From Onthophagus taurus (lineage: Eukaryota; Arthropoda; Insecta; Coleoptera; Scarabaeidae), in NCBI RefSeq assembly GCF_036711975.1, contig NC_091971.1:10485501-10549500 (forward strand): a stretch of 64,000 bases of DNA, in the 5' to 3' direction. The notes beneath the pieces were generated by a model. That model had not been told where the DNA came from. It was given only the letters and a program-made list of their open reading frames with translations, and ran no database searches. The translations under genes and the position numbers were made by a program. Positions within the stretch are counted from its first letter, which is position 1. Each line of letters opens with the position of its first letter. Positions 1 to 64,000 of the stretch are shown here, piece after piece.

Positions 1-908
1 TTTAGTTTAACTTACTCTTATAGTTTATAAAAAGCACATTGTAATTTTAATTATCTACTTAATTTTATTAAGAAACATTGAACTTCAAATTTCAATTAAT
101 TTTTTCTTTATGCCAATAAGTTCATGGTTAAATAACGATAGTGTTAAAATTATTTATAAAAATCAGGTTTATTTGAAGGTCGGCACAAAATTAAAACACT
201 TTAGATGTTTTTTTTTCTTCTTTTTATTACTCATTATACCAACTAAAATATCTGAACGAAGTGAAAAGAATTAAAACACAAAAACCCTTTCTTGTAATTC
301 TTTAATGATTCGTGTTAAAGTTTCTCGGTTTTAAAATGGAGAATGAACAAAACGGGTCGACATTTTAGAACGTCATTATTCCATACATGCGGAGACAATA
401 ATTAGCGGTACACCCACGTTTTTTTTTACAGCTTTCTTTTAAGTGCTTAGATGAAAGTAGCTTTATGCTATTGAAATACCGCTCGAAAATAACAGAGAAA
501 AGCAATTCCTTTTTTGTTCTGAGAACAGAGAATGCGTTTTACCTCTTGTGTTTTGCTCTAGAAAATGAAGAAGGAATTTCTGGGGCACACATTAACATTC
601 CAATGAAATATAGAAATCATTCAATTATTAATTTAAATTGGATTCGTTTTTCATTTTGATTATGGTTTTATTTTAGTTCTTTAAAGAAAGAAAATACTCG
701 CGTGAATAACTTAACAACGTGTCTGCCAACTGTTTCCAATTTTTCCAGGCCACAGCTCGTGTATACGAAGAAGAACATCCTGTTCTTTTTGCATAGCAGG
801 AGCTGGTAACGCGAGATAAATTTGACGTCATCTGTTACGTGGATATCCTTTCTATTAGCGGCACATGACTGTCATCGTTGCGCTTGTTGCTCGTTTTTAA
901 ATTGTCCC
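1..908. other. Intergenic, no gene recognised
   Basis: AT-rich sequence without a convincing coding exon. The only open frame above 60 codons (465-659, +) has low-complexity composition and matches no family I recognise. Nothing else supportable is seen. Confidence 0.5.
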
Positions 909-3625
909 TTAAGAGGCTACTTTACCATACAGCTCGGCAAATTACAAAAAACATACATTATTTATGAAAATATTTGGATGAAATTTTGTACATAGCTTCT
1001 TCTAACAATTCTACATAACGCATGGTGAAAATTTTTAAAGTTTTCCAAAAAAAGGGGTTTTTTTCCTCAATATTATACAATTTGGTCGTTCTTTTTTAGC
1101 TTGCATGATAGTATACTTGAAAATAGTAATATTTTTCAAATCAATTTTTTCAAAATTTTTAGTTATAAAGGAATAGTTTGTAATTTGCTAAAATTGCAAA
1201 AAGGTAGCGTAAAAATGAATATTTTCCGTCAAGATTCCCACGAAGTATTACCACCGCGTTAGTCCCGCCTCTTGCCGACTGAGCGGCGCTTACATCGACT
1301 CTCTTCATCGAAGCTCCTTGTTTTATCTATTACTTTTTAATGTGGTAGAGAAAATAATCATTTCCAAAAGTACGTTTTGAACTTTATTTTCCGTGATTTT
1401 CTACTAATGATTGTGTAATTTAACAAAATTTTTGAATTTATAGTCAATAGTTGTTATTTTATTGTGTACTATAGTGTTAGTTTAATTTAGTTTGTAAAGT
1501 TTTTATAAACAATGGGTAAGTATGTTCATCTAAAAAACTACCCCTTAGCATTTAAAGATATTCTCGAAAAAGGAGTAATAGACGGTAATAATTTACGATA
1601 TAAATTTTTATACAATCTAAAATTTCATATTTTATAGTCCGAGATTCAATTGAAAAATGTATTCATTCAGAAAGGTAAGTTAAATTTTATTAATTTTATT
1701 GTATAAACTGTGGCACACATAAAAAGGACTTATTTAAAAAGAATAAACCATCACAGTAAAAATTAAAACGATACATTATTTGAAGCGATACCATAAGATA
1801 AATAATACAAATGATGCAGAACCAAATACTGATGGTGGAGAATAATTCATTCAACTGCAACAAAACTCGCATTAAATTTATTAATGAGTCAAAAGCAGGG
1901 CTTAGCAGCTCATTTCTTTTATGTTTTATGTGCGGGATAAAAAAGAAGCTTACACTGAAGAAAGCAAAGAGTCTATTGAGATAAACTCTGCTGTTGTTTC
2001 TGTTATCTGTCGGTACCGGATATACACAGGCTGAAGAATTATTGTTATGTGTTTGTTATTTATGTTAACAAAAACATTCCAAAAATATCAAGAAACCGCA
2101 AGTGACATGGCATAGCAGTTTATGAAGAACGCAGGTAAAGAAGAATTAATTTAGTTACAGCTTCAGGAAAAGTAAATAAAGACTGAATAAAGACTGTAAA
2201 CGCTAAACGCTCGAACAACATCAATTACGATGCATCATCCGGAGTGGTACTGCTATAAAATAATTGTATACAATAAAATAAAATACTCGTGTATACAGAG
2301 TAATTCAGGTAGGTAGCGAAAGCCGATCAGGGTAATGATAGCAATTCGGTTATAATTTATGAGTGACATTTCACACGAAGAATATAAAAGAAAGAAGAAT
2401 TTATTGGAAACTTGCAAGATGGATGCATTAACAGAAATAAAATACAAATTCTTACCAGAAGCTAAAGTACCAATCAGATATGGATCCAAGAAAGGTATCT
2501 GTGCCTAACTGCATCGAGATTTGGTGATGTATGTAGGATGAGAAATGACACGTCTTGCTTAAATAAAGTTAAATCAATCTTGTACTCGAAATTTGCTAGA
2601 AATAATAACACTAAACATGGCCAAGCCTATGAATGGCTTGCATTAAAAAAATTTGAAAGTAAATATAACTTGCCAGCAAACTCTTCAGCTCTATTCATCC
2701 GTAGGATGTATGGATTCTTAGTTGCAAGTCCAAATGAAACAATAAAAAACGAAAATGCCATCTTCGAGGTGAAGTGTCCAGCGAATTTCAAGAGCTTACA
2801 TCTATTCAACGATGGCAAATTAAAATTTTCTAAAGATTTTTCTAGTCAGGGCTGTTTTATTTATTACACTATTAGCCATATTTTGTATACTTCAATCATT
2901 ATTTAATATTATTATTAATTAGGTATTACATATTATTTCATTTACTTATACAAGGTGATGCAGACCATGCAGTCCATTTTTTAAACAGAAATATTAAAAA
3001 AGTTCGAATGAAAAGTAATAATATTCATAAAGGAACCACATTTATTCAGCTATTTTTTCTTTAATTTTTGTAACTACCTGTGTTTTCAAATAAAATTACT
3101 TACACGGTTACTCTGAGACACCTGTACATCAAACGAACGCATAATAATACAACAAAGATATAATTTATAAATGTTGTACCGAACTTTTCACATTCCCTGT
3201 ATTGCAAATATATCTATTTTAATATAAAATGAAGTTATAAATGTTATTTTCGTTTCAAAATGATATAAATGTTTTATTGTTGTGAACCAAAATACTTAAA
3301 AAAACAAACGTAGTAAAAAGGTGGGCTACGACTACGATTATTAATAAAAAATCAAAATAATAAATAAATTGGAAAGTCAATAAAAAGATTGATTGTAATT
3401 CGTAATTAAGAAAAATTGTTAATAAACAATAATATTTAGAAGAAGTCGTTTAATTTCTTCATTAACAACATCGACGAGAAAAAGAATCGTAATAAAATAA
3501 ACACGATGTTTTTTTAATCTATAAAGGGTCGGGCCTAGTAGAAAATAAACTCCGCCTCGTTGCTTCCGAACGTCCGTCGTCTGCGCCCCTCAGAAACTGA
3601 CCGACCTGGTAAAGTGGGCTCTTAA
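909..3625 (+). mobile_element. Decayed Mutator-like DNA transposon with YqaJ remnant
   Basis: Candidate terminal inverted repeats are visible: TTAAGAGGCTACTTTACCA at 909 and, read from the other strand at 3625, TTAAGAGCCCACTTTACCA. No target-site duplication could be seen, so the ends are tentative. Inside, on +, lie a G+C-richer leader (about 1240-1320), a short ATG-containing exon at 1513 followed by GTAAGT, a small exon at 1638-1674, and decayed coding at about 1860-2240. There, 'SVGTGYTQAEELL' resembles the Mutator-like transposase domain often found with YqaJ nucleases. The YqaJ-like frame follows at 2538-2906. Stops and frameshifts interrupt the transposase part, so the copy is dead. 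The assignment rests on motif memory and could instead be another YqaJ-bearing family. Confidence 0.5.
2538..2906 (+). pseudogene. YqaJ-type nuclease domain remnant of a transposon
   Basis: This frame of 122 codons contains 'NNNTKHGQAYEWLALKKFE', a tract 'YGFLVASPNETIKNENAIFE' and then 'VKCP'. This is the order of the YqaJ/lambda-exonuclease-like fold in arthropod transposon proteins: the GxxxE-type helix, then a G-x-L-x-A-S-P motif, then (I/F)EVKCP with the catalytic E-x-K. The family normally reads ASPDG; here the D-G pair is N-E, so a metal-binding residue is missing. Homology stops soon after the EVKCP motif and the frame runs into low-complexity sequence. It has no host-gene context and lies inside the transposon at 909-3625. 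Confidence 0.6.
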
Positions 3626-5610
3626 GACGAAAATAAATTTGAACCTACCACAAAAAAAAGCATTATTACATCATCACCATTATAAATAGTGCTCCGTTAC
3701 AACATTTATTAACGCCTACATTGTGATTTCAATTGATAAATGAAACAATAAATTAAGTTCCAAATAGAACAATTTTCTGTTAATAATAATAGTGTTTAAA
3801 ACAAAACGCGTTTACGTAACCGATCGATTGTACAATAATAATCGTTGTCGATTTGAATAACTTCGAACGTTAGTTGTCGACGGGGTTTACGTGTGGATAA
3901 TAATTGGCACTTGCCCATTATGCAAGATTATTAAGCGGGAAACTGTTCGACGTTGAACTGACTTAATTTGCAATTAATTCGTTCAAAAATTTCTTGTTAC
4001 AGGTACAAGAGCTCTAGAATTTCTGCAATGTACGTGCACATTTTAAGTTAGCGCCCGCCGGTTACCACGGCAATATCGTGATAACTTTAAAATATGCGTG
4101 TGTCTCAAGAGACCTTACCGAATGTACAGTTACGTAATAAAACAATGTTATGGGTGTATAAATTGATTTTGAAAGGTGGTACATTCCGTCTTGTTTAAGC
4201 AAATAGAATAAAACAATATTAATCTAAAAGGATTAAAATGAAATTGTTTGGGATTGTCGAGAATGTTGTTAAAGTGAATGGGTTGAATTGAAAGAATTTG
4301 TTCAAATTTTGTAATCTTATTAAATCCTTCTGGATATATACAACTTTAACTAGATTCTTCCTAAATAATGCAAAAGATTTGTCAAGTTGCAAAAAAAATT
4401 AAAGTATACATAATAAACATTTATGTAATCCAGGTGAACAAGAAAACAAGATAATTATATTCTTAATTGTCATTATTAAGCGTGGTAGGCGCAATTTTTT
4501 AAGTGTCTTAGAATAAATCCTACAATTTTAAAACATCCTCTTTGTAGGTCTCTCAATTTAATTCAAGTTCTTATAAACTTGGTTTTCATAATGGAAATTA
4601 TTTTCCTTTGATCTCTCTTTGAATGATTGCTGAGAAATGGTGGTTTTATGTAACGTATTGGTTCTGTATAATCTTATTTGGTTTTAAATATCAACCTCAC
4701 TAGAACCTCCTTAAAATGAGTAGACTTTGTGTTAATTAGAAAAAAAGTGAATTTTTGGGTTCTAATTTCCAGGCTTATCAAGAACAAATCCTGGATCTCT
4801 TTTACATGAAGGACACAGGAAAAAACACATATCATTAATTTGAATATACTCGATCTCCAGACTGGACAACATGAACTTAGAGAAAAATTTAATTTCATCT
4901 ACATGGTGATGATATTTCAAAAATTAAATCGTTGACGATGGCTAATTGCACCAAAACCGGTAACAATAAAGATAATACTGATATAGATTGAAAAAATATT
5001 TTAATTTTATCAAACACTTCTTCCCAAAAGAAATGGACAACATTTGTTTAAGTTTTTAAAGACGCTATAACTTAAAAAACATTACATTATTCAGTTTATA
5101 GTTTTTAATTAGTGTAAGACTTACATAATCTACACAACCATTCAAAAAGATTCACCCAGGTTCTTTCATTTCATTAAAAATTATTGTACCTGCAAACATA
5201 CAGTTTGAGGTTTTGCACTTTTGTGATAACAAAATGTTTGCAGCAAGATGATTCTTTGCAAAATAAGTAGTCCAGCAACATCTAATGGGTTAAATCTTAT
5301 TTCATCAGTGAAATGTAGTTTAAACTACATGGCAATAAATCTAGTGGTAAAGCTAGGTGCTGTGACGAACTATATAAAGTTCTGCCCAAAAGAGAACTAA
5401 TTGATGCTTCAAGGTTATATTGTACTATATGGTTGATGTTGCTAGAATTAATGGATGTATGCTATCAATGAAAAAAATTCTAACATTCGGGAAACCACAC
5501 TTAGGTTTAAGAACAAGATTCTATCAATAGAATTGGTAACAACTAATGAAATCACACGCATTACTTAATACTTGGTTTGCTGTAAATTGGAATTAATTTG
5601 ATCCTAATGG
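3626..5610. other. Intergenic; possible Tc1 trace near 5.2-5.3 kb
   Basis: No gene recognised. Around 5190-5340 the minus strand reads like a badly decayed Tc1/mariner catalytic stretch (a DE-x-RFNPLDVAG tract), too short to call. The rest is AT-rich unique sequence. Confidence 0.35.
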
Positions 5611-5614
5611 GAGC

Positions 5615-6235
5615 AACCTTATGATTTTCTGATTAATTACGAAGAAATTTTCTGCATATAATTTTGCTCCATCTCTTTTAGCTTTTGAGATATGATTGAT
5701 TCTTCAAATCAAAATTGCCAAATTTGATGTTTTGCAGAGTTTGACTTTATTCCGTCAAAACGAAATCAGCCAAACTAAAACAGCTTATAAATTATAATTT
5801 TCTGATTCATTACAAATATCTTTCCTGCATAAAGATTTCCCCAATCTCCTTTAACTTTTAAAATATGATTGACTCTTTTAAAACAAAATTTCCAAATTTG
5901 ATGTTTTTACTGATTTTGACTTAATTCCTTCAAAATGAAATCAGCCAAACTGAAACAGCTTATAAATTATGATTTTCTGATTAATTACGAAGAAATTTTC
6001 TGCATAAAATTTTCCTCCATCTCTTTTAGCTTTTGAGATATGATTGATTCTTTAAAGCAAAATTACCAAATTTGATGTTTTTGCTGATTTTGACTTAATT
6101 CCTTCAAAATGAAATCAGCCAAACTTAAACAGCTTATAAACTATAATATTCTGATTCATTACGAATATCTTTTATGCATAAAGTTTTTCTCTATCTGTTT
6201 TAGCTTTTGAGATATGATTGAGTCTCTCTTTGTAA
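5615..6235. repeat. Dimeric ~174-bp satellite array (A-B-A-B)
   Basis: Four tandem monomers begin near 5621, 5793, 5968 and 6141, giving a period of about 172-176 bp. Copies 1 and 3 share 'gattaattacgaagaaattt', whereas copies 2 and 4 share 'ctgattcattac.aatatctt', so the true repeat unit is a dimer of about 347 bp. Every copy carries a segment like 'gagatatgattgattc' and, except at the truncated end, 'gaaatcagccaaact'. No coding potential. Confidence 0.85.
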
Positions 6236-7500
6236 CTCGGAGCAAATAAAAGATAAACAAATCAGCTTTGGGGTGCAGATCCATAAAACAACTATAAGAT
6301 TATGTCCAACATCAAAAAATATTTAATATCATCGTTGTGATTTTTCAGAGAAATTCGGGCTACAAGAGTAGACTGAGGTTTTAAGATTTTAAATTCTTCT
6401 TGCACTAGCATTAAACTTAACTTCATGCAAAATTAATTCCCTACATTGATTATTACAAAGACAGGACACTTATATAATAGAAATGACCATCTTGCTAAGC
6501 CCACAAGACTTGCTCTATGGATATGCTTATGGATGTAATGCTAGAGTTGCTTCGTTATGGAAATTAATTTATAAAACTGAAAGAGAAAATAATGATAGAA
6601 TCAATACTCAATCATATAAGACCAGTTGTGGGGAAACTTTTCTTACATCCACCTCATGTGTATTGCGATTCAGTTTCACTGCGTATTGACGAGGTGTAAT
6701 ATTCATTGTTGCAGTAACGTAGTAGAATACTAATTATGTCAAAATTTGATGCAGCATCTAAAAAAGAGCTAGCATACTTGAAATGGATATACTACTTAAA
6801 ATTCAAGATTTGTTCAGGATCTGTTATTACCAAAACTATTATCTATTAAATTGTGTACTTACCTTTGAAAATCATGAAGTCGCAAGGTTTTTTAAGACCT
6901 ATCAATAAGTATTAAAACGTCTAGAAGACATTATGTAATAATCTCATTACAGCAATTTGGCCAATAGTGATTTTAGTGTCTATCTCTTTATTTTCTCCTA
7001 AATCTTTGTAGCTGAGGTATACAATAACTGGTATACATTATCAGGGTGATATTGTTCTTATTTTGGTTGCAAAAAATCTAATTTCAATTTAAAATCTGAA
7101 ATCCTTCTTTCATTTAATAACAACATATCGGATAATTTGCGGGAAAATGGAATGTATGTATTGAATAACACAAAATATGGAAAATATAAATGTATACTAT
7201 TTCATGTTGATAAAATACTGGATGGGGTGTACGTCTATTTCTGGAATTGAAATACGTGCAGTAGATCTTACATCGACAGCAGAAAGGAATTTGTCAGAAA
7301 TAGATTTCTTGTAAGGAAGAATTCTTCATAAACTATTTAGCACAATTAATGAATTCACTATTGCGTACTTAATTTTTTTAAACCACTCAATAACTTACAT
7401 CAATTCAACTCCATAAAAACTACATTAAAACACTACAAAAACCCTTTCATAAAACCTCAACAATGATGATACAACGTAACGATGACTTACACTTACATTA
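6236..7500. other. Intergenic, nothing recognised
   Basis: AT-rich sequence between the satellite array and the putative Nostrin promoter region. Short open frames are not supported by composition, homology or splice context. Confidence 0.4.
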
Positions 7501-7839
7501 AAAGCAACTTTAACTTTATATCGTCGTACACATGCGTTCCGCATCTGACGAAGCGCACATGTACTTTATTATACACCTTCTAAGTTCCAAGCTAGGCTGC
7601 GTATTCACTCTCTATATCCATCCACACGGAATAAGTATACACAAAACGCGGAGTTTTTATTTTTGTGTTTTAATTTTAGACGCGCGGATTCTTAATATAG
7701 TGCAAGGTGCCGTTGCTGGAGGTAGAACGGAGACGAAAGCATACCCAGCTTTTTAGATACCATCGTTTTAGTTTCGATTAGAGCACCTCGTGTGGATGTG
7801 TGTGTGTGGAAAATCAAACGCGCGTCCGACGCGGATTTT

Positions 7840-7902
7840 TTTTGTTGCTTTCCAACCGCGTCCAGTTCAGTCGTGTGCGATAGCTCCGAGTGTTTCGATC
7901 GA
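7840..7902 (+). promoter_or_regulatory. Candidate core promoter (Inr, near-DPE) for Nostrin
   Basis: A locally G+C-rich stretch contains TCAGTC at 7867-7872, the arthropod initiator consensus. If A at 7869 is +1, CGATC lies at +28 to +32, where a downstream promoter element (RGWYV) would sit; four of five positions fit. No TATA box is evident. It lies 1.2 kb upstream of the first coding exon on the same strand. Any 5' noncoding exon and its donor were not resolved. Confidence 0.35.
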
Positions 7903-9044
7903 ACAATTTATTTTTATTTTTTTTTTTACTCGAAGAACACATTTTCCACGATGGGGATTCTCAACATTCAGTGCAGTTTTGAGTTTAACCACGTGCGTTT
8001 ATAAGACTTCGGTCGGAAAATAAATAGAAAAAATTACAAAATTAAAAGAATTATACATAAATAAATCGAATGTGATTTGTGGTTTTTCGTTTTTGTGTGT
8101 TGTTCGAAAAGTATTATGTAAAATAGGAGTGGTAATTTTATTGTTTTCCTTTTTTTTTGTTCGTTTGAGTATTTCTTTGTTGAATTGGATGTATTGAATC
8201 GTTGAAATAGTTTTATTTGATGATGACGAAAACGAAAACAATTTTTTAATTATTATTTAAATGCCTTATCGTTTTAATTTGTTGACGTGATGCGGTTATT
8301 CGCAAACAATTACGGAGTCTTGACTACCTTGAAACTGTTGATTTTTTTAATTTATGTCGGTTTTGGTGGATTTTATGGAGAAAGTGATTTATCTGTTGTA
8401 TGTTTTACGAATTCCTTGGATAAAGAGTAGCTCATCAAACAATACTATCTTTAATTAAATATTTGTGTTCATTATTCTGAAGGAAATATTTGCAAAGTTG
8501 CAAAGTTTAAAGTTAATTTTGTCTACTCAATTTGTTACGAAACTTTTATTCAACCTATTTATGCTTAAATTATTTTGAACTTGACCGTTAAGTTATCACA
8601 ATTCTTTTATGTCTTAAATTGAAGCTTTATTAACTTTATTATCTCTGTTATTCGTATAAAATTGATTTATTACAAAATTAAAAAAAAATAAAATTCTTTG
8701 GGTTTAAAGGCAAGGTTATTGTTAAGCTATTTCCCTTGGAACACGCACGAAGCTACAAATATTTACTGCGTCACTAGGTATTTAAGCTGATAAGAACCCG
8801 ACAATTTAAAAGAAAAGTGCTACTCAATTTCAAATTACTTTTTTTATAAAACCTCCATATATGCCAAATATTTGCAAAAATTACCAAAAAAAGCACAATT
8901 AAGCCAAAATTTCTTGACAAATGCCATTTAAATCCGTCATTCTTAAACATTTATTTGATAACATTCAAATGAAGCTATTTACAAAACATTCAATTCAACA
9001 ATTATAATCTCTAACAATTACGATTTGAAAAGGTGGGAAAAACG

Positions 9045-12000
9045 ATGAAGAAATTTTATACGAAATTCTCCAAACAACAATGGCGAACAACCGTACCAAA
9101 TTTGAACACATCAATTTTCAAAAAATACTCTAAAGATGATTCAAATAAAGAAAATCGAATGTCTTCGGCGAGCTACGATCTCCAAATGGCAGAAAAAAAT
9201 TACGTCGTTAGCGATGAAGTTCCAACTACGATTGATTCGGACACAGAGCCGGATGAAGTTTTTGAAGATGCCCGAACGATAATCCAAAAAAGTAAAGAAG
9301 ACGTTTCGAAAAATATAAAATACGACTCAGATCTTTACGTGGAAGTCGAGCCCCCCGCAATATCATTAAAAAATAATTCTAAATACGAAGCGGAGGTTCC
9401 CAGCATTTCATTTTCGTTCTTCGAAAACAGAAATTACGATCAAGTTAGGGTTCATAAATCGGAATTGAAGATTGAATTAACCATACCGGAACTTGATGAG
9501 AAAACATCTGGGTTATCAACTCCAACTGATTCTCATTCTTACGTAAACGAAGTGTTTTCAACTCCCCAATCCAACATAACTCCCGAAGAATACAGCGTTC
9601 CTATCAAAATTAGCGAGAATCATTTAAAAATGTTGGAATTTGCCGAACAAAACATCAACAAAGAGGAGCCTCAAGAAAACGACGGGGAAAGGATTTTAAA
9701 TTTTGTCCCAAAAAAGCTCAGCTTCGAAGAAATCGAAAACCTAGCGAACAACGACGAAATCGACGCCTACGTCCGAAAAAGCTTAGAAGAAATTTGCCCC
9801 CCAATAAAATCCGGAAGCGACCCAAATCTCTCCCACACCATCCAAGAAGAAGAAGTAACCGAATACAAAGTACCAAAATCGCTAAAAAGAAACCGCTTAT
9901 CCCAATCAATGAACGATTTCAACCCCGACACAATCCAACCGATCACCAAAGACATCGACATCGAACACATATCTTGCAGCCAAGTAATCATGGAGAACCC
10001 CAACGAAAACTCGATAAACATGGATTATTGCAAAACAAGAAGTAAACTCCCAATTAAATTAAGACGTGTTACTTTATTAAGAAAACCGAAATCGAAAGCC
10101 GTCGATACTTGGACTAACATTAAATCGAAAGTAAAAAATTTTAAAGAATCTAGTCAATTAAACGATAACAAAGACAAATTAGCCAATAATATCGAAGAAA
10201 TGTATAAGAACTCAAAAAGTAAATGTAAAAAAGTTTTAAAACAAACTGGGATGATGTTTAAAAAAAGAGACCAAGAAAATATTGATCCAAACGATAATTC
10301 ATCACAAATGATCAAAAATGATGCATTTTTCGCTAATTTAAATCAACACGAAGAATCGCCGAATATTAGTGAACCTATCCCTTTAGGAAGTTGTGATAAA
10401 GTTAAATTCGCAGGAAGTAATGATACCGATAAAAATCAAGAATTTGATTTTAATACGATTAGGAGTGCTTTTAGACGAAGTAAAGTTATTCTAAATGAGG
10501 TAAACAATATTAAAATTTAATTTTTATTAATCTATAAAGAAACCTTTTCGCTTCCTACTTCCGGTCATTCACATGCGGAGATTAACTTTAATGCTGTTAT
10601 TTTTTATTGCTAGAAAAAAAGATTAATTTGTTTATAAAATAACGTAACCGTTACGTATTAAAAGCGAATTAAATTTAATTATACTTTTACTTTACTTAAA
10701 TTTATTGTGATTCTTTTTTTGGGATTGTACGTTTTCCACATGGTTGTAAACGTTTATGTAACGTTTACGATTAGTATTTGTGGATGTTGTCGAAAAAGCT
10801 ATTAGACGATTACAAGATTTTTAATAATGCGGTGTGGTAATTCAATTAATTATATCTGTGCTAATAAAATCCAGGTTAAAGTCCGAGGAAGAAGGGGTCG
10901 TTGGTCGGAAAGGTTTAATTTAATTTCGACCTGTAGTCATTTAAAAGGTCACCTCTATTATTGGCACTAACACCTTACCTTCTATTCAATGAGGCGTAAA
11001 CCAAAAATAAAATTATAATTTCAGATATTTTTTAGTTAAAAAAAGGTATGACTAACAATGATGGCCTCTCTTTTTGGTTCAAATTTATGTCTATTTTTTG
11101 TCGAAACTTGAATCATTGATTCATAGATTGCAATCATTAGATAAGTATTCTGAGTGTTCTCGAGGGTTATCCAAAACTAAAAGTGTTTTGGATTTTCTTG
11201 GCATATTACCAGAAGCTCTTGAATTTTCAGCAAAATGTTTATATCTAGACTAATAGTATCTAAAAATATACTAAGTTTTAAGCAATACTTGTAGTTATAG
11301 AACCAAATTGTTCAATATAGTAATTTATATATAGGTTGGCTTACACTTCCCTCTGTCCGTCCAAAATTCTTGTATTCCCTTTCTTTAAGTTGTTCCCTTC
11401 TTCTTCCTTTAGGTTGGGTTACGTCCTCTATTATGGCGAGTGTTATTTCCATAATCTCGTGGATTCTGTCGTTGATGATGCTATCCATTTTCGATTTGCC
11501 TACCGTTCTTCGCCAGTAATGTTGCTTTTAGGATTTTCTCCGATTTTCCTTTAAGTGGCCACACTTTGCTACTCGATGTTATCATGTTCTTTACTCTCGT
11601 GTTATAAATTTTATGCTTATTTCTATTTAATACGCCTTTATCTCCAAATAAGTCTTTCATCATAGTTGTGCCTCTTATACCTTGTATGTTTCTATCCTTT
11701 ATGGTGCATTCCGGTGATTTGTGCTCCCAAATATTTCTACTTGCTATGCACTTTCCATGGTTTAGGTCAAGGACCTGCTGCTCTTTGCATTCGCTGTATT
11801 TCTCTATGAGGTTCCTACAATGATGTGGAAGCCACTCTATTCCATCTTGATCTTAGCTGTTGGTATAAATTTCTTACTGCCTTTATTATGGTTGCATTTA
11901 TTTTCGTGCTTTCGGTAGCTTCCCATAACTTGCTTTGTGATATGCTTTTGGTGGTTTATTGTTCTTGTATACTTTGTAATTTATGACAAATTTTCCCCTC

Positions 12001-15000
12001 CTTCTACGATTTTTAGGAACATCTTATTCGTTCATCTTTTACATAAAAAGTTAACACTATTTTTACTTATATCTAATGCTTTGGTAAAGAAGTTTAGGCA
12101 AGCTCTAACAAATCTTTTAGATTCCTTAATACGTAAGTAATGAACTTACGAGTTATTCAGTTTTTCTTCAGATTTTGTATTTAATTTCATGTCATTCTAT
12201 TCAGTTTTGTCCAACGTAGAATATAGATATTGACGTAAACGTTTAATATGAGCCAGCGATATTTTGCTGTAAGCAAAGCTTTACCCATCATGCATTGTGT
12301 AACAATTTTTTTAAGGTATGGATCATTATCAGCGTACCTGTAAAATGTATACACAAAGAGTAATGAACTATAATACCATTATAAAGATAACTAATTTAAC
12401 AACTTTTATATAATACAACTTAATTATAATATGGTACTGCATAGATAACAGCTTTTTTTAGATAACACCTTTTATTCTTTTCCAGCTTCCTTTTTGACAG
12501 ATTCAGTATTTCAGCACTATTCTATGATCTATCTAGACTCTAGACCATGATCTGCTCATATTCAGCTTTAGATCTTCTATCATATCTAAACATCATCTCT
12601 TGATGAGAATTTTGATATCTCAATAGGTCAATAAGTTGTTGGATATATATTTCTAATATTTTGGCTTGAAAAGATTTGGTCATTTTGAGAATGAATTCTT
12701 AATAAATCATCTAAATGATACCTATTCATAATAAACCTTTATGATCATTAAATCATATTATGTATTGAATTTGAAAATAAAATCATAGTATATAATAAAA
12801 TTTAATGGAAATTGCTTCGACAATTTTTTTTACACCAATCAATTTGAAAAGAACAAGAAGTGTAATTTCCTGTTTGGAAACGACCGGTACAAGAACCGGT
12901 AGATGGTAGAGGATGGCGATTTATTTCATGGGGCATTGTAAGCATCTGGCTCGAAATTGCAATAACTCCTTCTCTAATGGAACTAACTACAAAAGATTCA
13001 CCTGCTCTTACAAACCACCACAAGATTTCCTTCTAAATTAACCTTACTAAGGAATAATAGAAATTGGTTATTTGCAGAAAATTATATGTATTCCGGATGT
13101 GACTCGCCCATTCACAATTTTTTAACCCTAATATTTATTATTTTTCCATAATAAATCGAAAAAATGAAAACACTTTTAACCTTCAAGTATTTAAACTTGA
13201 CTTTACCTTGGATAGTTTCCAATTATTGAGACATTTCCTTTCGACTGTCGCGACGAATGCAACAACACATTATTTACATCTTAAATATGTTTTCTTTAAT
13301 TCTTTTATTTTTAATTTTAGGGTCAAAATGGATTCGATGATTTACGTCGTTACGTAAAACAAGGTGGCGATTTCTGCAAAGAACTTGCCACAATTCTCCA
13401 AGAAAGATCAGAAGCCGAAGTTCAATACGCAAAAAACCTCTCGAAATTAAGTAACAAATTGGTGAAAGCATGCAGAGAAGGTGTGGGTGGATTAAACGAA
13501 GCGTGGAGAGCGGTTGCGTTGGAAATGGAAGCACGAGCTGAATGTCACCGATTGTTAGGAGTAGCTATTTTAGAAGATGCGGCGAAACCGTTAAAAAATT
13601 TAACTGAAAGTCAACACCGATTAAGAAAACAAAGTGAAAGCATGGTGGATAAAGCGGCGAAAAATTTAGGGGATTGGAGGGCGGCCGAAGCGAAAAGTAA
13701 GAAACACAGTCATACTTGCGCGAGGGAGAATGAAAAACTTCAGGACGCTATGTTGGATAATAGGTGGGTTTTGAAGTGGGGATCTGCTGAGGGTTTGGCT
13801 CATTACTACGAAAAAAAGAAAAAGAAGAGGTAAAGGAGATTATTATTGTTTAAAGGTTATTATTTTTGGGAGAAGGGAAATATTTGTTTTGTGGTCGTCT
13901 TTTTCTTTTTGTATTTGTTTGGGCCTTAAACATTTTGCTAATTCTCTTTACAATTTTTAATCATTTTATATTTATCAGATTATCAAGAAGTGCAAGTTTG
14001 ATTCATTTAGCTCAGATTCATAGACAGAACTCTGATAAAGAAAATGCTAAAGTAAGTAATTATATATTAATTTCTTAATCTTTAAGTTAACACTGAAATA
14101 GAATGTTGCTGGAATAATGTGAATTATATTTGTTTAGCTTGAAGGAAAGAAAAGAAAAGCTGAAGATGCGGTGAAAAAAGCCGACATTGAATATTATACA
14201 TTGTGTGTTCGCGCTGAGCGAGCACGGTAAGTATATTTATTTATTTATACATTAAAACCTCGTTAGAACATAGCGTTAGTATTAGTTCTAGCTTTACACT
14301 AGCATTGTTACTAGAACTAACACTATTCCTATAACTAGAATCATTCGGGTTTAGCCGTCTTCAAAGACGTGTGGCTAAACCCAAATGTTTCTAGTTCTAA
14401 GTCCAGTAATAGTTTTACACTAAATCTGTCACTAGAACTAACACTAAACCTAGTACTAATCCGTTATATTGAGGTATTACTGAATTAATTAAAAATTATT
14501 AAAATGACGTTTTTTTAGGCTTGAATGGGAATCTTCAGTATCAAGAGGTGCCACGATATTCCAATCATTAGAAGACGAACGATTGGGTAGCTTAAAAACA
14601 GTTCTTTTATCATATTTAAATAATAACATAGATTTAGGGCCAAAACTAGTTGAGGTAAGCAATTCCACCATCTTCAAAAATCTAATAACAACCTTTTAAA
14701 TAACATTTTAACAGGCTTCTGAAAGGTTGAAGTCACCTTTTGATAATAGTGACCCGGCCCAAGATTTAAACACATTCATCAGCCTTAGACAAAGCTCCCA
14801 ACAAATCTCAGAACAACTCCTACCCGACTTTTATTGCGAACACATCACGTGGGCAATGAACAAAGAAAGACGTAAACAAGCCTTGGTGAAATTGGCTCAT
14901 TTGATTCGACAAGATATCGAAAGAGAGCGGAAATCTAAAAACGGACTTGAGAATTTAAGTAGAGCTATCAAGCAAACTCCAACTTTTGGTGCTGAGGATT

Positions 15001-15732
15001 CAAATCAAAGTGTTTCGGAGAAATTATATCATGTAAATTTTTTAATTTTTAATCAAAATTTATTCTAATTATTTTTAATTTTAGATGAAATCGATGTTAA
15101 CGTATTTAGAAGGCGCGCGATATAAAATTCAAAGTGCTTCCGCTGAACTTGAAGGACGCCAAAAAAACGGACACCCATTGGCTTCTCATATCACGATAAC
15201 TAGAGATAAATCCGGTTTGCAACAAAGCGTTCTTAAAGTACCCCAATGGCTCAAAGAACAATGGTGCGAACCGGAAGCGAGTCCTATTAGTGAAAAATCA
15301 ACCAAATCTAGTAATTCTCATAAATCTGATGGTGTTGATGGTGAAGATCCTGATTGGACCGATCGAGGTACAGCAGATGGAAATTCAAATCAACCAGATT
15401 CAGATTTTGGTAAATACTTCCAAAAAAATTTATAACATACAAGATAATTTTTTAATTATTTTTTTCTAGATGAGTTTTCTTCTCAAGGAAGTAGTACACA
15501 CGAAGAAGTAACAGAAGAAAGCCCAATTCAGCCAATAGCTCAATGTAAAGCATTATACGCATACACGCCAAATCTTTCTGATGAATTAGCCCTTCATCCT
15601 GGAGATATACTTTCAGTATATCGTCAGCAAGAAGATGGTTGGTGGCTTGGAGAATGTAACGGATCTGTGGGAATTTTCCCAGCAACTTACGTTGAAACAT
15701 TACCTGCACCTAACACTGCCATAAAGTGTTAA
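9045..15732 (+). CDS. Nost: Nostrin-like F-BAR/SH3 protein with long N-terminal extension
   Basis: Eight exons: 9045-10499, 13321-13763, 13979-14051, 14138-14226, 14519-14654, 14715-15032, 15085-15409 and 15470-15732. All junctions are GT-AG and the phases sum to 1034 codons. Residues 1-485 (exon 1) are polar, acidic and Ser-rich, then Lys-rich near the end, with no domain I recognise. From about 486 the F-BAR begins ('GQNGFDDLRRYVKQGGDFC', then 'QERSEAEVQYAKNLSKL'). A coiled-coil region with 'AMNKERRK' and 'QDIERERKSKNGLE' follows, matching vertebrate nostrin. A C-terminal SH3 domain reads ALYAYTP...DELALHPGD...GWWLGE...GIFPATYVE. Family role: F-BAR proteins bend membrane in endocytosis, and the SH3 recruits partners such as dynamin or N-WASP. 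In flies Nostrin acts with Cip4 on epithelial E-cadherin turnover. The core (548 aa) is close to human nostrin; the extension is the odd part. ATG 9045 is the first Met codon in the open frame. Joining exon 1 to the rest is inferred from phase-0 continuity at GAG|GTAAAC. Confidence 0.88.
11400..11950 (-). mobile_element. LINE reverse-transcriptase fragment in Nostrin intron 1
   Basis: Read on the minus strand, the segment gives 'ATIIKAVRNLYQQ', then after a gap 'KIYNTRVKNMI' and 'VWPLKGKSEK'. This is the order of the late RT and thumb region of non-LTR retrotransposons (cf. 'KIRIYKTLIRPVLTYGSETW'). Several stops and frameshifts break it. It lies antisense inside the 2.8-kb first intron of Nostrin. 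The clade (RTE- or CR1-like) cannot be fixed by eye. Confidence 0.55.
12802..13053 (-). other. Unrecognised Cys-containing open frame in Nostrin intron 1
   Basis: A minus-strand open stretch of about 75-80 codons ends in a stop at 12802. It contains 'MPHEINRHPLPSTGSC', 'TGRFQTGNYTSC' and 'IDWCKKNC'; four Cys are spaced like a small extracellular domain. An AG preceded by T-rich sequence near 13036 could be an acceptor. I do not recognise the protein. It could be a last exon of an intron-nested gene, a retrocopy fragment, or chance. Confidence 0.25.
14250..14476. mobile_element. Small palindromic MITE-like insertion in Nostrin intron 4
   Basis: The ends are inverted: 'acctcgttagaacatagcg' on the left, and 'cctcaatataacggattagt' read from the right end. 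The interior repeats 'actagaactaacact' several times. The centre folds as tttagccgtcttcaaagacg / gtggctaaaccc. About 225 bp, no coding capacity, confined to the intron. Confidence 0.55.
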
Positions 15733-18700
15733 AAACTTTCATTAAAATAGTTAATTAATCGGTTAATTGATTAATTGTTTTAAGTTAATTAAAAACCATA
15801 ACGATCGAAATAATCGAATTTGATTTTTATTGCGACAATTTCTGAAACGATACTTTTATTTCTGTTTTACGAACGTAAATTTACGTTTTGTTGTTTGTAC
15901 CATAAAAGTTGTATATTTATTTCTCCGATTGTATAATTATTTAGGTATAAAATTTGTTTATATCGACTAAAATGTATAAAATTATTTACTTGCTGTTTTT
16001 ATCTTTTTATCCTAAATCGACGGAAAAAAAAGTACTTACCCGACCATATCGAATTGAAACGTAAACGTTTAAAAGTGTGTAGGCAAACAATCAATTTCAA
16101 ACAGATCGTTATGCACGTGCTTATGGCAACCACTTGTGATAATAGCCCAGGAAGTGTTCCCAGGAGTTCTCCCCCGTTTAAATAGGGTGTGCATTGTAGG
16201 ATTTTTTTGCCTCCTCTACATTCGAATGGGGAGTGGTTTAGAGCAATATGTTTGCTGGTGGTAGTTTTGCGGAGTGTGGCTTACCAATTAAGGGTACTTA
16301 ACGGGTCGGAATTGTATCTGCGAAATTCAATTTACGCCTATATTCGTTTGGGTGACAAAAACCATTCGGATTTGTCAAGATTAATAGAGTGAAAAGGGTG
16401 GATTAAAGATTTTTGAGTATGAATAGGAAGAAAATGTAAATATTAATTTTATGAAAAAATAATAAATTTCTTCTCCTTGACCCTAAGATGTTATATATGT
16501 CTATTTATATATATTATATTAGTGATTAAGCAATTGTAAAGAATATACTAGGTATCTGAGTATCTAGCCAATTGTTGCAATGAAATTCTGCTTGGCTTAT
16601 CTTTTTTGCATTTGCACTGCGGGTGTGAGTAAAAGCTCACCGTATAAGCACAGGTGGATTGAGATGGTTAGCGATTGTTAGGACATTACTACTACAAATG
16701 ATTTAGGGTGCTAAAATCTTTTCAGAAAGAGGAGAGATGTAGAGACAATAAAGTGTTTTTAAGAGAAATTTAACCACTTTCCAAACTCTGATAGCGCTAA
16801 AAATTATAAAAACTAATAGAGATATCAAAAAGGTTTCTTTTGACTTTGGGAAAATGACAAATATTTATTTAGTGTTCTCCAATTTTTACAACCAACGGCC
16901 CAATAGATAGATAAATAACCTAATAGCCTCAGATCGGCCAACCTGGCAATGAAACCAGTCACAATTCACGTCCAGAACTTTGAAAAAAAATGTCATCGTC
17001 CATCTGTTCTGCAAAGTTCTGCAGCTTGTTACATATTAGGAACACTGTTCGAAAATGCCAAATGGTTTTGTCTTCTACACTAGTGATATTTTGGATAAAT
17101 CCATGCACTCCAGCTTTTCTAAGTCTGTATCATTTAATGAATACTTGCTCCTATTATTCTTAGCTCCTGAGTAACAGGTATTTTGTCGTTTGACGAATAT
17201 TCTGTTGGAACCTCAAGGTCACACTATTAACCTTGACCTTGAAATTCCAGAAGCAGGTTCGTCAATATCAAAATAGAAGTGATGGTCAACTGGTATGCAT
17301 TTGACCTTGAGATATCTTGAGGACAGAAGACATAAAAGTTAACCACAAACCTTAACCTCCTGGTCAAAGCAAGTACCTTTATTTTAACCTTTACTCCTTC
17401 TCTATATTTTTAATATTACTATTCAGTTCGTTTCACTAATTTGAGTTTTTAATTTATTTTTGTTTTTATTAAGATTGTTAATGGAGCAATATTGAGGCGG
17501 GGGAATTCTGTATTCTACGAAAATATCACCATTGAGGTTTATCATATATGTAACTTAATAAAAATTCATTATGTAAACGCAGAATTCAATGAACCAGCTT
17601 CCATTAATACATTGTTTGAAGCAGATATTTTATACAATTTGTTATGGCTTGGATAAAATTAATTGTGCCGGCAAACACTACTGTTATGGGTAACTTTATC
17701 AAGATGGATTGTGTTTTGCCCTTGCTATAAAGGAAGTGCAATAGATATTTTGCCTCCAAGCAATAAAAAGCATTAGATTGCGAGTAGTTATTTAATGTAA
17801 CAATGAAAAGAGATTCTAACTCATTACAATTATCTTGTTTACACACTATAACACCTATTCCTAATCCGAAGGATAACTACGCTGCAAAATAAAGAACGAT
17901 GTTGAGAGATATCATGAACGATCTTAAACGATGTACTTCGATGTACTCATGAAGACGTTGTACTTTGAAAGGGTAAAAGAAAACCTTAACTGCATTCTCA
18001 TATCACAGTCTCATATCGTAGTAGTTTAAAATTTGGGCAAATGCCTATTTTAATGGGATGACATTTTTTTTTTGATTCCTGAAAAATGAAGTAAATGTTG
18101 CTTATGCCGTTTTGGCCTTGGGTATCTCATTTTACTTGGTAAAACGGAGTATTCTGAGGATAACTTCTAATTTCAGATGGGAATTTCTTTTCTACTAGCA
18201 ACTTCTTGTTTTAATCATAAAAGATTTTAAGGGAGGTCACCCATGATCAAAACGCTACAATGGAGATCCTTAAAGATAAAAAACGATGTTGGCAAGCGAC
18301 TTCAGCGTATGTTTTTGATAGTCCCAAAAGATTTAAGGTTGTGTATTCTAACGCCACGATCGCAAGCCTCCTCAGTTTATGTTCTTGTTAGTTGTATAAG
18401 ATATTGGTCGTGGTCGCTTGGGGCTGAAGCACAATAGTGAGAACTGTATCGCTCTTCGTCTTATATTCTTGTTTGTTAGGTAAATTCTAACAATTCGAGG
18501 TTGCAATGTTAATTCTTAAAGATGGAGAGGACCATTATAGGACCTTATGTTATTCCCAGTAGTAAAAGATTTTAGCCAAGGTCACTTGCGGCCGAGACGC
18601 TACGATAGAGAATCTTCACATAATGCTTTCATTCATTATGGCTTATGGACAATTCTGACCCATTTTCTTGTATTTGTAGTACACTATTTTGAAACTTTTT

Positions 18701-19003
18701 TAGTACACTTTGTTTTTTGAAAATGTTTTCTATATTCTTTTGTTGCTATTTTAATCAATCAAATTTCCGCATTTCCCTTTTATCAAAATGTCGTGTTTAT
18801 ATTTTGATATAAACGAATTTTAATCTATAAGTTCGTTATGGTGTAATATTATGTTAGTTATTTCTGACAATCGTTAAACTTAAAAAGTATTTGTTCTTTA
18901 TCTAGAAATTTTTCATTATGCGTCACGTTTTCTCCGATCTACTAAGCGCAAAAACTCTATAATCTCATTTTAACTGATAAACAAATGATAAAGAAAATAT
19001 ACC
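15733..19003. other. Intergenic: Nostrin 3' flank, receptor-site cluster, diverged repeat
   Basis: No gene recognised. A weakly conserved direct repeat has copies near 18216 and 18558 ('aaaagattttaagggaggtcac' type, then a GCTAC-x-AT-x-GAGA tract), about 340 bp apart. The nuclear-receptor-like motifs at 17213-17310 are listed separately. Open frames here are short and unsupported. Confidence 0.45.
17213..17310. promoter_or_regulatory. Cluster of three TCAAGGTCA nuclear-receptor half-sites
   Basis: Perfect TCAAGGTCA lies at 17213-17221 on +, and its reverse complement TGACCTTGA at 17234-17242 and 17302-17310. This 9-mer is the extended half-site bound as a monomer by FTZ-F1/SF-1 and ERR-class receptors. 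Three exact matches in 98 bp of AT-rich DNA are unlikely by chance, though a simple repeat origin is possible. No function is shown. Confidence 0.4.
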
Positions 19004-19010
19004 TATAAAT
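19004..19010 (+). promoter_or_regulatory. TATA box of first MARVEL-like gene
   Basis: TATAAAT lies 68 bp upstream of the ATG at 19072, giving room for a start site about 30 bp downstream and a short 5' leader. Confidence 0.45.
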
Positions 19011-19071
19011 ACAAATATTCATTTTCTTTAAGGTTGAAAAATTAACCTAAAGTGAAAAGAAAACAATAATT

Positions 19072-19699
19072 ATGGGTGTAAATCACAACTATTTCAGAAC
19101 GTTAAGTGGAGCTTTAAAACCCTTTCAGCTGGTAAGGTTTTAAATTAGTTTTATATACAAATACACGTTATTTTATTTATTTTTACCAGGCATTTAACTT
19201 TGTAATTATTATGATACTCGTCTTGAGCAGAGTCCCAGGTTGGCATAATCACTTACCGCAACCTCTCTTACAACTTTCAATCACAAATGCAGTTATTGGC
19301 ATAATAATCCTTATAATAAGATTGGCTCAAAATGATCGAAATGCGAACAATTTGTTAGGAAAAATAGAGTTTGGAATTTTCGTTGTTTCAGCGTATTTAT
19401 ATATTAGCTTTGCAAGTCTACTAATTCCAGTGGGATGGTTAGAATTTAATGTTGCTATGGTGAGCTTTTTACATACTCTTTTTGAAAATAGTTTCTGATT
19501 TATTTATTAACTAATATTATTTTAGGTTTTCGGGTATTTATTATCTATGTTATATGCTGCCGATGCATTTGATAAGTTTGTCCATTTTATGGGACGTGAT
19601 AACGAGCCTACTTATCAAAGATTTCCTCCTGCTCCGAGTCAAATTAATCCACCACATGTTTATCCTCAAGGATTTACAGTTGCAAATCCTAAACATTAA
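19072..19699 (+). CDS. MARVEL-like four-helix membrane protein, copy A
   Basis: Three exons (19072-19131, 19190-19459, 19526-19699) encode 167 aa; both introns are phase 0. Exon 1 gives a 20-residue cytosolic start ending 'LKPFQL'. Exon 2 holds three hydrophobic segments ('FNFVIIMILVLS', 'ITNAVIGIIILIIRLA', 'FVVSAYLYISFASLLI') and the family motif K-I-E-F-G. Exon 3 carries the last helix, then 'AADAFDKF' and a Pro-rich cytosolic tail. Topology and spacing fit the MARVEL/CKLF-like (CMTM, Singles-bar) class of vesicle and junction tetraspans; this is a topology call, not a search result. AATAAA is at 19747-19752. Closest neighbour is copy B, 290 bp downstream and similar in every exon. Confidence 0.75.
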
Positions 19700-19990
19700 A
19701 AAATAAAACAAAAATAACTTTTATACATTTAACACATCTTATTTCAAATAAAAACATTTTACCTCAACAAAGTGATTCATTTCTTAAAAATATTCATTAT
19801 TAAATTGGCTATTAAGATAATAATTTAATATGAGTATCGCCCGTTCAATCTTGCTTGTTCGATTGTAGGAGCAAACATTTCGCAGAATTTTTTTTATAGG
19901 TGATAACAAAAGCGATAATGAAAGTATATTAATAAAAAAACGTTGCCATTTTTATTCTTGTATTGGGTAAAGAAACATTAATTATTAATT

Positions 19991-20582
19991 ATGGGGTTTA
20001 ATTCTAACTACTTCAAAACGTTAAGTGGAGGCTTAAAAGTACTTCAATTGGTATGTAATGAAACAAAATAAAAACAATTTTTTAATAATAATTATTTCTT
20101 TTTTCAGAACTTCAACATAATAATTATTTGTATAATTTCTTTAGGATGGCGATCATATTATATAACACAACCCCTCCTCCAATTATCAATAGCAAATGTG
20201 ATTTTTTGCGTGTTAATTATGATAATAAGAGTAATGCACAACCCGCAAAATACAAACAGTGGTTTAGCTAAATTAGAATTTGGGATGTATTCAATTTCGA
20301 CGTATTTGTACGTTCATTTTTCAATTCAATTAATTTCAATAGCTGGATTTAAGGAATATAATGTTGCTATGGTAAGATTTTTCCGACGTTATTTCTTGTG
20401 GTAATAATTTTTTTATTTAGATCTTTGGATTATTAAGTTCTGTGCTGTATGCTAGTGATGCATTTGATAAGTTTACTAAATGTTGTATGTGCGGTGATAA
20501 TAAGTCAACTTCTCAATATGCAAGATATCCAGCACAAATTCAAAATGAGCCACCACCAGTTTACCCAGCACAGGGATATTAA
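19991..20582 (+). CDS. MARVEL-like four-helix membrane protein, copy B
   Basis: Three exons (19991-20050, 20108-20371, 20421-20582) encode 161 aa with both introns in phase 0. Start 'MGFNSNYFKTLSGGLK' aligns with copy A 'MGVNHNYFRTLSGALK'. Helices include 'IIIICIISLGW', 'VIFCVLIMIIRVM' and 'YSISTYLYVHFSIQLI'; the motif K-L-E-F-G-M precedes helix 3. The tail after 'ASDAFDKFTKCCMC' has a Cys cluster (possible palmitoylation) and ends 'PPPVYPAQGY'. AATAAA at 20606-20611. Tandem duplicate of copy A on the same strand; partners and function unknown. Confidence 0.75.
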
Positions 20583-21300
20583 GATGAAGAGTATTAAGTA
20601 AAGAAAATAAAATTGTTCATATTCTATTTTTCTTTTTAACCAATTCATACTAAAAATAAATTATTGATAAATGAATTATGAAATTGAAGAGTTTGCACTG
20701 TGAATCAGATTGTGCAGAATTCCTATAACAGCTACAAATATGAGTACAAACTGGGTGACTTTGCATTAAGTATCACGAGTTATGATCAGTCAGTATCACC
20801 TAATATGGTGGCATGAAAAGTGGTTTTTATATGTTGGACATGCAGTATGTTCTTCTGTTAAAAGTGCAACACTGTCAGATGACCATATACATCGACTACA
20901 ATTTTGCATCAAACTTAGTTTTGTTTCCAAATATCAATCAACCCAAGAAAGAATCTCCAATTCAAAATAATCCTCCACCTTACAGCTTTGAACAACATTA
21001 AAATTTCTGTGTTAATTAATACATTCTTTCTTTAATTCTATGCTCGTTTTAACCACATCTGCAAATGATTGCACAATTTATTTCGTATAACTAACCTGTC
21101 ATCGGCAGACCCAATGTGGGGTTGAACATCCCTTTAAAGTCCATCATCCAATAGGATCCGAGTTTCTGCAAACACCCTTTCTATTGGTGGCTAAGTAATC
21201 GATAAGCACCAGATTGTCCGCAAAATTCAACCCTATTCCCTTTTGTAATAAAGCTTATGTGAATTAGTCTTTGTGGAAATCAAAGATATTGTCCAACGCT
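20583..21300 (+). other. Intergenic with possible MARVEL exon-3 remnant
   Basis: Most of this stretch is featureless. At about 20930-21001 an open frame ends 'SPIQNNPPPYSFEQH' and stop, which resembles the tails of copy B ('QIQNEPPPVYP') and copy D ('QNETPPPYP'). It may be the decayed last exon of another family member. No intact exons 1 or 2 are found nearby. Confidence 0.3.
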
Positions 21301-21304
21301 CTAG

Positions 21305-21312
21305 TATATAAA
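21305..21312 (+). promoter_or_regulatory. TATA box upstream of Fer2
   Basis: TATATAAA lies 103 bp upstream of the ATG at 21408, suitable for transcription starting near 21335-21340. Confidence 0.45.
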
Positions 21313-21407
21313 CCAAATCCCACAGGATTTCGTTATCAATCTATTTTAAAAAGTCATCGCGTGTGTTGAATTAATAAAATGTGGAATATCTGTGTTGGAT
21401 TTTGACA

Positions 21408-22453
21408 ATGTCTTCAAGACAGCTTCCCGATTCTTCATCATCACCCCCGATCAAGTAACAATTACTTCATATAAATTTTTTATAAAAATACTTAAAAAAA
21501 ATTTTTTTTTAAGTATGCAGTTTGGTGGATTTAGTGCTGGTGAACTTTCCGAAGAAGAAGTCACCGAACTTCCAAGTTGTGCTTTTGCAACAAGGGCTAC
21601 TTCAAGCAGTACAAGTCTTCAACATCATTATTTAACATCTTTACATCACGCAACGGGTATTTTATTAATTCAATTTTTTTAAATCTAACTTAAACATATT
21701 TTTTATGATTCCATAAAGACACCAATCAATGTTCTGGAAGCTCCATGACCCAAGATTACTATGGAAGCTCACCATATCGAGTCCAGAGACATGCTGCCAA
21801 CATTAGAGAACGAAAAAGGATGCTGAGGTCTGCTATAGGACCCAACGGGTACTCCTTTGCTTTTCCTTTTTCTTTCGTTTTACTTAAATTTTAGTTTGTT
21901 GATTTTGTGTGATTTTTCCGATTTTATTTTAATAAATTGCTTATTATAATTTCTTTTGGTTTTATTTTTTTATTTTGATTTTTTTTTTAATTTGTTGATT
22001 AGTTTAGTTTAAATTGAATCTATTTGATTTACAAAAATGAACCTTTTTTGAACAATATTGTAATGTGCAGCAGTATCAACTCCGCTTTTGATGAACTTCG
22101 AATGCACGTCCCAACGTTTCCCTACGAAAAACGATTAAGTAAAATAGACACTCTTCGTTTAGCAATAGCGTATATTGCGTTGTTAAGAGAAGTTCTTACG
22201 GCTGATTGTGATCCTTTAACTTACGTGGAACGATGTCTTCGCGGCGAAATAAAAGCTGATAGAGCTAATTGGAATACAAGTGGTAAGGAAGAAAAATTTT
22301 GAAATAATAGTAAAAATTTGATTTAATTTTTTATTTTGTTTAGATTTAACAGCGCGATTATCTTGGATTAATTGGGAAAATTTAGGTGTTAACCCAGGTC
22401 GAAGAAGCACATTAACATCATTGGCTTTATCTTCGGATAGTATGAATCAATAA
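21408..22453 (+). CDS. Fer2: Fer2-type bHLH transcription factor (PTF1-like)
   Basis: Five exons: 21408-21454, 21514-21656, 21719-21827, 22074-22282, 22344-22453, giving 205 aa. The basic region '[13 protein letters not shown]' is followed by helix 1 '[20 protein letters not shown]', loop, and helix 2 '[20 protein letters not shown]'. The C-terminal block '[18 protein letters not shown]', '[19 protein letters not shown]' and '[16 protein letters not shown]' identifies the Fer2 (48-related-2) group rather than Fer1 or Fer3. Family role: nuclear heterodimer with a Daughterless-type E protein; in flies it is needed for subsets of dopaminergic neurons and locomotor rhythm. The exon 3/4 junction falls inside the DNA-binding motif and offers alternative in-frame sites (donors after 21827 or 21848; acceptors before 22071 or 22074). 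21827 to 22074 restores canonical spacing. Poly(A) signal AATAAA at 22539-22544. Confidence 0.9.
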
Positions 22454-22554
22454 TGAAAGAAAATTGTTGATAAAAAATTGTTTTGTTAATGTTAAGAATT
22501 TTTGTTTTTTGTATTGTTTTATTTTAATTAAAGATATTAATAAATTCTTTTAAT

Positions 22555-22650
22555 AACAGAGCTATGTTGTTGAATATGGTGGTGATCTTTAATTACTTCT
22601 GTAAACTATTCTACCTACTACTTTACACAAGTACGTTACGCCATAACTAG
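22555..22650 (-). pseudogene. Remnant of a MARVEL-like last exon behind Fer2
   Basis: Read on minus, this segment contains 'acagaagtaattaaagatca' followed by CACCACCATATTCAACA, matching the last exon of copy D (ACAGAAGTGATTAAGCAAAA..., then CACCTCCATATCCAACA) with indels. No open reading frame survives. With the Fer2 exon-5 fragment at 23597-23690 it shows that the Fer2/MARVEL tail-to-tail junction was duplicated. Confidence 0.5.
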
Positions 22651-23590
22651 CATATTTGAAGTTAGATCTATCGTATATGCCTATCTATCGTCCTTCATTC
22701 CATCAACATGGCCTCTCCAGCATCTTCGTCTTGATCTGGTCTTATCTGGCTTATGAGTTGAATCATGGAGGTTCAAAATAACATTTTTGTCTCGAAAAAT
22801 TGTCTATGATAAGGTTCGATTTAAACATTTATGTGTTGAGAATGATCCTTTGAAACCGTTCAGTTTGAGACGAAGATGAATAACACGATGACTGTATTCT
22901 TAAATTGTTCATAAGATTGTATTGAGACTTACTTGAATTCAAGATTAAGTTAAGCTGATGAGATTGAAACCAGGTTATGTAAGGATGCTTGAGACATCCT
23001 TGGATTAAGGGTTGGAATGATTTCAGACTTACTTAGTCTATGGAGTGATTCATTTCAAGATAAGGTCATATTTTGCAAAGTAATTAAGTATGATTGAAGC
23101 ATTTTTTTTGAGATTGGGTTGACTCATTAATAAATCCTGCAATGATTTTCAATCAAACTTCAAGAACAATTATTAATCTGTTGTGGTATAGATTGAGACA
23201 TTCTATATAGAAGTTAAGTGATGCCTGAACTTGAGGTTGCAATGATTTTTAAAAGCATATTGACACTCTATTGAGACATTATAAGAAGAAGGATGATGCA
23301 ATCGCAGTCGATGCCACAGAAGATCTTACAGATTCCTTAACAAAGTGATCATGGTCATCACAGAAATCATTGGGTTTTATTTCTTTGAAGAAGGAAATCA
23401 CAGAGTTATCCTCAATTGTATGCGAAAGTTACCAGATTTGTTTTTGCTGCAGCTCTTGAAGAACTTCATTCCGAGAATGCTAAACTTTACCAGGACGAAG
23501 CATTGGTACACAAAGTGCTAGCAGCAATGTAGGTTTTGATGAAAATAAAAATGTTATAAATTTATATTAAAATGTTTTGTTTATTTCTTT
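22651..23590. other. Spacer between duplicated Fer2 ends
   Basis: No gene recognised. A + strand stretch at about 23410-23532 stays open and reads 'LYAKVTRFVFAAALEELHSE' then 'DEALVHKVLAAM' before a TAG. It looks like the C-terminus of a real protein, but I cannot name it and no upstream exons are evident. The stretch at about 22860-23280 repeats 'ttgag(a/g)' and 'tgattgaa' type words without clear periodicity. Confidence 0.3.
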
Positions 23591-23700
23591 TAACAGCTCG
23601 TAAAATTAAAGTGTTACCCCAGGTAAAAGGAATACATTAGTATCATAGCTTCAGATACTATGAATTAATAAAACAGAATTCTTTTAAGAACAGATCGTAG
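23591..23700 (+). pseudogene. Duplicated, decayed Fer2 last exon
   Basis: An acceptor-like 'tttcttttaacag' is followed by sequence aligning with Fer2 exon 5: 'gtgttaccccaggtaaaagg' versus 'gtgttaacccaggtcgaaga'. Then 'acattagtatcat' and 'tactatgaat' match acattaacatcat and tagtatgaat. The shared downstream 'aattcttttaagaacaga' matches the Fer2 3' flank 'aattcttttaataacaga'. The frame is broken by small deletions and early stops, so it is not an alternative exon. Confidence 0.6.
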
Positions 23701-23730
23701 CTTTTTACAAAAATTATTCCAAAGAATTAC

Positions 23731-24295
23731 CTAAATTGTTGGATATGGAGGTGGTGTTTCATTTTGCTTAATCACTTCTGTCATATAAATAAAAGCAATT
23801 TTTGCAATGTACACAAAACAAGTAAAAAGACCAAATATCTAAAAAAAATTTTCATAATGATTCACATGTATTTTGCATATTGATTAATTTTTTATCAGTT
23901 TGTGAGATTAATATATACTTACTCCTGCCGCAATATAACTTCCTCCAAAATCTAACGCTAAAGCTGCAACTACCAAAAAGAAGATTGCCCAAATAATCAC
24001 ATAGATAAATTCATAAAAAACCCATGGTAACTTGAAAGTTTCATCTAAACCAAATAACCTAACTGCCATAAAAAATCCCGTGACAATAAATCCTACGATT
24101 GTTGCTATTAGAAAAGCGGCTTGTGTTCCTGAACTTTGTCCAGTTGCCACTATACATATAAAACTAATTAATAATAAAAACTGAAAAAAAAAATCAATTA
24201 CTTAAAAGTTATATTTAAAACAAATTCATTCTTACCAATAAAGCAGAACTAAGTACGCCTGATTTACTACGAAAATATGTTGCGTTAAATTTCAT
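23731..24295 (-). CDS. MARVEL-like four-helix membrane protein, copy D
   Basis: Minus strand, three exons: 24236-24295, 23923-24180, 23731-23838; 141 aa; both introns phase 0. It starts 'MKFNATYFRSKSGVLSSALL'. Helices include 'FLLLISFICIVAT', 'FLIATIVGFIVTGFFMAV' and 'VIIWAIFFLVVAALAL', with 'LPWVFYEFIYV' at the conserved P-W...E-F position and a final 'IFGLFTCFVYIAKIAFIYM'. The tail ends 'ETPPPYPTI', like copy B. It lies tail-to-tail with Fer2. First of the six minus-strand paralogues. Assignment to the MARVEL class rests on topology and family pattern. Confidence 0.72.
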
Positions 24296-25489
24296 TTTTA
24301 ATGTTCACATTTGTAATGAGATAGGGATTCGATTTGATGCGAAATCGAAATCACTAATATTTTAAGGCCTGTATCTTATCTAATCTGTTGTTATTTAGGT
24401 GGATATAAAGAAAACAGAAGTCCGTTATCAGGATTTTTTTCATAAATTCTATTTATAAAACGTTTCTAACAAATCAACATATTTATACCTATTGGAATTT
24501 TTTGTATAGAGTGTGATCAATTATTATAATTATAGAGGGTGATTCAAATAAAATCTTTACTCATGCATAAAATTATCTTTAATTAGTTTTTAAAGTATCC
24601 ACATTATCTTATTTACATATCCAATTGTATAAATATTCCCATGGCTACTCAAAACCATAAATCATGATGTCATTTGCGGTTCTCAACTCATCGCCATTTC
24701 ACCCATTGTTGGACATATTATTTGCTATACGGTTTGGTTTTAAGAGCCCTTCAACCCCTACACGATTCAAAAAGCGTGAAATTGTAACAGATTTTACGAC
24801 CACCCTAATTCAAAAGAAAATTATAAAAGAAAAACCCAACCCAATTTTTTTTTTTTTTGATTATATCTTTCTTAGGTAACAATTTTGACGCATCCCTTTT
24901 TTAATTATATCTTTAAATACCTATCTTTTAGAAACAAAAATTAATTGTACCTCATTTTATAGGCGTTACGCAATCGTTACATCCTCCACCCCTATTTTAC
25001 GACAAATTTCGATTGTCATAGCGTTTCAAAATCGTTTCGAACCATACGTCGTATTACCCGGGGGGTGATTTCCTTGTGATTTTCGAAAAACGTGCCCGAC
25101 ACGTGGAAGCGCCACGTTCAGTCACGTGCATTAGTATTCCGAAACACCCCACTTACATGTGTCAAACATAGTTGGTACTCCGTCGTTGTGGTCTTTATCC
25201 CCTAACCTCCACCATCCCCTCGCCTATAAATTCAATTGTTCGTGAAGATAAGCCAACTGGATTTCAAAACCAAAAAGAGAGCTTTAAGTCTTTTGAATAA
25301 ATTATTTGTTTTTTGGGCACGATTTGTTTGAATGTGCGTGTGGTTTATATGTTGAAAGGGTGGTTTTATTAATCTGTTTGTTGAAAGAAGGGATTAAGAA
25401 ATAAAATAAAAAAGATTTTAGAAGAATTTGAATTTTAAGTTTATTTTAATTCCATGGGAACTTAGTTTTAGATTAATTTATGTACCATT
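24296..25489. other. Intergenic; promoter-like E-box/TATA block at 25.1-25.2 kb
   Basis: No coding exon seen. The 25000-25230 block is much richer in G+C than its surroundings and carries regulatory-looking motifs (separate entry). A minus-strand AATAAA (25440-25445) serves copy E. Confidence 0.4.
25100..25230 (+). promoter_or_regulatory. Two CACGTG E-boxes followed by a TATA box, no obvious gene
   Basis: CACGTG occurs at 25100-25105 and 25123-25128, with GCCACGTTC between them, and TATAAA at 25225-25230 in a C-rich context (cctcgcctataaattc). This resembles a compact + strand promoter, but the next gene on that side is transcribed from the other strand, so no product is assigned. CACGTG is bound by bHLH factors (CLOCK/CYCLE, MYC/MAX, USF classes). 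Confidence 0.35.
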
Positions 25490-28400
25490 TTATGATTGTT
25501 CTTGTTTGTTTTCTTCGATACATTCTAAAATTTCCGCGACATAGAAAATTGAGGAGAGTAAAAATATTATCTAAAATAAAACATTTTTATTAATTTAAAT
25601 TTAATTATTTAAGTAACTTATATTATTACTTACTCCTGTTACTTTATAAGCATAACCGTCGTTGCAAATTAATTGTGGAGTCATATTTAAAAGAAATAAT
25701 ATCCAAACAACGCAAAATCCCATTTCAATTCTGTGCCAAGGTATTTTAACTATTTTGTCTAGATCAAAAGACTTTATCATTAAAAACACTAATGTTAAAA
25801 TAACAGCTCCCGAAGAAGCTATAAAAGCACAGGATGTTAAATCTTTTTGAGTGTTTGATGCTGAATATGACAACAATACTAAGATTATTGATGTTATTGT
25901 ATTGAACATCTACAAAATAATGTATTAATTATTTACAAGATATACAGTGCGTCCGTAAAATAGGGTATATGAGCGATAAAATTATTATAAACGGTTTGTG
26001 AAAATGACAAATTTGTACGAAAAAACAAAAAGAAGTAGTTGATGTCGCCATTCCAACATATACTGATTGGCAACTCATTAGCCAAAGTATGGTCAGCCAA
26101 GTTGGGACTAAATTTAAAAATCATGGGCATGTACGAGATCTCTCAAAGTCTGGTCGACCAAATGTCTCAGGGGAGATTCAACAAAATCTCTCCTGATTCC
26201 GCCCAGAACGCTGAGATATGATTTTCTCTTTTTCACTCCTACAACCCGCACTAATGCTTATCAACATTCCCCATTGCTGCGTGCCGCTCGATCAGCCGAT
26301 CGTCTGTCCATCGATATATTTGCTTATGAATCCATTATCTCGTTTAAAAAATCGTCCTTAGCTGCTGTTGGGAGCACGCCGTATCATCATTGTTAACATT
26401 ACAATCAGCAATTCCTTATTGTTGTTATTTTTTACTTGTTTATAGAATGTTTCCTTAATTTCAATCTGAATTTTTGATCATTTATTTTACTTATCTTATT
26501 TTATTTTACTTTTTTGCTACTGTTCACTACTGATGTTATTTTGTGTCTTTATTATTTTGTTTTGTTCGTATTCTTTTTAGTGACACAGCTTTTATTGGGG
26601 TCGTCCTGTGCTGTGTCCAATGTACATAAATAAATAAATAAAAACACGATTTTGGCTGTGTAAGAAGAGCCTCATGTTAATGTAAGGGATATTATTGGTT
26701 TGAATCTGGCCATTAGTAAATCAACTCACAAGATATTATGTCATCCCTATAAAGTAAACTTCATTCACGAGCTCAATGAAGATGATTTGGTAGAGGAATG
26801 TCTTGCAACGACAACGAAGTCTTCTTCATTTCTTACATTAAGTGGCTATCCAAAATCGACATCTTCATTAACGGCCACGTGACGACCACATCAACAATTT
26901 AAGAATAATAGCAGAGCAATGCATGGAATGGAGAGCTACAATGTATATAGTGTTCATAAACTTCTTAGAGCAAGCCGGAATCCCACCCAAAAGAATAGCA
27001 CTAATAAAAGAATTCTACAAAGATGCAAAATGCTGCGCACTACACAAAGAAAAAACCATGGAAGCATTTCCTGTCCTCAAAAACGTAAAACAAGGATGAC
27101 CCCTGTCCCCATTACTCTTTAACATAGCACTAGGCTGAACTATGAAAACATGATAACACCAATAACTACTAGACCTAGATTATGCAAATGACAGATGCGT
27201 GGTAGCGCATACTTTCAGTGATATGCAAGCGAGCTTAGAGAAACTGATTGAACAGAGCTAAGACTCAAGAACAACCAACGAAGGTTCATAATAGATACAC
27301 GGTACACTTATGTAGGCAGTGTAAAGCCAAAGGAGCCTTTGCAGTGCTGAAAGACGTATGGAACAGCCTGCATCTAAGAAGAAACAACAAAATCAGGGTA
27401 CATTACAGGAACTTAAAATCGGTTCTATTGTATGGACGCGAAACTGCAAGTGTTCACCAACAGATGCCTCAGAAAATTATTAAAAATCAAATCAGAACGA
27501 AAAAGAAACAAGGAGGTTTGTCAAACAAGGGGACTCTCAAAGCAACCCGCACTCAGTTAAGAAATCCGTCAGAGGAAATGGAACTGGATTGGGAAATCCG
27601 CTACAAAGGGAATCTGAAAATATTGCTAGGACAGCATTAGACTCATTAGACTGAAACCCACAAGGCACAAGATAGAAAGGAAGGCGCAGGATAACGTGGC
27701 GGAGATCCGTTATGAAAAAGATAATGGCAACAGGAAGATCAAACCGACTACTATGGCGTATTTTTGATATTTCTTGTTTATATATTTTTTTGTTGTTACT
27801 TTAATTTCTAGTTTATTTTTTTTATAAATTTAATTTCGTTATAATATTGATTTGATGAAAGAACCTACAATTTATTGTTAGGATTAAGAACTAAGACGAC
27901 CACTTTTTTGTTAAACGTGCTCAGTTGTGATTTTTCAGTTGTTTGTCTCACTGAAATATGGTTAAATGCGTCCATTTGTGATGCTGACCTATTGGATTCA
28001 CGATATAATGTGTTTATAGTTGATCGTGTTTATGATTCATTGGGTGGTGGTGTATTGGTGGCCATCAAATCAAAATTTATATCTTTGTTTATTCCGTTAA
28101 ACACAGTGTTGGAGATTGTAGCGGTTAGGACACGTATTCACAAGGCTGTCTTAATAATAATAATAATAATAGACTTTATTGCCAAACCACACAGCAATTA
28201 CAGAAATAAAACAATATAATATAGCAAGATAATATAACCAAAAATAAAAACAATAAATGATTCGAAAGAAAAAAAAAAGACACAAAATAAAACTATCTAA
28301 ACAAAAGAAAACTATCTAAACAAAAGAGAGCTATTGTAGCATAGTGCGGCAAGCAATTCACGAGGCGCAGATTCAGGAAAATAAAATCCTGTTGTTCCAT

Positions 28401-31400
28401 CTGGACCTCGATAACAAAAAGAGGTATTAAACATTAATAATTGAAGACGTAACAAACACAAAACACAAAAAAAAATTATTAAATTAGTTGTAAATAATAA
28501 ACTAATTAACTAAACTCGATTCCGTGACATGCGCAACGCAACTCGATATCGGGACCCCTTGCAACAGAGAAGCATCTGAATAATCTTTCAAATAACCGAG
28601 ACCTGAACGTCGATACACTTAACTTCCTATCAGCCATCGAAATAAGATTATAGGATTTGTAAACATGATATGAGAAAGATCTCTCAAACAAACCCGTGCG
28701 ATGGACAGGTGGAGAAATAAAGGAAATAAACCTAGTCAATCGATTATGAACGTTACTTCTAAAATTAATCTTCCTATATAAATAACTTGGAGTCTTACTC
28801 AATATTAGTTTATGATAAACCACCAATGTCTGAAGCACTCTTCTGTTCCCCATCGACAACCATCCAGCGTCAACTAACTTATGAGATATCTTATCATATT
28901 TTCGTATGCCATAAATAAAACGTAAACAGCAGTTTTGAATTTTTTGGATTCTATTTGAATCAAAAGCAGTTAACGCTGGATGGTATACAGGAACCATGTA
29001 ATTAAATTGAGACAAAATAAGAGCATCGCATAACATCCGCTTGACATCTATGGGTAAGTAAGACCTATGCGGAAAAAGTAGCCTGAGGGCGAAATAAGCG
29101 TTTTTAACATATTTACTGACCTGTGACGAATATCTAAAAGAACTATCAATTTCCAAACCAAGACTTTTATGACTATCAACTACAGGTAATTTCGTACCAT
29201 TCATGACAATACCAAAGGATATATTCATTTTAATTGTAGTATATACAGGTGTCCCGTTAAGCGTATGGAGCGGCTGTATCTCGACAACGGTAAGGCCTAG
29301 AGGTTTGGGAAAAAAATCCTTATAAGCAAAGTGACCAAGAGAAATGACTGGAAATTATTTTGAAGTTCGTAATTCGACCCCTAGGGGGCGTAACTGCCAT
29401 TGAAAAACATAAAATTCCCGCAATCTCAGAAAGTTAGACGATGAGTTATAACTTTGACAACATCATTTAGTAGCTTGGATAATACCGCATCGCTTTTGTT
29501 TTGCGATATTTCTCATATCTGTCATAATAAGGGAGGGGGAGGCCAATGCGTTTTCAAATGTTTACATTTTAATATCTCCTGGACCGTTCAACCCATTTGA
29601 ATATTTTTGGTCTTGTTTGAAAGAGCATTACATGCTCTTTTAAAAGATATTTTCAGTAAGACCGCTTGGTTTAAAACAAATAAGCTAGAGGGCGTTATCT
29701 GCAGCGGTTACATATTTTTGTGATTTTTGAAAAAAAGGTAAAATGGAACGGTACTGTTTTCTTCACAGACCCTTAATCACTATAAAATTTGCTAAATAAT
29801 AGTGAAAACCGCATCTCGATATCCCCATCCATTCTCGAATTATAGAAGAAAATGTTAAAAATTCGTATATCTTAATCGGATCAAGTTACCTTAGGAAACA
29901 AATAAGAGAGCACAAAAATTTTATTATCTAGACCCTTCCTTCACACTTTATCCAAGCTTAGAACTGCTTCAAAACTACTTTTGAGACGTGTTTAAAAGCT
30001 AACGGATCAATGAAATATCAACAATGATAATAAAACAAAAAAAAACCAAAACACTTAGAATAACTTAAATTTTTGGCAAAAATAGCTCACTAATGTGCGA
30101 AATGCCTTCCATAAACCTCGATCATTTATTTAATCTAGTTTCGACGAAAAAAAACTTAAAAGCTTAAGTCTCGGCCCTGGACACGTTTCTACTGGTATTT
30201 AGTGTTTTGTCATATTTTCCCTGGTTATTGGTTTTTCTTGAAAAGTCAGGTCGTTTAGTCTACGCAATAAATAAAGGGGTGAAAGCAATGTGGGTTTTGC
30301 TCGAACCAAGAATGCATATTATGCAAGTTTACACCAGCTTGTGGACAGATGCTTCATGCATCCATAGCATTTATGATAAAAGGTTTGGATTTATCCAAAT
30401 CATATTTAAAAGTCAATGATAATAGTTCAGTCTGTTATCATAATCGGTATCTGTTAAGACCTGATGTAAAACAACGTGGTGGAGATATTATTCTCTTGAG
30501 GAATCTTGTGGACAATTGTTTTCGGAGTTCCCAGATTATGTGTGAACTCCATGCATTGCGCACCAATGTGATTTACGAATTCATAGAGATGTCTGAATGG
30601 GCTACACGTTGCCAGTTTTCTGTAATCGCTAAATCAATCTTAAAAACACTTCTAGAGAAAAATGTCTTTCTTTGTCGTAATTGCATTGCACATTTTTGCC
30701 ATGCAATTGCATCGTATTCGAAACATTGAAAATAAATCATCATACGCTCTATCAATCATACGCTTCTGCGTTGGTAAATGACATGTTTACAGTTACCATG
30801 GTTATGTGATTTGTTTTTATCGATGAGGTAACTGGATCCGATTGATGGCACTCGAGTTTTTAACATTTTCTTCTATAATTCGAGAACGGGTGGCGATATC
30901 GAGATGCGGTTTTCACTAAAATTTACCAAATTTTAAGGTGACTAAGAATCTGTGAAGTAAATAGTATCGTTCCATTTAACTTTTCTTCAAAAATCACAAA
31001 AATATGTAATCGCTGTAGATAACGCCCTCTAGCTTATTTGTTTTAAAGCAAACGGTCTTATTGAAAAAGAGCATAAAATGCTCTTTCAAACAACACCAAA
31101 AATATTCAAATCGGTTGAATGGTCCAGAAGATATTAAAATGTAAACATATGAAAACGCATTGACCTCCCCCTCCCTTATTATGACAGATATGAGAAATAT
31201 CACAAAATAAAAGCGGTGCGGTATTATCCAAGCTATTAAATCATGTTGTCAAAATTATAGCTCATCGTCTAAGTTTCTGAGATAGCGACAATTTTATGTT
31301 TCTCAATGGCAGTTACGCCCCCTAACGGTCGAATTACGAACTTCAAAATAATTTCCAGCTATTTCTCGTGGTCAGTTTGCTTATAAAGATTTTTTTCCCA

Positions 31401-32044
31401 AACCTCTAGGCCTTACCGTTGTCGAGATACAGCCGCTCCGTACGCTTAACGGGACACCCTGTATTAAACCATCTAGTGGGATTGGAGTGTATCGAAAGTT
31501 TGTCGAATGAATGAGTAGTTTTGTAATTCTTGGCGATTTTAATCTGCTTCTCATAGGTAATACTCGATTTGATTTTTGTTGCGTCGGGGGCGGTAGATAT
31601 AACATAATTGGTGATTTCCTTAGTGTGACGAACTCACGAGGGTATACATTGGATTTGGTCCTGTCTAGTTAAATCTTTAGAGTTCCCACTTGTCGGGGAG
31701 GATAATTATCATCCTTGCCTAAATATCAAGTTGTCTTGTTACCTTTCTGGCAAAACAGTTCTGCTTAGTGTAAAATTTACACTATTAGACCAAATAGTTT
31801 GGATGAACTAAAAATCAGAATCTAAGTTCAGCAAATAACTCCTGATATCTGAATGGTCAAGAATAATTTGAAAATCATTTAAGCCCGTTTCAGAGATATC
31901 TCCTTAAACCATTTATAATGATTTTACGCCAATGCCCTTATTTTACGAACGCACTGTATATAAACACTTATACAAAATAAATTTACTTACCAACTGATTA
32001 AGTCTTAAAACACCCGAATAACTTCCTAAGTATAAAACACCCAT
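25490..32044 (-). CDS. MARVEL-like four-helix membrane protein, copy E (split by nested transposons)
   Basis: Minus strand: exon 1 31991-32044 ('MGVLYLGSYSGVLRLNQL'), exon 2 25634-25909, exon 3 25490-25570; 136 aa; both introns phase 0. Exon 2 begins ATG right after its acceptor, so an in-frame Met at that point is not proof of a start; exon 1 aligns with exon 1 of copies H and I. Helices: 'FNTITSIILVLLSYSA', 'SCAFIASSGAVILTLVFLMI', 'GFCVVWILFLLNM', and exon 3 'IIFLLSSIFYVAEIL'. The motif 'IPWHRIEMGF' sits at the usual place. Intron 1 is 6081 bp because a Tc1 nest (25945-31956) sits in it; without it the intron would be about 67 bp. Coding exons are intact, so the gene may still be expressed if the intron is spliced. 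Confidence 0.68.
26195..26645 (+). mobile_element. 5'-truncated LINE inserted in the Tc1 transposase
   Basis: The + strand frame 'TPTTRTNAYQHSPLLRAAR' followed by 'SADRLSIDIFAYESIISF' and a stop is the usual C-terminus of a CR1/Jockey-group ORF2. A 3' UTR follows, and an (AATA)n tail ends near 26645. Tc1 transposase homology resumes immediately after, so this copy landed within the transposase gene. Confidence 0.6.
26900..27755 (+). mobile_element. RTE-like LINE fragment
   Basis: RT remnants on +: 'LRIIAEQCMEWRATMYIVF', 'GIPPKRIALIKEFYKDAKC', 'PLSPLLFNIAL' and 'LDLDYANDRCV' (catalytic YADD changed to YAND). The C-terminal end reads 'KAKGAFAVLKDVWNSLHLR', 'NLKSVLLYGRET' and 'GRRRITWRRSVMKK'. 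Multiple stops and frameshifts; the order is that of the RTE-type ORF. Inserted in the same Tc1 nest. Confidence 0.6.
27860..28150 (+). mobile_element. LINE endonuclease domain, left half
   Basis: Codons from 27875 read 'LNVLSCDFSVVCLTEIWLN' then 'GGGVLVAIKSKF', matching the start of the APE-type endonuclease of CR1/Jockey-group LINEs. The domain is cut at 28150 by the insertions that follow and continues at 31464 with 'FVILGDFNLLL' and 'GYTLDLVLSS' (to about 31675). Confidence 0.6.
28150..29243 (-). mobile_element. 5'-truncated LINE, antisense, with (TTA)n tail
   Basis: A minus-strand frame of 240 codons (29228-28506) encodes the RT thumb and C-terminal region: 'SHKSLGLEIDSSFRYSSQV', 'LFPHRSYLPIDVKRMLCDAL', 'RIQKIQNCCLRFIYGIRKY'. 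A 3' UTR of about 350 bp and a TTA-microsatellite tail reach 28150. The open frame is unbroken, so this insertion is younger than its host LINE at 27860. It lacks the catalytic palm and endonuclease. Confidence 0.72.
29246..31461. mobile_element. Long-TIR DNA transposon (~610-bp inverted ends)
   Basis: Left end CAGGTGTCCCGTTAAGCG at 29246; right end, read inverted, CAGGGTGTCCCGTTAAGCG at 31461; both flanked by TA. The inverted repeats extend about 610-625 bp each (to ~29870 and from ~30855) with roughly 90 percent match by eye. The ~980-bp core has short open frames (30207-30419; 30349-30729) I cannot assign. Termini resemble those of the DUF4817-type element at 37125 (CAGGGTGATTCATTAGC), suggesting the same superfamily, but that is inference. 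Confidence 0.75.
31464..31680 (+). mobile_element. LINE endonuclease domain, right half
   Basis: Continuation of the element at 27860-28150: 'SSFVILGDFNLLL' carries the G-D-F-N catalytic motif and 'NSRGYTLDLVLSS' the C-terminal part. About 3.3 kb of younger insertions separate the halves. One stop lies upstream of GDFN. Confidence 0.55.
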
Positions 32045-32325
32045 ACTTCAACAGTTAAATTTCTACACTGACAAAATTACACAAAATTGATATAATTAAC
32101 TCAAAGGAATGAATAATTTTTGTGGTATGTGTATATTAGAGATTGTGGTTTTTTGATAATTATTATATATTTAAAGTTATACAGCGATTAAACACTTCAA
32201 GGAATACATTGCATTAAATGTTAAGTTACATAAAAAATTGTTAGTTTGGTTAATAATCAATTTTACTTGATATAGGTAGATTAGATTAAAATACTGTAAC
32301 ATTACATTTACTCAGTGATTTCAGT

Positions 32326-32912
32326 TTACACTATAAGCGTTTTAGTATTTTTAAAATTTTCGTTTTCCTCTTTAGTGAAATTTGAGTCACAGGAACATTT
32401 CTCATTCTTCATTTCAGTGTAGCTTACAGAAGCGTCAATCATAAATGTAATAACACTAATCAAAGAAATCATCTAAAATAATATTAATTATTATTAAATA
32501 ATAATAACTAATTTATTTTTTTTACCTGGGCAATTTTATAGGGTTCATAGGAAATTGCTTGTGCTATAACAATAAAATAATAAACAGACCATGTAGTGTA
32601 ATAGCTTACTTCTAGTTTGCTCCATGGAACATTTTTTATGTATTTATCAATGTTGTGGATTTTTATAAGAAAAATAATAGAAGATAAAACCAAAGCTCCA
32701 ATCGAAGCAATTAAGTAAGCTGTTTGTAGGTCCCTATACCAGTTTTCGGCTACGATAATAGTGATTAGAGTGTTGCATATCTAAAAAATTTTTTATTACT
32801 ATAATGCCTTATCTAAACAAATACCTACCAATTGAACGAGTTTTAAAACGCACGGAAAACTTTTTAAATACGAAACATTTAATGATCCAATCGTTTTTGA
32901 TTCTAAATACAT
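32326..32912 (-). CDS. MARVEL-like four-helix membrane protein, copy F
   Basis: Minus strand, exons 32829-32912, 32526-32780, 32326-32472; 161 aa; both introns phase 0. Exon 1 'MYLESKTIGSLNVSYLKSF' is longer than in copies A-E and matches copy G. Exon 2 begins 'ICNTLITIIVAENW', has 'AYLIASIGALVLSSIIFLI' and the motif 'VPWSKLEVSYY'. The tail after 'MISLISVITFMIDASVSY' is charged and contains 'KCSCDS'. Paralogue of copy G (85-codon exon 2 in both). Function unknown. Confidence 0.72.
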
Positions 32913-33340
32913 TTTGGAATAAGTTGATTTTGCAGCGATGGTTTTTCGCCCACTTCGTGGCCTCGTCAACTTTTATTTTAATATAAATGCTTGTTATCTT
33001 TATTTAATCAGCTTATCCTTTGTGGTCCTCTGCAAAAAACAGATCAGTTTACACTTTTTACACCACACAAGAGTAAAACATAAAATTGCGATGTAGACAA
33101 TTCATTCGGGTTAACAACCGGTATTTTTTTATCTTTCATTGCCAGTCGCCAGTATTGATTGAGATAGTAGCGGCATATGACGGACTGTAACCGAACGTTC
33201 ATTTAAAGGATTCTGTAATTTGTTATCAAAGAATAATTGGGCAAATAGAAAGCAGCTACCAGACAATTAAATTGTGTTCCATGCATCCAACAAATAACCA
33301 AAATCCGAAGTATGGACCATGAATTAAACAAGCTAATCAA
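32913..33340. other. Intergenic
   Basis: Upstream region of copy F. No gene or repeat recognised. Confidence 0.35.
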
Positions 33341-33660
33341 GAATAAACCCCGTTGAAATGGACTATTGGAGATGTTGCCAGAAAACATGGATGGATCGAG
33401 TGAGGAATACCGACATAGTTATGGAAATAGGAATACAGATTAGCACACAGGAAATCATAAAAGTAAAGAGGTTACGATGATTCGGATATGTTCAACGAAT
33501 AAAAGATAGCCAAAGAAAATGATAAACTGGATACCATCAAATCGAAGAAAACGAGGAAGATCAAGACGGTTATAGAATGTGGAAGTCGAGGAAAATAGTT
33601 AGACAACACAAATTGCAATGCCTTTGCTGCAAGCAACTTGTGCTAAGATAATGACAGAAA
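33340..33660 (+). mobile_element. LINE 3'-end fragment (RTE-like)
   Basis: The frame, with stops, reads 'VKRLRWFGYVQRIKDSQRK' after frameshifts and 'DQDGYRMWKSRKIV', the typical C-terminal tail of RTE-group ORFs (K-x-L-R-W-x-G-H-V-x-R-M). Highly decayed. Confidence 0.45.
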
Positions 33661-35330
33661 CTGAATGATTTAACCTTATGAAAGATTTATCGCAACCAAT
33701 ATAAAATCTATATTGGATCATATTTTTACTAACATTAAACAGCACTACAGTTATGATGTAAATATGTTAGATCATTTCGTCTCTGACCATAAATTGATAG
33801 ATATAAAACTTACAATAGATGTAATAAGATATAACTAAGATAACAAAGCAGTCGTATGAATCAAAAATAGTAAACTACGATGCCTTAAAACAAAATGTTG
33901 AAATTGTGTTGAACTTTAGACAAACCGAAAACATTGAAATGGACACTCTGCTTGGCGTTGTTCAAGCGGAAATTGGTAAAGTCACGAATACATCTGTAAG
34001 ACGTACAACAACAAATATAAGTGAGGGTTGGTTCACTACAGCAGTCAAGAATAATATAAAAGAAAGAGGTAAAGAAAGTGAATTATACTGGTGTCATTTT
34101 GTCAAATTACGGAAAGAAGTCAAAAACCTTATTAGAAGGAACATATGCATAAAAAATTTCAGAATACTGATGGATGCCCGAGAAAGCAGTGGTGTATTAT
34201 TAAGAATGCCTTGTCGTATGATATAAAAAATAAACGGATTCCTAAGATTGTAGGCAGTAATGAAGACGCAGTGAATCCTAGGGAAATATCTAATGTTCTG
34301 AATGATCACTTCACCTTCAGTGTAGACAGGTAGCTTGCGGGAAAGCCGGTCGCCAATGTCAGCTTGGATTATGGGATAGATTCCTCAATGTATATTAAGC
34401 CCACAACTGCAGATGAAATTGAGCGTATAATTGATAATATAAAAAGAAATAGAACTTGGTCAATTTCCCGCTATCCTAAAGGTAGGAAGAAACTCCAGTG
34501 CATAAAAAAGGCTCAAAAACTCTTTCGGATAACTATAGACCAATATCTATGCTGTCGGTTTTTGCCAAAATATTTGATCAATTTTAAAAAGTCCCATTTG
34601 AATACGATTGGTTTCCAAACTTGTGAGTTTCATAGGCGGTAAGAGCACACAGACTGCTATTGTATCATGGTTGGAATTTGTTCATAGAAATCTCAATGGG
34701 AACAAAATCCTTTTTTGCTGTTTTCCTGCACTTGTGTAAGGCGTTTGATGTGGTTGACCATGCTATACTGCTTAGTAAGCTCGAAGCTTTGGGAGTTCAG
34801 GGACCATCACTGAGAGTTTTTAGAAATTATTTAAGAAATAGAAAGCAGTACATTGTTTACAATAATGCTACTAGCAGCAAGACTCATATCAAGTATGGAG
34901 TACCCCAGGGATTTGTCCTCGGTCCTCTGCTTTTTTTAATATATATAAATGATATAACCAATTGTTGTATGCATGGTGATCTTGCCTTGTATGCGGGTGA
35001 TGCTGTTTTGTTCTACAGACTCTGTCTTTTCTGATGCCCAGTGTGATCTGGACAGTGTTTGCTCTTGGATGGATAAAAATAATATTCAATTAAACAGTGA
35101 TAAATGTACATACATGATCTTTAACAAAAAGGCCACTACGAAAAGACATGAACTTATAATCTAGGGTATTAGGTTGAGTGAAGTTACAAATAGTACCTAT
35201 TTGGGCATTGTCTTAGATAACAGATTAACATTTGATTACCATATAAAATTAATACAAAAGAAGTTAAACGGTATAAGCTATCATCTAAAATGTAATGGTC
35301 AATATTTCAATAAAGAAACGAGATGGATTC
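33660..35330 (+). mobile_element. Decayed CR1/Jockey-group LINE
   Basis: On + in order: endonuclease end 'NMLDHFVSDHKLIDIKLTID' (33750-33810), linker, 'TTADEIERIIDNIKRN', RT block 'KAFDVVDHAILLSKLEALGV' type at about 34740, 'GVPQGFVLGPLLFLIYINDI' (34898-34957), catalytic box changed to YAGD (34991), then 'WMDKNNIQLNSDKCTYMIF'. Frames shift several times, so the copy is inactive. It lies between MARVEL copies F and G. Confidence 0.75.
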
Positions 35331-35753
35331 GGTTTATGTGATCTTAGTTAGTTCTGGTTTGGATTTGTGGATGAGACGGGTTCTGTTTCGACTGAATTTT
35401 CGGTATGGATGTGCTGGTGAGTGTATTAATGGATAGAATTGGATTGCGTTGTTTTTTGTACATTATAGAAATAACGCAGAAATATGGCAAAATGAAACCA
35501 AAAAAAGAGATATATTAAAACATTATAAGATACCAGAAAAAAATAGAAAAATATAGTAGACATATAACTCTAAGACAAAAAAGCTTGCATTAATATTAAG
35601 CTACACATATATAAAAGCCAAAAGTAATATTGACTTTTATTTGACACAACAAGGAAATTTTCTGCACTGTGATGTCAGAGCTTAAGCACAACTTTTTTAC
35701 CCATAAAACTATAGATTAATACATTGCTAAAGATTTAAAATAATGGTATAAAG
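35331..35753. other. Intergenic
   Basis: Downstream of copy G on the minus strand and beyond the LINE. AT-rich; nothing recognised. Confidence 0.35.
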
Positions 35754-36342
35754 TTAAACAATAAAACTATTTAAGTTTTTTAAATCTTCATTTTGCTGAT
35801 TCAAATTTGACTCATAGGCATATTTCTCATTTTTTATTTCGTTGTAACATATAGAAGCGTCAATCACAAAAGTAATAACACAAATTAACGAAAATATCTA
35901 AAATAATATTAATAATTTAATGTTCCAATCGGTTTATTTTATTGGGTAGTTCTTTTACCTCCGCAATTTTCAAAGATACCGAACCGGTTATTGGTACAAG
36001 AATAAGATAATAAAGGGACCATGTAATATAATAGCCCAGTTCAAGTTTGGTCCAAGGAATATTGTTCATGTTTTTATCAATGTTACGGAACTTGATAAAA
36101 ACAATAATAGAACAAAAAACCAGAGATCCAATTGAAGCAGTTAAATAAGACATGTGTTGTGCATCACCCCGCCATCGGCTCACTACAATAGCAGTGATTA
36201 TTGTGTTGCATATCTACAATAAAACTAATTACAATAAGAACTAAATCAATGAATTACTTACCAATTGGATGCGTTTCAATATGCATGGAAAGCTTTGTAA
36301 ATACAAAGCTTTTGATGTGGTAGTTTGTGATCCTAAATACAT
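35754..36342 (-). CDS. MARVEL-like four-helix membrane protein, copy G
   Basis: Minus strand, exons 36262-36342, 35959-36213, 35754-35897; 159 aa; introns phase 0. Exon 1 'MYLGSQTTTSKALYLQSF' pairs with copy F. Exon 2 has 'SYLTASIGSLVFCSIIVFI' and 'IPWTKLELGYYITWSLYYLI'; exon 3 'IFSLICVITFVIDASICYNE' and a polar tail ending 'NLNSFIV'. Intact by reading frame and splice sites. The hAT-type element begins about 330 bp upstream, so its promoter is close to transposon sequence. Confidence 0.72.
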
Positions 36343-36982
36343 TTTGTAAATATGATAGTATTTATGCAAATCTAACAACGTTTAGAAACAGAGTAGTTTA
36401 TTCTCTTTACAAAACTCAAAAAGAAAGCATACAATCACAATTTTATTAACCTTACATCTAACAAGTAGAAGACAAATCCGGTTCTTAAGTTTAACTAACG
36501 TGTCCTTGACGTCGCCATGTTGGTAGAGCTGGTAGATTTAAGTATAGTTATATTTAAACAGTAGGTAAATATTGACGAAATTATTTTTAAATGTAATTAT
36601 TGAAAAAGATGATAACCTTGAGAACAATAACGCTACACTTATTAGAAAATTAGTTTTTGATTGAAAATATCAACCAAAGAAATTGTATTACTAGAAGCAC
36701 ATACATATAAACACCAAGAGTTGAAGCCAGCGTTCGATGTGTTTTGTTTACGTTTTCACTCAGTCCAGAACGGGACGCGCTCAGATCGGACCGTCCGGCC
36801 GACGATCACCGAGTATTTACGAACAGGCCAATCGTTTTATGGTTTCTTTGAAAATAAATTTACCTAATTAATGTTTATCCATGTTTGTCGAACCCTAATA
36901 AATGAATAATTCTCTCTTAAGTAAACAAGGTTTGTGTGCGTATTTGTGTTTTGGCTTTGGCGAAGTTAACATTTTAGTAGTA

Positions 36983-37120
36983 CCGTATTTTTCAGACTAT
37001 AAGACGCACCTTTTCACATAGAAAAATGGACTCAATTTTGGGTGCGTTTTATGGTCGAAATATTTTTTTCAATAAATCGTCTCTAAATTTGAGGTGCGTC
37101 TTATAGTCCGAAAAATACGG
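36983..37120. mobile_element. Palindromic MITE
   Basis: Inverted arms CCGTATTTTTCAGACTATAA...GCACC on the left, and the reverse complement of ATAGTCCGAAAAATACGG on the right. About 138 bp, no coding. Ends four bases before the next transposon. This arm sequence type is widespread in animal genomes. Confidence 0.7.
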
Positions 37121-37310
37121 AATACAGGGTGATTCATTAGCTCTATGACAAACTTTGGCAGATGAAAGGTGATGCGATTCTAAGAAAAAAATGTTATATG
37201 AATATGGGTCCGATTCATTTTGGTTAAAGCGTTTTACAGAGAAAATTTTACACAGTTTAATAGGCAAATGAAAATGTAACATAAAAAATAAGTTTAAAAA
37301 TTACAAAAAT

Positions 37311-39057
37311 TGTTCGAAATATCCGCCTTCAGCTTGAATGCACGCCTCACATCGACGAAGTAAAGATTCTATCACACGACGTATGATATTTGGATCATTC
37401 CGTATGCTATTAGCTGCATCTTGAATTCTGTCCAGTAGTTGCTGACGGGTAGTAATTTCTACATGGTACACAAGCTGCTTCATGTGTCCCAAAGAAATTG
37501 TATATATAGAAGCAGTTGTAAACACTAAAACTTAAAGCCAACGCAACACGCGGTTTGTTTACTAACAACCTTTGTCGAAACCGGTTGAAACAATGAACGT
37601 GCACAGATCGGACCAGCGGCCGATTATCGCCGAACATTCCCGAATATTATTGCCCGTAGAGTAAGGCATACATTAAAATAAATAAACCTATTTGTGAATC
37701 AATAAATGATTCGTTTTTCTTCATTTTTATTTATTTATATTTTCTTTGTAAATATTGTATGTAGAGTATACTAGTACTTTTAGTTAGATATAAAACTTAT
37801 CAATCAAAATACTACATACATTTTTGTATCATTTACCAAGTATATTGTTTCTACGTCCTCTGATTAATTTAAAAAATTACATTATATTTATTGTATTTAA
37901 TACTTTCAAGTCTTATTAAAACTTGACAAAGATGTATTCTACAATTTATAAAAGTACTACGACAATAACTTTTCAATTAGTAGTTAGTTTAACAATTAAT
38001 TTTTAATTGTAATTTTATATAAGAAATTAGGATGCTCTTTGGATACGCCGCTGGATAAAGTCTGACCAATTTTATCTAAATCGTACACGCCACTGTCGCT
38101 AGGACCAAGGTCAATTTTGTTTCCAAACAAATGCTCTTGCGTTGGCTTCAAACCGGTATACGGGCGAACATAGGTGATGCGGCTTCTATATATACAATTT
38201 CTTTGAAGTGTCCCAGAAATAATAAACCAGCGGATTTAGATCTGGGGATCGTGGTGGCCAGACTACTGGACCTCCATTGCCAATCCATTTGTTTGGAAAA
38301 TGTTCATGTAACCAAGCGATGCCTTCTCTTCCTCGATGTGGTGGTGCACCATCGTGCTGATGCCACATATTTTGAACAATGTTAAGTGGTACGTCGTCGA
38401 TAAAATCGAAAAGGTTATGTCCCAAGAAATTTCTGTACATATTTGCATTTAAGCGTTCATTTATCACCCATACAGGTAGCAAAGAATTGTTAAAAATGCC
38501 ACCCCAAACGTTTACACTAAACCGTTGCTGAAATCTTCCTGGTCTAATTGCATGTGGATTTTGCAAGGACCACACATGTTCGTTATGATAATTATTTATG
38601 CCGTCCCTAGTGAAACACGCTTCATCAAACCACAGAACTTGGGAAATGAAGTTATTATTTTGAGCATGTTGCTGAATAATCCAGTGGCAAAATGCTAAGC
38701 GTTGCTCAGTATCTACAGGATGTAATGCTTGAACATTTTGGCGATGAAACGGATGTAATATTTCTCGATTCAATACACGCCATACAAAACTTTGGGATAT
38801 TTGTAACATGCAAGTACTAAATCAATAACACGTTCTTCATTTTGTACATTCACATCATGGGGACGAACGGAATGTAGTGGAGCGGGGTTACCTGTTTCTC
38901 TCAGTCTGCGAAATGATGCACTAAACACTGTATGGGCAGGTTGATGTCTATTTGGAAACCTACGAAGGCATTCTCTTGCTGCTTGCCGAGCGTTTCCGTT
39001 ACAAAGCCCGTGTACAAAAATAATATCTGCATATTCTTCAGTCGTAAATACATGCAT
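37311..39057 (-). pseudogene. Transposase of the DUF4817-type element, broken
   Basis: N-terminal HTH 'MHVFTTEEYADIIFVHGLC' with 'CLRRFPNRHQPAHTVF' (39057-38809, DUF4817 pattern). Catalytic domain on 38809-38186: 'VLWFDEACFTRDGINNYHNE' with the first Asp, 'WHQHDGAPPH' with the second, and 'WPPRSPDLNPL' with the third acidic region. The C-terminus 'RRVIESLLRRCEACIQAEGG' is at 37311-37500. Breaks: a small deletion with frameshift near 38800, and a 716-bp hAT insertion splitting the gene after 'YYFWDTS'. In order and otherwise well preserved, so fairly young. Confidence 0.85.
37490..38205. mobile_element. hAT-type element, younger short copy inside the transposase
   Basis: Ends CAAAGAAATTGTATATATAG at 37490 and the same inverted at 38205. 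Target duplication ATGTGTCC (37482-37489) versus AAGTGTCC (38206-38213), 8 bp with one or two mismatches depending on strand alignment. Sub-terminal 'aagccaacgcaa' is present inverted at both ends. It is the same family as the element at 36675-40308 by both terminal and sub-terminal sequence. 716 bp, no transposase. Confidence 0.82.
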
Positions 39058-40349
39058 TTTCGTTTTCGATCAAAACTCTGACAATTATAAACTTTGAAAC
39101 ACACAGAATAGAGTAAATTGAAATGTTTGACGTAAAGAACTCAGTTTTGTTATCACAGCCAACTCTGTATTTGTGTTTCATAATTATTGTTGCGATTGTT
39201 GCAAATCTTTACTTCGTATTCAAGCTGAAGGCGGACATTTCGAACAATTTTTGTAATTTTTAAACTTATTTTTTATGTTTCATTTTCATTTGCCTATTAA
39301 ACTGTGTAAAATTTTCAAAGGCTTGTAACTCTTTAACCAAAATGAATCGCACCCATATTCATATAACATTTTTTCCTTAGAATCGCATCACCTTTCATCT
39401 GCCAAAGTTTGTCATAGAGCTAATGAATCACCCTGTATTTTGAAATTGAAACACTGGACATTATAGACGTTGCGAACTTAAAGAACGTGCATTTAACTAC
39501 CTAACTACTATTTTCTAAAAACTAATATTACTTGCCAATTTTGTTAAAATATGGTAGAAGGAACTAGTGATATTTCAATGCGACTATTAACGACAAAATG
39601 TATTATTCAATAACAAAAACATATTTTTAAAGTTAACTAATTCCATTTTATTAAGTTTACCTCAAAACATTTATGATCTTTTTGGAGATCATGAAATACT
39701 ATGTATAAAGTTAATAACAACAAAATTTATTAACGTAAAATTATTTAATGAAACCAAGTTAATAAATCAAGAATCTAGGCTTTGACATATGTTAAACAAA
39801 CAAATAGTATTTTCAAATCAACGAGAGTTACTTTAAAATTTATATTTATAAGTTAAATTTTAAGTTTTTTGTTATGTAATAAAAATTTTGAAACAAAATA
39901 CCAATGTTATTTGCAAATACAATATTTTTACTGCATTATTTACCATGAAAGTACTGTAAAATTCTAATTATATCATCTTTAATTTACTTGTAAGAAATAA
40001 ACCGTTCACAATTTATACGGTTACAATTATAAATTAATTAATTACAAAAGAACTCAAAGTTTACATCCCTTAATAAACATTTCAATCAATATAGAATATA
40101 AACTGCACATGAAATTTTGAAAAACCTGCTCAATAAAAAAAAATGATAATATACATTTCTTCATGTATGCCACTGTGTAAGTCTTTTGCCGAAACTATAC
40201 ACGCCACTGTCAGTGGGACCAAAACCAAAACAAACACTCGAACGATGGCTTCAATCTCGTATACGGGTGGGGATAGGCAATGCTGCTTTTAGTTATACAA
40301 TTTCTTTGATATCAACAATATAGATGTTGTTATCGTTTAACAAATATTG

Positions 40350-40900
40350 AATTAGCAGACATGCATGTTGCCTATGGAACAGTTTATGCGGAGCGGCTTC
40401 CTCAGCGTCGTACAAGTCAAGAAAAGAAAATGGAAGCCAATCCTACTATCTGAAGTATTGACTTTGAGGACCAAGTTGTGCAACAATTTGACAGTTATTT
40501 GAAAACAAGTACTCGGTCCATTGCCTAGATCTTTCCTTTCATTCCTTTCTCCTAGTCCAAAGCCTCCAACGACCTGTCTCATATGGTATTCAATGTGCAT
40601 AGTTGTTGTTTTAGAATTAAAATCTCCTAAAATGATTGTAATGTCTTTGTTAGGCACATTAGTAACTACACCGTCCAGAGCTGTGTAGAAATTTTCTAGT
40701 GTTGTCTCTTCCGAAATAGAAGTAGATTTACGTTATGTGCAGAATGCATGTTGAGGCAGGGAGTCGTATGATTCTATCATTAACTGCTACACTTTCCTCC
40801 ATGTGACCTGACAAATAAACATTGTTTCTCGAAATACAGTTTTCCTTTCCATTGCGATCCACTGATACCAAGGATATCAATGTCATGGGGTATAATCTCC
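40350..40900 (-). mobile_element. LINE endonuclease remnant (RTE/Craton-like)
   Basis: Minus-strand frame 40657-40352 starts 'MPNKDITIILGDFNSKTTT' and continues 'GGFGLGERNERKDLG', the G-D-F-N and G-x-G-x-R-N-E-R motifs of APE endonucleases in RTE-type LINEs. The 5' part upstream (to about 40900) is decayed: 'LYLSGHMEESVAVNDRII' appears in a broken frame. Confidence 0.6.
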
Positions 40901-41392
40901 TTTTTGATTATTTGGAGTTTTCTTGGTTGTTGTATTAGTCCACGTAAGTCAATCTACTTCGATTTTGCATGTTTGCTTTGAAATCAGTTTTGATTTGAAA
41001 GTTGCTATGATTCTCTTGGGAAAGAAAACCAACACACTTTGGATTAAATTGCCAAAACTGTCTAAATGCACAATTTCCAAACAGATGGATCAGATGAGGT
41101 GGTCCGATTTCTTGGTCTACCCATTTTTACTTGGGTCATATTAAATCACTGATTTATGAGACACGTGTTAATGCAGAAGAAGAGTAAGTGGCTCGAATTG
41201 GAAATCTGTTTTTTGGATTTATTTTGCCATAAAGTTGTTATGCATTCCATCACTATTACTGTCTCGATAAAGATTTTGTGATAACTAATAAAATTTTATC
41301 AGTAACAGACGATTAATCATTTTTACATAAAATTCGTCATATGAGATAAAAAAAATTTAATGAGTTATTATAAAAAAATCTTACACCACCAC

Positions 41393-41848
41393 ATAATAGT
41401 TATTTATATTACAAGTGGGCTAGAAACATAATTACTGTATGGGAATTGCACGACGAGTACTGTAATTATGCTCTAGCCCACGTGTAATATACAACATTTT
41501 ATCTACGACTGCTAAAAATTACTTAAAAATCAATTTTTTTAAAAAGGTTTATTTTGACGTTTATAAAAATATTTTGAAACGATTGTTGACAATTTTGAAT
41601 TAATGTCAGTTTCAATAACATGTTTACTCATCTGGAATAAGTATTTCGAAATGTAAAAACATAATGTTTATAATAAATAGTATTGTTTCTCTTTAAATAT
41701 TTTTGCTATAAATTAAGTCTGTTCTGATTGGGCTAAAAATGCGTTACGTAATGAAACCAGTGCGGTAATGAACTTCATTACGTAATTCAAATCACCTCAA
41801 ATGAGTGCGGTAATGATGACTTATCCAAGCAGTCGTAGATACGTTTTT
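41393..41848. mobile_element. MITE insertion specific to duplication unit 1
   Basis: Absent from the matching place in unit 2 ('caccaccacataa' followed directly by the T-run). It contains a hairpin 'gtgggctagaaacataatta' / taattatgctctagcccac (41417-41484) and inverted 'atctacgactgct' (41502) / 'agcagtcgtagat' (41830). No coding capacity. Confidence 0.65.
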
Positions 41849-41930
41849 TTTAAATTGTAATATCAAACAAGTCTAGAAATGGAACACGTACAACAGTATA
41901 GTATAAAAGAATAAATACTTTTGATTAATA

Positions 41931-42784
41931 CTACAATCCAGTTCTAAATTTATCTATAGCATCGATGATGTATAAAATCATTGCTAATAACCCAAAAACC
42001 TAAAAAAATTAATTAACATAAATTATTTTGATATAATTTATTAAAAAAATACTTACTCCTCCAGCAATATAACCATCCACATAAGTATCTATGACTTTAG
42101 TTGCTGTTATGTGATAGAATATCGACCAAATCACGCAATAACCAAATTCGATTTTCATCCAAGGTAAATTCATTGTTGTATCTAAATCCATGATTCTTAT
42201 TAATAAAAGTAGTAAGGTTATTATGAAAGCACCAATTGAAGCGACCAAAAAGGCATCACCTCTCGCTGAAACACCCGTTGCTGCTACACAAATGAAAGCA
42301 ATCAAATTGAATAACTAAAATAAATACAAACGTTAATTTATTAATGAATTATTAAATGTGGGTAAATGTGCTAACTGCTTAAAATTATCAACATCTTTTT
42401 CAGTAATTGAGTTAAAATAAGGTGTAAATATAAACTATTTCCATCTTTAATCGAATCAAAAGTAGTAATTTTAAGATGATCGTTTAAAATAACAATAATA
42501 ACTCATGTAAGTACTCGGAATTTAAAAACTTTGCAGTAATGTATTGCATTGAAGATTAACGATATACCAAAAATAAATGATAACAACATGCTTGTGTCGT
42601 AAATTCAAATTTTTCGTAATTCTAAATTTAAATTATTGAGTTATTAAAAAATAGATAACCTGTACAAAGTAAAAAAAAACTTACGTAAGCAAAAGAGGTA
42701 ATAAAGAATAATAAAATTATAAAAACTCACCAATTGTAAGCATTTTAAAGCACCTGGTAGTGTACGAACATACAGTAAACCCAT
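41931..42784 (-). CDS. MARVEL-like four-helix membrane protein, copy H
   Basis: Minus strand, exons 42731-42784, 42057-42314, 41931-41999; 126 aa; introns phase 0. Starts 'MGLLYVRTLPGALKCLQL'. Exon 2: 'LFNLIAFICVAATG', 'AFLVASIGAFIITLLLLLI', 'LPWMKIEFGYCVIWSIFYHI'. Exon 3: 'VFGLLAMILYIIDAIDKF' then 'RTGL' and stop, so almost no C-terminal tail, unlike copies A-G. Near-identical to copy I; they differ at about ten residues, mostly around the second extracellular loop. Product of a recent local duplication. Confidence 0.75.
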
Positions 42785-42870
42785 TTCTTAGTGGTTATTA
42801 ATAATAAATAGAACTCTTAATATGGTTTTTATAAAAATTGATAATAATACTGTACGCACCCACGCCTATC

Positions 42871-43144
42871 ATGGGTGTAGTTCGATACCTACTAACCGCC
42901 AGCATAGCCTGTCTGCTATCTGTGCAGATTACAATGTTTCTGCCAACTTTTTTGGAGTCGATGATCACATTGGCTGCTATATATATTGCAGTTATTTCGG
43001 CCTGAGCAGTCGTGCAGTAGGACCTTAGCGAAGTGGAAAGGTGCAGCTGGAGATTGTGCGAGAAAATTCCCGCTTCGTAGCCTTCTTTGGTCCATCAGTG
43101 TAGATGGTCAGCGTTATACCCGTGCTTAAGTTGCTCTGGGTTGT
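42871..43144 (-). mobile_element. LINE RNase H fragment between duplication units
   Basis: Minus strand: 'TLTIYTDGPKKATKRE', then in a shifted frame 'YCTTAQAEITAIYIAAN' and 'NIVICTDSRQAMLAVSRY', the D-E-D pattern of the RNase H domain of I/R1/LOA-group LINEs. Frameshifted and truncated on both sides. Confidence 0.65.
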
Positions 43145-44817
43145 CATGGGGCATAATCTCCTTTTCAATTATTTGGAGTTTTCCTGACTGGTGTATTATT
43201 ATGTTTGCTTTGAAATCAGTTTTGAGTTGAAAATTGCCATGATTCTCTTAGGAAAGAAAACCAACACACTTTGGATTAAATTGCCAAAACTGTCTAAATG
43301 CACAATTTCTAAACAGATGGATCAGATGAGGTGGTCCGATTTCTTGGTCTACACATTCACCAGATATGACTCCAGTTGACTCTTTTATTTGGGTCATATT
43401 AAATCACTGATTTATGAGACTTGTTAATGCAGAAGAAGAGTTAGTGGCGCGAATTGGAAATCTGTTTTTTGAATTTATTTTACCATGAAGTTGTTATGCA
43501 TTCCATTACTATTACTGTCTCGATAAAGATTTCTTGATAACTAATAAAATTTTATCAGTAACAGATGATTAATCATTTAAACATAAAATTCGTCATATTA
43601 GATAAAAAAAATTTAATGAGTTATTATGGAAAAATCTTACACCACCACATAAATTTTTTTTAAAATTGTAATATCAAACAACTCTACAAATGGAACGTAC
43701 AACAATATAATATAAAATCAATAAATACATTTGATTAATACTACAATCCAGTTCTAAACTTATCTATAGCATCGATGATGTATAAAATCATTGCTAATAA
43801 CCCAAAAACCTAAAAAGATTAATTAACATAAATTATTTTGATATAATTTATAAAAAAATACTTACTCCTCCAGCAATATAACCATCCACATTCGTATCTA
43901 TGACTAAAGCCGCTGTTATGAGATAGAATATCGACCAAATCACGCAATAACCAAATTCGATTTTCATCCAAGGTAAATTAATTTTTGTGTCTAAATCCAT
44001 GATTCTTATTAATAAAAGTAGTAAGGTTATTACGAAAGCACCAACTGAAGCGACCAAAAAGGCGTCACCTCTCGGTGAAACTCCCGTTGCTGCTATACAA
44101 ATGAAAGCAATCAAATTGAATAACTAAAAAAAAATACAAACATTAATTTATTAATGAAAATGTGGGTAAATGTGTTAACTGCTTAAGATTATCAACATCT
44201 TTATCAGTAATTGAGTTAAAATAAGGTGTAAATATAACCTATTTCCATTTTTAATCGATTCAAAAGTAGTAATTTTAAGATGATCGTTTAAACTAACAAT
44301 AATAACTCATGTAAGTACTCGGAATTTAAAAGCCTTGTGAAATTTACTTTAAACCAAACCTTTATCTACTTGTAAACGAATTGAACGAATATTATTTATC
44401 TGAAATCTAATCCTTCTCAAAATCTTTTTTGGTATTTAAATTTATAACTTAACGGAAATTTATAATCTTAATTAATGTATTGCATTGAAGATTAGCGATA
44501 TACCAAAAATAAATGATAACGACATGCTTGTGTCGTAAATCGAAATTTTTCGTAATTCTAAATTTAAATTTATTGAGTTATTAAAAAATACATAACCTGT
44601 ACAAAGTAAAAAAAACTTACGTAAGCAAAAAAATGTAATAAATAACAATAAGTTTATGAAAACTCACCAATTGTACGCATTTTAAAGCACCTGGTAGTGT
44701 GCGAACATACAGTAAACCCATTTTTTAGTGGTTGTTAATAATAATTAGAACTCTTAATATGTTTTTTCATAAAAATTAATAATAATACAGTACGCACCCA
44801 CGCCTATCGGTTTACTA
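43145..44817. repeat. Segmental duplication, unit 2
   Basis: Second copy of the 40885-42870 segment, same orientation, including MARVEL copy I and its flanks. It lacks the MITE of unit 1. High identity in coding and noncoding parts indicates a recent event. Confidence 0.85.
43741..44721 (-). CDS. MARVEL-like four-helix membrane protein, copy I
   Basis: Minus strand, exons 44668-44721, 43866-44123, 43741-43809; 126 aa; introns phase 0. Starts 'MGLLYVRTLPGALKCVQL'. Exon 2 holds 'AFLVASVGAFVITLLLLLI' and 'LPWMKIEFGYCVIWSIFYLI'; exon 3 is the same as copy H. All splice sites and the frame are intact. It pairs with copy H in a tandem duplication, so both may be expressed; promoters are also duplicated. 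Confidence 0.75.
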
Positions 44818-45436
44818 CATGTGAACCGTTTTTTATCGTCCAAACTGCCGACAGGTATTGTTATCTTATCTACTATCGTTCATACACAATTTGCTGAGCA
44901 CATAATATTTTAGTTGTATTTAGAAGCTAAATCTATAAGAGTTAATCCTTTACGTTATTGTTTTCTGTATAATTATTTTTATATACATTAATTTATCTAC
45001 TTTTAGTATATATTACAAGATAATTACAAGTATACTTGGCGGCGGAATGATGAATGACATGATTTCGCTTTAAATTAAAACCAATAGATATTAATTTTCA
45101 CAGGATTAATTCAAGACATATATACCGGCACAAATAAATCAAGTTCAATCTGCTTTTGCCGGATATTAAAAACCTATTACTTAGTACTCCACCATTCACA
45201 GGAATTAGTATCTCTTGTAGGTGTAGATAACAGATAAAAATCAAGTTCAACCCCAATAGGAATTTTCTCATTGAATACAACTTTATTCATATCAGGTTTG
45301 TGATTAGCAACCTCATTGTAACAATCCCAATACGATATATAAAGTCTCTTGTTGCAGTTTCGTCTAGTTTTCTTCTCTTCGCTTATAATTCATCATCACA
45401 TTCATTACTAACAGAACTGTTGCTGTTATCACTTTC
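44818..45436. other. Intergenic, edge of MARVEL cluster
   Basis: AT-rich; no gene recognised. Confidence 0.35.
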
Positions 45437-46460
45437 GATTATTAATTAAAGTATCTTCTTTTTAATGCAAAAAACCGTTTTGAAAAATCTCTTTCGGTTC
45501 TTGAGAAATAAATGTTTGAAATAATCGACAATTTTTTCTAATTTTGTAATTTTCGCCGATTAAGTTTTAAAAATTCGTATAAAATCCAGTTCTTGGAATA
45601 TGAGTATGAAAATTTCTCAAAGTGTTAATAAAAGTGTCTTCTTTCCAATGAATCAACCCGTTTTGAAAAGTTGCTTTTAGTTTTTAAGAAAACAATATTT
45701 GAAATTTTGATAAAATTTTCGATGTTGCAATTTTCATCGATAACTTTCAAAATTCTTTATAAATTTCATTTCTTGAAGGATTCTTGTCGAAATATCACCA
45801 ATTATTAATTAAAGTATCCTCTTCTTAATGCAACAAGCCGTTTAGAAAAATCACTTTTAGTTCTTGAGGAATAAATTTTTGAAATAACCCATAATTTTCT
45901 CGAATTTTGTAATTTTCGCCGATTAAGTTTTAAAAATTCGTATAAAATCCAGTTCTTGGAATATGAGTATGAAAATTTCTCAAGGTTTTAATAAAACTGT
46001 TTTATTTCCAATGAACCAACCCGTTTTGAAAAGTAGCTTTTAGTTTTTAAAAAAACAATATTTGAAATTTTGATCAAATTTTCGATGTTGCAATTTTCAT
46101 CAATAATTTTCAAAATTCGCTATAAAATTAATTTCTTGAACGATCCTTGTGGAAATATCACCAATTATTAATTAAAGTGTCCCCTTTTTAATGCAAAAAG
46201 CCTTTTAGAAAAATCGCTTTTAGTTTTTAAGAAATAAATTTTTGAAATGATTGAACATTTTTTCGAATTTTGCAATTTTCGCCGATTAAGTATTAAAAAT
46301 TCGTATAACATCTATTTCTTGGAATATGAGTATGAAATTTTCTCAACGTGTTAATAAGAGTGTCCTCTTTCTAATGAACCAACCCATTTTGAAAAATAAC
46401 TTTTAGTTTTTGGGGAAACAATATTTGAAGTTTTGATCAAATTTTTCATACTGCTACAAT
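45437..46460. repeat. Dimeric ~181-bp satellite array (three A-B dimers)
   Basis: A-type monomers start near 45438, 45801 and 46163 ('attattaattaaagtatc' / 'aatgcaa.aa(a/g)ccgttt'); B-type near 45621, 45983 and 46347 ('ttaataaaagtgtcttcttt' / 'aatgaa.caacccgttttg'). Dimer period 362-363 bp. A and B share the block 'cttttagtttttaagaa' and a 'gcaattttc.(c/t)cgat' block, so they derive from one monomer. No coding. Confidence 0.88.
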
Positions 46461-47660
46461 TGCACTAAGCATAAAAATTACTCATCAAATAACCTGCACA
46501 TCTGATAATCTGAGCTTACTACTACCATTGATTATACTACTCCAGATTGCTAACCATATGTATAAAATCGGCAACTGTATATGTTGGGTTGCATCACGCA
46601 CTGTTTATTCTCAAAAAGAGACGATCAATTAGCCCCGACCTCAAAGGACGTTACCTATATATATATATATACACTGTATCTAAATGACATCAAAGAAATA
46701 GTATCTGAAAAAGTTTTCTTCATCTCTCTCATTATCCGAGGAATAAAATGCTTTCACTTCTTTGCTCAAGGGTTTAATGTTTAAGGGTCGATAGCTAACA
46801 ATTAATACATAAAGTTCATTGGTGTTACTTAGATACAATCGTTACTATTTAAAATTCTCCTTAGAACGAATCTTAAAAACGCACCAAAATGAAGTAGGAC
46901 TAATAAACATTTTACTGAAGGAAATAATAACAATCTTTAAATGTGGAAATGTCTTTTAGTGTATCTTGTTTAGTGATTTGATGGCGTGAATTGGCGCACG
47001 CATCTATTAAAGAAAAAAAAATTAAATGAAATAAAAGTTATGTAAAGCAAACCCTAGGGCCTCCGTGCCTAACCGTGGGATCAACTATTGAAACAAATTA
47101 TGAAAGAAATAAATAAATATAATCTATTTAAATAAATTAAAAAAAAATACAATATTTAAGGCATATATTATATTCGAACATAGACGCTACAATACTAATT
47201 ATTATAAATTATCTTATCGCATATACTCTAATAACGACTACTTACATAAACTAATTTAGGTACTAAAATAAAAATAAAAAATTCTTATTAGCGGTAATGG
47301 TGATCAAAACGAGAATAAATAAAGAAAACTTAGCGTAAATCTAGCTTAAACTATGGGCACAAACGAGAGAAGAATTATGTTTAAGAAATCTGCCAGTTCC
47401 AAGATTCCGGAGGAGACTGATAGCTATTGTCACGGAAAATCCGATATATACCATTGACATGTTTTTCCAATTTAATGTTTGAATTCAATTTATATTATAT
47501 CACAATGTAATTATTGTTAAATTGACGCACTCTATGCTTTTTTTGTAAAATGGAGAAATAAAATATTATTATTAAAATATTAAAAATATTATTCCTTGTG
47601 GAAAATATATTGAATACTTCCATATCTTGAGCTAGTGTACCATATGTACATATGAATAGA
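46461..47660. other. Intergenic
   Basis: AT-rich, includes a short (TA)n run near 46655. No gene or clear mobile element recognised. Confidence 0.35.
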
Positions 47661-47668
47661 ACATTCGT

Positions 47669-49690
47669 GCAAAATAATTTGATATTAAAATAGTATTATT
47701 TAAGTGTTTGCCGAACCTATCCTTTGATATCGACTCCTTCCGCTGACAGAATGAGAGTCATTCGGCTTGGGCATACAGCATATCAATCATATTATTCCAC
47801 GTGGAAAATAACCATGATGCAACTATACCCACTTCATAGGCATGCTGGAGGGTTTGTAAGCCTCGCTAACGACAATGCCTCCATGAAAGTACTACCTCTC
47901 ATTGAGATCAGAGCGTTATGGTTATTTTCCACGTGGAATAATAGGATTGATATATAGTATGCGCAAGCCGAATGACTCTCATTCTATCAGCAGAGGGAGT
48001 CCATACCAAAGGATAGGTTAGGCATACACTTAAATAATACTATTTTAATATCAAATTATTTTGCATGATTATTCTATTTACATATACATATGGAAAACTA
48101 GCAGATTCAGATATTGAAGTGTTCAATATACTTTACACATAATTATTCAGCCAGACGCAAGCTTTCGTTTGAGATATAGAACATTAAAGTCGGTCAAACC
48201 GTTCTTTAGTTATAGCGAATTTAATCAAAATTATTTTTTTTCTAACTAGGGGCCAGACTTCCAGTCGGTAGACACGTGGAGTCATTTAAATGGTAGGTTA
48301 GGCAAACACTTAAATAATAGTATTTAAATATCAAATTATTTTGCACGAATATTTTAGATATACGTATATATGCAATTTTTATTATAATTCCTCGTGGAAA
48401 ATATATTGAATACTTCTATATCTTGAGCCAGTGTACCATATGTACATATAAATAGAAAATTCGTGCAAAATAATTGAATATTAAAATAGTATTATTTAAG
48501 TGTTTGCCGAACCTATCCTTTGATATCGACTCCTTCCGCTGACAGAATGAGAGTCATTCGGCTTGGGCATACAGCATATCAATCCTATTATTCCACGTGG
48601 AAAATAACCATGATGCAACTATACCCACTTCATAGGCATGCTGGAGGGTTTGAAAGCCTCGCTAACGACAATGCCTCCATGAAAGTACTAACTCTCATTG
48701 AGATCAGAGCATCATGGTTATTTTCCACGTGGAATAATAGGATTGATATGTAGTATGCGCAAGCTGAATGACTCTCATTCTATCAGCGGGGGAGTCCATA
48801 TCAAAGGATAGGTTAGGCAAACACTTAAATAATACTATTTTAATATCAAATTATTTTGCATGATTATTCTCTTTACATATACATATGGAAAACTAGCAGC
48901 TTCAGATATGGAAGTGTTCAATATGCTTTACACATAATTATTCAGCCAGACGCAAGCTTTCGTTTGAGATATAGAACATTGAAATCGGTCAAACCGTTCT
49001 TTAGTTATAGCGAATTTAATCAAAATTATTTTTTTTCTAACTAGGGGCCAGACTTCCAGTCGATAGATACGTGGAGTCATTTAAATGGTAGGTTAGGCAA
49101 ACACTTAAATAATAGTATTTTAATATCAAATTATTTTGCACGAATATTTTAGTTATACGTATATATGCAATTTTTAGTATAATTCCTCGTGGAAAATATA
49201 TTGAATACTTCTATATCTTGAACCAGTGTACCATATGTACATATAAATAGAAAATTCGTGCAAAATAATTGAATATTAATATTGTATTATTTAAGTGTTT
49301 GCCGAACCTATCCTTTGATATCGACTCCTTCCGCTGACAGAATGAGAGTCATTCGGCTTGGGCATACAGCATATCAATCCTATTATTCCACGTGGAAAAT
49401 AACCATGATGCAACTATACCCACTTCATAGGCATGCTGGAGGGTTTGTAAGCCTCGCTAACGACAATGCCTCCATGAAAGTACTAACTCTCATTGAGATC
49501 AGAGCATCATGGTTATTTTCCACGTGGAATAATAGGATTGACATGTAGTATGCGCAAGCCGAATGACTCTGATTCTATCAGCGGGGGAGTCCATATCAAA
49601 GGATAGGTTAGGCAAACACTTAAATAATACTATTTTAATATAAAATTATTTTGCATGATTATTCTATGTATATGTATATATGGAAAACTA
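47669..49690. repeat. Tandem ~795-bp repeat with a palindrome in every unit
   Basis: The word 'cctatcctttgatatcgact' recurs at about 47717, 48512 and 49308. In each unit a palindrome of about 400 bp runs from 'gcaaaataatt...ttaagtgtttgccgaacc' through 'ttccacgtggaaaataacca' to its inverse 'tggttattttccacgtggaa' and 'aggataggttaggcaaacac'. A further single arm lies in the spacers (about 48292-48350 and 49086-49143). This looks like a MITE captured into, and amplified as, a satellite. Open frames of 77-88 codons in each unit are by-products of the repeat. Confidence 0.85.
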
Positions 49691-50430
49691 GCAGCTTCAG
49701 ATATGGAAATAGCCAACGTTCCACATTGGAGCACCAGATACCTTCAACAAGAGAGATGACGCCCTGCACATGTCAGCCACTTGGAAAACGTTCCTACACC
49801 GTCCCCGATCCGGAGCAGCCTTCCTGAGGGAGGGGATTTTGGGCAGACCATAGAGTTTGGGGCACCTGCTTGATTTTTCCCGAGGGATTAAGGTTTTCTT
49901 GATCTCGGGGCCTATTGGAGATGCCTCTATTATCGATTTGGTGGTTTTTTCCAGGTAAGTTGTATGGTTTTTTGCTGCTAAAAAAAATTAAATGTCGTAT
50001 AAACGATGAAAATATTTTATTTCGGTGCTATCTTCGAAGATTTCGAACGATTATCGTTCTTCTTCAGGCAGGACTAAGGAACATTCAGATATAACAAAAA
50101 CACAGATAAAAAATATATATAATTACCGTCGGTGTAGGAGCATCGAGAGTGAAGAGAGTATTGTTTCAGAGTATTTCTTCAAAACGATTCCGGTTACGAA
50201 AAATTCAAATGTAAAAAAACTTGAAGAGTAAATTGAAAATCCAAAAAATTAAAATGGCGTTTTTCTATTCATCGTAAATCTCGTTTTTCAAAGTGTTTAA
50301 AAATAAATGTTAAAAATTAACGACAAAACAAATTACCAAACCTGTAGAGAAAGAACCATAATAACTAAATATAAGAAATCAAAAAAGAAAGAAAATTTTT
50401 AAACTTACAATTAACACGTTAAAATTTCCT
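49691..50430. other. Unassigned sequence after the palindromic array
   Basis: 49700-49965 is G+C-richer than its flanks, stays mostly open on + ('RSGAAFLREGILGRP', 'ISGPIGDASIIDLVVFSR') and ends CAG|GTAAGT, as an exon would; I do not recognise it. The stretch 50000-50070 contains an inverted 'cttcgaagatttcgaacgat' pattern near a possible retroelement edge. Confidence 0.3.
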
Positions 50431-50735
50431 TTAAAATTAAATAACTTGAGTCAACATGATGAGGGATGAAATTGGACTGAAGGTCATAAGGAACGTTCGC
50501 CAGATGATTAAGGTGAAAGAGTGAGGGAAAACGAGTGGGAATAAGGACGTCAACATAAAATCTTTCCATACTAAATTAATTCTTCGCATCATTAAAAATC
50601 TGAAACATAAAATTAAAATAGAAAATCGTATTGTTACCATGGGAGATAAAAATGCAGGCCTCGTTGAGTTGGATAAAGAGTCATACATAAAAAAGACATT
50701 AACTTTTTTCAAAGAAAATAACATTTTAAAAATTA
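50430..50735 (+). mobile_element. Penelope-like element fragment
   Basis: The + strand frame 'IENRIVTMGDKNAGLVELDK' then 'ESYIKKTLTFFKENNI' matches the pre-palm segment of Penelope-like reverse transcriptases ('..ADKNAGLVVMDKE.Y..KTL..L.'). Short, no RT catalytic core seen, upstream part decayed. A DIRS- or LINE-derived origin is less likely. Confidence 0.45.
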
Positions 50736-51435
50736 AGAATAATTTTATATTTGTTGGTTTATTTATTTATTTATCTTTATCTCTCTAGCTCGACCTCTAG
50801 CTCTTCCAGGGATGCGTTCTTCTTCCGAAAGGTTTTCCTCTTAGAAGAAACAACATATGCTTGTATAAAGCTAGATCTACACGATACGCTTTTAACCCCT
50901 TATTACTATATTATTTCAAAATATTAATAAAAGATAAAGCTTGTTTACAATTAAAGACCAATAATTTTAGGTTTAATAACTAGTTTTAAATAATAATTAT
51001 AGATATTTAAAGCAAATAAACTAAAATAAACTCCGCCTGCGACGTTAAGCCCGCCTTTACCAACTTTTTCCGTAGAAACTGGTGGAAACAACCTGTCAGT
51101 TATCTCGGTATTTCCCCAAGTACTTAACTTAAAAGCAGATAGAACAACTCTTAAAATTGTTCAAAGTATTGACAAAATTTCTCTAAAAATTAATATTATT
51201 TTTTAATTAAAATAAACTGGTAGAAACAACCGGTTTTTACGGAAAACGTATAATGTTTTCATACAATAAAATTTTATTTATTAATTAAAAAAGAAATATT
51301 AAACAATTTTTATTATTAGTACAAGAAAATATAAAAGGGGGAATATAAATCAAAAATAGTGCTGCCATCTCTTAATCATATCCATTATTATTATAAAATC
51401 CACCAGCGCCCCCATAGCGGACAAATCCAAAAATA
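50736..51435. other. Intergenic
   Basis: Contains 'aataaactccgcct' followed by 'ttaagcccgcctttaccaac' near 51024-51063, which resembles the right terminal region of the Mutator-like element at 909-3625. A solo end or small relative is possible. Otherwise nothing recognised. Confidence 0.3.
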
Positions 51436-51436
51436 A

Positions 51437-53660
51437 GAGTGTCGCCTGGAAATATGTACCGGCAGAATGGACTAAGGTACGGGTATCTTACATACCCAAA
51501 GCGGGCCGTTCGGTCCCTACTCCTAATGCCTTTCGACCCATCAGCCTAACGTCATTTCTGCTGAAAACCCTTGAAAAAGTTCTGGAACGGTATATCCATA
51601 CGGTGCCATTGGTATCTGGTCCACTGAGTCGCCACCAGTATGCTTATCAAGCGGGAAAATCAGCAGAATTGGCTCTACACAACTTAGTTGGTAGAGTATC
51701 CAGGACGCTGCAGGATAAAGAAATCTTGGTTTGTGCGTTTCTGGATATAGAGGGAGCGTTCAACAACGCAATACCACAATCTCTTGAAAGAGCTGCTCTT
51801 GACAGGGGAGTGGAAGCAACTATAGCGGGTTGGATCCGCAATATGCTAGATAGTAGAATAGTTTCTACTTCACTCCACGGTGATACGATACGCTTCAGGC
51901 CGGGAGGTGGCTGCCCGCTGGGAGGGGTGTTATCTCCCCTGCTTTGGTCCCAAACAGGTCAAAGGAACCTGTTTGCCGAGGATATCTAAAGTCCTCCAGG
52001 TGACCCTAGATACCATTTGCGCTTGGTGTAAGGGAGAGAACGTCTCAATAAACCCGCAAAAGACAATTGTTGTGCCCTTCACCAGGAAGCGAAAGTTGGA
52101 TGGACTAATCCGCCCAACTATCCAAGGTGAAGAAATTCCTTTCTCAAAGGAAGTCAAATATCTAGGAGTAATCCTAGACAAAACCCTGTCATGGAATGGA
52201 CATTTGCAGGGAGTTTTGCACAAAGCTAGACTATCCTTGTGGACTTGTCGCAGTCTTTGTGGAAAAAGTTGGGGTCTTACCCCTGAAAGACTGTACTGAC
52301 TCTATGTGACTGTGGTTAGACCTATGATCACATACGGAGCAGCAGCCTGGTATAGGAAAGTCCGACAGACTTCAGCTATCAGTAAACTTTCACGAATTCA
52401 ACGAGTAGCTGGATTGGCAATCTCTGGTGCGATAGGCACAACGCCAACACTAGCAATGGAGGTTCTGCTTGGCCTATCTCCTCTGCATTTGCATATAGAG
52501 AAAGTGGCTAGAACAACCATTTACAGATTTAAGCAATATGCTCAAAACTGTTCCGACATGTCCTACCAATGGGCTGCGGAAGACATTATAAGCACTGATA
52601 CTGTGCTATCAATGCCGTCAGATTTGGCGGTATCACTATCAGTGATTAATGCTCGATACCAGATTGTACTGCCTGAGCGGCAGTCCTGGATCGAAAATGA
52701 AAATTCTCTGGTTCGGGCAGACATTTGCTTGTACACAGATGGATCAAAAACGCCTGAAGGGGTAGGAGCAAGAGTATACTGCCAGACACCTCGAATTAAG
52801 CAAGCCTACAGCCTGGGTACGTACTGTACTGTATTCCAGGCGGAAGTATTTGCTATTGACATGGGTGCTAAAATCCTTCTTGAAAGAGGGGTGAAGAACA
52901 TGACAGTACGAATCTTCTCAGACAGTCAAGCCGCTCTCCAGGCGCTGCAAGCCGTGAAAACGGTGTCGGCTCTGGTTAATGATTGTAAGAGAGCATTAAA
53001 CACACTGAGTTGTGATAACAGAGTCTCTCTGATCTGGGTCCCGGGTCACTCTGGTGTTGCTGGCAATGAAGCGGCAGATAAGCTAGCACGAGATGGCAGC
53101 GCTGAAGCGTTTGTGGGACCGGAACCAGCAGTTGGTGTATCATTTGCGATGGCCAAATATAGGATTGGACTGTGGGCTGAAGAGACTTCGCCTACTGTGG
53201 ACCAGTTCTCCTGGAATGAGACATGCTAAGGTGTTTATTAACATCGCCACTGTCAAACCCGGGAATATTTTAGGACTTGCCCGTAGTAGTATAAAAGTTC
53301 TAATGGGTGTTTTTACTGGGCACTGCCGATTAAAAGCACACCTCAACTTGTTGGGTTTAGCCGACGATGTTGAATGCCGACTATGTGCGGAGGAAGCAGA
53401 GACGGTTGAGCATGTTTTATGCCACTGCCCTGCCGTTAACCGTATCAGATTCTCGATTTTTGGGTCGCAGTTTATCTCCTCAAAAGATCTGAATGACCTT
53501 TCGCCGAGCAAGGTATTAATGTTCGTTAAGAGCATTGGACTGCACGGTGAAATTTGATAATGATATCTATCGGGGTACAGTAGATCCTTAGGGTCGCGGT
53601 GCAAGGGTGGTTGGTCCGCCTACCCGATATGTATTCTATGTAATGTAATGTAATGTAATG
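51437..53660 (+). mobile_element. LINE with RNase H (I/R1/LOA group), 5'-truncated, YADD lost
   Basis: From 'WKYVPAEWTKVRVSYIPKAG' through 'NAFRPISLTSFLLKTLEKVL', 'AYQAGKSAELALHNLV', 'FLDIEGAFNNAI' (palm motif A) and 'GCPLGGVLSPLLW' (motif B) to a deletion that removes the YADD box. The frame resumes at about 51980 with 'GENVSINPQKTIVVPFTRKR'. After one stop at 52298, a 307-codon frame (52306-53229) carries the thumb and RNase H: 'CLYTDGSKTPEGVGARVY', 'FQAEVFAIDMGA', 'IFSDSQAALQAL', 'WVPGHSGVAGNEAADKLARD'. A C-terminal Zn-knuckle-like 'CRLCAEEAETVEHVLCHC' is near 53377. Ends in (TAATG)n. Cannot move itself because motif C is missing. Confidence 0.88.
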
Positions 53661-53938
53661 TTACCAATTTTTACGTAGCGGTTAGCAGTCTGGTATAAAA
53701 TAGTCAATGCTACTACTGAGCTTGGTTAGGAAGTTTTAATAAGTTAATAATAATAATTTCAAACTCATTGTTGAATTATAAAATTAAAAAGAATAAAATT
53801 TAAAACATTATTTAATATGAAACTTTGGATGTGTTTATTCTTAGATAATTTAAGAGCTATTAAACATATTTATTATTTAACTTTATTATATTCACAATAA
53901 CTAACTTAAATAGATTATATTATGATTCATCATAGATT
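53661..53938. other. Spacer between LINE tail and SLC5 3' end
   Basis: Short AT-rich 3' flank of the SLC5 gene on the minus strand. Confidence 0.4.
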
Positions 53939-56900
53939 TTAAACGTTATGTGATTCATTATCGAGATCATTTATATTACTTCTAATCTAAAAAAAAATTC
54001 GATGATTAATAACACGTCTATTTAGTAACAAATTACTTTTAATGAACTTACCTTTGTATCGTAAGCAAAAATAATTTCGTTACTTTTAGGTTCGTTGGGG
54101 TATTCTCTGGGTTTAATCAGTTTCTTATAAAAAGGAGCGATCAACATTGAATCGATATCTCGGGCGTCGTTGAATTTAGTAAAAAAACTCACGATTCCTC
54201 CAATTAAAATACTTATAACGCAACCGATTAAAGTGTACCAAAGGTACGATAATCGGTAAAGCATAAAGATTTCGCTAAAATCATCAACACATTTTTTTCT
54301 ATAAGATTTTTTTTGTGTTATATTACTCAGTATGGATGACATCTGTTGTATTTAAAGATGGATTTAGTCTTAAATTAATTGAGGGATGCAACTTTGGTGT
54401 AAAATGATAAGTGCAACCGTCAGTACTCGTTGGTTTTTCTGGGAAGAACAAATTTCCTGATATTATGGTTGTTTGATACTTTACGATAATCCACGACATT
54501 ATCACCAAGCTTGTTGAACTTCCAATAAAAGCTCCCTAAAATGGTATTATAACAACAAATTTTTTTTATTAAATTAATTAAATAAAAACTTTCGCATTAA
54601 TCCATGGTATTAAGATTCCCATTGTAAATAACGCTAAAGATGGGCCTGCTGCTATTGAATTTATGCTCATTGTTAACTAAAAAAAACTAATTTAGAAAAT
54701 ATTTCATATGGAATAATTAATAGTTAATTTACTTGTAAAACAGCTCCTAATTTTTCAACTACAAAAACTAACCCAACACAAATTATTCCCATTATAATCA
54801 CGGTTCCTTTCATAAGAATATAAGTATGATTTTGAGTTAGCTCTTTCCTAAAAAATGTTTTGTAAACGTCTTCTAAGATAACAGCGGCCATTGAATTTAA
54901 TCCCGTTGATAAGGAGCTTTAACAAAATAGTTATTAATTATTTTAAATAGATTTTTATTTACCTCAAAGCTGCGCTAAAAATTCCAGCAACAAATAATCC
55001 AGGTAAACCCGGAAATTTACCCAACACTTCCATAACCAAAATCGGTAATAATTGATCTTTTTCTTTTGCTAACTAAAAAGGGGTTTAAAAATAAATAAGC
55101 TGATATTTCTTATTAAAATTAATTACCATTGTTGTTAATGGATCACATTGATGATAAGTTGCATAAACCAACATTCCGCAATAAGCACAAAGACAAACAA
55201 CCAAATACATTCCAAAAATGAATAACCATAAAGATCTAAAAACGAAATTCAATAAAAATTAGAATCATTAAATAGATATCTTGAAATACTTGTTTGCAGT
55301 TTTTAATGTGGGTAAAGATAAATATCTTTGTATCATGCTTTGATTAACCGTGCTCGTTTGAAGCATGTAAATAAATCCTCCAATTCCTAACGACCAAATC
55401 GTGTGTCTTGAAAGAGGGTTCGGGTCGAAACTAAAATTTGTATTCAAAATACATTCTTAATCTTAAAAAAATTGATTACTTAGGCCCTTCTATTCTTCCA
55501 CTTTCCAAATTCCTATTCCAAACCACTCCGATACCACCAATATCTAATGTACCTTTTATAGCCACCAAAAGCATAGCTCCAATCATCACTAAAGTTTGTA
55601 TTACATCGGTTAGTACAACCGCTTTTATTCCACCCTTAAAAAAATAAATAAAATTATGAGATAATAAAGATAGTGAAGATAAATAATTTACCAAAGATGT
55701 GTAAAAAATGCAAATTATACAAACAGCTGAGGTTATCCAATGGATGTTGATTCCAGTAACTAAAAGACATTTTTTATATTTACTTTTCATATACAGTTGA
55801 TTCCGTTTATTTGGGACAAATTTCAAAGAGTTTTTTCACCTACTTTACAAGTCGATATCTTCATTGTCTTTAGAGATAGCGAAATATTAAACACATCACT
55901 AGTAAGCTTGACATTCTCTTCATCTAAAATTGTCTATATGATTGATACTGCTTTAGTTTTTTGTTCCTACCAAATAAAAGAGTTGTATTAAGAAAAGCCA
56001 ATCTACCAATTCTATGTGTAGAGTTCTTTATTAGGCCTGTTTTTTGGTCGACGCCGATAAACATTAACCGAAATAAATCCAGATTTAGATAGCTTAAAGT
56101 GCGTTCTTTTCAAATTGATAAAACTTTTTATTAAATTCGATTCCATACCGACTGCACACAGGCTTGAAGTTTGATGATTTTGAGGTGTGTTCGGTACACG
56201 GCGATGTTCTTTATTTTTTCCGCTGTTGATATCATGTCTGACAAAGTCCGGTTTTATATGAAGAAAAGATCAGGCTTTTTAGTGGTGTATTTAATATTTC
56301 ACTATCTCTAAAGACAATTAAGATATCGGCTTGTAAACTAGGTGGTCATATTTTTTGATTGATCGCAATAATTTTAGATGAACAACTTAGTAATGATTAT
56401 TACCTTGATTGAATGCCAAGGCTGGGACATAAATTACAATGGGTAACCAAGTAAACTAAAAGAAAATGAATAAGATAAAGTTAAAGCTAATTAAAAAAAA
56501 TTTAATTTACCAGATTAATCATAAATAACACAGATGCAAGAAGTCTAACTTTGCTATCAAATCTTCGGTGTAAATACTATTTAAAAAAATTAATTTTGAA
56601 TGTAATTTCTTTTAAATTAAATAATATGATAACTCACCTCATAAGTTGATGTAATTTTTAAATTATGAAAAACTGGAAGATAAATGACATGAGTAATAAC
56701 CCCCATTATAATAATTCCGAATCCAATATAAATATATTGTATTCCATAAACATAAATTTCGGTTGGAATTCCCAATAAAGAAATACCACTTATAAAACTT
56801 TAAATTATGGCGAAATTAATTTTAATTATTTATTTATTTTAATTTATTTGGTAACTTACCTTGCTATTAATGACATAGAAATGGGGAAAACTTTCATTTC

Positions 56901-57122
56901 TCTACCACCAACTAAATAATCTTGGGTTGATTTCATTTTTTTAAAAAATCCGTAATAAACACCGACTATGACGCACAAAAACAACATTATAAAGAAAACT
57001 ACGTAATCCGGCCAACCGAATTTTTTCATCGATGAACCAATATCTTCGACGGTCATCCCTAAGACAATTTTTTGGCCTTGATCGGCTGAGGTAATCAAAC
57101 CAACACCAAGAATATCGGCCAT
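53939..57122 (-). CDS. SLC5 sodium-coupled solute transporter (SMCT/SMVT-like)
   Basis: Fourteen exons on minus: 56860-57122, 56638-56797, 56511-56576, 56404-56455, 55692-55759, 55480-55634, 55290-55430, 55127-55235, 54963-55072, 54733-54916, 54590-54676, 54327-54535, 54052-54274, 53939-53986; 624 aa, usual for the family. A plasma-membrane Na+ symporter of the LeuT-like SSF fold. Landmarks: TM1 '[17 protein letters not shown]', '[20 protein letters not shown]' (family signature), '[19 protein letters not shown]', '[19 protein letters not shown]', '[15 protein letters not shown]', '[19 protein letters not shown]' with the Na2-site Ser/Thr run, '[16 protein letters not shown]'. Closest to the insect cluster annotated as sodium-coupled monocarboxylate or multivitamin transporter-like; substrate not predictable. 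Exon 11 uses a weak donor AAA|GTTTTT. Intron 4 contains a MITE; intron 12 is only 52 bp. Confidence 0.9.
55836..56345. mobile_element. MITE in SLC5 intron 4
   Basis: Inverted ends of about 58 bp: left 'acctactttacaagtcgata' + 'tcttcattgtctttagagat', right (inverted) acctagtttacaagccgata + tcttaattgtctttagagat. The interior is noncoding. Confidence 0.75.
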
Positions 57123-59395
57123 AATGATTTATTAATCACTTTTCACTGTATTTATAAATTTGAATAAGTTATTTTGAATAAATATTGAGTATAGTAATCA
57201 ATTGAGAATTTAACACGCATTTTTTTCAATACTTTCGATAAAGCAAATTTTTTCATTTCGGCCAAATAAAAATAAGAAATTTTTAAATTAAAAACAAGAA
57301 AATGGTTAAGACACAAATCTTTCGTTAAAAAACTCAAAGTGTTGATCTAAACTGTAAAGATTCGCCCGATCGAATGGAACCCACATAAAAAAATTTAATC
57401 ATAGCAACTTGTAGTACATAAAGTAGTACATAAAAGATTGGCGGAAGCGTTAACTGGCAATCTCGGTACAATGGCAAATTGTCATCGTCCCACTGCTCTA
57501 CTCTAAACTATTTGTTCGGTTATTATCTTGTTATATTTTCAACTTAGATATTTATGTGCTTGTTAAAATTGTGCTACCTAAAATTACATTTTATTACACG
57601 TTCAAATCAACCAAAGTGGATTCAATTAAATTAAATTTTAAATTACATCTAAAATTAGAATAAAAAAATGTTTAAACATTTATTTTGACATTTTAAATTA
57701 TGGTTATAATGAAAAGTCAATGCGACGTTAATGTTTAAACAATTTGAGAAAATGTTAAGAAAAACTAGGAAAAAATAATTGCTGAAAATTCTTTAATATC
57801 ATGTTCAAGATATGTTATACCTAAATCTTTTGTAAATTGTAAGTAACAATATAAGCTATCATCTTCAGCATAAATGCAAAGATTTCTCTGCTATCAGGTA
57901 TTAAAAAGGCATCAGTCTTATCGATACAACTTGCTCTCAATAGATATTCCTCGTTCGATCTAGAACTGAAGGGTTCCACTTTTTAGTAGCAAAAAGATTT
58001 ATAAAAACCCTCAGATTAGGTTGGGTTGAGACCCACTCCTAATACATATCGTGTATCTACTAATATTAGTTCCAATACTTGTTCTTTCTCCATTTGTTGC
58101 CATTTCTGTGCTTATGTCTTAAAATATGTAGGTTCGCTTGTGTAGGAGCATAAAACACATTCTACCTATTCTTCTATACGCTGTTATCAGACATGGACTA
58201 GGAAGATTCAGAAACGTCGAAAAAAAAACATCTTCGACTCTATCTTCAATTTATGCCAACAAGAGATCATTTATCCACTAGCAGATTAATTGGGAATAAA
58301 TGCCTAGATAAGGAAGTTACCCTCCTTACCTAGCCATTTATCTACCCTCCTTATGTGGTTTACAACTCTATTGGCACTTCGAGTAGCATAGAGTAGCATT
58401 GTTGGATTTTTGGTAATATCTTGCGACATCAATTTCCTGATCTTTCGTCTATAAAGCATGTTTGGAACATTGTATGTATAAAGGAGACTGAAGAACCTGC
58501 TGTATCTGCCATAAACGCTGTAAGCATTACAGTACGAATTCAAGGCTTCTTGGGACACAATATCTCAAAATCCAACAGGAAATTCATCTACTGGAATCGA
58601 TTTATAAATTACTACCTTTGGTAGTTAAACATTTCTGGCAAGTTTGATCAAAAAATTCCTACCCTTTCTTGATATTGCGATTTTCGTGGTATATACTAGA
58701 GACATGCTTGTGACATTTGTCAAGTAACTTTGCCGGCAAAAATTTACTTAAAAAAGCTCTTTGATTAGCTTACATTGATTTACTCTTTCGTGCATCTCCT
58801 GGTTTCATTTCTGCCATCGTTCTTTGCATATGTGTGCTGACTCTTCATTCTGGTCAGACTTTAAAATCAAATGTGGTAGTCTCTAGGGACCACTACCTAA
58901 TTATGCTTATTAGCAATAAATGTATTATTATTATTAAGTAATTAATAATCGTCTTCATCTTCTTTTTTGCAGATAATTTTGTTTTGCTGTTTAATATTTA
59001 CAGAAATTCCAAAGCCATTAAAGCTGCATTCTTTTAATAATATTATTGTTATCCTCCACAAGGTGGAGATCAGTTTAAAAACCAGCAAAATAGCTACGAG
59101 TGTGATTCGAACAGATGACATATTCTTTCAATTAACATTTCCATCATTACTATAAGACAGGGAAAGCATTAATCATTTAGTTATGATGGGTGGGAATGAT
59201 TGGGTAATGCCAGAACTGTATCACAATAACTTGACACAACCTTAAAGCAATATTTTTTGTTTAATTTCTTAATAACTTTTAAAATACACTACTAGTCTAA
59301 ATCCTGAATATATATTATATATAAGTGTTGAAAGAAAACTTTAAAGCGTTGATTGCATATGCAAAAAAAACATATTCTTTCATTGTACTTTTTAG
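57123..59395. other. Intergenic between SLC5 and the glutamate-carrier copies
   Basis: Upstream region of SLC5 (minus) and of the first carrier copy (plus). A minus-strand frame at 58558-58304 is not recognised and has no splice support. No promoter element stands out. Exon 1 of the first carrier copy was looked for here and not found. Confidence 0.4.
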
Positions 59396-60574
59396 ATTAC
59401 TTGTAAAAATTATTAATGGTGGTATTGCAGGAATTCTTTGCATTTCTCTCATCTTTCCACTTGATTTGGTTAAAACGAGACTTCAAACCAACAAATCGGG
59501 CCAAATGGAGAGCGGATGTATAATTCCATGTAATTAAACATTATTTACAACATTATCCTTTTATTTAATTTAATTTCGAACGGCAGATTTGATGCGTTTA
59601 AAAAACTTATAAAGCAGAGGGTTATTTTGGAATGTACAAAGGTTCAGGAATCAACATCTTATTGGTGACACCTGAAAAAGCGCTTCAATTATCCGGAAAT
59701 GATTTTTTCCGTCATCACCTACAAACAGAAGACAAGTAATTACGATATAGTTAAAAATTTATTTATTACAATTAAATTTTTAGAGAACTTCCGGTTAGTC
59801 GGCAAATGATGGCTGGTGGATTAGCTGGTTTTGTGCAGAGTTTAATTACAACGCCGATGGAATTATTAAAGATTCAGATGCAGGATGCAGGAAGAGTTGC
59901 TGCTGCAGCAAAAGCAGGTAATTAGATTTATAATAAAAAATTAAAATAATTAAATAATTAAGTTCTAATTAGGTGGAAAAGTAGTACCAAAAACTTCTGC
60001 GACTCAAATCACCTTAACTTTATTGAAAACAAAAGGAATTGCAGGATTGTATAAAGGAACGGCCGCAACGTTGTTGAGAGATGTTTCATTTTCAAGCCTT
60101 CATTTTCCACTTTTCGCTTATTTAAATACGTTTGGTCCAAGAAAAACTGATGGATCTGGTATGGTCTTATTTATAATAATTAGACTATGTGTACATTTTT
60201 TTTGAATTTTAGGTGAAGCCGTTTTTTGGTGTTCGTTTCTTGCCGGCTGTGCATCAGGTTCAATAGCAGCTGTTACTGTTACTCCTATTGATGTTATTAA
60301 AACTCGTTTACAGTTATTAACGAAAGCACAAGGGGAAAGAAGTTATATTGGAATTGTTGATGCTTTTATGTAAACAATAACATTTTTATTATAACCTTTT
60401 TTTACGATTTTTTTTTGGTATAGGAGTATATTAAAACATGAAGGTCCAAAAGCTCTCTTCAAAGGAGGAGCTTGCAGAATGATGGTGATTGCACCACGTT
60501 TTGGAATTGCACAAATGGTTTATTTTTTGGGTGTCGGCGAATATCTTTTGGGTTATAATAAAAAGAGCGCATAG
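59396..60574 (+). pseudogene. Mitochondrial glutamate carrier copy 1, frameshifted, no exon 1
   Basis: Exons 2-7 align with the intact copy: 59396-59529, 59587-59735, 59784-59917, 59973-60158, 60213-60369, 60424-60574. The three carrier signatures are present: '[11 protein letters not shown]', '[18 protein letters not shown]', 'TPIDVIKTRLQ'. Two single-base deletions shift the frame, one in exon 2 (around 59503, after 'NKSG') and one in the A-run of exon 3 (59601-59606). No first exon with an ATG and GA|GT donor is found upstream. Exons 4-7 remain fully open and end 'LLGYNKKSA'. Either a young unprocessed pseudogene, or a real gene hit by homopolymer errors in the assembly; the missing exon 1 favours the former. 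Confidence 0.7.
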
Positions 60575-62601
60575 AAAATTTACTAGTTTTGGTGATTTTG
60601 GTGTGGTGCACCAATTACTAATAAATGTTTTATAATGTCATAAATTGTCAAAATAAACGTAAAAAACGACAGTATAAATTTGGCGCGATGTTAAAATCTA
60701 ATGTAGCTGGTGAGTTAATAACAAAGAATAAAACTTATTAACGATTTATTTAAGACCGCTTTTATTTTAGATTCATGTATTCTTAACAAAATTATTCGAA
60801 TATTTTTCAAAATGGGTTCCAGAAGATTACAATATTTTCTAAATTGTAAGTAAGTATTTTACTCATGTATTTAACACTTATTATCTAATAATCCTTAGTT
60901 AAATGTCAAATAGAGAATAAGAAAGAATTCAAATCGTGGTTTGTAAGAAAATAATTCTTGAGGTTAATGTAAATATTGATCACTTTATAATCAGGGGTGC
61001 TCAATTTGCTGATTCTATTAGATTAACTTTTAGATACCACTTGCTGAGAACTCAACTTTTCAGCATAAGCTATGATTATTAAGAAACAAGACATGTTTTA
61101 AAGTAAGGAGCAGATAAGAAGACCAATAACTTGAATCCATTCCGCAGCTTGTTCCAATGCTGTAGCCTGGAGTTTGAAAGCCAGATCATCAAATAACACT
61201 TTGCCAGCTTTGCTTCTCTTAGAGAAGACTCTGTTTCTTCTAATAGCATGCAATAACGTGATCTAACATGATGGAATGTTTAAAGCACTTGCATGCTTTC
61301 AAGTTGAAAGGTTCTGATCTTTAAGAACTAGATTTGGCGTTTTGCCATTCTTGATAACCTTGGTCGTCCGTTTTTTATCTTTCTAGTTTTGTACCGGTTT
61401 TTGTACTGAAAGCTGCAGATTTTTTTGCGTGCATAACACATAATGCTCAGTACGCTCCATATTGATTGAATTTCCAGCAGTTCAGCTGTTGAGATTGACT
61501 CACCGAGACGCAGTGAGGTAATCAAGTATAATTTTTCTGTAAGAGGTAGATGTCAGCTCATTAATAGGTTACGGTAAAAATAAAATGGACGCAGAAACGT
61601 GTGTAGTAAGTATTGACTGACAATGAGTATCCTAAAGAAGAAAATAAATGTGCAACCTAAGTCTTAATAAAAAATCCAACGTCACAGGACAAGTTATGAC
61701 TCATCAACGAAGCGTTGTTTAATAACTCCTGCTAGTGTAGCTTATTCTGCAACTTGAATAACGTATTGGTGTTAAGGGCAAGTTGAGAAGCGCTTGGAAT
61801 TAGTTTAATTAGATCGCCATTAATACATTCCTGACTAGAAATCAATAACAAATTAATGCTGTAACTAGATGTCATGAAGATTGAAAATGCAACATGTCTA
61901 AATTTAGTACAGCAGGGTCTCTGTTCTGTCATTGATCTTTGAGGGACGCTAACTGTCATATTAGCTCTGTTAGTTACACTATCTGCTTAAAAAGCTAAAA
62001 ACATGCTCAAAAAGCTATGGAAGAGTTGCCAGAAATATGTTGTTGCAGAGACTTAACGAGAATATGACTAAAATGAAAATAATTTTCCAATTTTAAGGCA
62101 GGTCTTTGAGTTAGGTTGTGATGTTTATGAGATACTCATACTGAAATTGAAGTACCAATCATAATTGATGCAAATTATTTAACTTTTATGTTCATGGCTA
62201 AATACTCATGTCTAAAACAAAGTGCACCTCAACTAAGCATATAAAATAGGCGTAAAAGATCGCGACAAAGAACCAACTTGTATGTGATAACATTGCACAT
62301 GGTGCCGTTTTGAGCACTCTTGGTTTATAAAGTTAACATCGATTTCACACTTGTCTAAAATCAACCTTAAGATATAAATTAAGTAATTTACATCTTATTT
62401 AGACATTAGATATTCAGTTGATAATTTTTGAATTTGATTTATTTGGCCAAAAATTTGATACGAATCTTCGATATTTCCGTTTATGAGTTATTTCAAAATC
62501 CGATAACTTCTTTTATTAATTTTAATTAACCCTTTAATAAGTTTGTTTTAGTGCAAATGATTTTACTGTTTTTTTATACTTAAAAAGTCTCAAAATTACA
62601 A
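60575..62601. other. Intergenic between the two carrier copies
   Basis: AATAAA near 60621 ends copy 1. At 60676 a TATAAAT is followed closely by ATG (60691), a GTGAGT donor and an acceptor near 60770 that would keep a 34-codon frame open ('MLKSNVADSCILNKII...'); too small to call. Segments at 61100-62100 have no recognised coding. Confidence 0.35.
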
Positions 62602-63856
62602 ATGACCAATAAGAAACTACCACCGCCGACTCAACACAAACAATTTGAGTAAGTAATTTACGATTTGATTTATTGTTGATTAAGAAATCTTTTTAACGTT
62701 TAGATTACTCCCAAAAATCATAAATGGGGGTATTGCAGGGATTATCGGCGTTTCTTGCGTTTTCCCCCTTGATTTGGTTAAAACAAGACTTCAAAATCAA
62801 CAAAAAGGACAACGCATTTATACTTCCATGTAATAAAAAAAAATCAATATAATGACTTAAATTTTTTTTGTTGCAATTTAGGTTTGATGCTTTAAAGAAA
62901 ACTTATAAATCAGAAGGTTTCTTTGGGATGTACAAAGGTGCATCAGTTAATATTCTCCTAATAACCCCTGAGAAAGCACTAAAATTAGCATCAAACGATT
63001 TTTTTCGTCACCATCTTGAAACGAAAGACAAGTATTTTAATAAAAATCGAAACTTTCAATTTAAATATTAACCTTATTTTTAGACAACTTCCTATTACTC
63101 GTCAAATGTTAGCTGGTGGTTTAGCTGGTTTTTGTCCAATCATAGTTACAACACCCATGGAGTTGTTAAAGATTCAAATGCAGGATGCAGGAAGAGTTGC
63201 TGCTGCAGCACATGCAGGTTAAATAATTTTTAAATAATAATGATTTGAATTAATTTATATATTTTTAAGGTGGAGGAACATCACTGAAAGTATCTGCAAC
63301 TCAAATCGCTTTAAATCTATTAAAAACGAAAGGAGTTTTTGGATTGTACAGAGGAACAGCCGCAACAATGTTGAGGGATGTTACTTTTTCAATCATTTAT
63401 TTTCCACTTTTCGCTACTTTAAACTCGTTAGGTCCAAGAGCAAGTGATGGAAGCGGTTAACTCATTCATTCATTTCTAATTGGATCATTTTAATATTTTT
63501 AATTAATTTAGATAAAGCTGTTTTTTGGTGGTCTTTTCTTTCTGGTTGTTTAGCTGGATCAACAGCAGCTCTTTCTGTTACTCCTTGCGATGTCGTCAAA
63601 ACACGTTTGCAATTGTTAACTCATGTACAAGGTGAAAGAAGTTATAATGGAATTGTAAATGCGTTTATGTAAGCATTTAATTAAGTATGACTTGAATATA
63701 ACTTAAATTTTTTGCAGGAGTATACTAAAACATGAAGGTCCCAAAGCTCTCTTCAAAGGTGGAGCTTGCAGAATGATAGTGATAGCACCACTTTTCGGAA
63801 TTGCTCAAATGATTTATTATTTGGGGGTCGCCGAACATCTTTTAGGGTACATCTAA
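62602..63856 (+). CDS. Mitochondrial glutamate carrier (SLC25A22/A18-like)
   Basis: Seven exons: 62602-62648, 62704-62829, 62882-63031, 63084-63217, 63270-63455, 63512-63668, 63718-63856; 312 aa, the usual length. Inner-membrane glutamate/H+ symport, feeding matrix glutamate dehydrogenase. Three carrier repeats with Px[DE]xx[KR]x[KR] motifs: '[16 protein letters not shown]', '[18 protein letters not shown]' and '[13 protein letters not shown]'. The second, with [13 protein letters not shown], is the signature that separates glutamate carriers from aspartate/glutamate (Aralar) carriers. Other matches: '[20 protein letters not shown]', '[20 protein letters not shown]'. Exon structure equals copy 1, so the pair arose by unprocessed tandem duplication. 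Drosophila GC1/GC2 are the likely relatives; which one is uncertain. Confidence 0.9.
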
Positions 63857-64000
63857 GAAAATCATAAAAAATATTTCTGAGAAATTATGTAATTAAAAGA
63901 GTAGAAGTAAAGTTTTGATATTTATTTATATAATATGAGTACAAAATCAAAGTTTCGTATCAAGTTTTGGGCCAAATCTAACAAAAATTGTATGCATATA
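63857..64000. other. 3' flank of glutamate carrier
   Basis: Downstream sequence to the window edge; no canonical AATAAA seen in the visible part. Confidence 0.4.

Follow-up and report, generated by a model that had tools for sequence, protein, structure and literature searches.

The 64-kb window analyzed here (the whole stretch of 64,000 nucleotides from the beetle Onthophagus taurus) raises the question of what eight small membrane-protein genes are doing around a single bHLH gene, that is, to which family they belong, how the array grew, and what kind of work its products may share. All eight genes, labeled A, B, D, E, F, G, H, and I, were rebuilt from the DNA as complete models, and the array is delimited by the start codons of A (19072) and I (44721). 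Genes A (19072..19699; exons 19072-19131, 19190-19459, and 19526-19699; 167 aa) and B (19991..20582; exons 19991-20050, 20108-20371, and 20421-20582; 161 aa) are on the plus strand. The other six are on the minus strand: D (23731..24295; exons 24295-24236, 24180-23923, and 23838-23731; 141 aa), E (25490..32044; exons 32044-31991, 25909-25634, and 25570-25490; 136 aa), F (32326..32912; exons 32912-32829, 32780-32526, and 32472-32326; 161 aa), G (35754..36342; exons 36342-36262, 36213-35959, and 35897-35754; 159 aa), H (41931..42784; exons 42784-42731, 42314-42057, and 41999-41931; 126 aa), and its near-twin I (43741..44721; exons 44721-44668, 44123-43866, and 43809-43741; 126 aa). The flip in orientation across the bHLH gene described in an earlier note on this DNA was borne out, all eight genes being oriented towards the latter.

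The same layout was found in each rebuilt gene. Exon 1 has 18 to 28 codons, the last of them a Leu codon (8/8), exon 2 has 85 to 92 codons, and exon 3 has 23 to 58 codons including the stop, giving predicted proteins of 126 to 167 aa. No damaged exon or improper splice site was seen among the 24 exons, and the 16 introns are without exception GT-AG and in phase 0, so that the three-exon layout, phases, exon sizes, and Leu-ending first exon claimed beforehand hold in 8/8 genes. Introns are 48 to 84 nt long, with the exception of intron 1 of H (416 nt), I (544 nt), and E (6081 nt). A profile made from the eight proteins, which therefore includes the very sequences it recovers, was run on the window ORFs of at least 18 codons; all 24 exons were retrieved at E ≤ 2.8e-4, and the best other ORF had an E value of 0.31. 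Given this jump, no ninth intact copy was seen within the 64-kb window by the profile search of ORFs or by BLASTP.

The long first intron of E lies between exon 1 (32044-31991) and exon 2 (from 25909) and contains inverted terminal repeats of ca. 57 nt (25940-25997 and 31906-31961), with more inverted repeats between them. The element that they bound is ca. 6.0 kb long, and the intron minus the element would measure ca. 60 nt, as in the related genes, which makes E a normal array member with an invaded intron. Repeats and mobile-element pieces are also found around the array genes. The last two exons of the bHLH gene, with boundaries set by eye, are at 22071..22453 on the plus strand (PF00010, 1.9e-14); the earlier note calls this gene Fer2, and Pfam shows only the bHLH domain. 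A decayed copy of its last exon adjoins D (score of 63.5; 500 shuffles gave no more than 40). In turn, 33 nt resembling the end of the last exon of D directly follow the bHLH gene (34.5; 1,000 shuffles gave no more than 30). These exon remnants, each in the neighborhood of the other gene, suggest that a block of the bHLH gene and D was once duplicated and later partly lost.

The earlier note had assigned the cluster to the MARVEL proteins. In the Pfam search, PF01284 scored above the gathering threshold for H (2.3e-13) and I (4.5e-15) and was the top match, yet below threshold, for another five proteins, D (5.3e-6), E (1.5e-5), G (2.6e-5), F (4.4e-4), and B (0.025). In the case of A, MARVEL came only third (0.14), after two other subthreshold families, and this protein was assigned to the group by its 51% identity to B (BLASTP). 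Protein I matched all the other seven by BLASTP, the weakest being A and B at ca. 7e-13 (A versus I, 35% identity, E value of 6.7e-13). Searches further afield returned little: only three matches by sequence in the PDB, all irrelevant (E values of 1.1 to 2), ten weak NCBIfam families with one member each (best E value of 0.0022), and, among viral and prokaryote contigs scanned with protein I, 14 and 57 pattern stretches, respectively, with no relatives.

Structure predictions, covering I and A, two of the eight proteins, pointed in the same direction as Pfam. The AlphaFold model of I has four helices (residues 9-31, 35-59, 70-93, and 98-123) with a pLDDT of 88.8, and that of A has four long helices and a low-confidence tail (pLDDT of 73.0). 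In both cases, the best structural match in the PDB by Foldseek was synaptogyrin 8a6m, with a TM-score by query length of 0.74 for I (E value of 5.5e-3) and 0.63 for A (E value of 0.12). Neither model had a match at E < 0.001; judged by TM-score and rank, the support from structure is therefore good, though not overwhelming. Few solved MARVEL structures are known, and synaptogyrin may rank first partly for that reason. Helix 1 spans the end of exon 1 and the start of exon 2, which also holds helices 2 and 3, while exon 3 encodes the tail and the greater part of helix 4. Simple scanning for hydropathy (mean of at least 1.3 over 17 residues) did not pick up the third helix of B, F, and H, and for these three the count of four is based on homology and the I and A models. 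As for the E-(F/L/M)-G-like motif previously placed before helix 3, its Glu is invariant (8/8) and the motif coincides, in the model of I, with the beginning of helix 3, but the set of residues is wider, E-(F/L/M/V)-(G/S/I). Taken together, the Pfam ranking (top match in 7/8, above cutoff in 2/8) and the synaptogyrin-like fold of I and A support the MARVEL assignment, and the array proteins are probably four-helix members of this known superfamily.

Membership of the superfamily would fit with more than one kind of work, and from it we infer that a vesicle or a cell-contact role may apply. For the latter, the products would be building blocks of septate junctions or of other contacts, like the claudin-like, occludin-like, or Pasiflora-type tetraspan proteins. 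MARVEL proteins share the topology of claudins, and members of the clan act in junctions, according to PMC4582180; they are also counted among tight-junction components in PMC6296663. However, the links between helices 1 and 2 and between helices 3 and 4 are too short in the model of I to accommodate a claudin-like extracellular domain, and a claudin chain is only the seventh structural match of this model, with synaptogyrin ahead. We come back to this possibility with the tails, which bear on it as well.

A second line of evidence for the affiliation came from the intron positions. The human MAL gene is divided into four exons (31, 56, 42, and 24 codons), every splice lying between codons, according to PMC8145151, from which we took the exon sizes. 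Junction 1 falls after column 14 of the PF01284 profile in the eight genes and in human MAL, and junction 2 follows column 119, both in MAL and in the 7/7 genes whose match extends that far (that of E stops short), the mapping being counted from the ends of the Pfam matches and assuming a gap-free stretch between match end and junction. The array junctions 1 and 2 thus correspond to human MAL introns 1 and 3, all in phase 0, so that two of the three MAL introns are common. When five of the array proteins (I, A, D, G, and E) were aligned with MAL by MAFFT, the junctions were at columns 31 and 137 in all six rows. Both the mapping and the alignment presume that the human MAL sequence used is correct. 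The chance of two randomly placed introns both falling on MAL sites is ca. 4e-5. The simplest reading is that both introns would predate the split of vertebrates and arthropods, the middle MAL intron being absent in the array, and such a match, seen in gene structure, does not by itself prove orthology with MAL. The fixed three-exon design that the earlier note had presented as a mark of this cluster is therefore true of 8/8 genes, but it is a MAL-type layout (introns 1 and 3) and no argument for a special cluster. What stands is a real tandem cluster, well formed, whose MARVEL genes have a MAL-type structure.

How the array grew could be followed from pairwise comparisons and from a tree that holds only the eight proteins (midpoint rooted for drawing only). 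A and B were set apart from the rest with a support of 100/99, F and G grouped with 96/97, and D, H, and I with only 89/91, D being a long branch nearest to H and I though not adjoining them on the DNA. The closest pairs, A-B, F-G, and H-I, are neighbors, as predicted by tandem growth. The coding DNA of H and I is 95% identical and their first intron 94% (dN of 0.042, dS of 0.085), while dS was ca. 0.5 for F/G and ca. 1 for A/B. These values support tandem growth for the three pairs: H and I are a young duplicate, whereas A/B, D, E, and F/G are old.

The high coding identity of H and I and their tandem spacing of ca. 1.8 to 2.3 kb would also fit two haplotypes of one gene separated by the assembly, in which case the true count would be seven. 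Nevertheless, 9% of their residues differ, the first introns differ by 128 nt in length, and the first 100 nt upstream are only 84% identical. Divergence of this size would exceed the usual allelic difference, and we consider the haplotype explanation very improbable.

A broader alternative is that tandem duplication within repeat-rich DNA built the array in a largely neutral way, with redundant copies whose tails drifted without new roles. The dN/dS values near 0.5 in H/I and F/G are compatible with this, as are the repeats and mobile-element pieces that surround the genes, and H and I have diverged similarly in exon 2 (identity of 0.938) and in intron 1 (0.936). Against it, not one of the 24 exons is broken, dN/dS is ca. 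0.34 for A/B at a dS of ca. 1, and the Glu of the helix 3 motif has been kept in all eight copies. We consider a mostly neutral array rather unlikely, and a tandem array of working MARVEL genes remains the reading that we favor.

The earlier note had described a constant core with fast-changing tails. The tails do differ between subgroups, but a faster change than in the core is not supported in the two pairs compared, with rough core/tail dN figures of 0.365/0.337 in A/B (31 tail codons) and 0.275/0.296 in F/G (29 tail codons). A PPxY motif is found in the tails of B (PPVY) and D (PPPY), 2/8; one was also sought in the tail of A and is absent from its sequence. F ends in LIV and G in FIV, while H and I have four residues beyond the core. 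The LIV and FIV ends resemble class II PDZ ligands, which would favor a place in junctions; on the other hand, H and I are almost without a tail for scaffold binding. Together with the short helix links, this makes junction components an unlikely explanation of the array.

Upstream of the genes, we found an excess of GATA sites. Seven upstream regions contain 19 WGATAR sites versus 7.5 in dinucleotide shuffles (ca. 2.5 times the expected number, reached by 0 of 2,000 shuffles), and the excess was also seen against AT-rich segments of the window (P = 0.0005); the region of H was left out of this count because it is mostly not shared with I. There are four sites upstream of A (18772..19071, plus strand; two at -97 and -86), four upstream of D (24296..24595, minus strand; one at -86), and three upstream of I (44722..45021, minus strand; -277, -150, and -145). 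A site between -86 and -97 is present in A, B, D, F, and H (5/8), an interval picked after the sites had been seen and slightly different for H. Counted over 300 nt downstream of each of the eight genes, WGATAR occurs eight times in total, about the window background of 1.1 per 300 nt, a control that is not fully separate, as most of the region downstream of A is that upstream of B and most of the region downstream of F is that upstream of E. The motif had been spotted by eye in D and I ahead of the statistical test. By z-score, GATAA ranked second of 416 5-mers and was present in 7/7 upstream regions, the first being GGCGA, in only 3/7; among 900 6-mers, AGATAA ranked 7th and TGATAA only 72nd. 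In insects, genes of the midgut, the fat body, and the blood cells are driven by GATA factors. The enrichment is best taken as a candidate regulatory lead, not as proof.

We consider it reasonably likely that this is a tandem array of insect MARVEL genes of MAL-type structure, performing MAL/plasmolipin-like membrane sorting, with diverged tails and a partial co-regulation by GATA. The products would be four-helix membrane proteins with both ends cytoplasmic, if MAL is followed, and may condense membrane patches and steer cargo into vesicles, as MAL and plasmolipin do. Their site of action would most likely be the apical side of one epithelium. According to PMC10216460, MAL and PLLP act in apical traffic, and PLLP is required for apical endocytosis in the zebrafish gut; insect cells are described in passing as being without endogenous MAL in PMC8145151. 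The subgroups could have diverged through their cytoplasmic tails (PPxY in B/D, the hydrophobic end in F/G, almost nothing in H/I), and a GATA factor might co-regulate part of the array. A stronger form would make these proteins tandem-grown sorting adaptors for one tissue, e.g., the midgut, encoded by a GATA-regulated epithelial MAL-type array in insects, whose membrane core of ancient layout would bear a separate cytoplasmic docking code per subgroup: WW-binding PPxY in B/D, a PDZ-like C terminus in F/G, and none in H/I. This we regard as quite unlikely.

No paper about clustered MARVEL genes in beetles or other insects was among the matches listed in our literature search, which covers few subscription papers and is weak evidence of absence; a tardigrade paper among these matches mentions MARVEL once, in a table; in the search combining MARVEL, PPxY, and Nedd4, the term "MARVEL domain" appeared in none among the matches listed. 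Both the family and the work it probably does are already known, and what is new is the intron match, the correction regarding the tails, and the GATA lead. Intron positions tie a cluster of small insect proteins to the MAL-type MARVEL genes and provide a marker that persists where identity is weak (ca. 28%). Should the GATA signal prove real, membrane sorting in an insect epithelium would become approachable through the array. Its present value is a sound annotation of a known family plus one testable regulatory lead.

Among known systems, Singles bar of Drosophila is an insect MARVEL protein. A "CKLF-like MARVEL transmembrane domain-containing protein 4" with four predicted transmembrane segments is reported in a moth midgut brush-border proteome (PMC7379565). 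Synaptogyrin, of the synaptogyrin/synaptophysin group, ranked first among the structural matches of both models, but identity in the structural alignments is only 16% and 11%. MAL, plasmolipin (PLLP), and CMTM8 resemble the array in their four helices and MARVEL profile, and MAL, with 153 aa, is within the size range of the array proteins; the MAL sequence used here has 28% identity to protein I. Human MAL-family genes are on six chromosomes, with MAL and MALL ca. 15 Mb apart (PMC10216460), whereas those of the beetle are clustered. The array also differs from the MAL family in the PPxY tails of B and D and from MAL in lacking its middle intron, but the two agree in the columns of the exon 1/2 junction and of the last junction and in their phase (0).

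The bHLH gene (putative Fer2), whose last two exons lie at 22071-22453 on the forward strand, and the reverse-strand MARVEL-superfamily gene D (23731-24295) each have a stretch resembling the other close by. Beside D, at 23602-23683, the final exon of the bHLH gene recurs in decayed form (73% identity over 77 nt in the DNA comparison), and 33 nt resembling the end of D's last exon are found directly after the bHLH gene (22562-22594). Judged by these resemblances, the two stretches together are the putative trace of an old block duplication.

A second block, located at 40881-41406 downstream of H (41931-42784) and at 43142-43662 downstream of I (43741-44721), was duplicated together with these near-twin MARVEL-superfamily genes. 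The two copies align with 84% identity over 542 columns, gaps included, and individual pieces are 88 to 96% identical. By eye only, this block looks mobile-element-like. Upstream, the sequence common to both genes is limited to ca. 86 nt, and a reading frame for a putative retroelement RNase H, also judged by eye, abuts H at 42798-43094.

Intron 1 of E harbors an inserted element of ca. 6.0 kb (25940-31961), with inverted terminal repeats starting with TACAGTGCGT(C/T)CG and nested inverted repeats at 29248-31458. After B, positions 20950-21001 may be the remnant of a further PPxY tail, read by eye as SPIQNNPPPYSFEQH followed by a stop; at the DNA level this stretch resembles B weakly (21 nt, E 0.046).

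Elsewhere in the window, non-LTR retrotransposon-like pieces (51360-53229), where GC locally reaches 0.42, include an RNase H domain (52300-53229, 3.2e-14), preceded by an ORF that appears reverse-transcriptase-like by eye only. The ORF at 2466-2906, which encodes a YqaJ-like viral recombinase domain (domain match 3.8e-12), is probably of mobile-element origin. The forward-strand FCH (F-BAR) and SH3 domain ORFs at 13321-15732 probably form a single Nostrin-like gene.
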